From Prevotella sp. HUN102 (GTDB taxonomy: Bacteria > Bacteroidota > Bacteroidia > Bacteroidales > Bacteroidaceae), in assembly GCF_000688375.1 (NCBI RefSeq), contig NZ_JIAF01000004.1, forward strand, positions 1,550,001 through 1,614,000: DNA of 64,000 bases. Reading direction: 5' to 3'. Made by a program: the position numbers and the translations under genes. Positions 1 to 64,000 of the stretch are shown here, one piece after another (position 1 is the stretch's first letter; every line of letters begins with the position of its first letter). The notes below the pieces were generated by a model. The model had not been told where the DNA came from and ran no database searches. It worked only from the letters and a program-made list of their open reading frames with translations.

Positions 1-198
1 TTTTATTTTTGCAAAAAATCTGTTTTATCATCCAATTTCGTACAATGCACGCGCTTACTCTGTTCCGAATTTATGTGAAATGCTGAAAAAGTAAACCACA
101 TATTTTAATAAAGGACTGCTAAAAGTAATAAAAAAAACAACAAGCCACCCATAAATCATCAGCTTGTTGGGATTTATTATGCCATTGTTTGAAGAAGA
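1..198. other. A+T-rich intergenic stretch downstream of pyrH
   Basis: No credible gene is seen here. The right part carries the pyrH terminator, described separately. The left part is A+T-rich and may contain the promoter or end of a gene outside the window. Confidence 0.5.
131..169 (-). terminator. Rho-independent terminator of pyrH
   Basis: CAACAAGC (138-145) pairs with GCTTGTTG (162-169) across a 16-base loop. Read on the minus strand, the stem is followed by a run of seven T (131-137). It lies about 30 bases past the pyrH stop codon. Confidence 0.6.
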
Positions 199-909
199 TT
201 AGTTGTGTACCAGCGTACCAATCTCTTCTCCGTCCATCACTTTCTTCAAATTGCCCACTACGTCCATATTGAATACATAGATAGGAAGATTGTTTTCCTT
301 GCACATAGTAGTTGCAGTAAGGTCCATAACCTTCAGCCCCTTCGTATAGATTTCGTCGTAGGTAATCTCCGTGAACTTGGTAGCAGTAGGGTCTTTTTCG
401 GGGTCAGCCGTATAGATGCCATCAACACGAGTGCCCTTCAGCATCACGTCTGCCTCAATCTCAATGCCGCGAAGGCTTGAGCCGGTGTCGGTTGTGAAAT
501 ACGGGCTACCCGTTCCGGCCGAGAATATGCACACATAGCCTGCTTCCATAGCCTCGATGGCTTTCCACTTGCTGTAAAATTCGCCGATAGGTTCCATACG
601 GATAGCCGTCAGAACCTTTGACTTCACGCCGATTGCACCCAATGCAGAGCTTAATGCCAACGAATTAATCACGGTTGCACACATACCCATCTGGTCGCCC
701 TTCACGCGGTCGAAGCCTTTCTGGCTTCCACTCAATCCACGGAAGATGTTGCCGCCACCGATAACGATGCCTATCTGAACTCCCATCTCCTGCACTTCCT
801 TTATCTGGCGGGCATAATCAGACAGACGTTCCGGATCAATTCCGTGTCCCTGACTGCCCATTAAACTTTCTCCTGAAAGTTTCAAGAGTATTCTCTTAAA
901 TCTTGCCAT
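199..909 (-). CDS. pyrH: UMP kinase
   Basis: Phosphorylates UMP to UDP with ATP in cytoplasmic pyrimidine nucleotide synthesis. The 236-residue length is normal for bacterial PyrH, which belongs to the amino-acid kinase fold and is unrelated to eukaryotic UMP/CMP kinase. The N-terminal KLSGESL motif, the glycine-rich IGIVIGGGNIFRG loop near residue 50, the DQMGM segment and the late TADPEKDPTA stretch are all family hallmarks. The ATG at 909 lies inside the end of birA (14-base overlap), so the two genes are probably co-transcribed and translationally coupled. Outside this window pyrH often neighbours tsf and frr; that context is not visible here. Confidence 0.97.
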   Translation of the reverse strand: MARFKRILLKLSGESLMGSQGHGIDPERLSDYARQIKEVQEMGVQIGIVIGGGNIFRGLSGSQKGFDRVKGDQMGMCATVINSLALSSALGAIGVKSKVLTAIRMEPIGEFYSKWKAIEAMEAGYVCIFSAGTGSPYFTTDTGSSLRGIEIEADVMLKGTRVDGIYTADPEKDPTATKFTEITYDEIYTKGLKVMDLTATTMCKENNLPIYVFNMDVVGNLKKVMDGEEIGTLVHN

Positions 910-1681
910 ACTTTATTTCTTTAAATTCGTAAGTTCTTATCATTCCCTGACGGTCTCTAAGCACGAGATGTCCGTCGTCCTCCACTTCAACGATTGCGCC
1001 TTCAAACGTTCCGTCAGCATCTTCAAACAGATGGAAACCCTTGTTGCGATACATCGCCTCGTGATACATTCCCGAAATGGCAGCATAGTTTGCGCTGCGT
1101 ATCAGTTCATAATTTTTCTCGAACGAGCAAACAATCTTCTCAAGAAGCTCGTCCCTGTCTACTTCGCGCCCGAGAATCTGACACAAGGAAACCGGATTTG
1201 GCGCATCGCTCCTGAAATCAGTCTGATTGACATTCAGCCCAATTCCAAACACGCAATCCTTGATTCTGCCTGCGCCCAGTTTGGTTTCTATGAGCGTTCC
1301 ACTGAGTTTCTTGTCCCTCCAATAGATATCGTTCGGCCATTTCAGAGTTATATCTTCATCAACATAGTCGGTCAAGGCTTCCTTCAATGCCAAAGCACCG
1401 TATTCTGACAGGAGAAACTGGTTGCGAACGGCTATTTCGGACGGATGCAGCAAGATGGAAAAAAGAAGATTCTTTCCCTCTTCGCTCTCCCAAGTGTTGG
1501 TGCCCTGTCCACGCCCTTCCGTCTGATAGTCGGCAACGGCTACCGTCATAGCCTCGTCTGCGGTTGGAGTGTAAGCCATAAGGAAGTTGTTCGTACTATC
1601 GACAGACTCCAGACGGATAATCTTTGCAGCAGGTTTCTCTTCCTTTCGGAAAGCATTCTTGATTCTTTTTAATATATCCAT
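896..1681 (-). CDS. birA: Biotin--[acetyl-CoA-carboxylase] ligase
   Basis: Activates biotin as biotinyl-AMP and transfers it to the lysine of biotin carboxyl carrier proteins. The 261-residue protein shows the ligase core: SVDSTNNF near residue 26, the GRGQGTNTW biotin/AMP loop near residue 77, and KWPNDIYW followed by KKLSGTLIE near residue 115. No N-terminal helix-turn-helix is visible, so it looks like a class I ligase without repressor function; the first 20 residues are short and basic. It lies between yraN and pyrH on the same strand, with a 24-base gap upstream and an overlap downstream. Confidence 0.95.
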   Translation of the reverse strand: MDILKRIKNAFRKEEKPAAKIIRLESVDSTNNFLMAYTPTADEAMTVAVADYQTEGRGQGTNTWESEEGKNLLFSILLHPSEIAVRNQFLLSEYGALALKEALTDYVDEDITLKWPNDIYWRDKKLSGTLIETKLGAGRIKDCVFGIGLNVNQTDFRSDAPNPVSLCQILGREVDRDELLEKIVCSFEKNYELIRSANYAAISGMYHEAMYRNKGFHLFEDADGTFEGAIVEVEDDGHLVLRDRQGMIRTYEFKEIKYGKI

Positions 1682-1705
1682 TTATTCTTGATTCACGTTC
1701 GGGTT

Positions 1706-2068
1706 TCAGACAAATGGCAGGAAAGCATCCTTTACGTGTCTGACTTCGTGCTCATCAGGGCTACCGACTATCGTAATGATGTCAAAACGAATGTCTTGAT
1801 TCCAGCAATGCGACTTCACATAGGCATTTGCAGCAATGGAAAGAGAACGGATTTTCTGTGCATTCACAGCCTCATCGGCATCCGTGAATCTTTCGTTTCT
1901 GCGTGTTTTAACCTCTGCCACTACGAGTACATCATTTTCCACGGCTACAATATCCAAGTCCCGCCGACCGTATTTCCAGTTTCTGTCGAGTATTCTGTAA
2001 CCGCTTTGGCGCAGATATTCGCACGCAAGCTCCTCTCCCCACGCTCCCAATTCGTTGTGTGTTGCCAT
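1706..2068 (-). CDS. yraN: YraN family (UPF0102) endonuclease-like protein
   Basis: A 120-residue protein of the UPF0102 family, a small PD-(D/E)XK nuclease-like fold. The conserved G-x-x-G-E-x-x-A-x-x-Y start (LGAWGEELACEYL) and the active-site-like string RRDLDIVAVE followed by VVAEVKTR are visible. The biological role is not firmly established; related proteins are suspected of acting on DNA in repair or recombination. It heads the minus-strand cluster yraN-birA-pyrH and is divergent from tadA. Confidence 0.9.
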   Translation of the reverse strand: MATHNELGAWGEELACEYLRQSGYRILDRNWKYGRRDLDIVAVENDVLVVAEVKTRRNERFTDADEAVNAQKIRSLSIAANAYVKSHCWNQDIRFDIITIVGSPDEHEVRHVKDAFLPFV

Positions 2069-2173
2069 TATCTGTAAATCTTAGATTATTTTTAAGGTGC
2101 AATGTACGCTAAGGCGCATTTTCTAACGCATACAAAGTTAGAATTTTCTTTCTGAAAAACAAAATAAATGTAG

Positions 2174-2181
2174 TAATTTTG
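2174..2181 (+). promoter_or_regulatory. Bacteroidetes-type -7 box (TAATTTTG) of tadA
   Basis: TAATTTTG fits the TAnnTTTG -7 consensus. It ends only 4 bases before the tadA ATG at 2186, so a transcript from it would be nearly leaderless. No clear TTG -33 element is present. Confidence 0.45.
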
Positions 2182-2185
2182 CAAT

Positions 2186-2638
2186 ATGAGTATGGAAGAA
2201 CAACAGAAGAAAGACGAATACTATATGCGGCGTGCGCTGGCCGAAGCCGAAGCTGCATACAGGGAAGGCGAAATACCGGTGGGAGCCGTAGTGGTTTGTC
2301 GAGACAGAATCATAGCCCGTGCGCACAATCTGACTGAAACGCTGAACGACGTTACTGCGCACGCAGAAATGCAGGCGATAACGATGGCAGCCAACGAGTT
2401 GGGTGGGAAATACTTGCAGGACTGCACGCTTTACGTTACCGTTGAGCCTTGCATAATGTGTGCAGGTGCCATAGGATGGGCGCAATTAAAGCGAATAGTC
2501 TATGGCTGTCGCGACGAAAAGCGTGGCTATATGGAGTATGCACCAAAGGCATTGCACCCGAAAGCCACAACTGTGTACGGTGTGTTGGAAGATGAGTGTA
2601 AGGACTTGATGCAAAGGTTTTTCAAGGAAAGGAGATAG
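2186..2638 (+). CDS. tadA: tRNA-specific adenosine deaminase
   Basis: Converts adenosine 34 of a tRNA anticodon (typically tRNA-Arg) to inosine. The zinc-dependent cytidine/deoxycytidylate deaminase fold is clear: HAEMQAI near residue 57 (zinc His and catalytic Glu) and PCIMCAGA near residue 87 (the two zinc Cys). The 150-residue length is typical for TadA. A guanine deaminase of the same superfamily is the main alternative, but IPVGAVVV and the HAE/PCxMC spacing fit TadA. It is transcribed alone and divergently from yraN. Confidence 0.93.
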   Translation: MSMEEQQKKDEYYMRRALAEAEAAYREGEIPVGAVVVCRDRIIARAHNLTETLNDVTAHAEMQAITMAANELGGKYLQDCTLYVTVEPCIMCAGAIGWAQLKRIVYGCRDEKRGYMEYAPKALHPKATTVYGVLEDECKDLMQRFFKERR

Positions 2639-3200
2639 AGGTACGAACGGGCAGATTCTAAAAATCGTGTTCTGCATAGAACTGTCTCAGAATCTTTGAA
2701 TAATATTGACAAAGACCTCTGCATAATTCGTTTATTTTCGACAAAAGATTTTTATTTTTCAAATATGCGAATTATGAGCGTGCAGTCCTAACCGTCAATA
2801 AATCAATTTGCTATGAATATTTGATATGGTTTGTGCATAAAAATATCTTCAAATTCTTTACGAATAGGATAATAAATCCGACTTTTTTACCATATTTTTC
2901 GCTATATTCTTCGCAAGTTTGCTCTCCATTCTTGCGATGAATGTGTTGCGTTTATCGCAAGAATGGAAAATCATCTTCGAACAACTGAATGCCAATACCT
3001 CGAAAAATCAAATTCATTTCTCAAAACAAGCCTTGAAATTCTCTATATTGCAGAAAAAATATGTGCGTTTTTGGGTAATCAAGTTTTACATTTTTCTGAA
3101 TTACATTCTAGTGTTTTCTTGGTTTCATAGATGAAAATACGTCTTAATGGGCGAATGATTCTTTTCGTAAATTCTTGCTACAAACCGATATGTATAAGAA
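2639..3200. other. Long A+T-rich intergenic region with one perfect inverted repeat
   Basis: About 560 bases without a convincing gene. A 71-codon plus-strand frame at 2919-3134 has a basic, composition-driven translation and no recognisable start signal. The only clear structure is the 13-bp inverted repeat at 2926-2966. Confidence 0.5.
2926..2966. repeat. 13-bp perfect inverted repeat in intergenic DNA
   Basis: CCATTCTTGCGAT (2926-2938) and its exact complement ATCGCAAGAATGG (2954-2966) are separated by 15 bases. There is no T-run, so it is not a canonical terminator. It could be a dispersed REP-like hairpin. Confidence 0.6.
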
Positions 3201-3240
3201 AAAGACGACACACTTTTTGAAAAGTGTGTCGTCTTTTTTA
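3201..3240 (-). terminator. Bidirectional-looking terminator downstream of the 3259-3975 gene
   Basis: AAAGACGACACACTTTT and its complement form a long stem with a tiny loop, flanked by A-runs on one side and T-runs on the other. It lies just past the stop codon of the minus-strand gene and could stop transcription in both directions. Confidence 0.8.
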
Positions 3241-3258
3241 TAAGATATAATCTTTTAA

Positions 3259-3975
3259 TTACTTGTTGATAGACTTTATAGTCTTTTGTGTTCCGTCATT
3301 GAACTTGATTTGCTTAATGATAACACCCTTTGCTGTCGGAGAAACTTTCCGTCCTGCAATATCGTAATAGGTATTGCTGACAGCTTCAGCATTGTTTTCT
3401 TTTGCTATATTTCCGATGCCGGTAGGGGCAGCATTCTTTAGTTTGTACACGGTTCCGGCATATTCGCTCATTCGTTCCCAAGTTTCGTCTTCTCCTATAC
3501 AAGACAAGAGATATGTCTTGTCAGTTCCCGGTGAATCAAGTGTAATCTTGTCTTCTTCGATAGTATAGGTAATGTCCAAAGGTGTGGCTAATTTTTCAGC
3601 TTGATTGTTTTGGTTTATGCTGTAATAGCCCATAAAAATCTCTATTTTATCATTTGCATCATTTATGATAGAGAATATCATAGTTTTGTGTGGAATAGTA
3701 ATTTTATTGCCTTCGATATTTCCTTTTACCCATCTGTCGGTTATATCAATAAATGTATAAGGAAGTGCCGCGATTGGATTTTTAACGTAAACGGTCTTGT
3801 TGTCGGCAGCGAAAACCACCTCAAAGTCGGAAACCTCTTTCAAATCCAGACTGGCCATATCAAGCGAGTAGCCGTCATCTGACATTTGCAGAAAAATACC
3901 TTGACCGACGCGGTTGTAAACTTTAACGGTGCCTTCCGGTCGCTCATTAAGAGGTTCTTGTGCATTGGCACTCAT
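3259..3975 (-). CDS. Small exported protein with a sorting-domain-like tail
   Basis: The family is not recognised. The translated body is a hydrophilic beta-rich protein. Its C-terminus (YYDIAGRKVSPTAKGVII, then a basic end) resembles the short C-terminal domains of many Prevotella/Porphyromonas exported proteins, some of which are T9SS cargo; this is only a resemblance. The first ATG (3975) encodes MSANAQ, which is the end of a signal peptide. Reading 14 codons further upstream gives KKLLLLALAAIFG directly after an ATA codon at 4017, and a stop lies just beyond. The real start is therefore probably ATA at 4017, or the gene lost its ATG. A strong terminator follows. Likely a periplasmic or surface protein of unknown role. 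Confidence 0.75.
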   Translation of the reverse strand: MSANAQEPLNERPEGTVKVYNRVGQGIFLQMSDDGYSLDMASLDLKEVSDFEVVFAADNKTVYVKNPIAALPYTFIDITDRWVKGNIEGNKITIPHKTMIFSIINDANDKIEIFMGYYSINQNNQAEKLATPLDITYTIEEDKITLDSPGTDKTYLLSCIGEDETWERMSEYAGTVYKLKNAAPTGIGNIAKENNAEAVSNTYYDIAGRKVSPTAKGVIIKQIKFNDGTQKTIKSINK

Positions 3976-4017
3976 TCCGAAGATAGCTGCAAGAGCTAAT
4001 AGTAATAATTTTTTTAT

Positions 4018-4329
4018 AACTTTAAAATATTAGAATTGTTAATCTTAATTGTTTGGTCTTTTTTATCTTTTTAGACTAAGGCTTTTATTTATGCATTTGC
4101 TTACAAAGATAAGGAAAAATATGAAAATTTTAAATATTTTCATTCTATTTTCAACTTAAACAGTTGCTTTTTAGATTTATCACCAATGTTTAAGGTATAG
4201 ATGATGGGAATAGAAATACACAAAAGTGGAAAAGGGAAATCTTAATCCAACCAATCCGTGAGGGCATAAAAAAGCAGGCGATTCCAAATAGAACCGCCTG
4301 CTTCTTCGTATGTAGTATTTTGTGCTTTT
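4018..4329. other. Intergenic region between the exported-protein and lipoprotein genes
   Basis: A+T-rich and without a gene. The left part should hold the promoter of the exported-protein gene; the right end holds the lipoprotein terminator (4268-4302). Confidence 0.5.
4268..4302 (-). terminator. Terminator of the coiled-coil lipoprotein gene
   Basis: AGCAGGCG-ATTC pairs with GAAC-CGCCTGCT around a short loop. On the minus strand it is followed by TTTTTT. It lies about 30 bases past the stop at 4330. Confidence 0.85.
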
Positions 4330-5247
4330 TTACTTTACCTGAACTACCAGATACTTACTTGTACTCCAGAACAGTTGTGGATCTTGGATTTTCAAGATGT
4401 AATTGTCGGAAGCATCTCTTACAAGCGAGTAGCTGCTGCTCGGGTGTGAGGTAAGCAGAGACGCCTTCTTGCTGTACAATTTGAGTTCCTTCACGTTACG
4501 GATATCAATCTTTGTGAAGTAATCCTTGTTGAAACTGCTCTTCAGCACTTCTCCGCTTGCAAGAATGCGCTGTTCCTTGAGTTCCTTCTTCGTGCCGAAT
4601 ACATACCAAGCTGTGTTGAGCTGAGCATCCTGTGCGGAGATTGTTTCGCTCTTCTGCTTTGATTCAGTTTGGAGATTAGCCTTGTCTGTTTCAAGATTCT
4701 TCTTTTCCGTTGTCAGGTTTTCCTTATCAGTCTTCAGCGTTTTTACGTCTGTATTCAGACCTTCAATGGTTTCATCAAGTTCCTTGATGTGAATATTCTT
4801 TGCTTCCAATTCAGCTTGAAGCTGCTTCAGTTTTGCATCCTTAGCATTTACTTCGGCAATCAGCTTGTTGATGGTCTTCTGCATTTCTTCTCCCTTGAAA
4901 CCGGTAGCCTGCAACTTAGCCTGCAAATCCTTGATGAGCTGACGGTTTTCAGCCATACGCTGCGCAATGAACTTGATGTCTTCACGAATCTTGTCCTCGG
5001 CCTTCATACCTTCGCCTTGCTTTGCAAGGGTAATACGGTCTTCGGCCTTACTGATTTCATCGAAACCTTGCTGAATCTGATTCATAGATGCCATCATAGC
5101 ATCCAGTTCACTATCGCGGGCTTCGATGATGGCACGCAATGAATCGTTCTGAAGTTCGGCAGGATTGATTGTACCTTTCTTGTCTTGGCAGGATGCTAAT
5201 GCTATCACACTGCAAACTGCGAGGATGAATAGTTTTTTCATATTCAA
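4330..5247 (-). CDS. Coiled-coil lipoprotein
   Basis: The 305-residue protein begins with a type II signal peptide: MNMKKLFILAV, a hydrophobic core, then the lipobox LASC with the lipidated Cys at about residue 20. Residues about 25-200 are heptad-rich Lys/Glu/Leu/Gln sequence, a long predicted coiled coil (ELEAKNIHIKELDETIEGL and similar). The last 90 residues form a separate, more globular domain. It should be anchored in the inner leaflet of the outer membrane or in the cytoplasmic membrane, facing the periplasm. The function is unknown; a scaffold or envelope-spacing role is a guess. It has its own terminator and lies 60 bases downstream of rsmI on the same strand. Confidence 0.85.
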   Translation of the reverse strand: MNMKKLFILAVCSVIALASCQDKKGTINPAELQNDSLRAIIEARDSELDAMMASMNQIQQGFDEISKAEDRITLAKQGEGMKAEDKIREDIKFIAQRMAENRQLIKDLQAKLQATGFKGEEMQKTINKLIAEVNAKDAKLKQLQAELEAKNIHIKELDETIEGLNTDVKTLKTDKENLTTEKKNLETDKANLQTESKQKSETISAQDAQLNTAWYVFGTKKELKEQRILASGEVLKSSFNKDYFTKIDIRNVKELKLYSKKASLLTSHPSSSYSLVRDASDNYILKIQDPQLFWSTSKYLVVQVK

Positions 5248-5307
5248 TGTGTTAAATTGTCAATGTTAGAAGAGTTGTCGTTCTTCAATGTTAATATCTA
5301 ATTATTC

Positions 5308-6027
5308 TTATTGGTTGGTCGTTTGGGATTTATTTGATTTTTCTTTTGTCTTTGTTTTCTCTTTTCCAGCCAAGACGATTACAAATTCGCCTCTTGGGGC
5401 TGTCTCCTTGAAGTGATTTATTACTTCTTCCAGCGTGCCACGCACGCTCTCTTCGTGCAATTTGGAGATTTCGCGACAGCAACTGACCATTCTCTCCTTG
5501 CCGAATATTTCGGCAAACTGCTCCAATGTTTTCAATACCCTGTATGGAGATTCATAGAATATCATTGTGCGTGTCTCGTCTGCTAGACTTTCTATCTGCG
5601 TTTTCCGTCCCTTTTTCTGTGGGAGAAAGCCTTCAAAGCAGAAACGGTCGCAAGGAAATCCGCTGGAAACCAAGGCCGGAATCATTGCTGTTGGCCCGGG
5701 CAAGGTCTGCACCGTGATGCCTGATGCGATTGCTTCGCGCGCCAAAAAGAATCCGGGGTCGCTGATACCGGGCGTTCCTGCATCGGAAATGAGTGCTACT
5801 GTCTCGCCTGCCTTCAGTCGGTTCACGATGCTTGCAGCAGTACCGTGCTCATTGAACTTATGATGCGCCATTAGATGATTCTTTATATCAAAATGCTTGA
5901 GCAGAATCCCGGACGTGCGTGTGTCTTCGCAGAGCACGAGATCTGCTTCCTTAAGGATTCGGATGGCACGAAAAGTCATATCCTCCATATTCCCCACTGG
6001 CGTTGGTACAAGATATAATATACCCAT
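5308..6027 (-). CDS. rsmI: 16S rRNA (cytidine(1402)-2'-O)-methyltransferase
   Basis: Methylates the 2'-OH of C1402 in 16S rRNA using S-adenosylmethionine. The N-terminus LYLVPTPVGNMEDMTFRAI, the CEDTRTSGILL segment near residue 34, LISDAGTPGISDPG near residue 80 and LPGPTAMIPALVSSG near residue 108 are typical of the RsmI/SAM-dependent tetrapyrrole methylase fold. At 239 residues it is slightly shorter than E. coli RsmI, with a basic Lys/Thr-rich tail. It may be read together with the downstream lipoprotein gene. Confidence 0.95.
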   Translation of the reverse strand: MGILYLVPTPVGNMEDMTFRAIRILKEADLVLCEDTRTSGILLKHFDIKNHLMAHHKFNEHGTAASIVNRLKAGETVALISDAGTPGISDPGFFLAREAIASGITVQTLPGPTAMIPALVSSGFPCDRFCFEGFLPQKKGRKTQIESLADETRTMIFYESPYRVLKTLEQFAEIFGKERMVSCCREISKLHEESVRGTLEEVINHFKETAPRGEFVIVLAGKEKTKTKEKSNKSQTTNQ

Positions 6028-6484
6028 AAGTGCTGCAAATGTAAAAGAAAAGTATGAAATTCCAAAATAAATTATGATTTTTTACAGTAGAAAATTATAT
6101 AGATTGCACGCAAAACGATGAATCCTGTCTGTATATTTTGAAAAACAGAGCAAATAAATCATTTGTGTTCCAATCTATTTGTAATCATTTTGGCTAAAGT
6201 ATCTGCAAATTGCCAATACAGAATTGTAAAAATAGGTATATGATAATTTTTCTGTTTCAATTTGATATAAATGCTGCTGATGGTTGTGAAAGGCTTACAT
6301 ATATTAAAGGAGAGAATCATTTAAATTGACACTTTTTGTTATTTTTCACAATCACAAACCATTTCTTTTAAAGATGTATAGGGTAGAAACATTGTATGAG
6401 ATTATTTGTAAAGCAGAAAAGACAGAGAACTTTTAAGTTGATTAGTTGCGTTTTCTTATTAAAATTTCTATCTTTGCAACTACT
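6028..6484. other. Divergent intergenic region between rsmI and tdk
   Basis: About 450 bases of A+T-rich DNA with no gene. It should contain the rsmI promoter on the minus strand. The tdk promoter (6446-6476) lies at its right edge. The open frame that begins with TTG at 6446 only runs through that promoter. Confidence 0.55.
6446..6476 (+). promoter_or_regulatory. Bacteroidetes-type promoter of tdk
   Basis: TTG at 6446-6448 (-33 box) and TATCTTTG at 6469-6476 (-7 box) are 20 bases apart, close to the Bacteroides consensus. Transcription would begin within a few bases of the tdk ATG, giving a very short leader. Confidence 0.7.
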
Positions 6485-7096
6485 ATGACACTAATGGACA
6501 ATTTGAATGGAGAAAGACGTCGGCAAGGACGCATCGAAGTGATTTGTGGAAGTATGTTCTCCGGGAAGACGGAAGAGCTCATTCGCAGAATGAAACGTGC
6601 GAAATTCGCAAAGCAGAAGGTTGAAATTTTCAAGCCTTCTATTGACACACGCTATTCGGATGAGGATGTTGTGAGCCACGACAAAACGGCTATTCATTCA
6701 ACACCAATCGATTCTTCAGGCAATATTCTGCTGCTTGCTTCCGATATAGAAGTTGTAGGAATCGATGAAGCACAATTCCTTGATGAAGGACTGGTGGATG
6801 TATGCAACCAATTGGCCAACAATGGTGTCAGGGTTATCGTTGCCGGACTTGATATGGACTTTAAGGGCATTCCTTTCGGTCCGATTCCTGCCTTACTGGC
6901 AATCGCTGATGAAGTAACAAAGGTACACGCAATTTGTGTGAAATGCGGCGCATTAGCATACGTCAGTCATCGACTTGTGCAGAACGACCATAGGGTTTTG
7001 CTCGGCGAACAGCAAGAATATGAACCACTTTGCCGAGATTGCTATCAGAAATCACTAAAGGTGGAACGAAGCGCAGGTTCGGAATCGGGAAAATAA
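6485..7096 (+). CDS. tdk: Thymidine kinase
   Basis: Phosphorylates thymidine to dTMP in the salvage pathway. The type II thymidine kinase pattern is present: P-loop [11 protein letters not shown] near residue 22, the lid/phosphate segment, DEAQFLDE near residue 97, and a zinc site built from CVKCG and CRDC in the C-terminal third. I place the start at ATG 6485 (MTLMDN) or 6494 (MDNLNG). A longer frame opening with TTG at 6446 would begin inside the promoter. The gene is followed after 25 bases by the permease gene on the same strand, so they are probably co-transcribed. Confidence 0.95.
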
Positions 7097-7121
7097 CTTA
7101 CACATTATAAATTCCAAGACT

Positions 7122-8225
7122 ATGCAACACCCCATCACTTTCGATAAATTCATACGTTGGGCACTGATAGTTGCAGGCGTAATTGTGGCATTTCTTATAC
7201 TGGATATGCTTTCTGGTGTTCTGCTGCCATTTTTCATAGCGTGGCTATTCGCATATCTGCTGCATCCTATCGTGAAATTTGTACAATACAAACTGCACGT
7301 TCCGACACGTGCATTGAGCATTATCGTTACGATGCTTCTTGTTGTAGCAGTAGGCTTTGGCATTTTCCTTTTCATCGTACCGCCATTGATAGAGCAGTTC
7401 GACAAACTCGTTGCCATTGCGACGAAATATTTGCAAGGCTCAACCAGTTCAAACAGCATAGCTACTGCCGTTCGCGACTGGATACAAGAGCATCAGTCGG
7501 AAATAAATAAATTCCTGAAGAGCCCGGATTTTACCGATGCGCTGAAAACGGCAATGCCCAAAGTGTTCTCGGTTATCGGCAAGACAGCCAGTATTATTCT
7601 TTCCATCATTGCATCCTTTATTACCTTATTATATATGTTCTTTATCCTTTTGGATTATGAAATGCTGACATCGAAGTGGATAAAGATATTCCCAAAGAAG
7701 GTAAGACCTTTTTGGATGGGTTTGACAAAGGACGTTGAGCGCGAACTCAACAATTACATTCGCGGTCAGGGGATGGTATCGCTCATTATGGGCATCCTCT
7801 TTGCCATTGGATTTACCATCATCGGCTTTCCGATGGCAATCGGTATGGGAATCCTGATAGGCATTCTCAATCTTGTGCCTTACCTGCATACCTTTGCATT
7901 AATTCCGGCAGCATTGCTCGCATTGCTGAAAGCTGCCGATACCGGACAGAATTTTTGGTTGATTTTCCTTTCAGCAATCATTGTGTTCGTCGTGGTGCAG
8001 CTCATCTGCGATATGGTGGTTACACCCAAGATAATGGGAAAGGCAATGGGGTTAAACCCAGCCATCCTTCTTCTTTCCTTGTCCGTGTGGGGAGCTTTGC
8101 TGGGCTTTATCGGATTGATTATCGCCCTTCCTCTTACCACCTTGCTCATTGCATACTGGCAACGGTACGTAACAAAAGAAACGAAGGATGAGGAGACGGA
8201 AATATTTCCAGATGAAATAGCATAA
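7122..8225 (+). CDS. AI-2E family (PerM-like) transporter
   Basis: A 367-residue polytopic membrane protein of the AI-2E/UPF0118 family. Two hydrophobic helices at the N-terminus (about residues 12-50) and another at about 65-90 precede a soluble amphipathic segment (about 95-150). A cluster of helices follows from about 155 to 345, including the typical GQGMVSLIMGILF and IIGFPMAIGMGILIGILNLVPYL stretches. The substrate is unknown; members have been linked to AI-2 export, Na+/H+ antiport or peptide effects, so no precise role should be assigned. The charged C-terminal tail is cytoplasmic. It probably shares the tdk transcript. Confidence 0.88.
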   Translation: MQHPITFDKFIRWALIVAGVIVAFLILDMLSGVLLPFFIAWLFAYLLHPIVKFVQYKLHVPTRALSIIVTMLLVVAVGFGIFLFIVPPLIEQFDKLVAIATKYLQGSTSSNSIATAVRDWIQEHQSEINKFLKSPDFTDALKTAMPKVFSVIGKTASIILSIIASFITLLYMFFILLDYEMLTSKWIKIFPKKVRPFWMGLTKDVERELNNYIRGQGMVSLIMGILFAIGFTIIGFPMAIGMGILIGILNLVPYLHTFALIPAALLALLKAADTGQNFWLIFLSAIIVFVVVQLICDMVVTPKIMGKAMGLNPAILLLSLSVWGALLGFIGLIIALPLTTLLIAYWQRYVTKETKDEETEIFPDEIA

Positions 8226-8338
8226 TTTACGGGCGAAGATTTCTGTTTTATCTACAATATTTTGTAGATTTGAAATAGCGGTATTGGTTAGAAAGAATAC
8301 CTAATAGACTTTCTCGTACCAAAAAGTCTGCAAATAAT

Positions 8339-8369
8339 TTGGCATACTAAAAAAAAATATTTACCTTTG
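8339..8369 (+). promoter_or_regulatory. Promoter of tRNA-Lys
   Basis: TTG at 8339-8341 and TACCTTTG at 8362-8369 are separated by 20 bases, matching the Bacteroidetes housekeeping promoter. Transcription would begin about 20 bases before the mature tRNA end. Confidence 0.7.
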
Positions 8370-8397
8370 CACTCGCTTTCAAAAAGAGAGTTTGGAG

Positions 8398-8470
8398 GAT
8401 CCGCTAGCTCAGCTGGTAGAGCACAACACTTTTAATGTTGGGGTCATGGGTTCGAGCCCCATGCGGATCA
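8398..8470 (+). tRNA. tRNA-Lys (anticodon UUU)
   Basis: A full cloverleaf can be folded: acceptor GATCCGC/GCGGATC with discriminator A, D-arm GCTC..GAGC, anticodon stem CAACA/TGTTG enclosing CTTTTAA (anticodon TTT), and T-stem ATGGG/CCCAT with TTCGAGC in the loop. CCA is not encoded. The 3' half of the T-stem plus the acceptor strand is the attachment site of the integrated element, which restores this end on insertion. Confidence 0.97.
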
Positions 8471-8471
8471 C
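8446..8471 (+). repeat. Left attachment site (attL) in tRNA-Lys
   Basis: The 14-bp core CCCATGCGGATCAC (8458-8471) is repeated exactly at 62911-62924. Homology extends leftward over the T-arm to 8446, with 23 of 26 positions identical and the three differences all in the T-loop. Confidence 0.9.
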
Positions 8472-8507
8472 ATAAGAACAAAGCCAAACGGCGACAAAAA
8501 AGAGACA

Positions 8508-8544
8508 AGTCCTACAATATCAACGTATTGTAGGACTTTTTTTT
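8508..8544 (+). terminator. Strong terminator just inside the left end of the element
   Basis: AGTCCTACAATA (8508-8519) pairs with TATTGTAGGACT (8526-8537) over a 6-base loop and is followed by eight T. It probably stops tRNA-Lys transcription from entering the element, replacing the displaced native terminator. Confidence 0.9.
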
Positions 8545-8600
8545 ATCTTTCAGTCTTGCCTGAAAGACAAAAAAGGGGCACGAAAAGACACACTTTAGTA

Positions 8601-8646
8601 TCCAAATCGTACCCCCTTCCCCAAAAAACGATTAGGGGGTACGATT
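8601..8646. repeat. Direct/inverted repeats near the left end, candidate integrase arm sites
   Basis: TCCAAATCGTACCCCCTT (8601-8618) recurs exactly and in the same orientation at 62833-62850 near the right end. AGGGGGTACGATT (8634-8646) is an inverted copy of its core. Repeats inside both ends, close to the integrase gene, are what arm-type binding sites would look like; this is an inference. Confidence 0.6.
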
Positions 8647-8744
8647 GTCGGAAAATGGCTTACTTTTGACGTGATTTGTCTATACTCTATTTATCTCATT
8701 TACAGTGATTAAAATTAGTTTTGCAATCTAAAAAAAGTGAGATT

Positions 8745-9797
8745 ATGAAAAATGAAAAGAGTACATTCAGCGTATTGTTTTACCTGAAAAAAGACAAGAT
8801 GAAAAAGAGTGGTTTAGTACCCATTCATGCCCGTATCACAATCAACGGCAAACAAACCCAATTCAATACCAAGTTAGAAGTCCTTGAAACCAACTGGAAA
8901 TCCGGCAGAGCCATAGGTAAATCAATGGAGATACAAAGGCTTAACTCCATGCTGGACGACATTAAGGCAAATATCCGTTCCCACTTCCACAACCAATTAA
9001 TGCGGGATAGCTATGTTACCCCCGAAAGCGTGAAAAATGCTCTTTTGGGAAAAGAGGAAGAAGCCAATACCATCATTTCTTTTTTCACCCAGCACAACGA
9101 CCAGTACAAGAAAAAGGTCGCAGCAGGTGAAGCGACCCCCAAAACCTACAGCCGATATGAACTGACAAAGTTACGCCTGATAGAATACATGAAAGATGAA
9201 TATCGTGTATCAGACTTACCGATACGTCAAATTAATAAGGTATTTATTGAGAACTTCTACCTATATATAATAAAGAACCACGATTGTTCACCCAATACAG
9301 CAATGAAGTTTATCCAACGTTTCCGTACAGTGGTAAACTTTGCACAAGCTACCGGATTAATTACTGCTGACCCGTTCGCTCATTACAAACTTAAATTCGA
9401 GTATATCGAAAGAGGGTATCTTGACAAGGACGAAATAAGCAGGTTATGCAATAAAGAATTTGCTTCAAAGCGATTGGAACAGGTACGGGATATTTTTATT
9501 TTTAGCTGTTATACCGGACTTTCATACGTGGATATATGCGAATTAACCCGCAGCGACATCCGTATGGCATTCGATGATAATTTGTGGATTATAAAGAAAC
9601 GTCACAAGACAAAAGTAACATCAAACATCCGTTTACTGGATATTCCGAAAGCTATCCTAAACAAATACGAGGGAAAACTTAAAAACGGTCAATTGCTACC
9701 TGTTATCAGCAATCAAAAAATGAATGATTATTTGAAAGAAATTGCAACGGTATGCGGTATTGACAAGAACGTCACATTTCATATGGCAAGGCATTGA
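8745..9797 (+). pseudogene. Integrase of the outer element, 5' part (interrupted)
   Basis: Tyrosine recombinase of the Bacteroidetes IntDOT type: an N-terminal SAM-like arm domain, a core-binding domain (about residues 100-200), then a catalytic domain with CYTGLSYVDI (no Arg at the canonical box I position, as in IntDOT). It ends abruptly after VTFHMARH with a TGA created by the junction. The HxxR of box II is kept, but the box III region and the nucleophilic Tyr are missing; they lie at 26519-26716. Start is ATG 8745; the frame open from TTG 8721 overlaps a TAGTTTTG -7-like box (8716-8723). Joined, the gene would encode about 410 residues. As it stands the protein cannot recombine DNA. Confidence 0.9.
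9780..9793 (+). repeat. Left junction repeat of the nested element
   Basis: CATATGGCAAGGCA is present here and again at 26519-26532. It encodes the HMARH box of the interrupted integrase. One copy is expected to remain after precise excision. Confidence 0.88.
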
Positions 9798-9981
9798 GAA
9801 TTTTATAAGCGTCAAATAATCAATAGATTATGTTGTTCGTTAATAAAGGGAGGTAACGATAAGGAAACCAGCAAACTTCTATACTCCACCTTATTTTGCC
9901 ATTTCAAAGAACCGCTTTTTAGTTTTGCAAAAATATTATTTTCTAAACAGAAAGACAAATATTTATCTACTTTTTTATTAG

Positions 9982-10905
9982 TTATCCATGAAAGATATCT
10001 CTCTTTAGAGGCATTTCTTTTTTTAAACGCCTCTCATCTCTATTTAAAAATTTGAAAAATGTTTTTTGATAAAATACATGATGATTTCTATGTAATAAAA
10101 AATGCTCGTTAATATTTTCCAAAAATTGGTATGTATCTAATAAAGTATGAAATTGCTTATACCCATACTTATTTTTTCCAAAGGATGAAAGAGCATCGTA
10201 AAAAATCAAGGCTAATTCTTCGTCTGACAATTGTGCTTGTAAAATATTTAAATAACGTTGAATGTCAGTATTCTCGGTTTTATCTTGAACTGCATTCCTT
10301 TCTGTCACGACAAAGTTGATCGTATTGTAAATATATCTAAAAAAATAGCCTATACTAAAATTGTGCTTTCCAACGAATGAATCAAAAAAATCTAGTATAC
10401 AGCCTTGAGCCATATCTTTCTCGGTATCCAATGAATTGCTTGACAGCCTATCCATAATAGTTTCAAAATTATCCTTGTTCTCTTCTTTTGGATAGATTGT
10501 GTAATATTCTTTCATTAATCCATAATAGTCCCATATCGTTGTAATGTTGGGGGTATTAAAGTGTTGAGCAATGTTTTTATTCACATTATCCCTAACATCA
10601 TCTAACATTAATAGGAGATTAAAATATGTCGTTTCAAAGCGAGATTGCTCTTGAGACTGTTTAGATAATTCAAACTGTTTCCGTTGTTCTCTGAATGTTA
10701 TGAATAAGAAGATAGTTGCTGTTATTGTAAAGAGTATACCAATTGTATCTGAAATAAAACTTCCAAGGTTATTCTTTAGTTGTTCAACAACATAACTATT
10801 ACTAAACACCTTTTGTGAAATACCCATATACAAAAAGTATACACATAGGAGTATGCCTGCAACTAAAAAAATAATTGCCATCCAAAACATCAAATTTTTC
10901 TTCAT
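9982..10905 (-). CDS. Putative phage abortive infection protein (putAbiC-like)
   Basis: A 307-residue membrane protein with two N-terminal helices (about residues 7-30 and 48-70) followed by a long cytoplasmic part. The segment SRFETTYFNLLLMLDDVRDNV shortly after the second helix resembles the signature of the putative abortive infection protein family (putAbiC), including the F-x-x-x-F/Y-F-x-L-L pattern. The mode of action of this family is not known to me. It is the second gene of a two-gene unit: the upstream gene's stop is one base from this ATG. The pair is A+T-rich compared with neighbouring tra genes, and it sits at the left edge of the nested element, a common spot for defence cargo. 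Confidence 0.7.
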   Translation of the reverse strand: MKKNLMFWMAIIFLVAGILLCVYFLYMGISQKVFSNSYVVEQLKNNLGSFISDTIGILFTITATIFLFITFREQRKQFELSKQSQEQSRFETTYFNLLLMLDDVRDNVNKNIAQHFNTPNITTIWDYYGLMKEYYTIYPKEENKDNFETIMDRLSSNSLDTEKDMAQGCILDFFDSFVGKHNFSIGYFFRYIYNTINFVVTERNAVQDKTENTDIQRYLNILQAQLSDEELALIFYDALSSFGKNKYGYKQFHTLLDTYQFLENINEHFLLHRNHHVFYQKTFFKFLNRDERRLKKEMPLKRDIFHG

Positions 10906-10906
10906 T

Positions 10907-11890
10907 CTAATTATCCTCTTGTATTTCCCTTATAATAAATGTTGTCAACAGATGTGCTTGCCTATTAAGCGACTCATAAGTAGGATAATTGTTTGAAGCA
11001 AGCTCAACATTGTCTGTTATATCCATAAAAGTTCCCAGTTTTTCTATGTCTTTTACTGATAACTGCCTTGCTTGCCCTTCAATTATTACTTCAAATTTAA
11101 CATCTCCATATTGCACACCTTCAATGCTAAAAACATTAGATGAATCAACACGCTGTATTCTATTAAGAAGGCTTCTGATATTAAAGAAATTATTTCTTTT
11201 AGCAGTGTAAACAATTTCTGTATTTCCCACCTCATCATTAGATATTTCATTGTTTGTCATGCGCGAAACTTTGAGATCTTCCTTGTGCACCTGTTCAAAA
11301 GTTATCTTCTTTGCCCCTCCTCCTATAGAACCAAGATGTTGATTTATAAGTCTTTGTAAAACTAATGGATTGATTTTTAAAACAAAATTGTTTTCATCAT
11401 CTTCAATAATTCGGGGGGCTAAATATCCTCTCAGTTTACTTTCCAATAAGCTATAGATACCTAGATTCCCTATTCTTTCTAAAAGCAAAAAAGCAACTTT
11501 AGAATCTTCAGGAACATAAAAAAGGAAATAGAAAGGAATAAGAAGAGCTTCATTTACACTCTTGGTATGTGTTGCTTCTCCAGTTAAAACATTAACCATA
11601 TTTTCTTCTGTTCCGTAATCACCTGTTTCAATAATTCCAGAGATATACCTTCCGTCAGTAAATAGCAAATCCCTCCCATCTCTTTTCATAATTCGAAAGA
11701 ATTTTTCTTCATCTCGATTTTGAGCAACATCTTCATTTACTGAATTATACCTTAAGGTGTTAAACAATTCGTTAATAATATCAATAATATCAAATCCATT
11801 CATAAAGTCCGAAAGCACTATTCGGTCATCCCTTTTTCCTTTTCTGTTTATCGATAATTGATAGAGGGCTAAACTAATTTTTCTTGCCAT
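10907..11890 (-). CDS. Uncharacterised partner of the putAbiC-like gene
   Basis: 327 residues, not recognised. It is soluble by inspection: no signal peptide or membrane segment, and alternating charged and beta/alpha stretches. No nuclease, NTPase or protease motif is evident. A Gly-rich HLGSIGGGAKK segment lies near residue 190. Its stop codon is separated by one base from the ATG of the membrane protein gene, so both should be translated from one mRNA. The simplest reading is a sensor or effector acting with the membrane partner in a defence module; the family is unknown to me and this is inference. Confidence 0.75.
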   Translation of the reverse strand: MARKISLALYQLSINRKGKRDDRIVLSDFMNGFDIIDIINELFNTLRYNSVNEDVAQNRDEEKFFRIMKRDGRDLLFTDGRYISGIIETGDYGTEENMVNVLTGEATHTKSVNEALLIPFYFLFYVPEDSKVAFLLLERIGNLGIYSLLESKLRGYLAPRIIEDDENNFVLKINPLVLQRLINQHLGSIGGGAKKITFEQVHKEDLKVSRMTNNEISNDEVGNTEIVYTAKRNNFFNIRSLLNRIQRVDSSNVFSIEGVQYGDVKFEVIIEGQARQLSVKDIEKLGTFMDITDNVELASNNYPTYESLNRQAHLLTTFIIREIQEDN

Positions 11891-12080
11891 AAGATGTGTC
11901 TCTTTTATTTTAAATTACTAATTGAATGTCAACAGATTCTTGAGTTATAGAATACTGTAGAAACAATTAGTCGATAAAACTATAACAATGATATACAGCA
12001 TTTTGCATGGCTCAAAGAACCTATTGCAAAGATAAGGGTATGTCGTGAGAAAAAAGAATTTTCTCTCTTAATTTTTTCGT

Positions 12081-12109
12081 AAAGCCGTCTGTTGGGACGG
12101 CTTTTTGTT
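12081..12109 (+). terminator. Terminator-like hairpin
   Basis: AAAGCCGTC pairs with GACGGCTTT over a six-base loop and is followed on the plus strand by a T-rich run. No plus-strand gene is seen directly upstream, so it may be a relic. Confidence 0.6.
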
Positions 12110-12542
12110 TTCTGTGTATTCTATTCTTATGATGAAATGCAGTCTCCGAAGACGGCGTTTTTTGTTTTCACCCTGCTTCTCTCTCTGCACATCCTCCACT
12201 TATGCCCGTGTATCATGTCCGGGATCGGTTGTTCGTTGTCAGCGGCAAAGGTAGTTCCTGGCTTCTACGGACAAAAAAAGGTCGGGTCGGCAAGCCGTTT
12301 AGACGACAATCTCCACACTTCCATTTCATTGCAGGTAGTATTCTCGCCGTAAAACCTTGTTTGTCCTAAGCCCTACCTTTTTACGCCACTGAAACGAAAA
12401 CGACCGACCTGACGGAAAAACGCATAAGAAAATGTCGGATATGCGAGAAGCAGGGAAAAAGAAAAGTTGAAACTCAAACTCCCTCTCCTCTGGAATCCGC
12501 ATAAAATCAAAAATAATCATTCAAGAAGAACAGATGAAGTAA

Positions 12543-12578
12543 AGCGGTCGGCAGATTTGCCGACCGCTCCTTTTCTTT
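12543..12578 (+). terminator. Terminator-like hairpin, relic of the ardA region
   Basis: AGCGGTCGGCA (12543-12553) pairs with TGCCGACCGCT (12558-12568), followed by CCTTTTCTTTC. A related hairpin with similar downstream sequence lies near 29997-30015 in the outer element. Confidence 0.6.
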
Positions 12579-12682
12579 CTTATGCTTCGGGCGGACAAAG
12601 CCCCCCCAATGAAAAACAGTTCGTTACTTTTGACAGTGAGTTGATACGGCTCAAAAGTAACAAAAAGCCATTGCTAAATGCC

Positions 12683-13111
12683 TCACAATAGCTTCTTGAA
12701 TTTTATCTCTGCCAATCTGTTGATTTCATCTTTGTAGGTCTCAAGATGATGCAAGATGATGTTCTCCACATAGATGCCGATAGTCATATCTCTATTCCTC
12801 ATAGACATGACTATCTCCGCCAATGTATCCTGTAGCTCTTTGGCGATATAGATGGTCTTGCGATTTTTCAGGGCGTTGCGACAGATGAAAAGCGACTCAT
12901 AATCGCCCTTATCAGCCTTTCGCCTTTCTTTTCTTGGGACTCTTGATAAATCCTTTGACATTGGTTCGTCATTTGGACGTTCCGATTCAACACACAGCTC
13001 TTCAGATTGAGAGTGTTTTATCTCACTCTCTTTTCTTTTCATGGGAATACCCTGTGAAATAAGTTCTCGGATAGCAACGGGATCTACCTTGCCGTTTTGG
13101 TTCTCTGTCAT
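12683..13111 (-). CDS. DUF3408 (TraB-like) protein, nested-element copy
   Basis: 142 residues, homologous by eye to the 156-residue DUF3408 protein at 40987-41457. Both have an N-terminal ISQG-P-KK/RK motif, a disordered charged middle, then a conserved C-terminal half beginning Y-x-x-S/Y-x-F and ending in a segment on an external loop: SMRNRDMTIGIYVENIILHHLETYKDEINRLAE. The C-terminal half resembles a ribbon-helix-helix-like DNA-binding region; members are encoded next to traA in CTns. Here the neighbouring traA/ParA gene has been lost. The minus-strand orientation toward the ardA relic matches the outer element's layout. Confidence 0.8.
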   Translation of the reverse strand: MTENQNGKVDPVAIRELISQGIPMKRKESEIKHSQSEELCVESERPNDEPMSKDLSRVPRKERRKADKGDYESLFICRNALKNRKTIYIAKELQDTLAEIVMSMRNRDMTIGIYVENIILHHLETYKDEINRLAEIKFKKLL

Positions 13112-13821
13112 ACTTCCTTAATTTTTATTGTTATACAATTCACTGTTCATTACGTTGCCAAGATATTTACCGATGGAGATGAATACATCCGTTATCGGAG
13201 ATATGTCCAATAATTGGCTTGTACCAGCAGGGCTACATCCTTTCGTTCATACCCTTTCTGTGGAGATGTTAATTAGCGTCCATCAATACAATCGTTCGAT
13301 TGTATTTGCTTTCGCACATTCCCACGTTCGAGTGAAAGAATCAAGGATATGCTCTTTGATATACACCCTCGCTCATATCGCTCATCGAAACGTGATGTTA
13401 TCGAAGACGCATCCCTCCACCGACATATTCGACAGTGCAAATATATGGCTCGGAGATGCTGTAATCAGCGTGATTTCCTTTAGTGCGTACTTGTGGCGTT
13501 AATTTGGATAGTTGTGACTTCATATGAGGTAACGGAGTTAGACATGACGCTTAGTAATTTTGCACCCAAGCGGTAAGCCGAAGCTTTCGAGACATAAAGT
13601 GCTCTTTTTTGAGTGATTCGTTTTCGTCCTTTATGGACAGACTTATTTGCATCGGGCAAATAGCAAGGTATGTTTTATGCAGCACGACTCCGTTTTTGCA
13701 GCATAAAACCCTTGCTCTTGCAGAGAGCTGAAAAAAACTCCGAAGTCGTTTTTCTTGGAGGAGAGAATGCCACATTCTGAATGCCGGTTACGCCGTGAAA
13801 CACTAAAATCCAAAGTAAGAA
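13112..13821. other. Intergenic region with candidate oriT, nested element
   Basis: No convincing gene. The 124-codon plus-strand frame at 13128-13502 has low-complexity composition and no family resemblance. The right part (13626-13755) holds the oriT-like structure listed separately. Confidence 0.5.
13655..13750 (+). other. Candidate origin of transfer (oriT) of the nested element
   Basis: GGCAAATAGCAAGGT (13655-13669) and ACTCCGAAGTCGT (starting 13737) both recur, about equally spaced, upstream of mobA in the outer element (42789 and 42874). Within it, AGCAAGG-TATG-TTTTATGC (13662-13680) can pair with GCATAAAACCCTTGCT (13701-13716). Location just upstream of mobA, dyad symmetry and conservation suggest a relaxosome site; the nick site is not known. 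Confidence 0.65.
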
Positions 13822-14238
13822 ATGAAAATGAAGAAAATTCGGAGCTCACGCTCCAAAGAGAAGACAGAAAAGCGTGTTTCGGTCAATTTCACGCCGACGG
13901 AATACGCTCATTTCCTCACGATGAAAGAGGAAAGCGGTGTGCCAAGTCTGTCACTATTCATCAAGGCAAGGGTCTTTAACGAGACTTTCCGAGTGATAAA
14001 AGTGGATCGTTCCTTGCTTGACTATTATCAAAAACAGACGACTTTGTACGGACAATTTCGCAGTGTCGGAGTGAATTACAACCAGACAGTTGTCGCTTTG
14101 AAGAGCAACTTTACTGAGAAAAAAGCCTTTGCGATGCTTGCCAAGTTGGAGAAAATGACGTTTGAATTGGCAATAATTGGAGGTGAAATCGTACAACTCA
14201 CCCGTGAGTTTCAGGAGAAATGGCAACATCGGCAATAG
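13822..14238 (+). CDS. mobA: MobA-like relaxosome accessory protein, nested-element copy
   Basis: 138 residues, clearly related to the 145-residue protein at 42907-43344: both have a basic start, an RVSVNF/SISFN beta strand followed by a short helical turn (ribbon-helix-helix type), FGEPFKVIKID/FNETFRVIKVD, YGQFRSVGVNYNQ and a C-terminal LTREFQ/ETRW. Such MobA/MobC-type proteins bind oriT DNA and help the relaxase. In intact loci the relaxase gene starts inside the end of mobA. Here the ATG at 14220 remains, but the relaxase frame is gone after a few codons. Confidence 0.85.
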   Translation: MKMKKIRSSRSKEKTEKRVSVNFTPTEYAHFLTMKEESGVPSLSLFIKARVFNETFRVIKVDRSLLDYYQKQTTLYGQFRSVGVNYNQTVVALKSNFTEKKAFAMLAKLEKMTFELAIIGGEIVQLTREFQEKWQHRQ

Positions 14239-14269
14239 CCTTTTACTGTGCATTATTATTCCTTAATGA
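14220..14269 (+). pseudogene. Deleted relaxase (mobB) start
   Basis: The ATG at 14220 overlaps the end of mobA exactly as the mobB start does in the outer element. The following codons (MATSAIAFYC) share nothing with the relaxase after the first few residues. The relaxase gene therefore seems to have been deleted between here and the terminator at 14270. Confidence 0.45.
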
Positions 14270-14309
14270 ACAAAAATCAGGCTTCCCTCTCATTTCGGGA
14301 AGCCTGATT
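14270..14309 (-). terminator. Terminator downstream of the rteC fragment
   Basis: AATCAGGCTTCCC (14275-14287) and GGGAAGCCTGATT (14297-14309) form a 13-bp perfect stem. On the minus strand it is followed by TTTTT. Confidence 0.88.
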
Positions 14310-14325
14310 AAGCATTTGAATGCAT

Positions 14326-14667
14326 TTATCGTTTCTTGTATTTTCCGCCTTTCAGGTCACTCTCAACCATTCGTTTGTTCATTTTCTCTCGGAGGTCATC
14401 AAGGAAATAGGTGCGACTGTCATCCTTGCGGTGTTTCATGTTCATATAGACGTTGTAGCAGTTCTTAATTTCTACACCCAAGATTTCAGAAAAGACATCT
14501 GCCAATTCTTCTATACCAATTTCACCATCGTTAATACAGCCATAGGTATCGAGTGCATAGAGTAGTTCGACCAAGTCTGTTGCCCTGCCTGTCCAACGGA
14601 GTTTCTTCGCAGGTCTGACTGGCAAAGCAGGAAGAAGCCCCTGCATTCGCATCCTCAACAATAGCAA
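14326..14667 (-). pseudogene. RteC C-terminal fragment
   Basis: 113 codons resembling the C-terminal half of RteC, a regulator of CTn excision. LRWTGRATDLVELLYALDTYGCINDG, EIGIEELADVFSEILGVEIKNCYNVYMNMKHRK and RTYFLDDLREKMNKRM match the layout of the RteC protein at 56184-57044 (FRWTATKIAAVELGYAI, then DRTSFLNSL). The N-terminal domain is missing or out of frame. The reading frame continues upstream without a stop past 14667 (KNISELLCVIDTEL), overlapping the adjacent 77-codon frame, which suggests a frameshift. Confidence 0.7.
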
Positions 14668-14674
14668 CTCTGTG

Positions 14675-14908
14675 TCAATAACACAGAGCAGTTCCGATAT
14701 ATTTTTTCCCCATTTCGGTTGTTATACCTATTTTTTCAACCATACCTCTTAAATGGAATCGAGTAAAGTTCAATGTGCGAAACAATGAAACAAGATTTTC
14801 TTCACTATTCCCCAACTTTATGATTTCTCTGATAAGGTCATCGGTTGCTTCCGTACTTTTATTAGAGAATAGCATCTCAAAAGATGCGTTTTTAATAAGT
14901 CTTTTCAT
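14675..14908 (-). CDS. Small unrecognised ORF upstream of the RteC fragment
   Basis: 77 codons on the same strand, ending at 14675 where the RteC-like frame already runs in another phase. KNASFEMLFSNKSTEATDDLIREIIKLGNSEENLVSLFRTL is a plausible alpha-helical protein. It may be an independent small regulator or the frameshifted upstream part of a chimeric gene. No family recognised. Confidence 0.4.
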   Translation of the reverse strand: MKRLIKNASFEMLFSNKSTEATDDLIREIIKLGNSEENLVSLFRTLNFTRFHLRGMVEKIGITTEMGKKYIGTALCY

Positions 14909-14999
14909 ATTGCCTGATGGTTTTTGCAGGCAAAGTTCTGAAGATTGTTCAGGGCAAAATAACCCTCAAACGGCAAGTAATATCCCTATTGCATAAAAC

Positions 15000-15980
15000 T
15001 CACAAAGAGTCGAGATATTGCTTGGGTTTTATTCTGTGATATTTGCGGAAAGCCTCCGTGAAGTGGCTGAGATTGGCATATCCGATTTTATAGCCTACTT
15101 CGGATACAGAGTAAAGACGAGTGGAAAGCAGTCGTTTTGCCCATTCCATCTTTTCGGATAGGGCATACTCGGCAATCGCCTTGCCGATAACCTGCTTGAA
15201 GCATTTTTGCAGTTTGGAGCTGCTCATTGCTGCTTCACGTGCCAGTTCGGGAATGCTCGGTACGTTGTTTAAACTTTGTAAAATCTGACGACGGACACGA
15301 AAGACAGCCTCCACATCGTTCAAATTCAAGTTGGAAAGAGATTTTACCTCCGAACGTTTTTCGAGTTTTTCGAGGAACATTGTCAGCAGTTCTATTGCCT
15401 TTCCGTGCAGATGGAGGGGATAGAAAGGCGCATCGCTTTTGGCTATCGCCTTGATGCCATCCAATACTTGTTGCATCGCAGGTGTGATAGTCTCGAATAG
15501 ATAAAAAGACTTGTCCGACCGGAGCAGCCGACCGATGTAGGTTTCGTGAGCCGTATCCATTTGCTCTATCCAATCCTTGTTGAAGGTCAATGTGATGTTT
15601 TCATACTGCCGTTTGGGAGCGAAAGTCCACTCCGTAGGGATATTGCTTGAGGGCATAAAGATACCGTCGAGCGTGTCCACCCCGACCGTTTTCGTGCTTG
15701 TGCCGATAATCTGCTCGTGCTTATGCTCGTTGATATAGAACATCACAGGAATCCATTTCGAGTTTTCCACCGAGCGACGCACCATTGTCATCGGTTCGTA
15801 CGATACGAAACTGATGTAGGTCAATGTGAGCCATGACAACGGGTAGTATTGCTTGAAAAAGCCGCTGCCCACTGAGGGCGGAACGGTAAAACCATCGTTC
15901 GTTACCGATGTGCCGAATTGCTCGGCAACCATCTCCATCCAATCTTCTGGCTTATTGATTGCACAAAATTCTATGGTCAT
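15000..15980 (-). CDS. AraC-family transcriptional regulator
   Basis: About 326 residues. The C-terminal 100 residues are a double helix-turn-helix of AraC/XylS type: IPELAREAAMSSSKLQKCFKQVIGKAIAEYALSEKMEWAKRLL, then SVSEVGYKIGYANLSHFTEAFRKYHRIKPKQYLDSL. The N-terminal 220 residues should bind an effector and resemble PchR-type iron/siderophore regulators, although I cannot confirm this. I prefer the start at 15980 (MTIEFC), with AGAAAGG a few bases upstream, over 16016. It faces the lipoprotein-receptor operon on the same strand and is the natural candidate to control the whole uptake cassette. Confidence 0.9.
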   Translation of the reverse strand: MTIEFCAINKPEDWMEMVAEQFGTSVTNDGFTVPPSVGSGFFKQYYPLSWLTLTYISFVSYEPMTMVRRSVENSKWIPVMFYINEHKHEQIIGTSTKTVGVDTLDGIFMPSSNIPTEWTFAPKRQYENITLTFNKDWIEQMDTAHETYIGRLLRSDKSFYLFETITPAMQQVLDGIKAIAKSDAPFYPLHLHGKAIELLTMFLEKLEKRSEVKSLSNLNLNDVEAVFRVRRQILQSLNNVPSIPELAREAAMSSSKLQKCFKQVIGKAIAEYALSEKMEWAKRLLSTRLYSVSEVGYKIGYANLSHFTEAFRKYHRIKPKQYLDSL

Positions 15981-16072
15981 ATCATTATACCTTTCTGCAA
16001 ATTTACAAATAAACAAGGATAAAAAAAGAGGATTTTCTTATATTTTTATCCTTGTTGAATCACATGCTCTAT

Positions 16073-16110
16073 AAAAAACAAGAGTATTCCTTTTTGAGGG
16101 AATACTCTTG
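16073..16110 (-). terminator. Terminator of the receptor/lipoprotein operon
   Basis: CAAGAGTATTCC (16079-16090) pairs with GGAATACTCTTG (16099-16110). On the minus strand a run of six T follows. It lies about 10 bases past the lipoprotein stop. Confidence 0.9.
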
Positions 16111-16120
16111 CGATAGGGAT

Positions 16121-17302
16121 TTACTCAAACGCGACTAAACTTGACGGTACTCCCACGGCAGTAACGACGGGTATTTGGGAGCATTCGCCCGTCTTGGTAT
16201 TGTAGGTATAGTAGCCCGTTCCGTTATTGCACGTCATACCAAAGACGATGAAATCCTTGTAGCGAGTTATGGCAAAAGAGCCATTGCTGTCGGTCATCGG
16301 CAAATCGAGTTTTTCGATGGTTTTGTTCCAAATGTCGATTTTCACGGGTTGGAAGTCTTTCTTGAGTATTCCAAATTCCGTATCCGTTACTTTCAAGCAA
16401 CTATATACAATGCCATTGCCCGCATAGTAAGACTTAATCATATACTGTCCGGTCTTTCCTATTCCCTTGATGGTCGTTTTCGACAGGTTGAACAGGTAGT
16501 CGGCGTCCCATTGGTCGCTTCCTTTGCGGATACGCAGGAAACCTTCCTTATTGGCAACGTTGAAGTTGTTGCCCGCACTGTAAAAGTAGATGTCTCCCCG
16601 CTCGTCCATAAAGGCATCGGAATGGCGGAACAATCCGACAACACTTGTGCGACTATCCTTAATGACTTCAGTCTTTTTCGTTTTAAGGTCAATAACAGCC
16701 ACCTCTGCACCCGTCCCCGGAACGGAGGTGTGGGGCGAATTGAGCTGGTTGAGGGCTACATACATCTTTCCGTCTCGAATGACGTTGCAACCGGGGTCGG
16801 GATTATTGTCCTGAACGGCATAAGGCGAGAGGTCGATTTCATCTTCTTTTTGCAACGTAGCGGTATTGATTAGCGCAATCTTTCCCCTTCCGTGCAAAGC
16901 GACATATGCCCGTTGCTCGTCGATAAAATTGATTTCTCCGGGTTGCGCCATCTGTTCAAAGGTCATCGTACCTGCTTTTAGCAATTCGCCGTGCGCCCCT
17001 CTTGTAAACTTATGTACCTTATCTCCGAATTTCCCTTCGGGCACAAGTACCGTGTTTCCTTTTGCGAAGAGATAACACCCAAAGCCAAATTCGAATGCTT
17101 TCTTGTTGTCGGTAGCTTGAGGTGTCAAATCACCGAACGTGCCGACGTAAGCACTTTTGTCCACATAATGCACAAAGGCAAAATGCTGTTGCACCTCGTT
17201 GGGCGTTGGTTTGGGGTCATCATTTTTGTCGCAGGACGTCAGCCCTATGGAGCCGACCAGCATAGCAAAAAGGGCTATGTTCTTCAATGTTGTTGTTCTC
17301 AT
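16121..17302 (-). CDS. DUF4374-type lipoprotein (XusB-like)
   Basis: 393 residues with a type II signal peptide (lipobox GLTSC, lipidated Cys near residue 25). The rest reads as repeated beta strands (AYVALHGRGKIALINTATL, EVAVIDLKTKKTEVI, FVVFGMTCNNGTGYYTYNTKTG), consistent with a beta-propeller. In Bacteroides, surface lipoproteins of this type next to a TonB receptor bind siderophores (XusB of the xus locus), so this is probably the substrate-capturing partner of the receptor encoded 18 bases upstream. The substrate cannot be read from sequence; ferric siderophore or heme-like ligands are the leading options. Confidence 0.8.
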   Translation of the reverse strand: MRTTTLKNIALFAMLVGSIGLTSCDKNDDPKPTPNEVQQHFAFVHYVDKSAYVGTFGDLTPQATDNKKAFEFGFGCYLFAKGNTVLVPEGKFGDKVHKFTRGAHGELLKAGTMTFEQMAQPGEINFIDEQRAYVALHGRGKIALINTATLQKEDEIDLSPYAVQDNNPDPGCNVIRDGKMYVALNQLNSPHTSVPGTGAEVAVIDLKTKKTEVIKDSRTSVVGLFRHSDAFMDERGDIYFYSAGNNFNVANKEGFLRIRKGSDQWDADYLFNLSKTTIKGIGKTGQYMIKSYYAGNGIVYSCLKVTDTEFGILKKDFQPVKIDIWNKTIEKLDLPMTDSNGSFAITRYKDFIVFGMTCNNGTGYYTYNTKTGECSQIPVVTAVGVPSSLVAFE

Positions 17303-17320
17303 TTTTATTTATGTTTAGAA

Positions 17321-19696
17321 TTATAAAATACCTTTCAAGAAGACGTATCTGAATTTCAGATGGAATGTCCGTCCTGCCAACGGTTGGCGGAACTGGTCCC
17401 AAACTTCTTTATTCATCAGATTGTGGCATTCCAAAGCGATGGAATATTTGTTCTTGTAGGTCAATAGCAGACCAATATCATTGACGAAACTGCGAGGGAT
17501 ACGCCGTTTCTGCAATTCGGTAAGTTCCCAAAAGTAGAAGAACTCTTCCGTGAACTTCCCGTCCCAAAATGCCTTGACATACCAATTCTTGAACAATCGG
17601 TCGCTGTGATATTCCGCTCCAAAGTTGGCAAACAGGTAGGGAATATTCGGCAGTCGCAATCCTTTTGTCGGATTAGGGGCTTGGGTGCCCGGCAAATAGT
17701 CCAAAACATCGCGTACGTCCTGATAAGTCAGGTTCCCGTAGGCATAGACCGTCGGCGATATATCCAGTTTCAATTCAGTCTCTATACCTTTGATATGTAC
17801 CTTTTCAGCATTCACATATCCGGCTGCCATATGTTGTTTCATCAGTTTTATCATATCGCTCACCTGCATATAAAAGCCATTCACTTCAAATTGCAATCGC
17901 GACAATCCGAGTACATCGTTTTTATCTATCAAGAAACCCAGATTGAAGTTGTGGCTTTTTTCCGGTTTCAGTCCGGCAGCAGGAAAGGTAATGATACCGT
18001 CACCGAACAACTCTTGCGAATTGGGGAGGCGTATTGCCCGTTGATAAGATGCCTTCAGAAGAAAGCCTCTGAACGGTTCGTACTTCATTGCCTCTATCCA
18101 TCCGATTTGCGATGTCGTATTGCTCTTTTTCTTCGGAGCCTCGATCATCTCGTATGAAGTCAAATCCTCTATCTCGGAATGGAGATGGAAATACTTTGCA
18201 GAGAACATATTCGTCAGTTTCCTGCCGAAGAGTTTCGCTTCCCAAGTCAATCCTAAGACAACACTGGTCTTTTTGCTTGGAAATCCTCCGATAATAAATC
18301 CTGCGTGCTGACTTGCAATGTCATCGCTTGGTTGTCTTTGGGCATAGTTAATAAGCGTGTTCAGGTTCAAACTGTGATTGACAGACAATCTGTAATCAAG
18401 GTTGATACGTTCGTTGATTTCCAAACCTTTGTCGTTTGAGTTGTGAGGAACGTCCCCCGTTTCTCCCTGTCCGTTCGGGCTCGGATATATATTTCCCTCA
18501 AAATCGTGATTAACTCGTGCCGTATCCACAAAATTGTTCGTCGTATGCGAGAGGGAGAAATGCGACTCGAAGTTAAGTCGATTGTTCAGTATTCCGCTTT
18601 TTATCAGTTTGTTTTCGAGCATAAACATCCCGGATTTGTTTTCAGCATGCTGGATATTCTTCAATACTCCTTGTATCTCATTGAAACGGTTGTAATACCC
18701 GAACTCGGTACTAATCTCATCGAACCAAAGTTTTGTAAAAGCGACTTTCCCTTTCAACATATACGAACGAAAACGGTCGTGGTCACGCTTTACCAACAGG
18801 TTCTCTCTTTCGGGGACTCTAAATGAGTAATCATTCTTTGCAGAAGTATAATACCCTCCCGCACCGAGCAAAATACCGCTCTTGGGAAAGTTCTTGCGAG
18901 AGAAGACACTTCCCTTGTGCGTCTGATAAGAACCGAGTTCGTACGAAGCATCCAAATAGTCCGTACTGAACTCCTTCGTGACGATATTGACGGCACCACC
19001 CAAGCCATCGCAACCGAAACGTGCAGGGATAATGCTTTTATAGACCTCTATCCGTTCGATAATGTCTATCGGAATTTCATCAAGCGAAAAGGCTCCGTCC
19101 GAAGTATTCATCGGAATACCATCCCAAAGGATTTGAATGCGGTTTCCCTCCAAACCGTGAACAATAATCCTCGAACTGCTTCCCAATCCACCTGTCTGCC
19201 CGACCTTCAAACCAATGGTTTTGTTCAAGATGGTTTCTAAAGAAACAGAGCGACCTTGCAATTCCTTAGCGTTTATTACTGAAACCGCTTCGGGCGACTC
19301 TCTAATAACCTGTGCTTTTGTTTTTCCGAAGACGACCACATTTGCCAATTCCGTCGATTCCGGACGTAACTTCAGGGTATGACGTTTCTCATTTGCCGTA
19401 ATCGTGTCGGTAATTGTCTGGTAACCTACGTAACTTACCCTTAGTACAAGTTTTTGATGGGCAGGCGTATTTAGTTTCGCCACTCCTTTTTTATTTGTGG
19501 TTGTACCGTTCTTGTATGAAGGTTCGTTCAGGCCTTTCCATTGCACCGTGGCAAATTCTATACTGTTACCATTCTCTGCATCAATAACTTTTATTTCGAT
19601 GGAATGCTGTTGTGCAAACATCGGATAAGCCCACAGCAATAGGATGCTGATGATGAGCATTCTTTTGTATAAATGAACTATTGAGTTGATTGACAT
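17321..19696 (-). CDS. TonB-dependent outer-membrane receptor
   Basis: 791 residues. A signal peptide (ILLLWAYPMFAQQ) is followed by a carboxypeptidase-D-like beta domain (about residues 35-115). The plug follows (about 120-240) with SPEAVSVINAKELQGR, LNKTIGLKVGQTGGLGSSSRIIVHGLEG and IERIEVYKSIIPARFGCDGLGGAVNI, then a beta-barrel ending in an aromatic strand (FHLKFRYVF). It moves a large substrate across the outer membrane using TonB energy. The size is small for a SusC protein and fits siderophore/metallophore receptors. First ATG is 19696; ATG 19660 (MLIISI) would give a more standard signal peptide. Divergent from the ABC transporter genes. Confidence 0.92.
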   Translation of the reverse strand: MSINSIVHLYKRMLIISILLLWAYPMFAQQHSIEIKVIDAENGNSIEFATVQWKGLNEPSYKNGTTTNKKGVAKLNTPAHQKLVLRVSYVGYQTITDTITANEKRHTLKLRPESTELANVVVFGKTKAQVIRESPEAVSVINAKELQGRSVSLETILNKTIGLKVGQTGGLGSSSRIIVHGLEGNRIQILWDGIPMNTSDGAFSLDEIPIDIIERIEVYKSIIPARFGCDGLGGAVNIVTKEFSTDYLDASYELGSYQTHKGSVFSRKNFPKSGILLGAGGYYTSAKNDYSFRVPERENLLVKRDHDRFRSYMLKGKVAFTKLWFDEISTEFGYYNRFNEIQGVLKNIQHAENKSGMFMLENKLIKSGILNNRLNFESHFSLSHTTNNFVDTARVNHDFEGNIYPSPNGQGETGDVPHNSNDKGLEINERINLDYRLSVNHSLNLNTLINYAQRQPSDDIASQHAGFIIGGFPSKKTSVVLGLTWEAKLFGRKLTNMFSAKYFHLHSEIEDLTSYEMIEAPKKKSNTTSQIGWIEAMKYEPFRGFLLKASYQRAIRLPNSQELFGDGIITFPAAGLKPEKSHNFNLGFLIDKNDVLGLSRLQFEVNGFYMQVSDMIKLMKQHMAAGYVNAEKVHIKGIETELKLDISPTVYAYGNLTYQDVRDVLDYLPGTQAPNPTKGLRLPNIPYLFANFGAEYHSDRLFKNWYVKAFWDGKFTEEFFYFWELTELQKRRIPRSFVNDIGLLLTYKNKYSIALECHNLMNKEVWDQFRQPLAGRTFHLKFRYVFLKGIL

Positions 19697-19859
19697 ATCT
19701 TATCTGTTTATAAAAACTCGTACAAAATTACCCACCTATAAAACAGATAAATAACCCTACTATCCACACTTATACCCCTATTGAGTTTTATATGTGTCAA
19801 GTTATCGTTTTCGGGCAGTGTAATGCTCATTCGGGTTATTTTACCCCTGTGCGTCTCCG

Positions 19860-19867
19860 TACTTTTG
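19860..19867 (+). promoter_or_regulatory. -7 box of the ABC transporter operon
   Basis: TACTTTTG matches the Bacteroidetes -7 consensus and lies 30 bases before the ATG at 19898. No clear TTG -33 element is placed at the expected distance, which would suit an activator-dependent promoter. Confidence 0.45.
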
Positions 19868-19897
19868 CATCTTAGAAAATCAAAACGATACAGATAT

Positions 19898-21643
19898 ATG
19901 GATAAACAAAAAATCAAGCCTCTCGATGAGGAACGGGAGAGTCGCAGCCTGCTCTCCAATGCGGTGGTCATACTGCATCTTGTTTTCGGCACACTGCCCC
20001 TATTGCTCGTGGTGTGGGCGGTAGACAGGCTGATGGATGGTACGCTCACTTCTACAATGATTTGGATTGTCGGGGCGGCGATGGTGCTGTTCGCCCTGCT
20101 TCGCGGCGTGTTTTACGGAACGTCGATCTGGCGGGCGCACCGCTCGGCTTACAACGCCCTCACACGGTTGAGGTTGCGTATCGTGAGCCACTTGCAACGG
20201 CTGCCGCTCGGCTTCTTTCAGGAGCGGAAGGTGGGTGACTTGGTGAACATCATCAACCACGACGTGGAGCAAATCGAGATTTATCTGGCACACGGATTGC
20301 CCGAAATCCTCTCGGCAACGCTTTTCCCTGCTTTGCTTTGGGTAATTGTTATGGTATTGGACTGGCGGCTGGGACTGTCGCTCATCTCGCTGCTACCGTT
20401 GGCATTTCTTTTGCAGATGGCAGTTAAAACGTTTTGGGGCAAGAGTTTCCGACACTTTATGGAAAATACGCAGAAGATGTCGGAAGACCTTCTGGAATAT
20501 GTGGCTACAATACCAATCATTAAAGCATTCAGCCACGAAGAGACCCGGACAGAGCGAGTTCTCGGAGGTATGCGCGATTATATCCATTGGGTGAAGCGGA
20601 GCATGTTCAGCGTTACTGTTCCGATGACGCTCATCACGATGTTCTTGGAGGGCGGTATCGTGGTAATGACCCTTGTCGGGCTATGGTTGATGAGTTCGGG
20701 CGAACTGACCGTAGCACGTTTCATCCTCGCCCTGATATTGGGTGGACTGTTCTCATCTTCCTTTGCCAAACTGGCTACGTTCCAGCATTTCAGGATTGTC
20801 TATGGTCAATCGTTGGCGAAGGTTCAGTCGATTACCGAAGTACCTGCAAAGGATACGGCAGACAGGGATACGGATGCCATGCAGACCGATGTCTGTTTCG
20901 AGCACGTGACATTTGCCTACCCGAATAAGAAAGACTGTGCGTTGTGTGATGTCAATCTGCAATTTCCCAAGGGTAGCCATACGGCTATTGTGGGCGAATC
21001 GGGGTCAGGCAAAAGCACACTGGCAAGCCTGATGATGGGTTTCTGGCAACCGCAGTCGGGAACCGTTCGACTGGGCGGCGAGAACCTTGCGGAACTCTCC
21101 GAACACAACATTGCCGATTTCTTTTCTATGGTGCAACAAGAGGTATTCCTCTTCAACACGAGCATTCGGGACAATATCCGTATCGGCAAGCCCTCCGCCA
21201 CGCAAGAGGAGGTGGAAACAGCTGCACGACGTGCACGCATTCACGATTTTATTACGGGGTTACCCAATGGTTACGATACTTTGGCAGGCGAAGCCGGCGT
21301 AAAATTCTCCGGCGGAGAGAAACAGCGCATTTCCATTGCACGGATGTTGCTCAAAGACTCGCCGATTGTCATCCTCGACGAAGCCACCGCTGCCTTGGAC
21401 GGGGAGAACGAGAAACTCATTCAAGAAGCTCTTGATGAATTGCAGCGTAACAAGACCGTCATCACCATCGCCCACCGTCTCAACACCATTCAGGATATGG
21501 AACGTATTGTCGTGATGGACAAGGGAAAGGTTGTGGCGACGGGAACACACGGAGAATTGATGGACAACTGCCCACTATATCGCAATATGACGGAAACACA
21601 GGAACGGGTAAGCAAATGGCAACTGAAAGAGGAGGAGGTATAA
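19898..21643 (+). CDS. ABC transporter, fused permease-ATPase (IrtA/YbtP-like)
   Basis: About 581 residues: a six-helix exporter-type membrane domain (about residues 25-320), then an ATPase domain with Walker A GESGSGKST near residue 366, signature SGGEKQRISIARML near 470, Walker B IVILDEATAALD near 490 and a terminal switch His (TIAHRL). The ATG at 19898 is chosen because the longer frame from 19781 runs through the promoter. With the next gene it forms a heterodimer of the class that includes IrtAB and YbtPQ. These have exporter folds but import ferric siderophores across the inner membrane, which suits the neighbouring TonB receptor and lipoprotein. Direction of transport is inferred. Confidence 0.9.
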   Translation: MDKQKIKPLDEERESRSLLSNAVVILHLVFGTLPLLLVVWAVDRLMDGTLTSTMIWIVGAAMVLFALLRGVFYGTSIWRAHRSAYNALTRLRLRIVSHLQRLPLGFFQERKVGDLVNIINHDVEQIEIYLAHGLPEILSATLFPALLWVIVMVLDWRLGLSLISLLPLAFLLQMAVKTFWGKSFRHFMENTQKMSEDLLEYVATIPIIKAFSHEETRTERVLGGMRDYIHWVKRSMFSVTVPMTLITMFLEGGIVVMTLVGLWLMSSGELTVARFILALILGGLFSSSFAKLATFQHFRIVYGQSLAKVQSITEVPAKDTADRDTDAMQTDVCFEHVTFAYPNKKDCALCDVNLQFPKGSHTAIVGESGSGKSTLASLMMGFWQPQSGTVRLGGENLAELSEHNIADFFSMVQQEVFLFNTSIRDNIRIGKPSATQEEVETAARRARIHDFITGLPNGYDTLAGEAGVKFSGGEKQRISIARMLLKDSPIVILDEATAALDGENEKLIQEALDELQRNKTVITIAHRLNTIQDMERIVVMDKGKVVATGTHGELMDNCPLYRNMTETQERVSKWQLKEEEV

Positions 21644-21646
21644 ACA

Positions 21647-23344
21647 ATGATACGCAATATATTGAATGAATTGACCGTTCGCGGAGTGCGGCATCTGATA
21701 ATCTCCGCACTGTTTTTCGTGGTTTATGCCCTTTGCGGAACGGCAATAATGCTTACTGTCCTGTTCCTTATCGACCGCCATATATCGGGCGAAAGCGTTT
21801 CGCTCATTTCGGCAGCGTGGATACTCGTTGGTCTGCTGATTTTGAAAACCATATCCAATGCCGTAGCCGATATGAGCAAGCACTTTGCCGGCTTCGATCT
21901 CGTGGAGCGCATCCGTGAGAAGATCATCTTGAAACAGAAAATGTTCTCGCTCAGTTTCTACACCAATGAACGGCTGGGCGAGATAAGCACCGTCATTCAC
22001 AAAGACGTGGATAATATGGAAATGGTTGTGGGGCACCTTTGGACACGGATGTCCGCCGACTTCATCGTGGCGCTGATACTCGGCATCGGGCTGTTCTGTG
22101 TGGACTGGCGCATGGGATTAGCGATGATTACCATCCTTCCTATTGCCCTCTTCTCCTTGTATCGGGGCATCCGTTCGGGAATGAAAGCGCAACAGGAGGC
22201 ACAAGACGGTCTGGCGGATATGGTCAGTCTCTTCGTTGAATACGTCAAGGGCATACCTGTGCTGAAAGTCTTCGGAGGAAAAGGAATGTTCCGTGACAGG
22301 CTCGACCGTTCTGTCAGCGAGTTCGGGGAGAGCAGCAAGAAGACCTCACGGTTGGCAGCTGTAAGCGTGGGCAGATATGCCTTTCTTATAGAATTGGCTT
22401 TCGTACTGATGGCAACGCTTGGTTTTTGGTGGACTCGGCATGGCGAACTTTCCCTTTTTGTTTATCTGATGTTCGTCATCGTCTCGAAAGAATTCTACAA
22501 ACCTTTTGTCAATATGGAGAGTCATTGGCTGAACTACATCAAGGTAAAGGACAGCTACGAACGCATTTCCCGTCTGTTGGACGCTCCCGTTATCGTCAAC
22601 CCCGACCAACCGAAAACGGCGGAACATTTCGACCTCTCGTTCGATGGTGTCGGATTCCATTACGAAAAAGAAGGCTTTGAGATGAAAGACCTCACGTTCA
22701 ACGTACCCGAAGGAACGGTAACGGCTCTTGTCGGCTCGTCAGGCTCCGGCAAGACCACCATCACCAATCTGCTGCTCCGCTTTTGGGAACCGCAGGCAGG
22801 CTGTATCCGTATCGGCGACGTAGACATTCGGGAGATGGACTACGATTACCTGCTCGGCAAAATCAGTGTGGTGATGCAGAACGTCATCCTCTTTTCCGAC
22901 ACCATTGCCAACAACATCAAGGTGGGCAACCGCAATGCCACACAGGGGGAAATCAAGGAAGCCGCACGTCGGGCGATGATACACGACTTCATCGTCAGTC
23001 TGCCCGATGGTTATGAAACGATAATCGGAGAGAACGGCTTGGGACTATCTGGCGGACAGAAGCAACGCCTCTCCATCGCCCGTGCCTTCCTCAAGGATGC
23101 TCCCATCCTCCTTTTGGACGAGATAACGAGCAATGTTGACCCCATCAATGAATACAAAATACAGCAAGCAATGTCTGCCCTTATCCGAAACCGCACGGTC
23201 TTGGTCATTGCCCACCATTTGCAGACCATCCGCAATGCCCACCAGATTATCGTGATGGACAAGGGACAGCTTATGGAGAAGGGTATGCACGCCGAACTCG
23301 AAGCTAAAGGCGGAATGTATTGTAAACTGCTGTCGATGCAGTAA
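21647..23344 (+). CDS. ABC transporter, fused permease-ATPase (IrtB/YbtQ-like)
   Basis: 565 residues, second half-transporter. A membrane domain (about residues 15-315) precedes an ATPase domain with GSSGSGKTT near residue 363, LSGGQKQRLSIARAFL near 465, LLLDEITSNVD and VIAHHL. The Walker B neighbour is Asp-Glu followed by Ile (DEITSNVD) instead of the usual DEAT/DEPT, a mild oddity also seen in other halves of asymmetric pairs. The start lies 3 bases after the stop of the first gene (TAA-ACA-ATG), so the pair is one operon. Confidence 0.9.
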   Translation: MIRNILNELTVRGVRHLIISALFFVVYALCGTAIMLTVLFLIDRHISGESVSLISAAWILVGLLILKTISNAVADMSKHFAGFDLVERIREKIILKQKMFSLSFYTNERLGEISTVIHKDVDNMEMVVGHLWTRMSADFIVALILGIGLFCVDWRMGLAMITILPIALFSLYRGIRSGMKAQQEAQDGLADMVSLFVEYVKGIPVLKVFGGKGMFRDRLDRSVSEFGESSKKTSRLAAVSVGRYAFLIELAFVLMATLGFWWTRHGELSLFVYLMFVIVSKEFYKPFVNMESHWLNYIKVKDSYERISRLLDAPVIVNPDQPKTAEHFDLSFDGVGFHYEKEGFEMKDLTFNVPEGTVTALVGSSGSGKTTITNLLLRFWEPQAGCIRIGDVDIREMDYDYLLGKISVVMQNVILFSDTIANNIKVGNRNATQGEIKEAARRAMIHDFIVSLPDGYETIIGENGLGLSGGQKQRLSIARAFLKDAPILLLDEITSNVDPINEYKIQQAMSALIRNRTVLVIAHHLQTIRNAHQIIVMDKGQLMEKGMHAELEAKGGMYCKLLSMQ

Positions 23345-23350
23345 GATCGC

Positions 23351-23395
23351 TAAAAAAGAACAGGTAGAAAGACGCATTTATCTTACTGCCTGTTC
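23351..23395 (-). terminator. Terminator between the ABC operon and the recombinase genes
   Basis: GAACAGGTAG (23358-23367) pairs with CTGCCTGTTC (23386-23395); one G-T pair. On the minus strand a TTTTTT run follows, so it ends the recombinase-side transcript. It also lies right after the ABC operon on the plus strand. Confidence 0.7.
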
Positions 23396-23401
23396 TCATA
23401 T

Positions 23402-23764
23402 TCAACTGTACCATCCACCTTTGCCATAACACACAAGTAGCGGAGGACTTGTTCTCTTCTTTTCGGTCAGTCTTCTGATTATCCATTTACGGAAACTTTT
23501 GGCTTGTGGAGAAGCAAAACGAAATGACAGCATCGTTATCATTTCAATATTATATAAATCCACTGCACCACCCTTAAACAATAGCGTTTGCATCACCTCA
23601 TCTTCTCTGAGTAATCCTTCTTTGAAGATAGACTTGATGTGGCTGTTTACTTTGCCGGAGAATATGCCGAATAAATCGGCTATTTCGCAAGCCGACATCC
23701 AAATGGAAGTCGTAGGAACGTGTACGTTCCCATTCTCCTCAATGGTTATGAATTCTCTTTTCAT
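23402..23764 (-). CDS. Small RhuM/antirepressor-like protein
   Basis: 120 residues. The part TTSIWMSACEIADLFGIFSGKVNSHIKSIFKEGLLREDE reads as a helix-turn-helix resembling the N-terminus of RhuM/Fic-associated or phage antirepressor proteins. The C-terminal SFRFASPQAKSFRKWIIRRLTE is also seen in such proteins. The role is unknown; a directionality or regulatory factor for the recombinases is possible. It starts 6 bases after the recombinase stop at 23771 and is probably co-transcribed with it. Confidence 0.6.
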   Translation of the reverse strand: MKREFITIEENGNVHVPTTSIWMSACEIADLFGIFSGKVNSHIKSIFKEGLLREDEVMQTLLFKGGAVDLYNIEMITMLSFRFASPQAKSFRKWIIRRLTEKKRTSPPLLVCYGKGGWYS

Positions 23765-23770
23765 AGTAAT

Positions 23771-24973
23771 TCAATATTCATTGTTCTTTCTTCTTTCGAT
23801 TAACTTATCCATATCCTCTGAAATCTTCTTCTCTGAAATCTTCGCATAGGTCTGCGTGCTGGTGATGGAGGCATGTCCCATCATCTTGGCAATGCTCTCC
23901 GTACAAATCCCCTCGGAAATCAAGAACGATCCGAAACTGTGCCGGGCTTGATGGTAGGACAGATTCTCCTTGCGCCCGATGATGACGCCCAGTTCGTGTA
24001 TTTCAAACCACATCATATCCCTGCTTGGCAGAGGGAAGACGGGTTGTGTGTCATCGGTCGTGTTGTACAGATTGATAATCTGCTCCGCTATCGGATGCAG
24101 GGGGATAAATGACTCTACCTTTGTCTTCCTGCGGTTAATCCGTATATAACGTCTTCCTTCGGCAGTCTTCCCTATGTGGTGCGGATAAAGCAATTGTGTA
24201 TCGACATAGGCAAGCCCCGTAAAACAGGAGAAGATAAAAGCCCGGCGAGCCAATTCCTTCAATGGGTCATTGGCGGGAAGTTTCAGTTCCAACAGTTGTT
24301 TCAGTTCAGTCCTGCTGATATGCATTCGCTTGGAGGACGGTTTCTTCTCATACTCCAACTCCTCCAAAGGATTGGCACGGATAATCTCATGGTCTACGGC
24401 AAGATATATCAGTCTGTTCAGCCAACAAAGGCAATGGTTGGTCTGCGATGCCCCGAAGTTCTTGTACCGCTTCAGGTAGACCTTATATTCCCGTCCGAAT
24501 TCCTCGGTGATGTCCGAAAAGGCAATATCCGTCTTGCCTTTCGAGTCCAAGAACTCACGGATATAGCTCTGGTAATACCGGGAACTCCTGTAGGTCGAAG
24601 TGGAGTCGATTTCCTTGGAACGGACGGCAAGGCGTTCCCGTTCCCTTTCTCCCATTTGGAGCAGATGGGTAGGAATGACCGACTGACCTGCTATCCTGTT
24701 TTTCAGCAGTTCGGCACTGACCACACCCTGCTCTTTGAGCATTTCATCATAGAGCCGCTCCGCATGTTTGCGGAACTCTTTCAGGCGGTTGTTCGTCCGC
24801 ACGTCAGCGGTCTCCGCCTTTTGGGCATTCCACTGTTTGGGATTGCAAGTAATACCCGTGGTTATCGTCGTGCTTTTCCCGTCGATGGAGATTCGGCAAA
24901 GTACGGAAGTTGTACCATCCACACGTACCTTGTTGCGATTGATATAGAGTAGTAAAGAAAATGTGCTACGCAT
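23771..24973 (-). CDS. Tyrosine recombinase (nested element, first)
   Basis: 400 residues, IntDOT-like phage integrase family. N-terminal arm-binding part with FSLLLYINRNKVR and an SxxSxRI strand, SAM-like core-binding domain (about 140-215), catalytic domain with SCFTGLAYVDTQ (no Arg at box I), YHQARHSFGSFLISEG (HxxR) and TQTYAKI (nucleophilic Tyr). All conserved parts are intact. With the second recombinase it is the likely machinery that integrated the nested element. Stop to start spacing suggests an operon. Confidence 0.93.
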   Translation of the reverse strand: MRSTFSLLLYINRNKVRVDGTTSVLCRISIDGKSTTITTGITCNPKQWNAQKAETADVRTNNRLKEFRKHAERLYDEMLKEQGVVSAELLKNRIAGQSVIPTHLLQMGERERERLAVRSKEIDSTSTYRSSRYYQSYIREFLDSKGKTDIAFSDITEEFGREYKVYLKRYKNFGASQTNHCLCWLNRLIYLAVDHEIIRANPLEELEYEKKPSSKRMHISRTELKQLLELKLPANDPLKELARRAFIFSCFTGLAYVDTQLLYPHHIGKTAEGRRYIRINRRKTKVESFIPLHPIAEQIINLYNTTDDTQPVFPLPSRDMMWFEIHELGVIIGRKENLSYHQARHSFGSFLISEGICTESIAKMMGHASITSTQTYAKISEKKISEDMDKLIERRKNNEY

Positions 24974-24998
24974 AAATTCATTTATTATCTATGGGGTG

Positions 24999-26249
24999 TT
25001 ATAATACAAGTTTCAAATCTTTTGTCACTTCGATATATTTGTCCATATCCTCGAAGAGTTTCTTGGGCGTGACCTTTGCATATACCTGTGTGGTCTGGAG
25101 GTTGGAGTGTCCCAGCATCTTGCAGATGGTCTCGATAGGAACGCCGGCTTCCAAGGTAATCAGCGATGCGAATGAGTGCCTGCCGGTATGGTAGGTCAGG
25201 TCTTCCTTAATGCCCGCAAGAACCGCAAGGCTTTTCATCAGACGGCGAAGGTTGGGATGGTACAGCATTGGAAAGAGGGTCGGACGAGCATCATCCCGGT
25301 ACTTCTCTATCAGGTCAAGGGCTTCGGGCAGCAGCTTGACACAGGCACGAAGCTCGTTTTTCTTGCGGCAGTATTTAAGCCACAGCTCGCCATTGTCATC
25401 CGTGAACAGATTGTCACGCGTAACGGAAACTGCATCGGCGTAGGTTGTTCCCGTATAGCAGGCAAAGAGAAAGAGATCTCTTGCCAAGATATGGGAGGCG
25501 CGATGTTCGGGGATTACCAAGTCACGGATTTTCTCGAAGGATTCCCGGCTTAGGGCTTTTGGTGTCTTCTCCTTTTGTTTGGGGAGACTGAAATGAGCGA
25601 AAAAACATCTGTCGGCATAACCGTCCTTGTAGGCTTTACGGCATATTTTCTTGACGATAGCCAAATAGTGCCGGCAGGTATCTATGGCAAGCCCTTTCTC
25701 GTCCAAGATGAAGCTCTGATAGTCATGAATGAACTGTTCCGTTATCTGACCGAAAGCGATGTCTTTGGTGCGAAACGTCTTGTCGATGAACTCCGCCAAG
25801 GTTCTCCGAGTATAGAAATAGGCAGGGTAAGTTCCCTTTGCACGGTCTATCCCGATACGCTTTCTCAATTCCTCACAGACGATGTCCGTCATTCCCAACA
25901 GGGTCATCTGCGTTTCAAGGCTTCCTTGAAACAGGTTTTTGACGGCCTCCGCATCGAAGTCCATTTTCCTATCCGCAAGCGTGTCGAATGCCGTGTGGAT
26001 GGAGAGCATCAGCTTGTCCAGCTTTGCATTGGTCTCTACGGCTTCATGACTCTTGCCTTTCAGACGGCTTTCACGAGGATTCCATAAGTCGGGAGTACAG
26101 GAGATTTTGCAACTGAATTGCACCATTGAACGATTGACGGTGATGCGTCCCATAATGGGGGCTTTGCCCGACTTGTCGGGTCTGCTCTTTTTGAGGTAGA
26201 GCAACACTTTGAATTTTTCTATTTTCATACGCTTTAATTTTATGGGCAA
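24999..26249 (-). CDS. Tyrosine recombinase (nested element, second)
   Basis: 416 residues, same family as the neighbouring 400-residue protein: KFKVLLYLKKSRPDKSGKAPIMGRITVNR start, core-binding domain (about 140-220), SCYTGTTYADA-type box I region (again no Arg), YHTGRHSFASLITLEAG and TQVYAKV with Tyr. Adjacent pairs of full-length tyrosine recombinases are found in several Bacteroidetes mobilizable elements. It is the closest gene to the right junction of the nested element, 270 bases away. Confidence 0.93.
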   Translation of the reverse strand: MPIKLKRMKIEKFKVLLYLKKSRPDKSGKAPIMGRITVNRSMVQFSCKISCTPDLWNPRESRLKGKSHEAVETNAKLDKLMLSIHTAFDTLADRKMDFDAEAVKNLFQGSLETQMTLLGMTDIVCEELRKRIGIDRAKGTYPAYFYTRRTLAEFIDKTFRTKDIAFGQITEQFIHDYQSFILDEKGLAIDTCRHYLAIVKKICRKAYKDGYADRCFFAHFSLPKQKEKTPKALSRESFEKIRDLVIPEHRASHILARDLFLFACYTGTTYADAVSVTRDNLFTDDNGELWLKYCRKKNELRACVKLLPEALDLIEKYRDDARPTLFPMLYHPNLRRLMKSLAVLAGIKEDLTYHTGRHSFASLITLEAGVPIETICKMLGHSNLQTTQVYAKVTPKKLFEDMDKYIEVTKDLKLVL

Positions 26250-26518
26250 AATTACCCGTTGTTAAAGCGTTCTTTGATAAGCAAAATACTGTGGAACAGC
26301 GAGATAGGATCTCGCCCTATAGAAACTTCTCCTTTTTCCTGTTACCTCACCACACTTGGGAAACCGATGGATAACGGTTTGGTAACCGAAAGGATTCAGT
26401 ATTCCGTGCCGAATTACTTTTCCACTGTAGCTGCAAAATATAGAAAAACGCCTAATTCACAATATGTTACCGATTTATTCTCTATGTTCTTCCAATTCCT
26501 CAAATGGATGATATTTTC
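26250..26518. other. Right end of the nested element, non-coding
   Basis: No gene. The region between the recombinase start and the junction should hold its promoter and att arm sites. Short matches with the left end (for example AACTTCT near 9876 and 26325) are too weak to call. Confidence 0.4.
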
Positions 26519-26532
26519 CATATGGCAAGGCA
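26519..26532 (+). repeat. Right junction repeat of the nested element
   Basis: Exact copy of CATATGGCAAGGCA (9780-9793). To its right the integrase reading frame continues (TFATTITLANG). Confidence 0.88.
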
Positions 26533-26716
26533 CACTTTTGCAACGACCATAACTTTAGCAAATGGTGTACCCATCGAAAGTGTATCTAAGATGTTGGGAC
26601 ACACCGACATTCGCACTACTCAAATCTATGCTAAAGTTATAGATGCGAAATTAAGTAACGATATGGAATTACTGGCACAGAAAATTAATACGAAAAAGGT
26701 AACTGCTACCATATAA
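26519..26716 (+). pseudogene. Integrase of the outer element, 3' part
   Basis: Encodes HMARHTFATTITLANG, then SKMLGHTDIRTTQIYAKVI with the nucleophilic Tyr, and the C-terminal tail. It is the missing end of the gene at 8745. In-frame codons upstream of 26519 belong to the nested element, so no functional product is expected. Confidence 0.9.
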
Positions 26717-26724
26717 AAGATTAG

Positions 26725-26751
26725 GAACTGGTCACGATTTGTGACCAGTTC
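26725..26751. promoter_or_regulatory. Palindromic site (GGTCAC-N5-GTGACC) upstream of the ORF6N gene
   Basis: GAACTGGTCAC (26725-26735) and GTGACCAGTTC (26741-26751) form an 11-bp perfect inverted repeat with a 5-base spacer. No T-run follows, which argues against a plain terminator. The same half-sites with the same spacing occur inside the downstream gene at 26979-26995, suggesting an operator. Confidence 0.55.
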
Positions 26752-26791
26752 TAAAGATAACTTATCACTTAACAACTTAAAATATTGAATT

Positions 26792-27334
26792 ATGGATTTA
26801 CAAATCATTCAAAACAAGATTTATGAAATTAGGGGTTGCAGGGTTATGCTCGATAGCGACCTTGCGGCACTTTATCAGGTGGAAACAAAAGCGTTGAAAC
26901 AGGCTGTTAAACGTAATATAGAACGTTTCCCCGAAGATTTTATGTTTGAACTGACAAAGGAAGAAGTCGAATGTTTAAGGTCACAAATTGTGACCTTAAA
27001 GAATAATCCCGATGAAATGGAAACAGCAGCCAGTTCAAAACGCGGCAAACATACCAAGTATTTGCCTTATGTTTTCACGCAGGAAGGTGTAGCGGCTTTA
27101 TCGGGTGTGTTACGTAGTCCTATTGCCATACAGGTGAATATTTCCATCATGCGGGCATTCGTAGCCTTGCGTCAAATGATAACAGGCTATCAGGAACTAC
27201 TAAAGCGTATTGAAGAACTGGAAGAAAGTACGGATGCACAATTCAGCGAGATATACCAAGCACTGACCCAATTACTAAGCAAGCCCGAACCGAAGCCACG
27301 CAAACCGATAGGATATAGAACCTATGACGAATAA
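26792..27334 (+). CDS. ORF6N domain-containing protein
   Basis: 180 residues. The N-terminal 95 residues are a clear ORF6N (KilA-N-related) DNA-binding domain: IIQNKIYEIRGCRVMLDSDLAALYQVETKALKQAVKRNIERFPEDFMFELTKEE in pieces is the family signature. The C-terminal part is helical with a short coiled coil (LLKRIEELEESTD). Such proteins are found in phages and mobile elements and probably act as DNA-binding regulators. A terminator follows. Two palindromes of the same kind lie upstream and inside the gene (see findings). Confidence 0.93.
   Translation: MDLQIIQNKIYEIRGCRVMLDSDLAALYQVETKALKQAVKRNIERFPEDFMFELTKEEVECLRSQIVTLKNNPDEMETAASSKRGKHTKYLPYVFTQEGVAALSGVLRSPIAIQVNISIMRAFVALRQMITGYQELLKRIEELEESTDAQFSEIYQALTQLLSKPEPKPRKPIGYRTYDE
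26974..27000. promoter_or_regulatory. Intragenic palindrome matching the upstream site
   Basis: TTTAAGGTCAC (26974-26984) and GTGACCTTAAA (26990-27000) pair perfectly around AAATT. Half-sites GGTCAC and GTGACC and the spacing of 5 are the same as at 26730-26746. Confidence 0.55.
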
Positions 27335-27357
27335 CGGTTTAAGGTATTCGGTTGTCT

Positions 27358-27386
27358 AAGGGGTGTCACCAGTGATACCCCTTTTT
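27358..27386 (+). terminator. Terminator of the ORF6N gene
   Basis: AAGGGGT..TCAC pairs with GTGA..ACCCCTT over a two-base loop, with one G-T pair, and is followed by T-rich sequence. It lies about 25 bases past the stop. Confidence 0.8.
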
Positions 27387-27592
27387 CAGTTCCCTAAAGT
27401 AATGTATCTCAATCACAAATTTTAGCAAAGTTACAGCCCGGTGGGGACAAATACCAAATCCGAGCCGTTCCGGTTTTCTAAAAAATCTCCACACCTACGG
27501 GTCGTATTTTTTGAAAAGATATGGTTGAAGTCCCCGCCAAACTGTGGATGTCCGGCAAAATTTCTTATTGTTTAATTTAAATTTCAGTAGTC

Positions 27593-28045
27593 ATGAAAAC
27601 AACAGAATTTACCATGCCGGAAATCACTATCTCTTATAAAGACAATGTAAAAGCATCCGAAAGGGTGAAAATACTCTCATCCGAAACGTCCTACTCTTAC
27701 CTGAAACCGTTCTATATCGAATGTATGGAACACCACGAGGAAAGCCATGTAATGTTTCTCAATCGGGCAAATAAGGCTTTAGGCGTTTCCCTTATCTCTA
27801 AAGGCGGCATGGCTGAAACTGTAATGGACGTGAAAATCATCCTGCAAACCGCCTTGAAAGTCCATGCTTCGGGCATAATCCTCTCACATAACCACCCATC
27901 GGGCAACCTACGTCCGAGTGAACCGGACAAACAAATTACCTCAAAAATAAAAGAAGCCTGCAAGGTCTTGGATTTACATCTGTTAGACCATATCATCCTG
28001 ACAGAAGAAAGCTATTATAGTTTTGCAGACGAGGGGCTTATCTAA
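27593..28045 (+). CDS. RadC-like JAB/MPN domain protein
   Basis: 150 residues, shorter than chromosomal RadC (about 220) because the helix-hairpin-helix N-terminal part is absent. The JAMM metalloprotease-like motif is complete: a Glu near residue 43 (HHEESHVMFLN), SHNHPSGNLRPSEPDKQIT near residue 100 (HxHPSG and downstream Ser/Asp). Such short RadC proteins are typical of CTns and plasmids and sit in the anti-restriction leader region. Whether they act in DNA repair is disputed. A terminator overlaps the stop codon. Confidence 0.92.
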   Translation: MKTTEFTMPEITISYKDNVKASERVKILSSETSYSYLKPFYIECMEHHEESHVMFLNRANKALGVSLISKGGMAETVMDVKIILQTALKVHASGIILSHNHPSGNLRPSEPDKQITSKIKEACKVLDLHLLDHIILTEESYYSFADEGLI

Positions 28046-28057
28046 GCCCTTTTTTTG
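28034..28057 (+). terminator. Terminator of the radC-like gene
   Basis: GGGCTTA (28034-28040) and TAAGCCC (28043-28049) with a two-base loop, followed by eight T. It includes the stop codon. Confidence 0.8.
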
Positions 28058-28454
28058 TTACAGGCAACAAAAACACAATATCCTACTTTTAAAATAAAAC
28101 CATTTTTCCAGTTTCTCCTATTGTAAATCTTCCTCTTAGGCAGTCCCCAGCCGAAGCAGTCATTATCGTATCACATAGGCAAAGGTATTTCCGTGTTCTT
28201 CACGTCTTTGCAAGGTCAAGCCCTAAAGGGTTTAAACAAAAATCTTCCTGTTGTACTTCGTCCAAAGAGTATTTTTCTTTAAAATCTTGCAAAGCCTAAA
28301 CACTACCCTTTAAAGCCTATATGAAACGAAAACGACCGCCCCGACCGGAAACGCATAAAAAAAAAGTCAGATTTACGAGAAACAGGAAAAAAGGTTATGA
28401 AACTTTGGCTCCCTTACCTCTCAAATCCGCATAAATTTTAAAAGACACAGAATT
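28058..28454. other. Leader region upstream of ardA
   Basis: About 400 bases without a gene. Contains A+T-rich tracts and the 17-mer TGAAACGAAAACGACCG (28322-28338), also present in the nested element at 12389-12405, where the following 120 bases are related. Probably the ardA promoter/leader. Confidence 0.5.
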
Positions 28455-28988
28455 ATGGAAGCAGTAACATTATCAGAAGCAAGAGTTTATGTAGGTACTT
28501 ACAACAAGTATAACAACGGTTCACTTTTCGGCAAGTGGTTAGACCTGTCCGACTATTCAGATAAGGACGAATTTATGGAAGCGTGCCGGGAACTGCACAA
28601 GGACGACCAAGACCCGGAATTTATGTTTCAGGATTACGAGAATATCCCGGAAGCCCTGATTTCCGAAAGTTGGCTTTCTGAAAAGTTCTTTGAGCTTCGG
28701 GATGCCATCGAGAAACTAAGTGAAACCCAGCAGGAAGCGTTTTTCGTATGGTGCGACCACCACAACAGCGATATAAGCGAAGAAGATGCGGACGACCTTA
28801 TTTCTTCCTTTGAGGACGAATATCAGGGAGAATATAAAGACGAGGAAGATTACGCCTATGAAATCGTAGAGCAATGTTATGACCTGCCGGAGTTCGCAAA
28901 GACCTACTTTGACTATTCGGCTTTTGCCCGTGATTTATTTATAACTGATTACTGGATGGATAACGGTTTTGTTTTCCGTTGCGCCTGA
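28455..28988 (+). CDS. ardA: Antirestriction protein ArdA
   Basis: 177 residues, strongly acidic (Asp/Glu-rich) as expected for a DNA mimic that inhibits type I restriction enzymes. VYVGTYNKYNNGSLFGKWLDLSDYSDKDEFMEACRELHKDD is the N-terminal signature, DYENIP follows, and the C-terminus DLPEFAKTYFDYSAFARDLFITDYW is typical. It lies in the leading region of the element, where early expression protects incoming DNA. The promoter region upstream is partly duplicated at 12389-12525. Confidence 0.95.
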   Translation: MEAVTLSEARVYVGTYNKYNNGSLFGKWLDLSDYSDKDEFMEACRELHKDDQDPEFMFQDYENIPEALISESWLSEKFFELRDAIEKLSETQQEAFFVWCDHHNSDISEEDADDLISSFEDEYQGEYKDEEDYAYEIVEQCYDLPEFAKTYFDYSAFARDLFITDYWMDNGFVFRCA

Positions 28989-29031
28989 TTACTAACCGGG
29001 TGGAGCAATCCACCCGCAACACACCAAGACA

Positions 29032-29244
29032 ATGAAAGTAAATAATAAGATAGCGACTTCTTTACGATGGTTCATACTTGCTTTTATCATCTATCAGGCA
29101 GCCACCAGCACCGCCGGAATGTGGATAGCCCTAATCATAGGCTTTTTTATTATCCGGTTCGTTCTCCGGCTGTTTATCTCCGCCGTTTACCTGTTTTGTA
29201 TGGCGATTATTTTCATTGTGTTGCTCTCATTTTTGATTATCTGA
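29032..29244 (+). CDS. Small membrane protein
   Basis: 70 residues, almost entirely hydrophobic with about two transmembrane segments (residues 12-42 and 44-69) after a short basic N-terminus (MKVNNKIATSLRW). It lies 43 bases after ardA in the same orientation. No family is recognised; many CTns carry such a gene at this place. Confidence 0.65.
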   Translation: MKVNNKIATSLRWFILAFIIYQAATSTAGMWIALIIGFFIIRFVLRLFISAVYLFCMAIIFIVLLSFLII

Positions 29245-29273
29245 TAACTCATTATAAAATAAATTATAACGAT

Positions 29274-29489
29274 ATGGAAACTTTAAACAAAAACGGGGTA
29301 AGCATTACCCAAATACCGGGAGAAGAAAAATATGTGAAATGCTGTTTAGGCGCATTCAGGGGACAGATTTATTTCCAGTATGATTATCGCCATACAGATA
29401 TGGAACTGTTCAGCACAGTGGCTAAAACGCTTGACGAATGTCGCAAACAGCGGGATGAATGGATAGCGAAAAAAGAAAAGAAACAATAA
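29274..29489 (+). CDS. DUF3873-like small protein
   Basis: 71 residues: METLNKNGVSITQIPGEEKY, then CCLGAFRGQIYFQYDYRHTDMELF and a charged helical C-terminus (LDECRKQRDEWIAKKEKKQ). This is the pattern of the DUF3873 family found in Bacteroidetes CTns; the function is unknown. The start at 29274 is chosen over the longer frame at 29067, which overlaps the membrane protein gene. Confidence 0.8.
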   Translation: METLNKNGVSITQIPGEEKYVKCCLGAFRGQIYFQYDYRHTDMELFSTVAKTLDECRKQRDEWIAKKEKKQ

Positions 29490-29509
29490 CAATACAAATA
29501 AGTACATTT

Positions 29510-29989
29510 ATGAAAACGACAGAAGTAAATAAAAAGATTATCGGCAGACGTTGCAAGTGCATATTTACCGGATTGTTGGTAACGGGTGTTATCGAGGACA
29601 CCACAGAGGATAAATACACGGTCAGCGTGAAAGTACGTTTTGACACGCCGCACCAGTGGGGCGATGAACTTTATTCTTATGACTGGTCTTTCGGACGGAA
29701 AGCAGATGATTTCGGTTCATTGAAGTATTTGGAACTACTACCCGACAAAACAACATTCGATGCAATGATAGTTACTTTCCGCGAACCCATCGACACGCTG
29801 AACGACATTTTTGAGGACGTGAAAGCATGGGGTGTCTGTTCCCTGAAAGGGTGGATAGATAGCTATGAAAGCACCCGTTTTACGCCCATAGACGTAGATA
29901 AGGCGGTTATAACGAGCGAATATAACATGGAATGTGTCAAAGAGTGGTTGGAACATAACACACCTGTAAAGAACATTATAATCGGTTAA
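29510..29989 (+). CDS. Uncharacterised CTn protein
   Basis: 159 residues, soluble. The first half (KKIIGRRCKCIFTGLLVTGVIEDTTEDKYTVSVKVRF) reads like a small beta-barrel. The rest is mixed, ending in ECVKEWLEHNTPVKNIIIG. No family recognised. The start at 29510 (MKTTEVNK) follows an A-rich spacer; the longer frame at 29459 overlaps the preceding gene. It is the last plus-strand gene before the oppositely oriented tra operon. Confidence 0.75.
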   Translation: MKTTEVNKKIIGRRCKCIFTGLLVTGVIEDTTEDKYTVSVKVRFDTPHQWGDELYSYDWSFGRKADDFGSLKYLELLPDKTTFDAMIVTFREPIDTLNDIFEDVKAWGVCSLKGWIDSYESTRFTPIDVDKAVITSEYNMECVKEWLEHNTPVKNIIIG

Positions 29990-30087
29990 TAAAGAACGGC
30001 GGCAAATGCCGCCGCTACTTTCTTTCCGTGAGCCGAAGCGGACAAAGAAAGATAGCAAAGAAACCTGTTTCCATTCCCTATAAAAAA

Positions 30088-30120
30088 GATAATCCGGCGG
30101 GAAATACCCGCCGGATTATC
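30088..30120 (-). terminator. Terminator of the tra operon
   Basis: GATAATCCGGCGGG (30088-30101) and CCCGCCGGATTATC (30107-30120) form a 14-bp perfect stem with a 5-base loop. On the minus strand TTTTTT follows. It closes the long minus-strand transcript from 42223. Confidence 0.93.
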
Positions 30121-30144
30121 TACCATAACATTACGCATTACGTA

Positions 30145-30264
30145 TCATTCCAATTCTTCGCCCCATAGTTCTTTATCGGTTGGAGCGTGTTTCATTTCAT
30201 ACCAGCACCAGCAACCAGCCAGCAGGTAAAAAGCAGCCAAAGCCACAAGGAATTTATCTATCAT
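30145..30264 (-). CDS. Small lipoprotein-like ORF at the end of the tra operon
   Basis: A 39-codon frame: MIDKFLVALAAFYLLAGCWCWYEMK, then a short polar tail ending GEELE. It has a short hydrophobic segment followed by LLAGC, which resembles a lipobox, or it is a single-helix membrane peptide. In-frame ATGs further upstream (30279, 30294) would overlap the end of the previous gene. It lies between the preceding gene and the operon terminator, the expected place for a last operon gene. No family recognised. Confidence 0.55.
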   Translation of the reverse strand: MIDKFLVALAAFYLLAGCWCWYEMKHAPTDKELWGEELE

Positions 30265-30290
30265 ACGGATAAAATACATGAAACTCAATA

Positions 30291-30608
30291 TCATCCCTCA
30301 TGGAGCAGAAAGATAACTTTCAGAATGCACACCATTTCTTCATCTTCGGAATCAAATTTCCAAGTCCGCTTTTTTACAACCATTTCCGTATCATAGTCGA
30401 AATAATTCAATGCCGGAGAATCATCTTCTTCATCCGCCCACTTGAAAGCCTGATTGGACGGTGTTTTCCTTAATGCTATCCGGTCAGATGGTGAAATGCT
30501 TTCTTTATCCACTATCACAATATCACCGACTGCCGGAACTGCATCCGTTTTCCATGTGGTACTTACAAAAAATGAAATACCGTTTATATCCAATTCTATT
30601 TTAACCAT
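30291..30608 (-). CDS. Uncharacterised tra-operon protein
   Basis: 105 residues from ATG 30608 (MVKIELDINGISF); the longer frame overlaps traQ. It is small, acidic in the middle (KWADEEDDSP) and shows alternating strands (FFVSTTWKTDAVPAVGDIVIVDK; TWKFDSEDEEMVCILKVIFLLHEG). No family recognised. The position after traQ suggests an accessory transfer function. Confidence 0.7.
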   Translation of the reverse strand: MVKIELDINGISFFVSTTWKTDAVPAVGDIVIVDKESISPSDRIALRKTPSNQAFKWADEEDDSPALNYFDYDTEMVVKKRTWKFDSEDEEMVCILKVIFLLHEG

Positions 30609-30621
30609 GTTCTTTTTGTCT

Positions 30622-31071
30622 TTAATTGTTTTCTTCTTCCTTACTGTTGTCATTGTTAAATGAAAACGTAAGTTGTTCCAACTGCCCGAAGCTATCCTGA
30701 AAATACACATCTACCGTCTGTTGGTCGGTTGATGCAGAGGTATAGTAAAGCCGGAATGTTTCGCCCGGAAGAGGGTACAGGTCATTCGGCAGCAGAACCG
30801 TCCCATCGGACATTTTCAGCGTTCCCGCCCCGTCCGGCTGGAAATAGCGGATGAAATACTTTGTTTCCTCATACCGCCCGTCCCGGTGAAGCTGACACCT
30901 GATTTCGGCGGTTTCACCCACCTTTAATTTCTTTGGTACAGGCATCGTTTCAATACTGAACGGGTAAGACTGCTGTATATCCACATCGTCATTACACGCA
31001 CCCACAAATAAGATGGCGGCCATTATATAGCAGCCCATTAAAATACGGCTTAAAATCTTTCTCATATACAT
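30622..31071 (-). CDS. traQ: TraQ-like lipoprotein (DUF3872)
   Basis: 149 residues with a signal sequence and lipobox (ILFVGAC; lipidated Cys near residue 26). The body is beta-rich (LKVGETAEIRCQL; YFIRYFQPDG; FRLYYTSASTDQQTVDVYFQDSFGQ), typical for DUF3872, the TraQ protein of CTnDOT-like elements. It should sit in the periplasm attached to the outer membrane. Exact role in transfer is unknown. Confidence 0.85.
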   Translation of the reverse strand: MYMRKILSRILMGCYIMAAILFVGACNDDVDIQQSYPFSIETMPVPKKLKVGETAEIRCQLHRDGRYEETKYFIRYFQPDGAGTLKMSDGTVLLPNDLYPLPGETFRLYYTSASTDQQTVDVYFQDSFGQLEQLTFSFNNDNSKEEENN

Positions 31072-31092
31072 TATATATAATAGGTTAGTTTA

Positions 31093-31677
31093 TCACATTA
31101 TTATCTTTAGACCGATACCGAACTGTGTATGGAACTTTCCGACTGAAGAACCGAACAGGCATCTTTCCCGTGCGTTAATCAGGAACACCACCCGGTCGGT
31201 AATATAACTTTCCAGTTCCAGCGTCAGCGCACCGCCATAGACAAAACCGTCCTTATCCGTCAGGGTAGAGCCATCGGGCAGCAGCTTGTCACCCCAGTTG
31301 CTTGTTTCGTATCCGGCAAGGGCAGACAATCCCAGCGAAAGGAAAAAGGTTTTCTTCCGGTCTGAAAGGAAGTTCATATAGTAACCGCCCTCACCTGTGA
31401 ACTGGCTTACGGGTATCTGTAAATCCTTATAGGGGTAATGCTTTTCGAGGTATTCCCCGCCGATAACCCACCTGTTCCCGTTTTTGGTATAGGTGGAAAG
31501 AGCCGCCCCAAAGTAATAGGCAAAATCACTTTTACTGTTCCAGTGAACACCGTCCGCCATGCCGCCCGTGACCTGCAAGCCTTTCATTCCCGGCAGACAT
31601 CTTTGTGCGTGTGCCTGGTTAAAAGTCAGGCACAGCGCAAAAAGGAACATCATACAGAATATCCTTTTCATGTTCAT
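31093..31677 (-). CDS. traO: Conjugative transposon protein TraO
   Basis: 194 residues, with a signal peptide (FALCLTFNQAHAQ). The remaining sequence has the alternating pattern of an outer-membrane beta-barrel (WVIGGEYLEKHYPY; GGYYMNFLSDRKKTFFLSLGLSALAGYE; FGIGLKIIM end). It matches the TraO family of CTnDOT-like elements. The start overlaps the traN stop by 4 bases, indicating coupling. Confidence 0.9.
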   Translation of the reverse strand: MNMKRIFCMMFLFALCLTFNQAHAQRCLPGMKGLQVTGGMADGVHWNSKSDFAYYFGAALSTYTKNGNRWVIGGEYLEKHYPYKDLQIPVSQFTGEGGYYMNFLSDRKKTFFLSLGLSALAGYETSNWGDKLLPDGSTLTDKDGFVYGGALTLELESYITDRVVFLINARERCLFGSSVGKFHTQFGIGLKIIM

Positions 31678-32582
31678 TTGATTTTAAGTTCATTAATCAC
31701 TTTGGCTGCCACTATATCCGAATTTTCCACCCGGATAGTTTGGTGTCTGCCCCCGTTCTTTTCCACCAGTTCGATAACCAATATCTTATCGTCAGGGATA
31801 GTGAACTGTGGAACGGTGTACACGGTGCGGACAGTACTTTTACCACCGATAACCAGTATCTCGTTATAGCTCCGCACCGGGTCAATGACCGTTTCCTGAA
31901 TAGCCGTTCTTTTGGCTACTTTCTTATCCACAATCTTGAAACGGATAAAATCGGTATCAAACGGTACGTTTGAACTGTTCCTTGTTTGTGTGTGGAAGTA
32001 GAACAGTCCGTTATGCGAATAAATGCCCTTTACCAAGAACTGCACCCCGAAACGCTTGCATCCCAAATGTTTTATCTCCCGGTCATTGTTCTTGTAGATG
32101 GACTGCATAATCAGCTTTACCAAAAGCGGGCTTTCGTTACCCAGTTCACGGAAATAGATGTTCATCCGGGTATGGCTGAAATCTGTCGTGTCCTCATTCT
32201 CCAAGAAATCTTTCATTTCGATGTTCAGCATTTCCGGTTCGTGTGCGTATTTCGCATTGAAACTGTAAAAACTGCCATCCTCACAGATAACGGAAAAGTT
32301 CGTTTCACCGGGAAAACCCTCTGTCGTAGCTTTCACACGAACAACATTTTCCGCCCCGTCCGCTTTTCCGGCAATAATGTAGTTACTGCCTAAGTCCACG
32401 TACTTAACGGCAGACGGGAAAATGATGTGTACCGTTTTGGCGAATGTCACCTGTACGCCGTAAGGTGTCACCATTTGGCGGTAAGGTAGTTTTTTAGTGA
32501 TGCCCTGATACAAATCGTTACTTTGTGCTTTCACTGAAACCACTCCCAAAACAAGAGCGAATAAAATCATTAACTTTTTCAT
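31674..32582 (-). CDS. traN: Conjugative transposon protein TraN (VirB9-like, DUF4138)
   Basis: 302 residues, signal peptide MKKLMILFALVLGVVSVKAQ. The segment TFAKTVHIIFPSAVKYVDLGSNYIIAGKADGAENVVRVKA is the TraN/DUF4138 signature. It is functionally equivalent to VirB9, an outer-membrane-complex component of the type IV secretion system. It is followed by traO with a 4-base overlap. Confidence 0.93.
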   Translation of the reverse strand: MKKLMILFALVLGVVSVKAQSNDLYQGITKKLPYRQMVTPYGVQVTFAKTVHIIFPSAVKYVDLGSNYIIAGKADGAENVVRVKATTEGFPGETNFSVICEDGSFYSFNAKYAHEPEMLNIEMKDFLENEDTTDFSHTRMNIYFRELGNESPLLVKLIMQSIYKNNDREIKHLGCKRFGVQFLVKGIYSHNGLFYFHTQTRNSSNVPFDTDFIRFKIVDKKVAKRTAIQETVIDPVRSYNEILVIGGKSTVRTVYTVPQFTIPDDKILVIELVEKNGGRHQTIRVENSDIVAAKVINELKIK

Positions 32583-32614
32583 TTGGATTGAAATTTTTAT
32601 GGTTGATAAATAAA

Positions 32615-33982
32615 TTACTGTTGTTTGGCGTAAAGCATCACCTGATAGTTCGCTTTCAGGTGTACTTTTACCGTTCTGAACTTCTTAGCGAAGTATTGCG
32701 ACCCGCCCTGCATCAAGCCTCTTGTAATATCCATTGCGACCTGCTGCCCGGCACTTTGCGCAAAGGAAATACTCGTACCCAGTCCCGCACCGATATTCGC
32801 CATCGCTTCTTTTGCCGCTTCCTGTTCCAGTGACGAGGGGACGGAAAGCCCTTTCTGCCCGTCACTGTCGTAAACGGCAAGTTCCACCGGAATGATGTTA
32901 CCCGCATATTCGAGCGAGGACACCAGTATGTCGAGCCGTTCACCCTGAACTTTGGCACTACCCGATACAAGGCTGTTTTTGGGGACAATGACATTGCCCG
33001 CTTGCAACGGTTCTAACAGTCGCAGTTTGACAGTCTGCCCGTCCATAAGTGTTTGGTCGTTATGAACGCACGCCCGGATAGTGTTCTTTCCCATCGAATA
33101 GCTGCTGCCGACTGCCGTATTAAATCCGTAATTGCGTGACTTGCCGTATTCGGCGATAAATTCGCTGTTGCTCATGGGCTGTTGCAATCCTGAAACCGTC
33201 TTGTCCGATACCGCCTTTACAGAAGCGGTACTTCCTTTTTCCTGAATGGGTGCAGATGGCGTAACCTGTGCAATCTGTCCCGGCTGTGAACTTTGCCCGT
33301 TTTGTCCGTTCATATACTTTGCCGCCAGTTCGTAGGATTTTTCCATAAGAGCCACCTGTTCATCCATGCTACCCACCCCGCTTTCTTTCGCATCGAGCCG
33401 GGCAGTCAGTTCTTCCACCTGCCGTTTGAGTTCCTCTTTTTCCTTGTCCTCTTTCGGCGTTTCGTAGAAACTGCCTAACTGACGGTTCATGTCCCGGTAA
33501 GCCGCCGCCGAAGACTGGATAGAGGAACGGGTATTGTTCGGCGTACCCGCCCCGAAGTCTATTACATTGGTTTTCGGCTTTTCCGCCGGAGCATCATCTA
33601 TCAGAGTCAAATCTTCCCCGTTCCCGTTTTCCTCTCCGAGTGAAAAGGCAAAATCCTGCAAGGAACGCATCTTGTCTGCCTGTTTGTTCTCCATCTGTTC
33701 CTGTTCGTAAGCTGTCTTTTTATCGCTGATTATCCCGTCCCCTTTGGGTTGCGGAATATCGGCGTTAAAGCCGCCCACGCTTTCCACCTTTGCTTCATCC
33801 TTTTCGGACGGTGCAAAAATCAGATACATAGACCCTAAGAATACCAGTCCCATAAGCGGATAAACCAGCATCTTCTTTCGTTGCTGTATCTGTTGCGGGG
33901 TAAGTTCCTTTTTCTCTTTTTCTTCTTTCTTCCTGTCCGTTTCCGGTGCGGGAACTTCATTCTTCACTTCTTTTTCTTCCAT
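32615..33982 (-). CDS. traM: Conjugative transposon protein TraM (VirB10-like)
   Basis: 455 residues. A single membrane helix lies near residues 38-58 (MLVYPLMGLVFLGSMYLIFA) after a charged cytoplasmic N-terminus. A long proline/Glu-rich periplasmic linker with coiled coil follows (DKEKEELKRQVEELTARLDAKE). The C-terminal domain (about 300-455) shows IRACVHNDQTLMDGQTVKLRLLEPLQAGNVIVPKNSLVSG, the VirB10-type core found in TraM. It links inner and outer membranes in the secretion channel. Its start overlaps traL by 26 bases. Confidence 0.93.
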   Translation of the reverse strand: MEEKEVKNEVPAPETDRKKEEKEKKELTPQQIQQRKKMLVYPLMGLVFLGSMYLIFAPSEKDEAKVESVGGFNADIPQPKGDGIISDKKTAYEQEQMENKQADKMRSLQDFAFSLGEENGNGEDLTLIDDAPAEKPKTNVIDFGAGTPNNTRSSIQSSAAAYRDMNRQLGSFYETPKEDKEKEELKRQVEELTARLDAKESGVGSMDEQVALMEKSYELAAKYMNGQNGQSSQPGQIAQVTPSAPIQEKGSTASVKAVSDKTVSGLQQPMSNSEFIAEYGKSRNYGFNTAVGSSYSMGKNTIRACVHNDQTLMDGQTVKLRLLEPLQAGNVIVPKNSLVSGSAKVQGERLDILVSSLEYAGNIIPVELAVYDSDGQKGLSVPSSLEQEAAKEAMANIGAGLGTSISFAQSAGQQVAMDITRGLMQGGSQYFAKKFRTVKVHLKANYQVMLYAKQQ

Positions 33983-34262
33983 TGTCTGACTGATTAAAAA
34001 TATTCGTACTGTCTTTACTTTGAAGTTGTAACTGCCTGATATGTTCTATCCGTATGGTTTCGCCATCCTCTTTGCCTATCCGGTAAATGGATGATACCGT
34101 AAAGTAGATGGATAACCCGCCGAAGAACAGGAGCATAAGCAGGATTACCGCCAGCCTTATTTCCGGTGTCATGCGCCCGCACAGGTGGCGAAGTTTTTCA
34201 TCCGCCCAGTCCTGTACATGGGTAACAGCCTGATTCACCGGAGAGAGTATTTTCCGTATCAT
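33957..34262 (-). CDS. traL: Conjugative transposon protein TraL (DUF3989)
   Basis: 101 residues with a single membrane helix (about residues 35-58, IRLAVILLMLLFFGGLSIYFTV) flanked by charged parts. Size, position between traK and traM and topology fit the DUF3989/TraL family. Confidence 0.88.
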   Translation of the reverse strand: MIRKILSPVNQAVTHVQDWADEKLRHLCGRMTPEIRLAVILLMLLFFGGLSIYFTVSSIYRIGKEDGETIRIEHIRQLQLQSKDSTNIFNQSDNGRKRSEE

Positions 34263-34265
34263 GGC

Positions 34266-34889
34266 TTACCGCTTTATGGTGTTCAAGTCCTTGTTTTCCG
34301 TTATCTCGAAACTTTCCATCATAAAACCGTGCGGGTTATTATCACTTCTTACAGCGTTCAATAACCGGCAACGGGTGACAAGGCTTCTTTCGGTCACGCT
34401 GCTTTCACGGATAATCATTTGCCGGGCATAGGTAGCCACCGCATACGGGTACACATCGAAATTGCATGAAACGCTGTCTATCCGTATCGTTTGGCTGATA
34501 TTGCCCGATATGATACGGTTGTAATACCCTTTTTCCGAGAGGTCACGGTAATAGTTAAATGCGCTCTTATCGGCAAGGAACAGCGACCGTTTGATATTGC
34601 TTTCGATAGCGTTCTTATCGGGTGAGAGCGTGAAAAAGAGTTCGTGGAAACGTTTCACGTGTTCCCTTGCTTCAACCGGACGGTTTTGCGAGAGGTCTTG
34701 CGAAAGCGCAAGCATCAACGATTTGCCACCGTCCAGCACATAAATCTTCTGCCGTTGCGCTTCGGCAAACGTGTAGGAGTTCCAAACGGCATAACCTGTT
34801 ATCAGGGTACACATCACGACAAACACAATACCGAAAAGCCGTATCTGTTTGAAACTGGTTTCAATGTTCTTTAAACTTTTAAATTCCAT
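34266..34889 (-). CDS. traK: Conjugative transposon protein TraK (VirB8-like)
   Basis: 207 residues with an N-terminal membrane helix (GIVFVVMCTLITGYAVW) followed by a periplasmic domain. SLKNIETSFKQIRLFGI and KNAIESNIKRSLFLADKSAFNYYRDLSEKGYYN are characteristic of TraK. It serves as a VirB8-like assembly factor of the secretion apparatus. Confidence 0.92.
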   Translation of the reverse strand: MEFKSLKNIETSFKQIRLFGIVFVVMCTLITGYAVWNSYTFAEAQRQKIYVLDGGKSLMLALSQDLSQNRPVEAREHVKRFHELFFTLSPDKNAIESNIKRSLFLADKSAFNYYRDLSEKGYYNRIISGNISQTIRIDSVSCNFDVYPYAVATYARQMIIRESSVTERSLVTRCRLLNAVRSDNNPHGFMMESFEITENKDLNTIKR

Positions 34890-34901
34890 CTTGATTTTTA
34901 A

Positions 34902-35927
34902 TTATTGATTACCTTTGATTAGTTTACCGCCAACCCTGCCGCCAGCGTTTCCGGTTGCTGCCCCGGCTACCGCACCGACACCGCTACCCGCTTTGTTAGC
35001 CGCACTGTTTATATTCCGGCTCATGTTACCCATTCCGCCCGCCTGAATAATCCAGTTCGATACGGTGGGGATGGTGAAGTAACCGACAATGCCGATTATC
35101 ATAAAAATTATGTACACGCTATTGCTGCTGTCCGGTATGAAATTGGGGTCTGATAGCTCTTGAATATCCTTTTGCAGCATAAGCACCTGTATTCGGGCAA
35201 GAATGGAACTGAACAGGTCGGAAACGGGCAACCACAGGTAAACGGAAATGTACCTTGTTATCCATTGGGTCAGTGTCGCCTGAAAGCCATCATACACGCT
35301 GATGGCAAAGGCTATCGGACCCAGTATGGCAAGGACAATCAAGAAAAAGGTTCGGATAGTGTCTATCACAAGGGCTGCCGCCTGAAAGAGCAGTTCCAAA
35401 AGTTCCCTGAACCAGTCCCGGACGGATTGCTTGATATTATGTGCCGCCCTATCCATATACATGCCGCCCATCGTGGCTATGTCTTTGGCAGACCACCCCA
35501 GTTCATCTATCTGCTTGTCAAACGCTTCATCCGAAACAAGATAAGCCGTTTCCGGATTGCGTACCATCGCTTCATATTCCAGCTTGTCCTTTTGTTCCCG
35601 GTAAGCGTTCATATCGAAAGTTTGCGTTTCGAGCATATTGTTACACCCCTTGACTACGGGTGACATCACGCTGTTAATCGTACCCAGTACGAATGTGGGA
35701 AAGAACATAATACAGAAGCCAATCACAAAAGGACGGAGCAAAGGGTAAACGTCTATCGGTTCGGCACTGGCGAGCGACTGCCATACTTTGGCAGCCACAT
35801 AGAACAATGCGCCCAGTCCCGCTATTCCTTTGGCTACCCCCGCCATGTTCCCGCATAACGGCATCATGTCCGTGTACAGACTTCGTAAAATCTGATGCAG
35901 GTTATCAAATTCGATTGCTAATAACAT
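34902..35927 (-). CDS. traJ: Conjugative transposon protein TraJ (VirB6-like)
   Basis: 341 residues with about six membrane segments. The N-terminal FDNLHQILRSLYTDMMPLCGNMAGVAKGIAGLGALFYV, a middle block with KDIATMGGMYMDRAAHNIKQSVRDWFRELLELLFQAAALVIDTIRTFFLIVLAILGPIAFA in pieces, and a C-terminal Gly/Ala-rich tail are typical of TraJ. It is the polytopic inner-membrane channel component. Confidence 0.94.
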   Translation of the reverse strand: MLLAIEFDNLHQILRSLYTDMMPLCGNMAGVAKGIAGLGALFYVAAKVWQSLASAEPIDVYPLLRPFVIGFCIMFFPTFVLGTINSVMSPVVKGCNNMLETQTFDMNAYREQKDKLEYEAMVRNPETAYLVSDEAFDKQIDELGWSAKDIATMGGMYMDRAAHNIKQSVRDWFRELLELLFQAAALVIDTIRTFFLIVLAILGPIAFAISVYDGFQATLTQWITRYISVYLWLPVSDLFSSILARIQVLMLQKDIQELSDPNFIPDSSNSVYIIFMIIGIVGYFTIPTVSNWIIQAGGMGNMSRNINSAANKAGSGVGAVAGAATGNAGGRVGGKLIKGNQ

Positions 35928-35946
35928 ACTTGTCTGTTTTTAGAGG

Positions 35947-36576
35947 TTACCAGTAACGTTCATCCGCCGAGCCGTAAAGAGCCATTACCCGGTCGGTGTC
36001 CTTTTTCTTTTTCGCCCGCAGGTAGGAAACGGAAATATTCTTCCGGGTATAATAACTCACCAAGTCCCGATAGTTCCTGATGGCGTTATACGTCCGGTCG
36101 ATTACGTCCATCCGTTCCTTGTCCGACATGGAAAGCCCGTTGATGTTCACCACGCTTTTCATTTCTTCCAGTACATCGGAACTTTCCTGCAACAGTTGGG
36201 TATAGCCGTAAGCAATCGCCGAAAGTTCGTCCGGTGTATAGTTTTCATCCGAAAGCATCTTCTGAAAACTGTTCACGTATATATCGGAAATCTCCCCGAT
36301 AAGCAGGATGGACTTTTGTACTTTCCGGGCATCTTTGACAAGGTTATGCACTGATTTTAAGGCATCGTAATATTCTTTACCTTGTTGATAAATCTTTACC
36401 GTTTCCTGAAAATTCTTTATCATGTTCTGTGCGGTGGATGATGTCTGTACGATGTTCTTTGATGCATTGATAATCCCTTGCGCCAAATTACCGGGGTCAC
36501 TCACCACCCACTGTGCACTTACCTTTCCAGCAAACAGGCTGCATACTACGAGCAGCATTATAATCTTTGTTCTCAT
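35947..36576 (-). CDS. traI: Conjugative transposon protein TraI (DUF4141, VirB5-like)
   Basis: 209 residues, signal peptide MRTKIIMLLVVCSLFAGKVSAQ, followed by WVVSDPGNLAQGIINASKNIVQTSSTAQNMIKNF, the start of TraI/DUF4141 proteins. Mostly alpha-helical, periplasmic; related by position to the VirB5 minor pilus component. Confidence 0.92.
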   Translation of the reverse strand: MRTKIIMLLVVCSLFAGKVSAQWVVSDPGNLAQGIINASKNIVQTSSTAQNMIKNFQETVKIYQQGKEYYDALKSVHNLVKDARKVQKSILLIGEISDIYVNSFQKMLSDENYTPDELSAIAYGYTQLLQESSDVLEEMKSVVNINGLSMSDKERMDVIDRTYNAIRNYRDLVSYYTRKNISVSYLRAKKKKDTDRVMALYGSADERYW

Positions 36577-36580
36577 ACGC

Positions 36581-36937
36581 TTATTTCTTTATTGGTTGTT
36601 TACTCCGTTTGTATTCTCCACCGGGTGAAAGTAGAATCCGGTCGTTCTCTTTGTCGTAGGTCAGCAAGACGGAAAGCCCCGTTTCGATGAACAGGTTTCC
36701 GTCCTGTTCTGAAATCTGATAGGTTTCCGTTTGGACAGTCCCCCGGTAGGTCTTTCGATAGGTCGTTACCCGGTAATGCCCGTTTTCTTCAAAAAGGGTA
36801 AATGCCGGACGATTTTTTACACTTTTCCAGTCGCCACGCATCGCCCTAAGACGGTCGGCGTTCGTTTCCTTACAGGAAGAAAACCCCAGTAACAAGGTGC
36901 ATAGCAGCACCGGAAACAAAAATTTTAAATGTTTCAT
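36581..36937 (-). CDS. DUF3876 lipoprotein
   Basis: 118 residues with a lipoprotein signal (LLLGFSSC; Cys near 22). RLRAMRGDWKSVKNRPAFTLFEENGHYRVTTYRK and LLTYDKENDRILLSPGGEY suggest a small lipocalin-like beta barrel and match DUF3876. It is always found between traG and traI in this element type. Possibly an exclusion or assembly factor, not proven. Confidence 0.85.
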   Translation of the reverse strand: MKHLKFLFPVLLCTLLLGFSSCKETNADRLRAMRGDWKSVKNRPAFTLFEENGHYRVTTYRKTYRGTVQTETYQISEQDGNLFIETGLSVLLTYDKENDRILLSPGGEYKRSKQPIKK

Positions 36938-36965
36938 ACTGATTGATTTTTAAATTGTTGATTGA

Positions 36966-39470
36966 TTATTTTTCAGGATTGCGCTTGCTTTCGGCAAGCC
37001 GTTTGATAGCCAGTTCGAGGTTGCCGCCCAACTTTTCAGACAAGGCGAAAAGTTCCATCTTTTCCGTTTCTTCCGTTGTGAACGTGTAATATTCTTCCAA
37101 ACTCACTTCTGTGGCATATACGGCGGATTGTGTACCGCCCAAGCCTATCCAAACTTCCTTATATTTCCGGTTGGGATGGTTGGCAAGGTTGATGGAAAGC
37201 ACCTGTGAACGTTCCTTGTCGGTCAGTCCCAAAAGGTTCTGTATGCTATCGAATTTATTAAGGTACTTCCGTTGGTCGAGCAGTATCTTACAATCAGAAT
37301 TGTTTATAATACTCTCTTTTACAATGGGTGAGGAAATAATATCTTCGACCTCTTGGGTAACAACAATCGCTTCGCCGAAATACTTTCTAACCGTTTTGTA
37401 AAGGTATTTTATGTAATCCGCCATATTCGCCGATGCAATCGCTTTCCACGCTTCTTCTATCAATATTAATTTCCTGATACCCTTTAGTTTACGCATTTTG
37501 GAAATAAATACTTCCATGATGATAATCGTAGTAATCGGGAACAGGATTTTGTGGTCTTTGATATTATCCAACTCAAAGACAATGAAGCGTTTATGTAGTA
37601 AATCAAGCTCTTTGTCGGAGTTCAACAGGTAATCGTATTCGCCGCCTTTATAGTAAGGCTCTAATACATTCAGGAAGTTATCTATATCAAAATCCTTTTC
37701 CCGGACGTTCTTTTCTTGCAGGTGCGCCCGGTAGTCATTCCTCACATACTCGTAGAACGTATTGAAGCAGGGAGTAACGGAACAGTCTTTGGTAATCAGT
37801 CCGATATAGGAACTAACAGCGTTCGACAAAGCCACTTCTTCCGCCCGTGTAGGTGCTTCATCGTCCCTTTTCCACAGGGTCAGGATAAGCGTTTTGATAC
37901 TCTCTTTCTTCTCAATGTCAAATCCCCCATCTTCCACATAGAAAGGATTGAACGCTATCGGGTTTTCTGTGGTATAGGTAAAGTAAATCCCATCTTCCCC
38001 GTGCGTTTTCCTATTTATCATTTCACACAAACCTAAGTAACTGTTTCCGGTATCAACCAGCAGCACGTGTGCATTTTGTTCATAATACTGGCGTACCATG
38101 TGATTGGTAAAGAATGACTTGCCGCTACCACTCGGCCCAAGTATGAACTTGTTACGATTGGTAATAATACCCCGCTTCATGGGTAAATCTGAAATATCAA
38201 TGTGCAACGGCTTTCCTGTGACCCTATCCACCATCTTGATACCAAAGGGAGAAAGTGAACTTTTGTAGTTCGTTTCTTCGGTGAACAGACAAAGAGCCTG
38301 TTCGATGAATGTATAGAAACTTTCTTCCGCCGGAAAGTCCGCCTGATTGCCGGGTATTCCCGCCCAAAACAGGGTAGGCGTGTCGGTGGTGTTATGGCGT
38401 GGCTTGCATTCCATAAGTGCGAGCTGTGACCCCACATCATTTTTAATGTGCTTTAATTCGTCCCGGTCGTCACTCCAAGCCATGATATTGCAATGGCATC
38501 GCACGGAAATAAGCCCCTGTGAATGGGCTTCGTTCAAATATTCCTCTATCCAAGCCTTGTTTATCTGATTGGCACGACTGTATTTGGAAAGGGAGTGCAT
38601 ATTGCGAGCCATCTTTTCAAACTGTTTCAAGTTCTCCGTATGGTCGTCAATGAAGATATACTGGTTATAAATATGGTTACAGGAGAGCAGCACACCCACC
38701 GGGGAAGCAAATGACAAACGGCAATCGCTCCGGTCAGTGGATAGCTTTTCATAACGGGTATCTGTGCCTACTTTTCCCGGCATATCTTCCGCATCCGAAA
38801 GGGTATGCAGGCAAAGAATATCATCGCCAATCTTCATTTCGTCAGCACCCAGTGAAATATCTTTCAGTGTGGTGGTGTCGGTCTGTGAGAGTGAAAAGTA
38901 TTTTTCCACGATACCCGCCGTTTCCTTTGTCCCGGTTATCTCGTCCGAAGTCAGACGGGTAAGGGTGATGAAACCGCTATCGTTCATAATGCTTTCAAAC
39001 TGTCCCACCGCTTCGAGGAACTTTGTAACCGTTTCCCTGTCCCTAATCTCTTTGGGTACAAGGAAACCCCGGCAAAGAGTGGAAAAATTGCTCTGCATCC
39101 GGCTGCGTTCCTTTGTCGTTTTCGTCAGGAACAAATAGCAGGTATGGTTCAGGAACGGTCGTTCATTGAAATGGCGTTCAAAGGAACGGGAAAGGAAACT
39201 CAAATCATCCTTTTGGATGTCAGGTGCATAGTTCTCTTTGATGAACCAGTCCTGTTTGTGTACGATGCTATAATCGGGCAGCACCTTTACCGCCTTGTTC
39301 CAAGCGGAATGTATCGCTTCGTATTCGGCTGCCGTGACGGTGAACAGTTCGGGCAGTTCTACCCGGAACGCCACCGTTATGTCGGCATCTTTGGAAACGA
39401 TGCACCCGTTTTCCACCGTGAACAGTGGAAACTTGTTTTCCAGCGTGGTAGCTTTTAATATATTTCTCAT
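36966..39470 (-). CDS. traG: Conjugation ATPase TraG (VirB4-like)
   Basis: 834 residues. The N-terminal domain (about 1-400) carries FPLFTVENGCIVSKDADITVAFRVELPELFTVTAAEYEAIH. The ATPase domain has a Walker A motif GPSGSGKSFFTNH near residue 460 and Walker B-like KLILIEEAWKAIA near residue 665. The VirB4 equivalents energise pilus assembly and substrate transport. The gene overlaps traF by 4 bases (ATGA). Confidence 0.96.
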   Translation of the reverse strand: MRNILKATTLENKFPLFTVENGCIVSKDADITVAFRVELPELFTVTAAEYEAIHSAWNKAVKVLPDYSIVHKQDWFIKENYAPDIQKDDLSFLSRSFERHFNERPFLNHTCYLFLTKTTKERSRMQSNFSTLCRGFLVPKEIRDRETVTKFLEAVGQFESIMNDSGFITLTRLTSDEITGTKETAGIVEKYFSLSQTDTTTLKDISLGADEMKIGDDILCLHTLSDAEDMPGKVGTDTRYEKLSTDRSDCRLSFASPVGVLLSCNHIYNQYIFIDDHTENLKQFEKMARNMHSLSKYSRANQINKAWIEEYLNEAHSQGLISVRCHCNIMAWSDDRDELKHIKNDVGSQLALMECKPRHNTTDTPTLFWAGIPGNQADFPAEESFYTFIEQALCLFTEETNYKSSLSPFGIKMVDRVTGKPLHIDISDLPMKRGIITNRNKFILGPSGSGKSFFTNHMVRQYYEQNAHVLLVDTGNSYLGLCEMINRKTHGEDGIYFTYTTENPIAFNPFYVEDGGFDIEKKESIKTLILTLWKRDDEAPTRAEEVALSNAVSSYIGLITKDCSVTPCFNTFYEYVRNDYRAHLQEKNVREKDFDIDNFLNVLEPYYKGGEYDYLLNSDKELDLLHKRFIVFELDNIKDHKILFPITTIIIMEVFISKMRKLKGIRKLILIEEAWKAIASANMADYIKYLYKTVRKYFGEAIVVTQEVEDIISSPIVKESIINNSDCKILLDQRKYLNKFDSIQNLLGLTDKERSQVLSINLANHPNRKYKEVWIGLGGTQSAVYATEVSLEEYYTFTTEETEKMELFALSEKLGGNLELAIKRLAESKRNPEK

Positions 39471-39799
39471 TTCGATGCTTGTTTCTGATTTTTAGTGAAT
39501 AATCGGGATATGGCTTTTCGGTTGATAATATGGAAAGGGTGGCTTTTGCGTGCGGACAATTTCATCAACCCGTGTGTCCCGTACTTTTCGTTTAACCGGA
39601 ATGTGAGCCATACCAGCAGCGTTGCCGAAGTAACGCCGAAGATGATGCACACCCACTGGTTGATACCCACCATGTACATAATGATGAAAAGCACGAACAG
39701 GGCTAACAGCCCGCCCGCAAAAATGAAAAGATATTGACTTTTCAACCCTTTAAATTCAACTGGCTTACCTATTCCCCTATTAATCGGATAGTCTGCCAT
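39467..39799 (-). CDS. traF: Conjugative transposon protein TraF (DUF4133, VirB3-like)
   Basis: 110 residues; YPINRGIGKPVEFKGLKSQYLFIFAGGLLALFVLFIIMYMVG with two membrane helices and the C-terminal KYGTHGLMKLSARKSHP. Family DUF4133. It lies just upstream of traG with overlapping codons, the usual VirB3-VirB4 arrangement. Confidence 0.93.
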   Translation of the reverse strand: MADYPINRGIGKPVEFKGLKSQYLFIFAGGLLALFVLFIIMYMVGINQWVCIIFGVTSATLLVWLTFRLNEKYGTHGLMKLSARKSHPFHIINRKAISRLFTKNQKQASK

Positions 39800-39810
39800 A
39801 GCTCATTTCT

Positions 39811-40107
39811 TTAGAGGAAGAATGAACGTAGGATGGTGGCAGCCACAATCAGGAAGATACATGCACCGAACCACGAAGCCGCCGTTTTACTGGTGTCAGG
39901 GTCGCCACTGCTGAACTTTCCATACACTTTCACACCGCCAATCAAGCCGACCACCGCACCGATAGCGTAAATTAACTTTGTCGCCGGGTCGAAATAACTG
40001 GTTACCATATTGGTAGCTTCGGTAATACCCGCCATGCCGTTACCCTGTGCAAAGGCGGAGGATGCAGCCAAAAGAACGGCTGCCGAAAAAAGAACTTTCT
40101 TTTTCAT
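39811..40107 (-). CDS. traE: Conjugative transposon protein TraE (DUF4134, VirB2-like)
   Basis: 98 residues from ATG 40107: signal peptide KKKVLFSAAVLLAASSAFAQGNG, then two membrane helices (LIYAIGAVVGLIGGVKVYGKFSSGDPDTSKTAASWFGACIFLIVAATILRSFF). The small hydrophobic form and Ala-Gly content resemble a pilin (VirB2). A longer frame upstream of 40107 has no sequence support. Confidence 0.93.
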   Translation of the reverse strand: MKKKVLFSAAVLLAASSAFAQGNGMAGITEATNMVTSYFDPATKLIYAIGAVVGLIGGVKVYGKFSSGDPDTSKTAASWFGACIFLIVAATILRSFFL

Positions 40108-40271
40108 TATAAATATATTGATTTTTAAATTGCCGGACGGTTGGATAGTCCGCCCGGCGGAGTGATTAATAATTGAATTTTTGTGGTTGTGGGGAGTGTT
40201 CCCCATGTTCTAAAAGGTCTGTTTAACCGTAATCTCTTTGTTTCATCATCTTACTTATTTAAAGTTTACCA

Positions 40272-40985
40272 TTAAAGAAAATCGTTCATGTCAAAGTCTG
40301 CCATTTCATTACTTCCGGCAGCCGGGACGATGGCAGGCACGGGTATCTCATGCTTTTGTAAAAGTTCCGCCACCCGTGACCTGCCCCCGTTAATCTGTTC
40401 CACCAGCGAATGAAAGAGGTTTGTTTCCGTCCGGCAGATGGTCTGAACGGCTTGCCGTTCTTCCGTGTCAGACGCTTGCTTAACCTGAATGACCTGTACC
40501 ATTTGACCCAGTTCCCCCAGCGTGATACCTTGCGCCATTTCCGGCTCACCGTCACCCATGTAACAGGCGATTTCTTCCGCTTCAATTTCATCTGGCGAAA
40601 CGTCCGTTTCTTCCGCATCTTCTGTTTCAAACTCCATCTCAAACTCGGTTTCAATCGCTTGCGAGGTATCGGCTTTTTTTTCATCTGCCAGCTCGTTATC
40701 AAGCGTTTTCGTTACCGTTTCCTCGCTTTGCGGGACAAATATAGAAGCATTATCAACCCCTTTTGAAAGGTGTCCTAAGATGTCCTCGCTTGTCCTCATT
40801 TGTCCCATCCGGTAACGGCTTGCACCTACAAGACAATCACCGTTTCCGGTTTTCACAGTCGTTTTGCTTTCCGGTTGTTCCGGCTGCTTTTTCCTATCCG
40901 TGAACCATGTTCCCAAGCTATCCCGGTATCGCCATAAGAGAACGGCGTAATACAGGAGCGTTCCGATAATAAACCATTTCAACAT
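40272..40985 (-). CDS. Conjugative transposon protein TraC/TraD-like
   Basis: 237 residues from ATG 40985 (MLKWFIIG). A frame from TTG 41003 would overlap the previous gene. N-terminal membrane helix (WFIIGTLLYYAVLLW), a basic linker, then a Glu/Asp-rich acidic stretch (about residues 95-150) and a conserved C-terminal segment, LGELGQMVQVIQVKQASDTEERQAVQTICRTETNLFHSLVEQINGGRSRV. Members of this family sit between the DUF3408 gene and traE in CTns. Nomenclature (TraC or TraD) varies; role unknown. Confidence 0.8.
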   Translation of the reverse strand: MLKWFIIGTLLYYAVLLWRYRDSLGTWFTDRKKQPEQPESKTTVKTGNGDCLVGASRYRMGQMRTSEDILGHLSKGVDNASIFVPQSEETVTKTLDNELADEKKADTSQAIETEFEMEFETEDAEETDVSPDEIEAEEIACYMGDGEPEMAQGITLGELGQMVQVIQVKQASDTEERQAVQTICRTETNLFHSLVEQINGGRSRVAELLQKHEIPVPAIVPAAGSNEMADFDMNDFL

Positions 40986-40986
40986 A

Positions 40987-41457
40987 TCAGAACGGCTTTT
41001 CAAATTTGCTTTCGTACAGTTCGTTTATCTCGTCCTGAAACTGGTCGAAATGCCGGAGCAGGATATTTTCTACATAGCTGCTCACGGTTGCCTTGCGCCC
41101 GCCGATAACGGTTACTATTTTCATTAACTTTTCGTGGGTGGTACGGCTGACGTACAACGGCTGGCGGTCGGTCAAGTCCACCCGCATGAAATAGCTTTCC
41201 CGGTAATCGCCCGGAGTGTTCTTTTTCCGGCGTGCAGGTTCTTTCACTGCCTTTTCTTCCTTTGGCTCTGCCTTGATTTCCGGTTTATCTGCCGTTTCCA
41301 CTGCACCCGTTTTATCATCCGGTTTATCCGGTGTTTCTATTTCCGTTTTCACCGTCACCGATGGCGTTTCCTGTTTCTTCACGGGCAAGCCCTGTGAAAT
41401 AATCTCTTTCATAAAATCCTCGTCAATTTGCGGTTTCCCGCCGCTTTGCTTTGCCAT
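40987..41457 (-). CDS. DUF3408 protein (TraB-like)
   Basis: 156 residues. The N-terminus has ISQGLPVKKQE; a disordered Lys/Glu/Pro-rich centre follows; then a C-terminal domain YRESYFMRVDLTDRQPLYVSRTTHEKLMKIVTVIGGRKATVSSYVENILLRHFDQFQDEINELYE in pieces. This looks like a ribbon-helix-helix-type DNA-binding region. The gene starts 4 bases after the traA stop. A second copy lies in the nested element (12683-13111). Probably helps transfer or partition of the element. Confidence 0.88.
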   Translation of the reverse strand: MAKQSGGKPQIDEDFMKEIISQGLPVKKQETPSVTVKTEIETPDKPDDKTGAVETADKPEIKAEPKEEKAVKEPARRKKNTPGDYRESYFMRVDLTDRQPLYVSRTTHEKLMKIVTVIGGRKATVSSYVENILLRHFDQFQDEINELYESKFEKPF

Positions 41458-41461
41458 ATCG

Positions 41462-42223
41462 TTACAGTTTTATAAGGTATGCGATTTCGGTTATCAGTTC
41501 TTCCATGTTGCTGCCCTTTACCAGCCGTTTGTCCGCCGGGAACAGTGTAGAACGGAACACGGTTTTACGCTGTGCGTCCAGTTCCTTTTTGAATCGTTTC
41601 GTGTCCGGGATAAATACCTTCATAAGGGGTAGTTCCAATTCCCCGATAGTCTGTTCATACAGGGTGTAGAGGTCTGTTTTTTCCCGTCCATCTACCATGT
41701 TCCAAAATAGGTGCAGCCCTTTCAGTCGGCACGCTTCATTCTTTACCAGCAGTTTATGGATAGCCACTGCAAACGAAAGGCTGCTTTCCAATACCACCCG
41801 GTCGGCGGCTATGGGGGTGAAAATATAATCCACCCCTGAAAGGGAGTTGATAACACCCTCGCTATTTACCGTTCCGGGCAGGTCGAAAAAGACCACATCA
41901 TAGTCCATCCCGGCAGACGCAAGATATTCATCCGCCGTTTTTATCGCTTCGTCCGGTGAACTGCAAAGGACAGGGTACGCTTTCTTTCCCAGTGCTTTGA
42001 ACTGGCTGAAAGCAAGCCGTTTGTAATACTCATCACTGTTCACCTGTTCGGCATCCCGTTTGCGCATGGCGGAAATGGAATGTTGCGGGTAATCGCAATC
42101 CACGACTGCCACGTTATACCCTTTGAGATAATACAGGTAACTTGCCACCAAGACGGTGAACGTTGTTTTGCCGACCCCACCCTTTTGGGTGGAGAAAGCT
42201 ACATACAAGGTTTCTTTCTTCAT
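41462..42223 (-). CDS. traA: TraA, ParA-family ATPase
   Basis: 253 residues. P-loop variant FSTQKGGVGKTTFTVLVASYL at the very N-terminus is a deviant Walker A (KGGVGKTT) of ParA/MinD proteins. VVDCDYPQHS and VVFFDLPGTVNSEGVI follow as switch/Walker B elements. It opens the minus-strand tra operon and is thought to act in element maintenance or in recruiting the relaxosome to the channel. Confidence 0.94.
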   Translation of the reverse strand: MKKETLYVAFSTQKGGVGKTTFTVLVASYLYYLKGYNVAVVDCDYPQHSISAMRKRDAEQVNSDEYYKRLAFSQFKALGKKAYPVLCSSPDEAIKTADEYLASAGMDYDVVFFDLPGTVNSEGVINSLSGVDYIFTPIAADRVVLESSLSFAVAIHKLLVKNEACRLKGLHLFWNMVDGREKTDLYTLYEQTIGELELPLMKVFIPDTKRFKKELDAQRKTVFRSTLFPADKRLVKGSNMEELITEIAYLIKL

Positions 42224-42654
42224 TGTAATAATTCTTTTTTGTGATACATCTTTATTTCATTCCATCCGTACAGATTGACGGATGGTTTTCTTTCGTTCCA
42301 TGTTGAAACTCCGAAAGAGAAAATGACTTCTTTTTTTCTTTCCTTGTTTCTTGCTACCTTTCTACAAAGACAGCTTGCTTTCTTTGCAGAAAGTTTGCTT
42401 TCCCGATTGAATGACTGTTTTCTTTCAATCATTCCATCCGGTTTTCTTTCCTGCTTTCTTGAAAGATTGCAATCTTGAAATCTTGTTTTCAAGATTACAA
42501 AACCGCTTTCTTTCCGTCCGTTTTCCGTTACGTATTTCCATCCGTCCATATTGCTTTCTTTCTTAAATTCGGGACAAATAAACACAGAAAAGTAGTCCCT
42601 TTTGAAAGGTGTCCTCAAATGTCCCTGTTTGTCCTCATTTGTCCTATAACCCAC
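42220..42654 (-). CDS. Possible small protein of the traA leader
   Basis: A 144-codon frame ending inside the traA start (stop and ATG overlap). The translation is Lys/Arg/Glu-rich, with repeated RKxS/ERK motifs (RKQERKPDGMIERKQSFNRESKL, then KVARNKERKKEVIFSFGVSTWNERKP). It is encoded by GAAAG-rich DNA with many palindromes. It could be a real small protein (for example from ATG 42549, MDGWKYV) or a by-product of a structured leader RNA. Not recognised as a family. Confidence 0.35.
   Translation of the reverse strand: MGYRTNEDKQGHLRTPFKRDYFSVFICPEFKKESNMDGWKYVTENGRKESGFVILKTRFQDCNLSRKQERKPDGMIERKQSFNRESKLSAKKASCLCRKVARNKERKKEVIFSFGVSTWNERKPSVNLYGWNEIKMYHKKELLQ
42300..42500. promoter_or_regulatory. 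Pyrimidine-rich structured leader of the tra operon
   Basis: Plus strand dominated by TTTCTTTC-type tracts. Nested palindromes include GATTGCAATC (42465-42474) and AATCTTG-TTTT-CAAGATT (42479-42496), plus GATTGAATGA/TCAATCATTC near 42410-42430. It lies just 5' of traA on the transcribed minus strand, so an RNA-level control of tra expression is possible. Confidence 0.4.
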
Positions 42655-42906
42655 TATTTCACAGCATTTTTAATACCCGTTACTTTGCAACCGAAAGGTA
42701 TCGGTCAGGTTAACCAAGCCCCCGGTGTCGGGAGCGTTCCAATATCCGCTAACTCCAATCCGTCCGTAGGCGGATTTTTATTTGCACTGGCAAATAGCAA
42801 GGTGTGTTCTGCGCTGCTTAAAATTCTTTCAGCAGCTTTGAACGCCTTGCCCGGACGAAGCCGGGATAGGGTCACTCCGAAGTCGTAACCCTTAAAAAAA
42901 TGTAGC
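42655..42906. other. Intergenic region between the tra and mob genes
   Basis: Divergent promoters for traA and mobA are expected here. The right part contains the oriT-like structure. No gene. Confidence 0.6.
42789..42886 (+). other. Candidate origin of transfer (oriT) of the outer element
   Basis: GGCAAATAGCAAGGT (42789-42803) and ACTCCGAAGTCGT (42874-42886) match the nested copy at 13655 and 13737 in sequence and spacing. A dyad GCAAGG..GTTC..GCTGC / GCAGC..GAAC..CCTTGC spans 42797-42850, and another hairpin CCCGG..CCGGG lies at 42850-42864. It lies immediately upstream of mobA. Confidence 0.7.
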
Positions 42907-43344
42907 ATGAAACAGAAAAATGAAAATGCGCCCCGTCCGGGTGGCGCAGGACGAAAGCCCAAAGCAGACCCGGCAGTGTTCAGGTACTCTATCAGCTTCA
43001 ATGCGATAGACCACGCCCGCTTTTTGGCATTGTTCGACCAGTCCGGAATGCGCACGAAAGCGCATTTTATCACCGCCCGCATCTTCGGCGAACCGTTCAA
43101 AGTGATTAAAATAGACAAGGCGGCAGTAGAATATTATACCCGGCTGACCGCTTTATATTCCCAATACAGGGGTATCGCCGTGAATTACAATCAGGTGGTA
43201 AAGGCTCTCAATACCAATTTTTCAGAGAAGAAAGCACTCGCGTTTCTCTATAAACTGGAAAAGGCAACGATGGAACTTGCCGACCTGAACCGCCAAATTA
43301 TTGAACTGACCCGTGAGTTTGAAACAAGATGGTTGCAAAGATAA
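42907..43344 (+). CDS. mobA: MobA relaxosome accessory protein
   Basis: 145 residues. Basic, Gly/Pro/Lys-rich N-terminus (about 1-20), then a ribbon-helix-helix-type start (AVFRYSISFNAIDHARFLALFDQSGMRTKAHFITARIFGEPFKVIKIDKA) and a helical C-terminal part with YSQYRGIAVNYNQVVKALNTNFSEKKALAFLYKLEKATMELADLNRQIIELTREFETRW. It should bind oriT and guide the relaxase. The mobB start lies within its last codons. Confidence 0.92.
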   Translation: MKQKNENAPRPGGAGRKPKADPAVFRYSISFNAIDHARFLALFDQSGMRTKAHFITARIFGEPFKVIKIDKAAVEYYTRLTALYSQYRGIAVNYNQVVKALNTNFSEKKALAFLYKLEKATMELADLNRQIIELTREFETRWLQR

Positions 43345-44171
43345 GTGTAGGCAGTTCCCTGTTCGGTGCGCTTTCCTACAACCAAAACAAGGTCGATGAA
43401 GAGCAGGGAAAGGTACTTTTAAGCAACCGGATGTTCGAGAGCGAGGATGGGAATTTCAGCATCCGGCGATGTATGGAATGTTTCGATATGCACCTGCCCG
43501 CAGACTTGAAAACGGAAAAACCGATTATCCATATCTCCCTGAACCCGCACCCGGACGATGTGCTTTCCGACAGCCAGCTTGCGGATATTGCCAAAGAGTA
43601 TATGGATAAACTGGGGTATGGCAATCAACCGTATATGGTTTACAAGCACGAAGATATAGCAAGACACCATATACATATCGTTTCCATCCGGGTAGATGAT
43701 ACGGGCAAAAAGATAAATGACAAGTTCGAGCATATCCGCAGCAAACAAATCACCCGTGAACTGGAACAGAAGTACGGGCTACATCCGGCAGAGAAGAAAC
43801 AGGCAACCGAACGCCCCGAACTTAAAAAGGTGGACTACCGGGCAGGGGACGTAAAGCACCAGTTATCCAATACGGTGAAAGCCCTTGTCGGCAGTTACCG
43901 TTTCCAAAGTTTCACGGAGTACAAAGCCCTGCTATCTATATATAATGTACAGGTGGAAGAAGTGAAAGGGGAAGTGAACGGTAAACCTTATAACGGTATT
44001 GTCTATTCGGTAACCAATGACAAAGGAGAAAAGCAGGGAAACCCGTTAAAATCTTCCTCTTTGGGAAAGTCGGTAGGTTACGAAGCCATCCAACGACACA
44101 TCAAGAAATCCGCAAAGGACATTCAAGACAAAAACCTGAAAGAGCGCACCCGCCGGCAGTCGGCGCAGTGA
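43329..44171 (+). CDS. mobB: Relaxase MobB, N-terminal catalytic part
   Basis: 280 residues of a MobP-type relaxase. It begins VAKISVGSSLFGALSYNQNKVDEEQGKVL, a segment that contains the likely nucleophilic Tyr (SYNQNKV) near residue 16. The metal-binding His triad appears in ARHHIHIVSIRVDDTGKKI near residue 112. ISLNPHPDDVLSDSQLADIAKEYMDKLGY is also family typical. The frame ends with TGA in the TGATG junction at 44169-44173, shorter than usual MobB proteins (above 400 residues), because the C-terminal third continues in another frame. Confidence 0.9.
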   Translation: MVAKISVGSSLFGALSYNQNKVDEEQGKVLLSNRMFESEDGNFSIRRCMECFDMHLPADLKTEKPIIHISLNPHPDDVLSDSQLADIAKEYMDKLGYGNQPYMVYKHEDIARHHIHIVSIRVDDTGKKINDKFEHIRSKQITRELEQKYGLHPAEKKQATERPELKKVDYRAGDVKHQLSNTVKALVGSYRFQSFTEYKALLSIYNVQVEEVKGEVNGKPYNGIVYSVTNDKGEKQGNPLKSSSLGKSVGYEAIQRHIKKSAKDIQDKNLKERTRRQSAQ

Positions 44172-44572
44172 TGAAATCCGCCCGTAATCGTAAGGAACTG
44201 GAACAAGAACTGAAAAAGAAAGGTATAGATGTACTTTTCCGGCAGAACGATACAGGCAGGATATACGGTGTAACATTCATCGACCATGAAAGCCGTACCG
44301 TCCTGAACGGTTCACGGTTGGGAAAAGACTTTTCCGCCAATGTGTTCAACGACCTGTTTACTGGCTCCCGCACTCTTACTACGGGAAACAGCAAAGCGGA
44401 AATGCAGGAACACACGCAAGGGAATAACCCGACCGGGCATCTTTCAGAGGGGACGGGTAAAACCGTTGCCGGACTGTTCGGTTTGTTATCCGGTGGGAAT
44501 GATACACCGCCCGATAACAGCCAAGTTCCGTCACCCAAGAAGAAAAAGAAGAAGAAACAAAAACGTATTTAG
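44171..44572 (+). CDS. mobB: Relaxase MobB, C-terminal part in a shifted frame
   Basis: 133 residues from the ATG of the TGATG junction. MKSARNRKELEQELKKKGIDVLFRQNDTGRIYGVTFIDHESRTVLNGSRLGKDFSANVFNDLF in pieces is the conserved C-terminal domain of MobB. Reading this frame upstream without using the ATG gives AVGAVMKSARNRK, as expected for a continuous protein. The last 20 residues are poly-Lys. Either a frameshift mutation or a split relaxase with coupled translation. Confidence 0.8.
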   Translation: MKSARNRKELEQELKKKGIDVLFRQNDTGRIYGVTFIDHESRTVLNGSRLGKDFSANVFNDLFTGSRTLTTGNSKAEMQEHTQGNNPTGHLSEGTGKTVAGLFGLLSGGNDTPPDNSQVPSPKKKKKKKQKRI

Positions 44573-44591
44573 TAATCCTAAAAATTCAATT

Positions 44592-46604
44592 ATGCAGAAC
44601 GAAGATGATTTAAGAGGACTGGCAAAAGTCATGGACTTTATGCGGGCAATCAGTATTTTATTTGTAGTGATAAACATTTACTGGTTTTGTTACCAGTCGT
44701 TCCGGGAGTGGGGTATCAATATCGGGGTAGTCGATAAAATCCTGCTGAACTTCCAGCGTACCGCCGGGCTGTTCTCCAATATCCTGTACACCAAACTTTT
44801 TTCGGTGGTGTTCCTTGCGCTTTCCTGTTTGGGTACAAAAGGAGTGAAAGAGGAAAAAATCACATGGAATAAGATTTATGTGTTCCTGACAATCGGTTTT
44901 ATCCTGTTTTTCCTGAATTGGTGGCTGTTGGTTATGCCGTTGCCACTGGCGGCAAACACGGCATTGTATATCTTTACCATGACAGCCGGGTATCTTTCCC
45001 TGTTGGCTGCCGGAGTATGGATTTCCCGCCTGTTGAAAAATAACCTGATGGATGACGTGTTTAATACCGAGAATGAAAGTTTTGCACAGGAAACACGCTT
45101 GATAGAAAACGAGTATTCCATCAACCTGCCGACACGGTTCTACTACAAAAAGAAATGGAATGACGGATGGATAAACGTTGTAAACCCGTTCAGGGCAAGC
45201 ATGGTTTTAGGCACACCCGGTTCGGGAAAATCGTATGCGATAGTCAATAATTACATAAAACAGCAAATCGAAAAAGGCTTTGCTGTTTATATTTATGACT
45301 ACAAATTTCCTGACCTTTCGGAGATAGCTTACAATCACTTAATCAGCCATTTAGACGGGTATAAGGTGAAGCCTAAATTCTACATGATTAACTTTGACGA
45401 CCCACGTAAAAGCCACCGATGCAACCCGATAAATCCGGCGTTTATGACGGACATATCAGACGCATACGAAGCCAGTTATACAATCATGTTAAATTTGAAC
45501 CGCAGTTGGATAACCAAGCAGGGAGATTTCTTTGTGGAAAGCCCGATTATCCTGCTCGCTTCTATAATATGGTTTTTGAAAATCTATCAGGGTGGCAAGT
45601 ATTGTACATTTCCGCACGCCATTGAATTTCTGAACAAGAAATATGCCGATACGTTCACAATTTTAACCAGTTATCCCGAACTGGAAAACTACCTTTCGCC
45701 GTTCATGGACGCATGGGAATCGAATGCGCAAGACCAGTTGCAGGGGCAGCTTGCAAGTGCTAAAATCCCGCTTTCAAGGATGATTTCACCCGCCCTATAT
45801 TGGGTAATGACAGGTGATGATTTTTCACTGGATATAAACAACCCGAAAGAACCTAAGATATTGGTAGTAGGCAACAATCCCGACCGCCAAAATATCTATT
45901 CCTGTGCTTTGGGACTGTATAATTCCCGTATCGTGAAACTGATAAACAAGAAGCACCAACTCAAAAGTTCCGTGATAATTGACGAGTTGCCGACAGTATA
46001 TCTTCGGGGACTGGATAACCTGATAGCAACGGCACGAAGCAACAAGGTTGCGGTCTGTTTGGGCTTTCAGGATTTCAGCCAGTTACGCCGGGATTATGGG
46101 GACAAGGAAAGCAAAGTAATTGAAAATACAGTGGGTAATATCTTTTCCGGTCAGGTGGTTTCTGAAACGGCAAAAACGCTTTCAGACCGTTTCGGAAAGG
46201 TACTGCAAAAACGGCAAAGCATGACTATTAACCGGAATGACAAATCAACCTCTATCAGCACGCAGATGGATAGCCTGATACCACCCAGTAAAATATCCAA
46301 TCTCACACAGGGTATGTTTGTGGGTGCGGTCAGCGACAATTTCGATGAACGGATAGAGCAGAAAATATTCCATGCTGAAATTGTGGTGGATAACGAGAAA
46401 GTGAAGCGGGAAACAGCCAGTTACAAGAAACTGCCCCAAATTATAGATTTTAGGGACGAAAACGGGAACGACCGGATGCAGGAAGAAATACAGGCAAATT
46501 ACAACCGGGTCAAGCAGGAAGTCCAACAGATTGTCACGGACGAAATGGAACGGATAAAGAACGACCCTGATTTACAACATTTGATTAAAGATGTTGAAGA
46601 ATAA
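44592..46604 (+). CDS. mobC: Coupling protein MobC (VirD4/TraG-like)
   Basis: 670 residues. Several membrane helices (about 15-140: SILFVVINIYWFCYQSF, YVFLTIGFILFFLNWWLLVMPLPL, YIFTMTAGYLSLLAAGVWI) precede an ATPase with Walker A GTPGSGKSYAIVN near residue 215 and Walker B-like SSVIIDELPTVYLRG near residue 463. VirD4-type coupling proteins bring the relaxosome to the secretion channel. The start at ATG 44592 is preceded by an A/T-rich spacer; the longer frame from 44340 overlaps the MobB C-terminal gene. Confidence 0.95.
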   Translation: MQNEDDLRGLAKVMDFMRAISILFVVINIYWFCYQSFREWGINIGVVDKILLNFQRTAGLFSNILYTKLFSVVFLALSCLGTKGVKEEKITWNKIYVFLTIGFILFFLNWWLLVMPLPLAANTALYIFTMTAGYLSLLAAGVWISRLLKNNLMDDVFNTENESFAQETRLIENEYSINLPTRFYYKKKWNDGWINVVNPFRASMVLGTPGSGKSYAIVNNYIKQQIEKGFAVYIYDYKFPDLSEIAYNHLISHLDGYKVKPKFYMINFDDPRKSHRCNPINPAFMTDISDAYEASYTIMLNLNRSWITKQGDFFVESPIILLASIIWFLKIYQGGKYCTFPHAIEFLNKKYADTFTILTSYPELENYLSPFMDAWESNAQDQLQGQLASAKIPLSRMISPALYWVMTGDDFSLDINNPKEPKILVVGNNPDRQNIYSCALGLYNSRIVKLINKKHQLKSSVIIDELPTVYLRGLDNLIATARSNKVAVCLGFQDFSQLRRDYGDKESKVIENTVGNIFSGQVVSETAKTLSDRFGKVLQKRQSMTINRNDKSTSISTQMDSLIPPSKISNLTQGMFVGAVSDNFDERIEQKIFHAEIVVDNEKVKRETASYKKLPQIIDFRDENGNDRMQEEIQANYNRVKQEVQQIVTDEMERIKNDPDLQHLIKDVEE

Positions 46605-46637
46605 GCATTTGCCTTTCTTTAAGAATAGTATTATTTG

Positions 46638-46645
46638 TACTTTTG
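46638..46645 (+). promoter_or_regulatory. -7 box upstream of the HEPN-like gene
   Basis: TACTTTTG fits the Bacteroidetes -7 box and lies 24 bases before the ATG at 46669. It suggests the cargo gene has its own promoter after the mob genes. Confidence 0.45.
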
Positions 46646-46668
46646 GAGAAATTATAAATTTACTAATT

Positions 46669-48357
46669 ATGGATGAAAGAAATTATGTTTTATGCCAAGA
46701 TATAAAAGATAGAATATCTAAAAAGTTTATAGAGAATGGATGGATAACAGTTAGTGATATTGGAATACATTCTGCATTAGTAACAGATGAAAATGTATTA
46801 GAAGTATTGGGTAACTATTGTTGGGATTTGCCGCGAGGGGATGGAATGCCGGGTGTTTCTGTAAGGTATGTAAATAAAAAGCCTATTGTGAATTATGATA
46901 GATTGGGACACAATAAATGTGAACCTTTTGTTTTTTATAGGGATGGTTATGGTACACATCCATCTTATATTGAACTATCCGAAGAATTTAGATTGTATCA
47001 TAATTTGCATGAAAAATACATTTCAGAAGAAGAAAAGAACTATGTTGTTATGAATAATGGTTCAGAAGAGGTCGTAGCAAAACTATCTAAAATATCATTA
47101 TACATCAAAGCTAAATATGTAAAGGATTATCTTGCGATAAGAAAAATTAATCTATTAATATTCTTTGATATAGAAAATTACGGTTCTTCAACGTATTCAG
47201 AACTCAATATTATTCCTGTTAATAATCAAATAATAAAGGAAGATAATTATATATATAATTATACGAATATGTTTGAGTATTTTAATGAAGAAAAAAAATC
47301 TTGTGGTTGGATAATGGGGAAATGTGTTTTACGCTACGAACAAAAGACGGACTATGACCCTTTTGAACGTGATAATAATCAATATTTAGATTATATAATT
47401 GGATATGATGATAATGGAGAAGAATTACTACATACTTGCAATAAGGATTTTCTATCAAATTACTTCGTTCAAAAAGAAAATGAACCGTTAGAACTAACGC
47501 CTGTATTTTTTTCTAAAGATGTATTAAATAAGTATTATAACAACCCCAATAAATACACAGTTAGTGATGGTCTTATTACTTGTGATGGTTCATGGAGTTT
47601 AAAGGTTGATAATAATTGTAAAGAGTATGTTGTTGTAATGTTAGTTGATTTAGGAACATTAGATTATAAGGAACAATCCTATTGGAAAGGGTTTAATATA
47701 GCTCCACCCCATAAAGGATGCTTAAGTTATACAGCTTATCAACGATGGATTAATGGAGTTTGGTGTAATCCCATAAGCCCTGATTTTGTATTTAAGCAGA
47801 AGTATAAATCTTTTAATAAGAAATGGCATGAAATATACGGTTGGTATTTGTTTCTACCTCTAATAAATGAAGATGAACATAGATTTAAAACATTACATTG
47901 CTTGACTACTTTAGATAACGAGCAGGATTTTGACGAGCAAATTTTATCTTTAGTAAAATTATTTATAGACTCTCTAAATCAGGAAGAATTAATAAAAAAT
48001 GTCTGTATTGAGAAAAAAGAAGTAGTAGATTTTCTAAAAAGAAAGAAGTTTGATAGTTTGAAAGATGTTAAAGCTGGTATAGATAAATTTGAGCTATTTA
48101 TTTTGTCCCAAAAATATCCAATTCCTGATATGTTTAACTTTTTAAGGAAATTGCAGGATTTACGCTCTCGTGATGTTGCTCATAGAAAAAGCTCTAATAA
48201 AAGTAATCGAAAAAGTATAGTTGATTTTTTTAATTTAGAAACTAAGCCTAAACAACAAATACTTGATGATATTTTTAAAGATGTAATAGAGACTATTTCA
48301 ACATTAGAAGATTTGTTTATAAATGAAAACCCTAAAAATATAATACCGAAAAAATAG
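46669..48357 (+). CDS. Large uncharacterised protein with HEPN-like C-terminus
   Basis: 562 residues from ATG 46669; the longer frame overlaps mobC. It is very A+T-rich compared with the neighbouring mob and topB genes, a sign of separate origin. The N-terminal part (about 1-330) is not recognised. The middle has a conserved-looking block (YWKGFNIAPPHKGCLSYTAYQRWINGVWCNP, then KKWHEIYGWYLFLPLINEDEHRFKTLHCLTTLDNEQDFDEQILSLVKLFIDSLNQ). The C-terminus has LRSRDVAHRK, an R-x5-H pattern (Arg-Ser-Arg-Asp-Val-Ala-His) as in HEPN ribonucleases, followed by a helical tail. It is a lone cargo gene with its own promoter and terminator. A defence role is likely but unproven. Confidence 0.8.
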   Translation: MDERNYVLCQDIKDRISKKFIENGWITVSDIGIHSALVTDENVLEVLGNYCWDLPRGDGMPGVSVRYVNKKPIVNYDRLGHNKCEPFVFYRDGYGTHPSYIELSEEFRLYHNLHEKYISEEEKNYVVMNNGSEEVVAKLSKISLYIKAKYVKDYLAIRKINLLIFFDIENYGSSTYSELNIIPVNNQIIKEDNYIYNYTNMFEYFNEEKKSCGWIMGKCVLRYEQKTDYDPFERDNNQYLDYIIGYDDNGEELLHTCNKDFLSNYFVQKENEPLELTPVFFSKDVLNKYYNNPNKYTVSDGLITCDGSWSLKVDNNCKEYVVVMLVDLGTLDYKEQSYWKGFNIAPPHKGCLSYTAYQRWINGVWCNPISPDFVFKQKYKSFNKKWHEIYGWYLFLPLINEDEHRFKTLHCLTTLDNEQDFDEQILSLVKLFIDSLNQEELIKNVCIEKKEVVDFLKRKKFDSLKDVKAGIDKFELFILSQKYPIPDMFNFLRKLQDLRSRDVAHRKSSNKSNRKSIVDFFNLETKPKQQILDDIFKDVIETISTLEDLFINENPKNIIPKK

Positions 48358-48375
48358 TTTTTTTTGTGCCATAAT

Positions 48376-48406
48376 AAAAAGCAATCTCATTGAGGTTGCT
48401 TTTTTT
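48376..48406 (+). terminator. Terminator of the HEPN-like gene
   Basis: AAAAAGCAATCTC pairs with GAGGTTGCTTTTT (one G-T pair), ending in a T-run of seven. It lies about 20 bases after the stop. Confidence 0.82.
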
Positions 48407-48541
48407 ATATACTTCTGTGTAGACTAATGAAGCCAAACGAGGACAAATGAAGCCACCCGTTCCCAAATCCTTAAATATACTCTATTTCATCCTTACTTTT
48501 ACTTCCGAAATTTTTATTTACTCACTAAAATTCAAAAAGTT

Positions 48542-50062
48542 ATGGATGTAAACACAGCCAACCAGTCCACCACTGACGAACAGATGATGGATATTCTTCT
48601 TGTACTGGATAAGGAGAAAAAGACAATCAGCGCAGTGAAAGGCGTGGATGAAAACGGGGAACTCCAAACCGTACCGCCGGAAAACAACAGCGAACTTCTG
48701 AAATTCGACCGTCACGGCGATTTCTTTTCCAACTTCTTTTCCAACATGATGAACCAGTTGAAGAACCCGACCCGCTTCAACTTCTTTAAAATCCCCAAGA
48801 TTGAACTTCCCAAGATTACACCGATAATCAGGGACAACTTCGACCATCCGACCGCCAAGAATGAAGCGGAGATAGAACGTTACCGGGTAACACCCGAAAC
48901 GCTGAAACAGGGGGTGAAGAATGAACAACCGAACCAAACACAACAGCAACCGCAGCAGGAAGCAACGGCACAAGCACCGCAGCAACCTGACAAAAGCAAG
49001 TATGTTATCGACCCTGACAAGGTGGACTGGGAAGCCCTGAAAAACTTCGGGCTTTCCAAAGAACAGCTTGAAAAGGCAAAGGCTTTAGAACCCATGCTAA
49101 GGGGGTACAAGTCACCCGGTGCGTTCTCCATCGTAGGAAACTACAATTCCGCCATTATGAAACTGGACGCACGCCTGTCTTTCCGACATGATAAGGACGG
49201 GAATGTGGTTTTGGCGATACACGGCATCCGCCAAAAGCCGGAACTTGAACGCCCGTTCTTCGGGCATGAATTTTCCAAAGAGGATAAAGCCAATCTTCTT
49301 GAAACGGGCAATATGGGACGGATAGTGAACCTGAAAAACTATATCACGGGAGAAATGATACCTTCTTTCGTCAGCGTGGATAAGGTGACAAACGAACTGG
49401 TTTCCATACGTGCAAGCAGCGTCCAAATCCCCGATGAAATAAAGGGTGTCAAACTTAGTAAGGAACAGCAGCAAGCCTTACGGGAGGGAAAGGGTGTATT
49501 CCTTGAAAACATGATTTCCAACCGTAAAAATCCTTTTTCCGCAACCGTTCAGGTCAATGCCGACAAGAAAAGTTTGGAATTTATCTATCCCAATGCCAAA
49601 CAGTCACAGGAGCAACGGCAGAAACAGGAACAGCCGAACAACCTTGTCACCAGTGACGGTGTAACCATCCCCAAGAGCATTTCAGGAATAGAACTGACAC
49701 GCCAGCAACAGCAGGATTTAGTCGATGACAAGACCATCTTTGTTGCCGGGCTGAAAGACAAGAGAGGGGTCGAATACGATGCTTATATTCAGGTGAACCA
49801 TGACAAGAAGAAACTCGGCTTTTACAGCGACAATCCCAGTTTTGACCGTTCCGCCGTGAAAGAGATTACTCCGGCAAGCAAGAACCGCACACAGGTAGCA
49901 GTCAATTCGGAGGGCAAGACCAACGAAGCCACCAAGAAAGTGAAAGAACCTTTGAAAAAGGGTCAGGACAAGCCCACTGAAAAACAGAAAACCAAGCAGG
50001 ATAAAAAGGAGAAGCAGGAGCAGACGGACAAACCCAAACAAAGCAGGGGACGCAAAAGATGA
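48542..50062 (+). CDS. DUF4099/DUF3945 domain protein
   Basis: 506 residues. N-terminal part (about 1-110) with VNTANQSTTDEQMMDILLVLDKEKKTISAVKG is typical of DUF4099; a Gln-rich linker follows; then two copies of DUF3945. The repeats start VQIPDEIKGVKLSKEQQQALREGKGVFLENM and VTIPKSISGIELTRQQQQDLVDDKTIFVAGL and each ends in an I-Q-V-N strand plus Asp/Lys turn. The last 60 residues are Lys/Glu-rich and disordered. Present in many CTns downstream of the mob genes; function unknown, possibly DNA-associated. It overlaps the next gene by 4 bases. Confidence 0.9.
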   Translation: MDVNTANQSTTDEQMMDILLVLDKEKKTISAVKGVDENGELQTVPPENNSELLKFDRHGDFFSNFFSNMMNQLKNPTRFNFFKIPKIELPKITPIIRDNFDHPTAKNEAEIERYRVTPETLKQGVKNEQPNQTQQQPQQEATAQAPQQPDKSKYVIDPDKVDWEALKNFGLSKEQLEKAKALEPMLRGYKSPGAFSIVGNYNSAIMKLDARLSFRHDKDGNVVLAIHGIRQKPELERPFFGHEFSKEDKANLLETGNMGRIVNLKNYITGEMIPSFVSVDKVTNELVSIRASSVQIPDEIKGVKLSKEQQQALREGKGVFLENMISNRKNPFSATVQVNADKKSLEFIYPNAKQSQEQRQKQEQPNNLVTSDGVTIPKSISGIELTRQQQQDLVDDKTIFVAGLKDKRGVEYDAYIQVNHDKKKLGFYSDNPSFDRSAVKEITPASKNRTQVAVNSEGKTNEATKKVKEPLKKGQDKPTEKQKTKQDKKEKQEQTDKPKQSRGRKR

Positions 50063-50247
50063 TAGCGGTATTAATCCTTATCCCGGTTATCGGTTTCGTC
50101 CTGTTTCTCTTTGCCTGTTACAAAACGAACTGGAAAGCCATAGACGAGCAGAACCGACAATTTTATGTAGATGGCTATCACATCTATTATGACCGGAAAA
50201 TCCTAAGACAAAAAGAAGTGGAACAATTAAAATCGAAATTAGAATGA
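50059..50247 (+). CDS. Small single-helix membrane protein
   Basis: 62 residues: an N-terminal membrane helix (IAVLILIPVIGFVLFLFACY) and a short hydrophilic C-terminus (AIDEQNRQFYVDGYHIYYDRKILRQKEVEQLKSKLE). It overlaps both neighbours by 4 bases (ATGA type), so it is translated as part of the operon with topB. No known family. Confidence 0.72.
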   Translation: MIAVLILIPVIGFVLFLFACYKTNWKAIDEQNRQFYVDGYHIYYDRKILRQKEVEQLKSKLE

Positions 50248-52325
50248 TTGCAGTAATCGGAGAAAAACCAAGCGTGGCAAGGGACATTGCCCGCATTTTA
50301 GGAGCGAGTGAAAAACAGGATGGCTACCTTTCAGGTAACGGGTATCTCGTTACCTGGGCGTTCGGCCATCTTGTAGGATTGGCAATGCCGGAAGCCTACG
50401 GCATACAGAGTTTCCGCCGGGAAAGCCTGCCCATCATCCCGGAGAGTTTTCAACTTACCCCCCGGCAAATGAAAGCGGATAAGGGGTACAAGGCTGACCC
50501 CGGAGCGTTGAAACAGCTAAAGGTAATCAAAGAGGTATTCAGCCAGTCGGACAAGATAATAGTCGCTACGGATGCAGGAAGAGAGGGGGAACTTATCTTC
50601 CGCTACATCTACCAGTATATCGGATGCAACAAGCCCTTTGTCCGCTTATGGATAAGCAGCCTTACGGACAAGGCAATCCGTGAGGGACTGCAAAACCTGA
50701 AAGCCGGTAGCCTGTATGATAACCTTTTCCTTTCGGCACAGGCACGCAGCGAAGCGGATTATTTGATAGGGATTAATGGTACACAGGCTTTAAGCGTGGC
50801 AGCCGGACAAGGAATATTCTCTTTGGGACGGGTACAGTCGCCCACATTGGCTATGATATGCACCCGCTTTTTGGAAAACAAGAACTTTGTCCCGCAAAAA
50901 TATTGGCAACTGAAATTACAGTCGGCAAAAGACAATATCTCTTTTTCTGCCCTATCCGTAGAAAAACACGATGCACAGCAGACCGCCATCGACACACTGC
51001 AAAGGATAAAGGAAGCGGAAATGGTACGGGTGAAATCCGTAGAGCGTAAGGAAGTGAGCCAAGAACCGCCCTTGCTCTATGATTTAACTACGTTGCAAAA
51101 GGAAGCGAATACGAAACTGAATCTCTCCGCAGACAAGACATTATCCATCGCACAAAAATTATACGAGGGTAAGCTAATCAGCTACCCCCGAACCGGAAGC
51201 CGTTACATATCACAAGACGTGTTCGAGGAAATCTCGGAACGTCTTGTTAATTTGGAACAGTACACCCGCTTTGCCGGGTATGCAGCCGGGATGAAAGGCA
51301 AAGCCTTAAATTCCCGTTCTGTGAATGATGGCAAGGTAACAGACCACCACGCCCTGATAGTAACGGAAAACCTGCCCGACAAGATGGAAGCTGACGAACA
51401 GGCAATCTATGAACTGATAGCCGGACGGATGTTGGAAGCCTTTTCTGAAAAATGCGTCAAAGATGTTACCAGTGTAACGCTGGAATGTGCAGGGGCACTT
51501 TTCACGGTCAAAGGGTCTGTAACCAAATCTGCCGGATGGCGTGCCGTATTCGCAGAAAAAGAGGACGGGGAAGATAACGCCACTTTGCCTGCCATGCAGG
51601 ACGGAGATAGTTTACCGCTTTCCGGCATTGAACTACTGGAGAAACAGACCAAGCCCAAGCCGTTACACACGGAAAGCAGTTTGCTTTCTTCAATGGAAAC
51701 GGCGGGTAAGGAACTGGAAAACGCAGAACTGAAAGCAAGCATGAAAGATATGGGTATCGGCACGCCCGCAACACGGGCAGCCATTATCGAAACGCTGTTT
51801 TCCCGCCAGTACATCATCCGGGAGAAAAAGAACCTTGTCCCGACCGAGAAAGGGCTTGCTGTTTACAACATCATCCGGGACAAGAAAATAGCGGACGTGG
51901 AAATGACGGGTATGTGGGAAAATACGCTTGCCAAAATAGAAAGCGGGGAAATGAACCCCGACACATTCCGCAAAGGTATTGAGGTGTACACAAGGCAAAT
52001 CACGGCTGAACTTTTGGATGTTCGGCTTTCTCTCGCTTCGGGTAATGATTGTACCTGCCCGAAATGCAAGACCGGACGTATTTTATTTTATCCGAAAGTC
52101 GCCAAGTGTTCCAATGTGGACTGTTCCGTTACCATCTTCCGCAACAAGAGCGACAAGCAGCTAACGGACAAACAGATTACCGAACTGGTGACGACCGGGA
52201 AAACCGGGCTAATTAAAGGCTTTAAAAGCAAGAGCGGTAAAGTCTTTGACGCTTCACTCGCTTTTGACGAACAGTTTAATGTTACTTTCGTGTTTCCTGA
52301 AAAGAAAAGCAAGTCGAAGAAATAA
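50244..52325 (+). CDS. topB: DNA topoisomerase III (TopB-type)
   Basis: 693 residues, type IA topoisomerase. Toprim domain: VIGEKPSVARDIARILGASEK at the N-terminus, and ATDAGREGELIFRYIYQYI near residue 105. Active-site Tyr in ISYPRTGSRYIS near residue 312. C-terminal Cys4 zinc motif: CTCPKCKTGR and CSNVDC near residues 600-625. Plasmid and CTn-encoded copies may resolve DNA during transfer. A terminator follows (52398). Confidence 0.96.
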   Translation: MIAVIGEKPSVARDIARILGASEKQDGYLSGNGYLVTWAFGHLVGLAMPEAYGIQSFRRESLPIIPESFQLTPRQMKADKGYKADPGALKQLKVIKEVFSQSDKIIVATDAGREGELIFRYIYQYIGCNKPFVRLWISSLTDKAIREGLQNLKAGSLYDNLFLSAQARSEADYLIGINGTQALSVAAGQGIFSLGRVQSPTLAMICTRFLENKNFVPQKYWQLKLQSAKDNISFSALSVEKHDAQQTAIDTLQRIKEAEMVRVKSVERKEVSQEPPLLYDLTTLQKEANTKLNLSADKTLSIAQKLYEGKLISYPRTGSRYISQDVFEEISERLVNLEQYTRFAGYAAGMKGKALNSRSVNDGKVTDHHALIVTENLPDKMEADEQAIYELIAGRMLEAFSEKCVKDVTSVTLECAGALFTVKGSVTKSAGWRAVFAEKEDGEDNATLPAMQDGDSLPLSGIELLEKQTKPKPLHTESSLLSSMETAGKELENAELKASMKDMGIGTPATRAAIIETLFSRQYIIREKKNLVPTEKGLAVYNIIRDKKIADVEMTGMWENTLAKIESGEMNPDTFRKGIEVYTRQITAELLDVRLSLASGNDCTCPKCKTGRILFYPKVAKCSNVDCSVTIFRNKSDKQLTDKQITELVTTGKTGLIKGFKSKSGKVFDASLAFDEQFNVTFVFPEKKSKSKK

Positions 52326-52397
52326 GCTGGAAATCGTTATATTTGCCACAGAAACTTTCATTATAGATAGATTTATAATTGAAATTTTTGTGGTTGA

Positions 52398-52427
52398 AGC
52401 ACCCGGAGGGACACCGGGTGCTTTTTT
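52398..52427 (+). terminator. Terminator of topB
   Basis: AGCACCCGG (52398-52406) pairs with CCGGGTGCT (52414-52422) across a 7-base loop, followed by a run of six T. It lies between the convergent topB and reductase genes. Confidence 0.92.
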
Positions 52428-52429
52428 AA

Positions 52430-52951
52430 TCATTCTCCTTTATACTGGTAGGTCAGGCAAACTACCTGATTGTCTATCACCCGATGTCCGGTCAGTTCCC
52501 ACTTCGACCCGAAAGTCTTTCCAATGAACTTGATACCGTCCCCCAACATGACAGGGACAATATACAGCGTTATTTCGTCCAGCAGGGACGCTTCAATCAG
52601 CGAGGTTATAAACTTACCGCCGCCAATGACCTGAATATCCGTTTCCGAACTTGATTTAAGTTCATTGATAGCCCGTAAAGGCACATCGGTAAGAAAGGTA
52701 ATATTATCTTTACGAGTAACATTGGTGTCGTAATGGGACACTACAAAAGTCTTTTTACTTTTATACGGCCATCCGCCCCAATTCCTGAAAATCATATTAT
52801 AAGTATTCACCCCAGCAATAAAAACAGAGGGTATTTCATAGGCTGCCGAAATCTCTTTCTTTATATTTCCGGGCATCCAGTTTAAATCTCCATCTTTTCG
52901 GGCTATAAATCCATCAAGAGAGATTACAATACAGGTTTTTAAATGTTTCAT
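52430..52951 (-). CDS. Dihydrofolate reductase / RibD C-terminal-domain family protein
   Basis: 173 residues of the DHFR/RibD-C fold: CIVISLDGFIARKDGDLNWM at the N-terminus, VFIAGVNTYNMI and TFVVSHY in the middle, IQVIGGGKFITSLIEASLLDEITLYIVPVMLGDGIKFIG (GGG motif for NADPH) in the last third. It is a probable NADPH-dependent reductase; the substrate is unknown and trimethoprim resistance cannot be inferred. It faces topB, sharing only the terminator zone. Confidence 0.85.
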   Translation of the reverse strand: MKHLKTCIVISLDGFIARKDGDLNWMPGNIKKEISAAYEIPSVFIAGVNTYNMIFRNWGGWPYKSKKTFVVSHYDTNVTRKDNITFLTDVPLRAINELKSSSETDIQVIGGGKFITSLIEASLLDEITLYIVPVMLGDGIKFIGKTFGSKWELTGHRVIDNQVVCLTYQYKGE

Positions 52952-53098
52952 AAGTTGGTATCTAACAGTTCATATTTGCAAACTGTTCGCCAGTACATCC
53001 AAAAAAGAAGCGTGAACCCACGCTATCCCGACACAGAGGCACTGGTATACCTAAAAGACAAGATAGGCAAGTCCACGCCGTATGCACATACAGCATGA
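52943..53098 (+). CDS. Short ORF divergent from the reductase gene
   Basis: 51 codons starting within the reductase start region (9-base antisense overlap). The translation (QTVRQYIQKRSVNPRYPD, then ALVYLKDKIGKSTPYAHTA) looks protein-like, not random. It might be a truncated regulator. No family match and the ORF may be spurious. Confidence 0.25.
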   Translation: MFHKLVSNSSYLQTVRQYIQKRSVNPRYPDTEALVYLKDKIGKSTPYAHTA

Positions 53099-53330
53099 AA
53101 CATTGCGCTTTGGGTCTTGTCTTTTTTGAAAATTACCAGTTTTCTGTGTCAAGACGTTCTGCGAACGTTATGTTATATATAAAAGTGAAGTTCTTTAACT
53201 TCAACTATTATCGTCTAATATGAAACTGTTGCAAATATACAGAAAGTCCCGGATATTCCCGAATCGGAAAAAGAAAATCCTGCCTTATCTCACGACAAAA
53301 CAGGATTGAAAGCCATTAGAAAAGAAAAAA
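53099..53330. other. Intergenic region with a terminator-like hairpin
   Basis: No gene. It has a small hairpin GAAGTT-CTTT-AACTTC near 53190-53204 and a hairpin AATCCTG/CAGGATT (53276-53307), followed on the minus strand by TTCTTTTT, placed just after the HTH gene. Confidence 0.45.
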
Positions 53331-53609
53331 TTAATCGGTTTTCTCCCGAATTAACTTGTGTACATCCGTTGCACGGTAATAACATCTGCCATCCAGCATA
53401 AGGAAAGGGAGTATTCCCTTTTTCCGGTAACGGGTCAGTGTTCGGGGAGCTACTTTCAGAAGCAGGCACAAGTCCTGATTATCCAGTAGTTCTTCCCCGT
53501 CCAAACAATTACGTCCGTTTATCACTCGGTCTATCTTCTTATCCTGCATATCGAACCTATCCATAATACGTTCCATCCATGCGGTAAAATCGTCTTTGTC
53601 TATATACAT
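53331..53609 (-). CDS. Small excisionase-like HTH protein
   Basis: 92 residues. The C-terminal part LLDNQDLCLLLKVAPRTLTRYRKKGILPFLMLDGRCYYRATDVHKLI is a MerR/excisionase-type winged helix (HTH_17). The N-terminus is a short helix. In CTnDOT-like elements proteins of this form act in excision or regulation. It starts 13 bases downstream of the primase/helicase gene, same strand. Confidence 0.85.
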   Translation of the reverse strand: MYIDKDDFTAWMERIMDRFDMQDKKIDRVINGRNCLDGEELLDNQDLCLLLKVAPRTLTRYRKKGILPFLMLDGRCYYRATDVHKLIREKTD

Positions 53610-53621
53610 AAGGCTATCTGA

Positions 53622-55661
53622 TTAAATTGAACCAATCATAAAATAACTTTGGTTGGACGGGTCTTTGATGATAATATCCTTTTCTCGCATGAAGCGGATA
53701 TAGCTTTTTGCGGTGCGTTCTTTCACGTCCAAAATCTGCTGTATCTGTTCGCACAAGTCTATGTAGGTGATGTGTTCCTGTCTGCCGAACACGTCACGGG
53801 CAACCCCGACCAATTCCTTTTCCTTGCGTTTCTCTTTTTCCTCACGGGTCTTTTCACCCCTGTAAAGGTGCATTCCGGCTGCTTTGTCCCACGAAAAGAG
53901 CATTAAAGGAACATCCAGCGGGCTGCCATCCCTTACTTTCAGGGCTTTTACCACAGACATAGCCGGGTCTTCGTCTTTCTCTATCGAAAGGATAGCAGCC
54001 GCTTTGCGTTGCAGTTCCGAGCCTAAATGCCCCCGGAGCTTTAAGCCATTGGGAATAAAATGCAGCACGCAAATGATGCAGGTTTTATATATTCCTGCCA
54101 GTCGATACAATTCATCTATGATTGCCACGCTTTCCGCTTCGTCATTGGCACACCGCACAAGGTCAGCAATACCGTCTATCACCACTAACTGAATGCCATC
54201 GTACTGGTAATAATATCTATCCATGCTCTGAACAATGGCGTGAAGTCTTTCTTTACGAGACATACCCGTAAGGCAGAAAGCCTTAAATTCATCAGGCTTG
54301 TCTGTTTGTTTCGCCCTTTTTATCAAGTTAGTTACATTCTTGAACAGTTGTACTTCCGATTGTTCCGTATCATAAAGCAGGACGGCTTTATGTTTGGTAT
54401 TTTCGCTTACATTGATACCCAGCGTATCAACCTGAACATTTGCCGGGCGGATTGAACCCGCCACAAGTGCAGCCACATAATTACTTTTCCCTGTTCCCTC
54501 TCCGCCTGTGATGCAACACAAGTTCCCCTGTGTTCCCAGTGGAACGTCACCCGCCGAAATAATTTCCTGCGCTTTTGCCGGAGGATTATTAAAATCAATC
54601 TCACACGATTTAAGCATAGTCATTGTTTCATTATAGATTGTATCTAAGAAGTCGATAAATAGCTTGATAAAGTTTTCCCGGCTGTTGCCTGCCCGGAAAT
54701 AATCGGAAATATCCTTTTCCGTTTTAGTTCCCTGTAAAGGCAGTAACAACCGTTTCACCCCGTATTCACAGAGTTGTTTCTCATGCTTCTTTGCGCTTTC
54801 TGTTCCGGTCGCATCCATATCATAAAGCAATATGATATGTTTAAACCGGAACGTAAGTTTATAGATGATATTCGGCGGGACGGTTACCGTTTCACTGTTG
54901 AAACAAATCGCATGAAATCCCTTTGCAGCCAGTGAAAGGACGTCTTTTTCTCCACCTGTTATAAACAGGGTGTCGCCTTTGCTGGGTAGTTGTTCCAGTC
55001 CGAAACAATAATTCTCGCCGATGTTACCGCCATACAGGAAACGTGTTCTTGAAAACGGTCTGTACAGTTTGATAAAGCGTTTGCTTTTATACCCATAAAT
55101 GGGTTCTTCCTTAGTGGAAGTATAGGAAAACGGATTACCCTCTGAATTTTCACTTTGGAACTGGACGACCGAACAGACTTTATACTGTTCCAGTATTTCA
55201 GGGGTTATGCCGTACTGTTGCCAGTATTCCAGTTCGGAAGCGGTAAATTTCCTCTCCTTAAATGTGTACGGTCTGCCAGTACATTCTACTGGAACAGGCA
55301 CAGGCTTTTCCTGTTCTTTAAATGGTTGGGGTAGAGGTATCGGATTACCCTCTGAAATCCCCAACGACAAATCCCGGTCAATAATCTGCAAAATCTTGAT
55401 GAAGTCACCTGAATTGTTACAATCCAACCCTTTGAGCCTGCCCACGAAAAAGAAACAGTCACCGGAATAACTGTCATTCCCGAAATCTTTCAATTTATAG
55501 GTATTGCTCCGGCGGTCGAAATAGATGTTACAGGACGCTTTGCTGTCTTCATACAACGGATTAAGGAAGTTACGACCTACCCGCCATGTACCAGAAATGT
55601 AGTGTTTGAACACGTTCAGACCGTTATTTGTCCTTTCTAAGATTTCGTCTTTCCTTAACAT
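53622..55661 (-). CDS. Toprim/RecA-like primase-helicase protein
   Basis: 679 residues. A zinc-less N-terminal domain begins ILERTNNGLNVFKHYISGTW, followed by a Toprim domain with DTLFITGGEKDVLSLAAKGFHAICFNSE near residue 230 and ILLYDMDATGTESAKKHE near 278. A RecA-like ATPase follows with CITGGEGTGKSNYVAALV near residue 385 and LVVIDGIADLVRCAND near 495. A winged-helix-like C-terminus (DLCEQIQQILDVKERTAKSYIRFMREKDII) completes it. It probably primes or unwinds element DNA for replication after excision. Upstream HTH gene overlaps its start by 38 bases. Confidence 0.9.
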   Translation of the reverse strand: MLRKDEILERTNNGLNVFKHYISGTWRVGRNFLNPLYEDSKASCNIYFDRRSNTYKLKDFGNDSYSGDCFFFVGRLKGLDCNNSGDFIKILQIIDRDLSLGISEGNPIPLPQPFKEQEKPVPVPVECTGRPYTFKERKFTASELEYWQQYGITPEILEQYKVCSVVQFQSENSEGNPFSYTSTKEEPIYGYKSKRFIKLYRPFSRTRFLYGGNIGENYCFGLEQLPSKGDTLFITGGEKDVLSLAAKGFHAICFNSETVTVPPNIIYKLTFRFKHIILLYDMDATGTESAKKHEKQLCEYGVKRLLLPLQGTKTEKDISDYFRAGNSRENFIKLFIDFLDTIYNETMTMLKSCEIDFNNPPAKAQEIISAGDVPLGTQGNLCCITGGEGTGKSNYVAALVAGSIRPANVQVDTLGINVSENTKHKAVLLYDTEQSEVQLFKNVTNLIKRAKQTDKPDEFKAFCLTGMSRKERLHAIVQSMDRYYYQYDGIQLVVIDGIADLVRCANDEAESVAIIDELYRLAGIYKTCIICVLHFIPNGLKLRGHLGSELQRKAAAILSIEKDEDPAMSVVKALKVRDGSPLDVPLMLFSWDKAAGMHLYRGEKTREEKEKRKEKELVGVARDVFGRQEHITYIDLCEQIQQILDVKERTAKSYIRFMREKDIIIKDPSNQSYFMIGSI

Positions 55662-55983
55662 ATAGCTTGTGGTTGGTTATCAGGTTACGCATACATTCGT
55701 CATTGCTCTTTATCAAACGGCTTTCCAGCAACCGTTTAATCTCTCCGATTTTATAGAAATTGCGTCCCCTGATGGTAGAGTAAGCAATTTCTCCTTTGGA
55801 GCGGAGCCGTTGCAGGGTACGGTCACTTATTTTCAGGAAAGTACATACTTCGTAACTATCCACCCAAATATCATCTTCATTCTCCTTACAGTCATCCTGA
55901 CGAGAAAATACATAATTGGCAATCACATTAATCTTTGCCATCAATTCCTTAAAGGCTTTTGTTTCTACGGTTATTACATCCAT
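55624..55983 (-). CDS. HTH-domain protein upstream of the primase
   Basis: About 119 residues from ATG 55983 (MDVITVETKAF); 56010 is the alternative first start. EDDIWVDSYEVCTFLKISDRTLQRLRSKGEIAYSTIRGRNFYKIGEIKRLLESRLI is an excisionase-like winged HTH. The basic C-terminus is disordered. It starts the minus-strand unit HTH-primase-HTH; a regulator or excision cofactor is likely. Confidence 0.85.
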   Translation of the reverse strand: MDVITVETKAFKELMAKINVIANYVFSRQDDCKENEDDIWVDSYEVCTFLKISDRTLQRLRSKGEIAYSTIRGRNFYKIGEIKRLLESRLIKSNDECMRNLITNHKLYVKERRNLRKDK

Positions 55984-56145
55984 AATTATACTATAATTGT
56001 TTGGATGCAAAGGTGCAGGCTTTTCATAACCTAAACTTACAACCTATTTCCAAGTTGGAAGATTTATTTTTTGAGGTAAAATATAGGAAAACAGGGATAA
56101 TAATAGGCTTTTGGATAGAATTATACCTTTAAAAACAGGAGATAC

Positions 56146-56181
56146 AAAAACAACCAAGTTGGTATGAACTTGGTTGTTTTT
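56146..56181 (-). terminator. Terminator of rteC
   Basis: AAAAACAACCAAGTT (56146-56160) and AACTTGGTTGTTTTT (56167-56181) pair perfectly over 15 bp with a 6-base loop. It lies 3 bases past the rteC stop and can also act on the opposite strand. Confidence 0.9.
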
Positions 56182-56183
56182 GT

Positions 56184-57044
56184 TTAAAGGTTATCATCTT
56201 CATCCATCTTTTTAAGCAGGCTTTTTATTAAGCTGTTTAGAAAAGAAGTCCGGTCTTTTTTTCGGTCTTTCATGGTTATGTAAGTTCGGTAATAGTCGCC
56301 TAAGTCGATTTGAAACGATGCTTCCATAAAAGTCATAATTTCTTTTATATCCGTTTGTCCGTTATTCAGGACACCCGCCGCATAGATAGCGTAGCCTAAT
56401 TCTACGGCGGCTATTTTTGTTGCAGTCCACCGAAAAGGGTGTTCCGGTAAGAAAGACCGACTTTTTGCGATGATTACTTGCTTATCAACCCCATGTAGCT
56501 TTTTATTCAGATAAATACAAAGCATGTCATTCGCTAATATTTGTGCTGCTTTGTGGTCGTAACAAGTGGAAAATTCCGGGTCACGGTCATAAGGTACACA
56601 ATTCGGACACAGCTTAAAATCAATATGCCCCCGTACAAAATAATGATTGTCTAAGTGGGTCGCTTTAGAACGGTAATATTGGTAAAAATCCAAATTACTT
56701 TCAAAATAGGAAGTCAATTCATCCAATCTGTCGTTATAATACTTTTTTAAGACTTCAATACTTCCATGTGGTTTTCGCATTTCGGTATTGTAAATCTCTG
56801 TAAAGTATAATAATCTACTCAATACTTCCGGTTTGATGTGTTTGAAGAAATAAATTTCTTCTTCCTTGCTACTGAAAGGATGATTGACAATATATGTCCT
56901 CAAATCTTCGAGTGACCGTTGCAGGAACTCTACGACATCGAGAACTGCCTCTATTGAAATATTCCAGTTATCAACATCTATTTTTTCATAGATAGCACAG
57001 TCTATGTTTCTTATAAATTCTTCAAAATCGATTTCATTGTTCAT
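56184..57044 (-). CDS. rteC: RteC-like regulator
   Basis: 286 residues. The N-terminal domain is helical (FIRNIDCAIYEKIDV; FLQRSLEDLRTYIVNH), followed by YYRSKATHLDNHYFVRGHIDF and a C-terminal domain with FRWTATKIAAVELGYAIYAAGVLNNGQTDIKEIMTFMEASFQIDLGDYYRTYITMKDRKKDRTSFLNSL in pieces. In CTnDOT, RteC activates excision genes in response to tetracycline signalling through RteA/RteB; no rteA, rteB or tetQ is present here, so the inducing signal must differ. Low G+C. It lies upstream of the primase unit. Confidence 0.88.
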   Translation of the reverse strand: MNNEIDFEEFIRNIDCAIYEKIDVDNWNISIEAVLDVVEFLQRSLEDLRTYIVNHPFSSKEEEIYFFKHIKPEVLSRLLYFTEIYNTEMRKPHGSIEVLKKYYNDRLDELTSYFESNLDFYQYYRSKATHLDNHYFVRGHIDFKLCPNCVPYDRDPEFSTCYDHKAAQILANDMLCIYLNKKLHGVDKQVIIAKSRSFLPEHPFRWTATKIAAVELGYAIYAAGVLNNGQTDIKEIMTFMEASFQIDLGDYYRTYITMKDRKKDRTSFLNSLIKSLLKKMDEDDNL

Positions 57045-57186
57045 GTTATAACGGTTGTCTTAATGCCGAAAAATGTATCTTTATTCTGACTTTTGTAAAA
57101 GGCAGAATGCCGGAAATGTTAGAAACAAACATTTCCAGCACCAAGCCTTTTTGCGATAAAGTTAGATTAGGACTTTTGTCCTATTA

Positions 57187-58233
57187 TTATTTTGTAGCCG
57201 GAAACCAGCTTCGTGTATTATTGGCAATCCTTACTAACATCAACATTACCGGAACTTCAACCAGCACACCAACTACCGTAGCCAATGCAGCCCCGGATTG
57301 TAAACCAAAAAGAGAAATAGCCACAGCAACCGCCAATTCAAAGAAATTACTTGCCCCAATCATTCCGGCAGGTGCAGCAACATCATGGGGTAATTTCCAC
57401 CATTTTGCCCACCCGTAAGCAACGAAGAATATCAGAACCGTTTGCAATACAAGCGGAACTGCAATCAATAAGATATGCAGGGGATTGTTCAATATCGTTT
57501 CTCCCTGAAATGAAAACAGGATAATAAGCGTTAAGAGCAGTTCACCTACCGTATAATTATCAAATTTCTTAATAAACACGTTATTGAAATAGTCCACTCC
57601 TTTGCGGCGAATAACCATTATACGGGTAATAACCCCGGCAGCAAGTGGTATCACAACAAATAACACTACGGATAGCAACAGGGTGTCCCACGGGATAGAT
57701 ACGCCGCCAACCCCTAAAAGGAAAGCTACAATAGGCGCAAATGCTACTAATATGATTAAATCGTTTACCGCAACCTGTACCAGCGTGTAAGCGGCATCGC
57801 CTTTCGTTAAGTAACTCCACACAAATACCATCGCCGTGCAGGGTGCAGCCCCTAATAATACCGCCCCGGCTAAATATTCTTCGGCTAACCCGGCAGGTAT
57901 AAAGGCTTTGAAAACCACATAGAAGAATAAATAAGCTATTCCGAACATGGTAAACGGTTTTATCAGCCAATTTGTAACGCACGTAACTATTATTCCTTTC
58001 GGACGCCTGCCTACATTCTTAACGCTTTGAAAATCCACTTTTAGCATCATCGGATAAATCATCAACCAAATCAGGATAGCCACAGGTATAGACACATTGG
58101 CATATTCAAATTTGCTTAATGTTTGCGGAATTGCCGGAAGCCATTGTCCCACAGCAATTCCAATAATGATGCACAAGGCAACCCAGATAGTCAGGTATTT
58201 TTCAAAAAATCCAATTCCTTGTTTCTTTTCCAT
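57187..58233 (-). CDS. arsB: Arsenite efflux permease (ACR3 family)
   Basis: 348 residues, ten membrane segments, BASS superfamily. IWLMIYPMMLKVDFQSVKNVGRRPKG and LGAAPCTAMVFVWSYLTKGD (conserved Cys) are ACR3 hallmarks, as is the later GAAPC/ANNTRSW type C-terminus. Exports As(III) across the inner membrane using the proton motive force, or together with ArsA. It is the last gene of the ars operon. Confidence 0.95.
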   Translation of the reverse strand: MEKKQGIGFFEKYLTIWVALCIIIGIAVGQWLPAIPQTLSKFEYANVSIPVAILIWLMIYPMMLKVDFQSVKNVGRRPKGIIVTCVTNWLIKPFTMFGIAYLFFYVVFKAFIPAGLAEEYLAGAVLLGAAPCTAMVFVWSYLTKGDAAYTLVQVAVNDLIILVAFAPIVAFLLGVGGVSIPWDTLLLSVVLFVVIPLAAGVITRIMVIRRKGVDYFNNVFIKKFDNYTVGELLLTLIILFSFQGETILNNPLHILLIAVPLVLQTVLIFFVAYGWAKWWKLPHDVAAPAGMIGASNFFELAVAVAISLFGLQSGAALATVVGVLVEVPVMLMLVRIANNTRSWFPATK

Positions 58234-58245
58234 AACAACAACTAT

Positions 58246-58674
58246 TTAGCTTAATTGTGGTTTTAATTCGTTCAGGTAGAAGTCATAGAAACGGGCTTTT
58301 ATTTCATCCCGTACCCGATGAAATTCACTGTTTATAAACTCCGGCGTTCCGGTTGCTTCTGATGGGTCGTCAAATCCTATATGCTGCCTGTTTCTTACTT
58401 TACCCGTAAACATCGGGCAGCTTTCGTTTGCCCCACCGCAGACCGTAATAACATAGTCCCATTCCTGCCCTATATATAGGTTTACACTTATAGGGGTATG
58501 GTGGGTTAAATCTATACCCATTTCATCCATAACCTTTACCGCCATCGGATTGACCTTTTCAGCAGGTTTTGTTCCTGCTGAAAAGACATTCAGTTTATTG
58601 TCAAATGATTGCAAAAAGCCATGTGCCATTTGACTGCGACAGCTATTCCCTGTACAAAGAATTAAAATCTTCAT
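58246..58674 (-). CDS. arsC: Arsenate reductase (low-MW phosphatase type)
   Basis: 142 residues. N-terminal ILILCTGNSCRSQMAHGFL contains the CX5R phosphatase-like loop (CTGNSCRS). GTKPAEKVNPMAVKVMDEMGIDLTHHTPISV and a second Cys in VCGGANESCPMF follow the thioredoxin-coupled ArsC pattern. Reduces As(V) to As(III) for export by ACR3. Confidence 0.95.
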   Translation of the reverse strand: MKILILCTGNSCRSQMAHGFLQSFDNKLNVFSAGTKPAEKVNPMAVKVMDEMGIDLTHHTPISVNLYIGQEWDYVITVCGGANESCPMFTGKVRNRQHIGFDDPSEATGTPEFINSEFHRVRDEIKARFYDFYLNELKPQLS

Positions 58675-58678
58675 GTTT

Positions 58679-60391
58679 TTAATTATTTTTCCAAGCTATC
58701 AGGGCAGCATTTCCCTTTGACAATTCTTCTACTTTCTTAATCCAAATCAATTCATTTTGCGCCTTTGCCCGCAAGAAAGAATTTTCGGTGTCAGTTAATG
58801 ACAGGCAGGCATTTACAACCCACCATTTATTATTAATCCCAGCACGTTGTAAATCCATTTGCAAACGTTCGGCTTCAAATACGGGTGTTGCTTCGGGCAG
58901 AGTCACAATAACGACTTCTGTTTCCTGTTGGTTTCTTAAACGTGGTAACAGTTTTTTTACCGACGCGGGAGTATCGCCATGTGTACGTTGCACTTCTTTA
59001 TGGTAACTTTCCGTTGCATCCAGCAATAACAAAGTGTGTCCGGTAGGTGCGGTATCAATTACAACGACTTCATTTTCCGCTTTATCGACAATTTCAGCGA
59101 AAGCCCGGAATACTGCGATTTCCTGCGTACACGGTGAACGTAAATCTTCCTCTATATATTCCATATCTTCGGCAGTCATTGTTTCCGCTGCTTTACTGCG
59201 AACCTCGTTTTTATAGGCTTCCAATACTTCCGCTTCATCAATACGGCTTACCGTAATGCCCGCCTGAACAGCAAGGTTATAATTCAGATGGTTTGCCGGG
59301 TCGGTGGTGGTAAGATGTACCTTTGCGCCCAGTTTTGTTAATTTCAGGGCTATTTCAGTGGCTAAAGTGGTTTTTCCCACGCCGCCTTTTCCCATAGTAA
59401 AAACAACCCTTTTCCCTGACTGATAAAGGTCGTTTACCAGTTCATCTAACCCTTTGGCATCGGTAATCCGCTGATAATTCGCATCATTTGTTAAATTATC
59501 ATCGTGAAGCATCCGGCGGATATTCGCAATATTAGATAAATTGTATGACCGTAAAGGAACATAATAAGACGGATACGCCAGCAATTCCGCAGGGGTCTGT
59601 TTCAGGGCGTTTTGCTGTCTGTCATATATTTGTTTCGATACGCTGTCGGCTTCATCTAATTGCAGCAGAAGCCCGTTAATTACCAATAGCTGGTTTTTAA
59701 TTCCCAGTAATTGCAATTCGTGTGAAGAACGTGCGGCTTCTTTTAATGGTGCGATTTCGGGACGGCTAACCAACACTAAGCGGGTTGCGTTTGCATCCGA
59801 AAGTGTTTCTACTGCCTGCTTATAGATACCTTTTCGTTCTTCTAAACCGGATAATTGACCTAAGCAAGATGCACCGTGCGTACTCTCACTAATAAATGTA
59901 CTCCACGCTGATGGCAGTTGTAGCATTCGTAACGTGTGTCCCGTAGGGGCTGTATCAAAGATGATATGGTCGTATTCCTTTGCTTTATTGGCATCCGTGA
60001 TAAAATCGGAAAACTGGTTAAAAGCCGCAATTTCTACCGTGCAAGAGCCTGAAAGTTGTTCTTCCATATTCTGAATAACACTTTCGGGCAGTTGTCCCCG
60101 GAAAGGAGCGATAACGCTTTCCCTGTATTCGGCTGCGGCTTGTTCCGGGTCGAGATTAACGACTGTTAAGCCGGGGACTTCTTGAATATCCGTGCCGTGT
60201 CCGTTCAGTGTTTGATTAAACACGTCTTGCAAATTGGAAGCCGGGTCTGTACTGATAAGAAGTATTTTCTTTCCATTATCTGCCAAACCTACCGCAGTAG
60301 CACAGGCAATAGAAGTTTTTCCTACACCGCCCTTTCCGGTAAAGAAAAGGTATTTCGTCAAATCTATATCTGATAAATTGAATGTTTTCAT
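58679..60391 (-). CDS. arsA: Arsenical pump-driving ATPase ArsA
   Basis: 570 residues with two homologous ATPase halves. Each has a deviant Walker A (FFTGKGGVGKTSIAC near residue 18 and FTMGKGGVGKTTLATE near residue 334), a DTAPTGHT motif (about 143 and 440) and a regulatory Cys (GSCTVE and SPCTQE). It couples ATP hydrolysis to As(III) efflux through the permease. The tandem structure and Cys pair are as in R773 ArsA. Confidence 0.96.
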   Translation of the reverse strand: MKTFNLSDIDLTKYLFFTGKGGVGKTSIACATAVGLADNGKKILLISTDPASNLQDVFNQTLNGHGTDIQEVPGLTVVNLDPEQAAAEYRESVIAPFRGQLPESVIQNMEEQLSGSCTVEIAAFNQFSDFITDANKAKEYDHIIFDTAPTGHTLRMLQLPSAWSTFISESTHGASCLGQLSGLEERKGIYKQAVETLSDANATRLVLVSRPEIAPLKEAARSSHELQLLGIKNQLLVINGLLLQLDEADSVSKQIYDRQQNALKQTPAELLAYPSYYVPLRSYNLSNIANIRRMLHDDNLTNDANYQRITDAKGLDELVNDLYQSGKRVVFTMGKGGVGKTTLATEIALKLTKLGAKVHLTTTDPANHLNYNLAVQAGITVSRIDEAEVLEAYKNEVRSKAAETMTAEDMEYIEEDLRSPCTQEIAVFRAFAEIVDKAENEVVVIDTAPTGHTLLLLDATESYHKEVQRTHGDTPASVKKLLPRLRNQQETEVVIVTLPEATPVFEAERLQMDLQRAGINNKWWVVNACLSLTDTENSFLRAKAQNELIWIKKVEELSKGNAALIAWKNN

Positions 60392-60416
60392 TTTTATATA
60401 ATTAGCTGGTGAATAC

Positions 60417-60743
60417 TCATTTTACTGGCATAAAATCCAAATTGATACCTGTCCATTCACTCATTTGTTTGGTGGTAGGATAGGTTTGTGAAACAGCGAT
60501 TTCTCCGTCCACTAAAGTAATTGGCAAAGCATCCGCCCCATGTTTTTGCAGATACTCATTTACCGTTTTATTACTTACGTACACTTGCGGTTCGTCACGT
60601 AAATTGTGGCGGGTAACGATGATACCCTGTTTTTTCAATGTTTCAATAACCACTGCAATACGCATTAATTCCGGGTCGATATTTGTCCCACAAAGACCCG
60701 TAGGGCAACACATTGCCGGGTCGAAAATTTCTATCTTTTTCAT
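60417..60743 (-). CDS. arsD: Arsenic metallochaperone ArsD
   Basis: 108 residues; thioredoxin-like. The As(III)-binding Cys residues Cys12, Cys13 and Cys18 are visible in FDPAMCCPTGLCGTNIDPEL. Transfers As(III) to ArsA. The gene lies 25 bases upstream of arsA. Confidence 0.94.
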   Translation of the reverse strand: MKKIEIFDPAMCCPTGLCGTNIDPELMRIAVVIETLKKQGIIVTRHNLRDEPQVYVSNKTVNEYLQKHGADALPITLVDGEIAVSQTYPTTKQMSEWTGINLDFMPVK

Positions 60744-60775
60744 ACTGTTTTTATTTAAAATGATACTCTATGTAT

Positions 60776-61483
60776 TTATAGATAAAAGACTACTGCATAA
60801 TAAATTCCTACCGCAATAAAGAGGATGGCAACTATTTTACGAAACCATTTCTCGAATATTTGCATCCGGTTATAAAACTTACCCAGTCCGGCAACACTGT
60901 ACGCTAAAATCCATGCAACAAGGATTACGGGCAATCCCGTAGCAATAGCGTAAATTACAGGTAAGAGATACCCGCCCGTTTCTGCTGCTGACAAGGGCAT
61001 AAGCATACCGAAATAAAACACTCCACTGGTAGGACAAAAAGCAAGGGCGAATAAAATACCCAATAGCATAGCCCCCCAACCGCCTTTAGTCCTCTTTTTC
61101 AAACTTTCACCGCCGATATTGATTTTCGGCAAATTGAGTTTTATTATATCGAGCATAAATATTCCAATGATGATTAACGCCGGAGCAATCAGCATTTCCC
61201 CGTATTTGCTTACAGCTTTTTGAACCATAAACATACTTGCCCCCTCACGGAGAATAGGAATAAGGATAAAGCCAAGAACTGTATAGCTTACTATTCTGCC
61301 GAAAGTATAAAGCAATCCGTTTATAAATATTCGGTGACGGTTTTCTATGTCCTTGCTAATAAATCCTATTGCCGTTATGTTGGTCGCTAACGGGCATGGG
61401 CTGACTGCCGTTAAAATCCCCAATATAAAAGCTGTAATAGCAGGAATAGAACTGTTATCTAATAGCGATTGAAGAAAATCCAT
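60776..61483 (-). CDS. CcdA/DsbD-like permease (ArsG type)
   Basis: 235 residues with six membrane helices (TAFILGILTAVSPCPLATNITAIGFISKD start). The SPCPLATN motif is CcdA-like (Cys-Pro pair). FGILFALAFCPTSGVFYFGML holds a second Cys/Pro element. These proteins, named ArsG in some ars loci, are proposed to move organoarsenicals or reducing power; the function is not certain. Encoded one base from the ArsF-like gene. Confidence 0.8.
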   Translation of the reverse strand: MDFLQSLLDNSSIPAITAFILGILTAVSPCPLATNITAIGFISKDIENRHRIFINGLLYTFGRIVSYTVLGFILIPILREGASMFMVQKAVSKYGEMLIAPALIIIGIFMLDIIKLNLPKINIGGESLKKRTKGGWGAMLLGILFALAFCPTSGVFYFGMLMPLSAAETGGYLLPVIYAIATGLPVILVAWILAYSVAGLGKFYNRMQIFEKWFRKIVAILFIAVGIYYAVVFYL

Positions 61484-61484
61484 C

Positions 61485-61928
61485 TTACAACTGTTTTAAC
61501 AATTCGTCAATCTTGCTTTTAATTCCCTCTTTAAACTTGTCCGGTGCATTTTTCGCATTGGAAAAACTAAACTCGGTCATGTTGTTTACATTCTCTTTGC
61601 CGTCTTTCCAGCCGTTTACGAATAAAGACGACCATGTAACTTCGTACTTGTCTGCAATCGCTTCATTTTCTTTCTTTGAAATATCTATCACTTTGTAGAT
61701 AATTTTACCGTCTGCTTTTTCTTTTGAATAAAGGCTATCCAAAAGGGCTACTGTATTTGCTTCTATCGCCCGGCAAGTGATACACCGTTGCGCTCCATGA
61801 AAATAAAGAACTTCTATGCGGTTAGTCTGTATTTCTTCCGCTTGGTTTTCTCCGGTCTTTTTCTTTGAACCATTACCACAGGAAACTAAGACCAGCGTTG
61901 CAATCAGTAGATAAAATAATTTTCTCAT
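61485..61928 (-). CDS. ArsF-like thioredoxin-fold lipoprotein
   Basis: 147 residues with a lipoprotein signal (ATLVLVSCGNG, Cys near residue 17). The rest is a thioredoxin-like domain with EVLYFHGAQRCITCRAIEANTVALLDSLY, where the C-I-T-C pair is the redox motif. Such proteins are called nitrophenyl compound nitroreductase subunit ArsF in databases. It may work with the adjacent CcdA-like permease in redox handling of arsenicals. Confidence 0.8.
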   Translation of the reverse strand: MRKLFYLLIATLVLVSCGNGSKKKTGENQAEEIQTNRIEVLYFHGAQRCITCRAIEANTVALLDSLYSKEKADGKIIYKVIDISKKENEAIADKYEVTWSSLFVNGWKDGKENVNNMTEFSFSNAKNAPDKFKEGIKSKIDELLKQL

Positions 61929-61937
61929 AGTTCATTT

Positions 61938-62171
61938 TTATTTTGTTATTAACTCTTTCACTTCTGCAAGAGATAACTTTTTTCCGGCTGATACGACTTT
62001 CTCGTCAATCACCAAAGCCGGAAGCCCTAAAATGTTATACTCCATGATTTTCAATAAATCTTCCTCTTTGATAAGGGTTGCATCGCAACCTAATTCTGAA
62101 ATAGCTTGTTTGGTGGTTTCGTACAAGGCTTTACAGCTTGAACACCCAGTTCCTAATACTTTAATTTCCAT
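61938..62171 (-). CDS. Small thioredoxin/glutaredoxin-like protein
   Basis: 77 residues from ATG 62171 (MEIKVLGTGC); 62177 is an alternative. CSSC redox motif near residue 10 and NILGLPALVIDEKVVSAGK are typical of the small thioredoxin family that often accompanies CcdA-like permeases and ars genes. Lies just downstream of the second ArsR operator and opens the operon with the ArsF/ArsG pair. Confidence 0.88.
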   Translation of the reverse strand: MEIKVLGTGCSSCKALYETTKQAISELGCDATLIKEEDLLKIMEYNILGLPALVIDEKVVSAGKKLSLAEVKELITK

Positions 62172-62207
62172 TATCATTCTACTTTAAAGTTAATATAATA
62201 ATCGTAA

Positions 62208-62223
62208 TTCGTAGAACTACGAA
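62208..62223. promoter_or_regulatory. ArsR-type operator upstream of the thioredoxin-like gene
   Basis: TTCGTAG-AA-CTACGAA is a perfect 7-bp inverted repeat with a 2-base spacer between arsR and the next gene. A related site lies upstream of arsR at 62601-62616. Confidence 0.6.
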
Positions 62224-62248
62224 CATTAATTCCAAAAAAAAGGTACTG

Positions 62249-62575
62249 CTATTCACAGCACGATGTACCTTTACATTTGCAATCCCCTAAAAAAGCTGCA
62301 AACAATTTTCGGGCAAGTTCCCAATTCTCACGGTTTATACAATACCGGACTTTTGGCGTTTCTATTTCTCCCTGAATTAACCCTGCTTCTTTCAGTTCTT
62401 TCAAATGCTGCGAAACGGTTGCTTTAGCGATAGGCAGTTCTTCGTGAATATCACCGAAGAAGCAACTATCTTGTTTTGCCAAAAAAGCAAGAATAGCCAT
62501 TCGTGCCGGATGCCCCATTGCTTTGGCAAAACGAGCAATCTGTTCCTGCTCTGCTGTGTACTGTTTCTCTTTCAC
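62249..62575 (-). CDS. arsR: ArsR-family repressor
   Basis: 108 residues, winged-helix SmtB/ArsR fold: [15 protein letters not shown], then [29 protein letters not shown] (recognition helix). Metal ligands of this kind often lie in a helix near the middle (QDSCFFGD, Cys) and here also in the Cys-rich C-terminal tail [10 protein letters not shown], typical of ArsR variants that bind As(III) at the C-terminus. It would repress its own gene and the downstream ars genes through the two operators. Confidence 0.95.
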
Positions 62576-62600
62576 TTCAATTCTCCTTTCTTATTTGTTG

Positions 62601-62616
62601 TTCGCAAAACTACGAA
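62601..62616. promoter_or_regulatory. ArsR-type operator upstream of arsR
   Basis: TTCGCAAAACTACGAA, an imperfect palindrome with the same outer half-site TTCG..CGAA and CTACGAA as the site at 62208-62223. Confidence 0.55.
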
Positions 62617-62659
62617 CAATATTTTTAATAGCCAAATTTTACGGCATATTTTTTTCGGA

Positions 62660-62712
62660 TAGGTGCAAGGTGCAAGTATATATCTATATATATAGCTTGC
62701 ACCTTGCACCTA
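62660..62712. repeat. 17-bp perfect inverted repeat with A/T palindromic loop
   Basis: TAGGTGCAAGGTGCAAG (62660-62676) and its exact complement (62696-62712) flank a 19-base TA-rich loop that is itself nearly palindromic. Each arm holds a tandem GGTGCAA repeat. There is no T-run. Position about 200 bases from the right junction. Confidence 0.8.
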
Positions 62713-62832
62713 AGTTGAAATATTAATAATCAAACACTTGCATAATTCAAAACGAATGCGTACTTTTGAACCCAAGATAAATGGAGACAGACATCTGCCA
62801 AAAGCAGACAGAAACGCATAAAAAAGTCAGTG

Positions 62833-62850
62833 TCCAAATCGTACCCCCTT
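62833..62850 (+). repeat. Right copy of the arm-type direct repeat
   Basis: TCCAAATCGTACCCCCTT, identical to 8601-8618 and in the same orientation. Confidence 0.6.
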
Positions 62851-62898
62851 AAAAGGGTAAAGATAGATAAAATATTGATATTTAGGACTGTGAACCGG

Positions 62899-62924
62899 AT
62901 GGGTTAAAGACCCATGCGGATCAC
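62899..62924 (+). repeat. Right attachment site (attR)
   Basis: CCCATGCGGATCAC (62911-62924) repeats the tRNA-Lys end. The adjacent ATGGGTTAAAGA (62899-62910) imitates the T-arm of the tRNA with an altered loop. Confidence 0.9.
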
Positions 62925-62965
62925 GAAAGGAGGATTTCAGCAATGAAGTCCTCCTTTTCTTTTGC
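62925..62965 (+). terminator. Displaced terminator of tRNA-Lys
   Basis: AAAGGAGGA and TCCTCCTTT pair around a 14-base loop and are followed by TCTTTTG. In the empty chromosome it would lie directly after tRNA-Lys; its position right of attR supports the insertion model. Confidence 0.78.
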
Positions 62966-63133
62966 GATATACTTTCAGTTTATTTTCATTGACTTTTGTA
63001 TTATACCACTACTGTCCAAAGAAAAATTCTTGAACCTAATTCAAATTGATTATTTTCAATGAGTTACGCGAATATTATTTTTTCGAGATTTGGTTTTGTA
63101 CTTTTGCAAATCGTATTGCAAGAGGCAGAACTC

Positions 63134-63260
63134 ATGAATCAAGGAAAGACCGTATTCGCTCAAATCATGTCGCTCATACCAAGATATGAGTTCGACAAGT
63201 GCGTAAAGAGATACAACGGCAATAGACATGCCATCGGCTTCAAATGCAGAGACCAGTTTA
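63134..63260 (+). pseudogene. 5' part of an IS4-type transposase (DUF4372)
   Basis: Codons from ATG 63134 read MNQGKTVFAQIMSLIPRYEFDKC, then VKRYNGNRHAIGFKCRDQFI, which is the N-terminal DUF4372 domain of IS4-family transposases. After about 42 codons the similarity stops where the IS982-type sequence begins. A TACTTTTG -7-like box lies at 63099-63106. Confidence 0.75.
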
Positions 63261-64000
63261 TACGCCAGTTCGGGATAATAAATCTTAAAAAAGTTCCAGT
63301 TGTCTTTTATCTTCCAAATATACTGACAGCCCATCCGGTTTATTTTCAAAGAAACAATACGCCGCCAATGCCGAGCATAAGTTCATGATGAAATTATGTA
63401 TCGACCTGTGTCTTGAATGTACAAGGTTTGCCTTGTTTTTCAATAACTCATTTATACACTCTATTATATATCTCTTTCGTAGCATGATTTTATCATACAC
63501 AGGCATAAGTTTGTTTTTCATCTTTGCTTTCAGTCCGTGTACAAGATGTATTCCCTGCTCAAAGAGTCCCTCAAAGAGTTCCCGCTTGATATATCCCCTG
63601 TCTGCGAATACTTTTCCATAGAGTACTTTTGTAAAAACAGACCATACCCTTTGTTCTCTGTCATCCACGTTGGCAGGTGTAAGACAGAATGTTATGACCT
63701 CTCCTGTGTCATTGCAAAGCAGATGCAGTTTGAAGCCATGGCACCATCCCATTGTGCCCTTTCCGCTCTTGGCAAAGCCCTCAAAAACCCTATTGAAATA
63801 TCTTCTTACATTATGGCATACAGGTATCATAGTACTATCGACAAAGCTGATTCCCGTGCATTTGCCAAAGGCGTAAAGTTTCATAAAAGTAAGCATTGTA
63901 AAGAACTCCCGAGGCATAAGTTCCACAAAGCGATTGTAGGATACTGCGGTGGGAAAACATTGGGCAAGATGAACTTTCACAAAGAACAGATAATAATGTT
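63260..64000 (-). mobile_element. IS982-type insertion sequence, incomplete
   Basis: Contains the transposase gene and its right end near 63260-63280 (CCCGAACTGGCG on the minus strand). Interrupts the IS4-type gene. The other end lies outside the window. Confidence 0.75.
63285..64000 (-). CDS. IS982-family transposase, partial
   Basis: The visible C-terminal part is at least 238 residues and is open through the window edge. HYYLFFVKVHLAQCFPTAVSYNRFVELMP, FVDSTMIPVCHNVRR (DDE Asp), then GTMGWCHGFKLHLLCNDTGEVITFCLTPANVDDREQ, VFADRGYIKRELFEGLFEQGIHLV, and the C-terminal helix region with RYIIECINELLKN. These are IS982 hallmarks. The catalytic residues appear intact; the true start lies outside. 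Confidence 0.9.
   Translation of the reverse strand, partial: HYYLFFVKVHLAQCFPTAVSYNRFVELMPREFFTMLTFMKLYAFGKCTGISFVDSTMIPVCHNVRRYFNRVFEGFAKSGKGTMGWCHGFKLHLLCNDTGEVITFCLTPANVDDREQRVWSVFTKVLYGKVFADRGYIKRELFEGLFEQGIHLVHGLKAKMKNKLMPVYDKIMLRKRYIIECINELLKNKANLVHSRHRSIHNFIMNLCSALAAYCFFENKPDGLSVYLEDKRQLELF

Follow-up and report, generated by a model that had tools for sequence, protein, structure and literature searches.

The closest described elements are MTnPi1, MTnPi2 and MTnPi3 of Prevotella intermedia, which are integrative mobilisable elements (IMEs) of the Tyr-duo type (PMC4755523, PMC5704250). Their att sites are reported with a 5-bp variable core, TTAC/TTGC NNNNN AA (PMC4755523, PMC5704250), and the sites they enter are described as AT-rich, with low specificity (PMC5704250). 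Excision was shown by PCR for most MTnPi copies, and relaxases were reported in most MTns (PMC4755523). One CTn copy, CTnPi2-a, sits in an integrase gene, and the account of it in PMC4755523 draws no rule from this position. Nesting within other mobile elements has been described for IME_oriTs, which insert in the oriT of elements used as both host and helper (PMC7563843), and for streptococcal IMEs, which sit in maff2, snf2 and traG of ICEs (PMC5704250 Table 1; PMC5357655). These three genes are targeted by serine integrases (PMC5704250, PMC5357655), and the integration sites in Table 1 of PMC5704250 include no integrase gene.

A literature search returned no description of elements that target the HxxRH codons of tyrosine recombinases. 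IntDOT of CTnDOT is a tyrosine recombinase that tolerates heterology in its overlap (coupling sequence); CTnDOT is not known to target codons of another recombinase. The locus described here lies in a 64,000-nucleotide stretch of Prevotella sp. HUN102 (hereafter, the window) that carries a CTnDOT-like ICE, with Bacteroidetes-type tra genes, a relaxase, an integrase at one end and a flanking repeat. A tRNA-Lys (TTT) gene (8398-8471, + strand; ARAGORN) adjoins its left end, and an exact repeat search placed an 18-bp direct repeat, TCCAAATCGTACCCCCTT, at 8601-8618 and 62833-62850. The transfer genes occupy 32615-46604, with TraM, TraJ and TraG on the minus strand and a MobA-like protein, the relaxase and a coupling protein on the plus strand (Pfam; MobA by BLASTP to the guest's protein).

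The integrase gene of this ICE is confirmed to be split at its HxxRH codons by a 16.7 kb guest element. The 5' part (8721-9797, + strand) encodes an IntDOT-type tyrosine recombinase with Arm-DNA-bind_5, Phage_int_SAM_5 and Phage_integrase domains (Pfam), the last covered only up to position 134 of the 172-position profile, and the open reading frame ends in NVTFHMARH* at a site where its homologues are uninterrupted. The 3' part (26519-26717, + strand) translates as HMARHTFATT...GH...Y, opening at 26519 with HMARHTFATTITLANGVPIESVSKMLGH...Y. Each piece was compared separately with P0008, a single protein uninterrupted at the site. The 5' piece is identical at 288/293 residues (98%; 100% over the last 219 aa), its first 65 residues being unlike P0008, and the 3' piece is 98.3% identical over 58 aa; the motif reads HLARH in P0008 and HMARH in the window. 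Among the matches listed, 11/120 host-integrase homologues are likewise cut short at the motif and carry a different tail from there on. The host integrase piece was found in 1/60 genomes, its own.

A first-pass annotation of this DNA, made from the letters alone, had proposed such a nested insertion and a recombinase pair encoded by the guest. Both held up, and so did the loss of the Tyr-bearing end of the host integrase. Its account of the junction repeat was right in part. CATATGGCAAGGCA does occur exactly at 9780-9793 and 26519-26532, and the only further match in the window at up to 2 mismatches is at 41447 on the minus strand. The part shared between target and guest is, however, about 8 bp: the 14-bp repeat consists of an 8-bp overlap of the form CAYNNNNN (CATATGGC at 9780-9787, left copy; 26519-26526, right copy) followed by AAGGCA brought by the guest end. 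The AAGGCAT at 9788-9794 is assigned to the guest because AARRCAT stands at the left end of other insertions whose targets have a different sequence there. The guest thus spans 9780-26518, or 16,739 bp including one overlap copy.

The same short overlap emerged from other elements. Exact core repeats gave no far ends inside the loci as first fetched. A 14-bp search on the extended flanks of 20 elements recovered three, and these showed the repeat to be ~8 bp; a left-end pattern search gave additional left ends, including a doubtful one for L058. For 13/20 elements with an extended flank no left end was found in the fetched DNA, and the left end found for L037 is part of another gene. Both halves share one intact relative in six elements: the one in the window and five others, with left/right identities of 90/94% (L016), 97/98% (L022), 73/92% (L201), 61/59% (L032) and 55/55% (L080). 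L031 and L046 had no close intact relative available for such a comparison of their two ends. Among near-related targets, which are alike past the junction, the 5-bp overlap differs in 17/21 pairs; in these pairs, picked for downstream identity, the mean number of mismatching pairs per 21 is 10.8 at overlap positions 4-8 vs 1.12 at positions 9-108. Variation is highest at positions 4-8, with some at 3 and 9. The att core therefore has a 5-bp variable centre (CAY-NNNNN), as in the available descriptions of MTnPi1-3, and integration seems to tolerate overlap heterology, as does CTnDOT. In the guest, unlike in what is known of CTnDOT, the overlap is coding and encodes active-site motif residues of another recombinase.

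These ends also bear on the idea that the elements were spread by homologous recombination among integrase genes, or by gene conversion, which would make site-specific choice unneeded. Integrase paralogues are numerous in these genomes (with fragments counted, PF00589 matches 30 times in that of the window). Yet in the elements for which both ends are available, ~8 bp or less is common to left and right, the element sequence breaks off at one and the same motif position, and the targets, which fall into 37 clusters at 70% identity, are in many cases not closely related. We consider this explanation extremely improbable.

The insertion recurs across one clade of IntA, the first recombinase of the guest pair. 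The branch that parts this clade from the outgroup has low support (17). Among 119 distinct assessable junctions, 104 carry HxxRH, a GH box and Tyr in one frame, and a further 6 have a decayed, cut or shifted motif remnant beside the element, as judged by eye; 110/119 thus show the motif or a remnant. Junctions were scored by a signature test on the strand divergent from IntA only, regex-only scoring having been dropped because it missed true integrases such as those with HCFRH or HCGRH, and a same-strand scan gave one match, which is not an integrase. Before merging, 112 loci passed, with an exact HxxRH in 110 and a motif-to-IntA distance of 265-269 bp in 92. After merging, 66/77 junctions from GTDB contigs and 30/32 from IMG/VR pass (the other 2 of the latter being remnants), and the order-wide draw contributes a further 6/7. 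Reuse of the site, which the first-pass annotation had raised as a conditional for IntDOT-type integrases, is strongly supported and extends to targets beyond them. The annotation had named two observations that would speak against its reading. Relatives in unrelated sites make up 9/119 junctions, and integrase codons on both sides were shown for no more than a handful of elements. Unlike the AT-rich, low-specificity sites described for MTnPi1-3, the flanks here are HxxRH codons. Like the IME_oriTs and streptococcal IMEs, the guest is specialised for nesting in conserved sequence that belongs to other mobile elements, and it would be mobilisable as they are; it differs in that the targets reported for those are oriT or transfer and membrane genes.

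The nine junctions outside integrases carry neither motif nor remnant and point to a specificity for DNA rather than for a class of gene. Scored on a matrix of the targets, L036, L059 and L049 reach 9-11, L082 and L035 6-7 and L083 1.4, with L028, L041 and L137 below 0, so some of these sites do not fit the motif. Such junctions are what would be predicted if insertion were of low specificity, as reported for Tyr-duo IMEs in PMC5704250 and for MTnPi1-3 in particular, and copies in integrase genes persisted because they are cheap for the cell. Against such survivorship, the insertions are not scattered but hit a single point of the gene in a single orientation, some of the off-target sites look like the DNA motif, and 0/9 paralogous loci (IntA identity 36-55%) have an insertion at the motif. 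Survivorship is accordingly judged very unlikely. With regard to self-avoidance, the elements' own IntA sites score below the targets (medians 21.2 vs 24.9, P ~2e-10, the matrix being derived from those same targets) and below other intact integrases (median 23.4); they nevertheless fall mostly inside the target score range. The guest's IntA has no close counterpart among the targets; the best of them matches it at 62% of 45 residues.

The guest is best explained as an IME of the Tyr-duo type, defined by two tandem, distantly related tyrosine recombinases. IntA (24999-26249, - strand, 416 aa; Pfam, tree), which defines the HxxRH-targeting clade, and IntB (23771-24973, - strand, 400 aa; Pfam) are both full length and share 28% identity. 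Among the 13 guest ORFs scanned (9 with Pfam, 4 with NCBIfam only), neither a relaxase nor a T4SS or coupling protein was found, leaving an integration module without a conjugation apparatus. A MobA/MobC_2-like mobilisation protein (13822-14238, + strand; Pfam/NCBIfam) is 48% identical to that of the host ICE over 120 aa (BLASTP), and 5' of its gene a putative oriT (13643-13674, + strand) is 90.6% identical over 32 bp to a stretch upstream of the host's mobA (blastn). The cargo includes a putAbiC-domain protein (9982-10905) with a weak AbiC match (PADLOC) and a protein without a Pfam match (10907-11890), both on the minus strand; an AraC-type regulator (15000-16016, - strand; Pfam); a TonB-dependent receptor (17321-19696, - strand) whose best NCBIfam match, MxcH, is under its cut-off; and two ABC transporters, each a permease-ATPase fusion (19781-21643 and 21647-23344, + strand; NCBIfam, under cut-offs). 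A DUF3408 protein (12683-13111, - strand; Pfam) is common to other guests, with the same family in L095, and its region is kept at the DNA level in L095 and L103. By description, the guest is like MTnPi1-3 in its tandem recombinases and like the MTns of PMC4755523 in its ABC-transporter components; it is unlike most MTnPi1-3 copies, as reported there, in that no relaxase was found in the ORFs scanned.

This gene set, together with an RteC that is reduced to a C-terminal fragment (14326-14667, - strand; Pfam), might indicate a dead remnant, immobile now, whose nesting is historical. We regard this as unlikely, more readily conceivable than survivorship or recombination: both recombinases are full length, both overlap copies are intact, and the DUF3408-mobA region retains 84-92% DNA identity in two relatives. 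Since the subset of ORFs scanned in those relatives likewise holds no relaxase, a small gene set may be normal for such elements. The DNA of IntA had no match in plasmids.

Taken as a whole explanation, a Tyr-duo guest whose IntA and IntB are directed to the DNA of the HxxRH codons is one in which we have high confidence. IntA and IntB would recognise a core site in which the RH[T/S][F/Y]A codons provide the right half-site, parted from the left half-site by a heterologous 5-bp overlap that is tolerated; we infer both this reading and their catalysis of insertion, in a fixed orientation. While the guest is resident, the split host integrase, lacking its Tyr, would be unable to excise the ICE. 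Exit would make the gene whole again, in many cases with x-x residues that differ from the earlier ones. The guest's MobA-like protein and putative oriT, with no relaxase found, suggest that it would move by the relaxase and T4SS of ICEs like its host.

Integration may swap the x-x residues of HxxRH. Related targets often have unlike overlaps, so the residues left behind on exit may not be the original ones. In 557 pairs of intact-allele proteins differing at 1-12 sites, which are not independent, variation peaks at x1 (267 pairs, against 228 for the column ranked second). The second residue, x2, differs in 0/557 pairs. This speaks against both residues being swapped freely and slightly lowered our already guarded estimate for the wider reading given below. 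One such allele, P0056, had no match in 393 genomes, nor in 5, and matched in 6/123, 11 plasmid records and 12 IMG/VR loci, with cut-offs that differ between searches. It is conceivable, though we hold it to be somewhat improbable, that this clade preys on competitors' recombination enzymes in general, reading the best-conserved of their catalytic codons, immobilising the resident and at each visit being able to overwrite the x-x codons, so that much x-x variation among near-identical Bacteroidota integrases, above all at x1, would be its footprints.

Integrases classically use tRNA genes as their conserved target. In the present case that role falls to the active site of the integrases, which means that many different elements with a tyrosine recombinase would offer a landing place. 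From such targeting one can predict which element immobilises which in genomes rich in ICEs, and insertions of this kind may explain 'truncated integrase' annotations. It also makes testable whether variation in HxxRH residues is functional or a scar of recombination.

The integrase gene of the host element, a CTnDOT-like ICE, is split at the codons of the catalytic HxxRH motif. The 5' piece (8721-9797, + strand) encodes the arm-binding and core-binding domains of a tyrosine recombinase, followed by a catalytic domain that ends at HMARH (ORF and Pfam); in translation, the right piece restarts as HMARHTFATT...LGH...Y. Compared separately, both pieces match the same proteins, and the gene is therefore interrupted by the intervening DNA, confirming the nested arrangement proposed in the first-pass annotation. 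The homologue P0008 matches the 5' piece at 288/293 aa, its first part being unlike, and the 3' piece at 98.3% over 58 aa. Over the last 219 residues ahead of the motif it is identical to the host integrase, and its motif is HLARH. A second homologue, P0003, shares 93% of 219 aa and 93% of 54 aa with the two pieces. Because the Tyr is missing, the host ICE would have lost excision.

Among the 120 host integrase homologues listed of 2323, 11 break off at the motif, where a new tail follows, including P0001 (motif HTASH) and P0011, a fragment. Eight cut-off integrases (P0001, P0002, P0004, P0018, P0019, P0026, P0066, P0104) have loosely alike tails of about 14-17 residues with repeated L-K or L-R and later L-Q or L-H, some of them similar to peptides encoded by element left ends L105 and L125.

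The host ICE encodes TraM, TraJ, TraG, a relaxase, a coupling protein and a topoisomerase (Pfam), and an 18-bp direct repeat lies at 8601 and 62833, close to tRNA-Lys (repeat search; ARAGORN). Just beyond the right repeat, the 3' end of tRNA-Lys is repeated over 14 bp (62911-62924), possibly as the trace of an older insertion. The guest (9780-26518) does carry its own tandem recombinase pair, IntA (416 aa; 24999-26249, - strand) and IntB (400 aa). Besides a MobA/MobC_2-like protein, a DUF3408 protein, an RteC fragment and a gene resembling abortive-infection genes, it has a cargo made up of an AraC regulator, a TonB receptor and two ABC transporters; the scan of 13 guest ORFs turned up no relaxase. 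The MobA proteins of guest and host share 48% identity over 120 aa, and a 32-bp stretch 5' of both mobA genes, 90.6% identical, looks like a shared oriT region.

IntA relatives were gathered irrespective of where they insert. GTDB contigs supplied the best 80 of 132 loci, and a survey of 295 genomes of the order supplied 12 places in 9 of them; 42 IMG/VR loci and two extra clade copies from genomes already gathered complete the set. At most loci, HxxRH and the remainder of a tyrosine recombinase lie ~267 bp upstream of IntA, on the divergent strand. A first signature test was positive at 74/93 loci. Of the 35 IMG/VR loci whose flank spans 420 nt or more, 33 pass, the misses being L206 (integrase slightly farther away) and L239 (36% identical, outside the clade). 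The final signature allowed the altered motifs HHGGH (L032) and HRFRD (L053) and A or D in the GH box. Merging identical junctions gave 122 groups, of which 119 were assessable; those without usable flank were L020/L209/L216/L219/L222, L063 and L224. The signature was present at 104/119 junctions. Six more (L015, L040, L057, L147, L206, L228), called by eye with L057 the least certain, hold a remnant, either decayed, truncated at a contig end or slightly beyond the search range. The suggested reuse of the site is thus strongly supported: most relatives are not elsewhere, and nine of 119 junctions (L028, L035, L036, L041, L049, L059, L082, L083, L137) lie outside any integrase.

As 41 relatives with at least 60% IntA identity (L198-L238) are in IMG/VR contigs, such mobilisable elements are filed as viral. 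One element, L045, is on a contig labelled as a Eubacteriales MAG, likely a binning error because the other named hosts in the GTDB-contig set are Bacteroidota.

The targets are diverse, the remnants from 112 loci forming 75, 37 and 9 single-linkage clusters at 90%, 70% and 50% identity. They include IntB-like genes (L016, L019, L024, L202) and integrases unlike IntDOT in appearance (L025, L206, L037), which we take to resemble Tn916- or XerD-type enzymes. On a scoring matrix derived from the targets themselves, only three places on either strand of the window exceeded 8: the right target copy and the motifs of the guest's own IntA (23.1) and IntB (19.8). Among the nine non-integrase sites, three scored above 8 and three below 0.

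An IntA tree of 126 rows (15 loci excluded by name, identical and short rows removed) placed all ten rows below 59% identity on one side of a branch with low support (17), and none of these is in an integrase by the signature test. Clade labels comprised 102 integrase and 14 other, five of the latter being remnant cases (L015, L040, L057, L147, L228). Nine paralogous loci (36-55% identity) showed no signature within 900 nt. Five of them (L129-L133; 47-52% IntA identity) are further tandem recombinase pairs of the window's own genome, G000; L130-L132 have a common end sequence of their own and junctions without the integrase signature, and L129 adjoins another integrase ORF without lying inside it.

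The search of PMC literature, which leaves most subscription papers and all preprints outside, found no account in which the catalytic codons of an integrase serve as an insertion target. The closest published systems are the P. intermedia Tyr-duo elements, with one CTn recorded in an integrase gene (PMC4755523), the IMEs of a review, IME_oriTs (PMC7563843) and streptococcal IMEs (PMC5357655). Table 1 of that review gives oriT, traG, maff2 and SNF2 genes of ICEs as sites (PMC5704250); unlike the guest's site, none of its entries is an integrase gene. An excision-deficient CTnERL whose integrase gene carries an insertion is mentioned in PMC5729914.

The element ends refine the 14-bp repeat first annotated. 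Exact copies of CATATGGCAAGGCA do stand at 9780 and 26519, with no further exact copy in the window, and the shared part is 8 bp, CAYNNNNN. Among 20 elements examined with longer flanks, 7 yielded a left end, as did L201 from IMG/VR. The 8 bp are identical on both sides in the window, L016, L022, L031 and L080, and unequal in L032, L046 and L201. After the overlap, the left ends of these eight read AARRCAT, which is element DNA and accounts for the longer repeat by re-creating an RH- or KH-like codon pair. For L037, one of the seven, the left end (L125) lies in a different integrase gene from the right end, reflecting a chimera or a second copy. In six elements one intact relative matches both halves; for L016 and L022 this relative is encoded in the same genome as the window (L155/L169 and L152, respectively).

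The overlap itself is probably exchanged, because related targets differ in NNNNN yet agree downstream. Close relatives among the targets gave 21 distinct pairs, picked for identity from position 9 onward; an average of 10.8 pairs mismatched at positions 4-8 versus 1.12 at positions 9-108. Pair choice accounts for part of this contrast, but not for the step at the overlap. NNNNN was unequal in 17/21 pairs, and positions 3 and 9 mismatched in 8 and 7. In the cleanest case, L086 and intact L187, 202/202 downstream bases are identical and 3/5 overlap bases differ. Such an exchange would fit a recombinase tolerant of overlap heterology. At the protein level, x1, the first variable residue of HxxRH, is the most variable column between near-identical intact integrases (267/557 pairs, which are not independent), and x2 is the same within each of the 557 pairs, which speaks against a free swap of both. 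Since the overlap encodes x1 and most of x2, entry and exit of the element could rewrite these residues of the target's catalytic motif.
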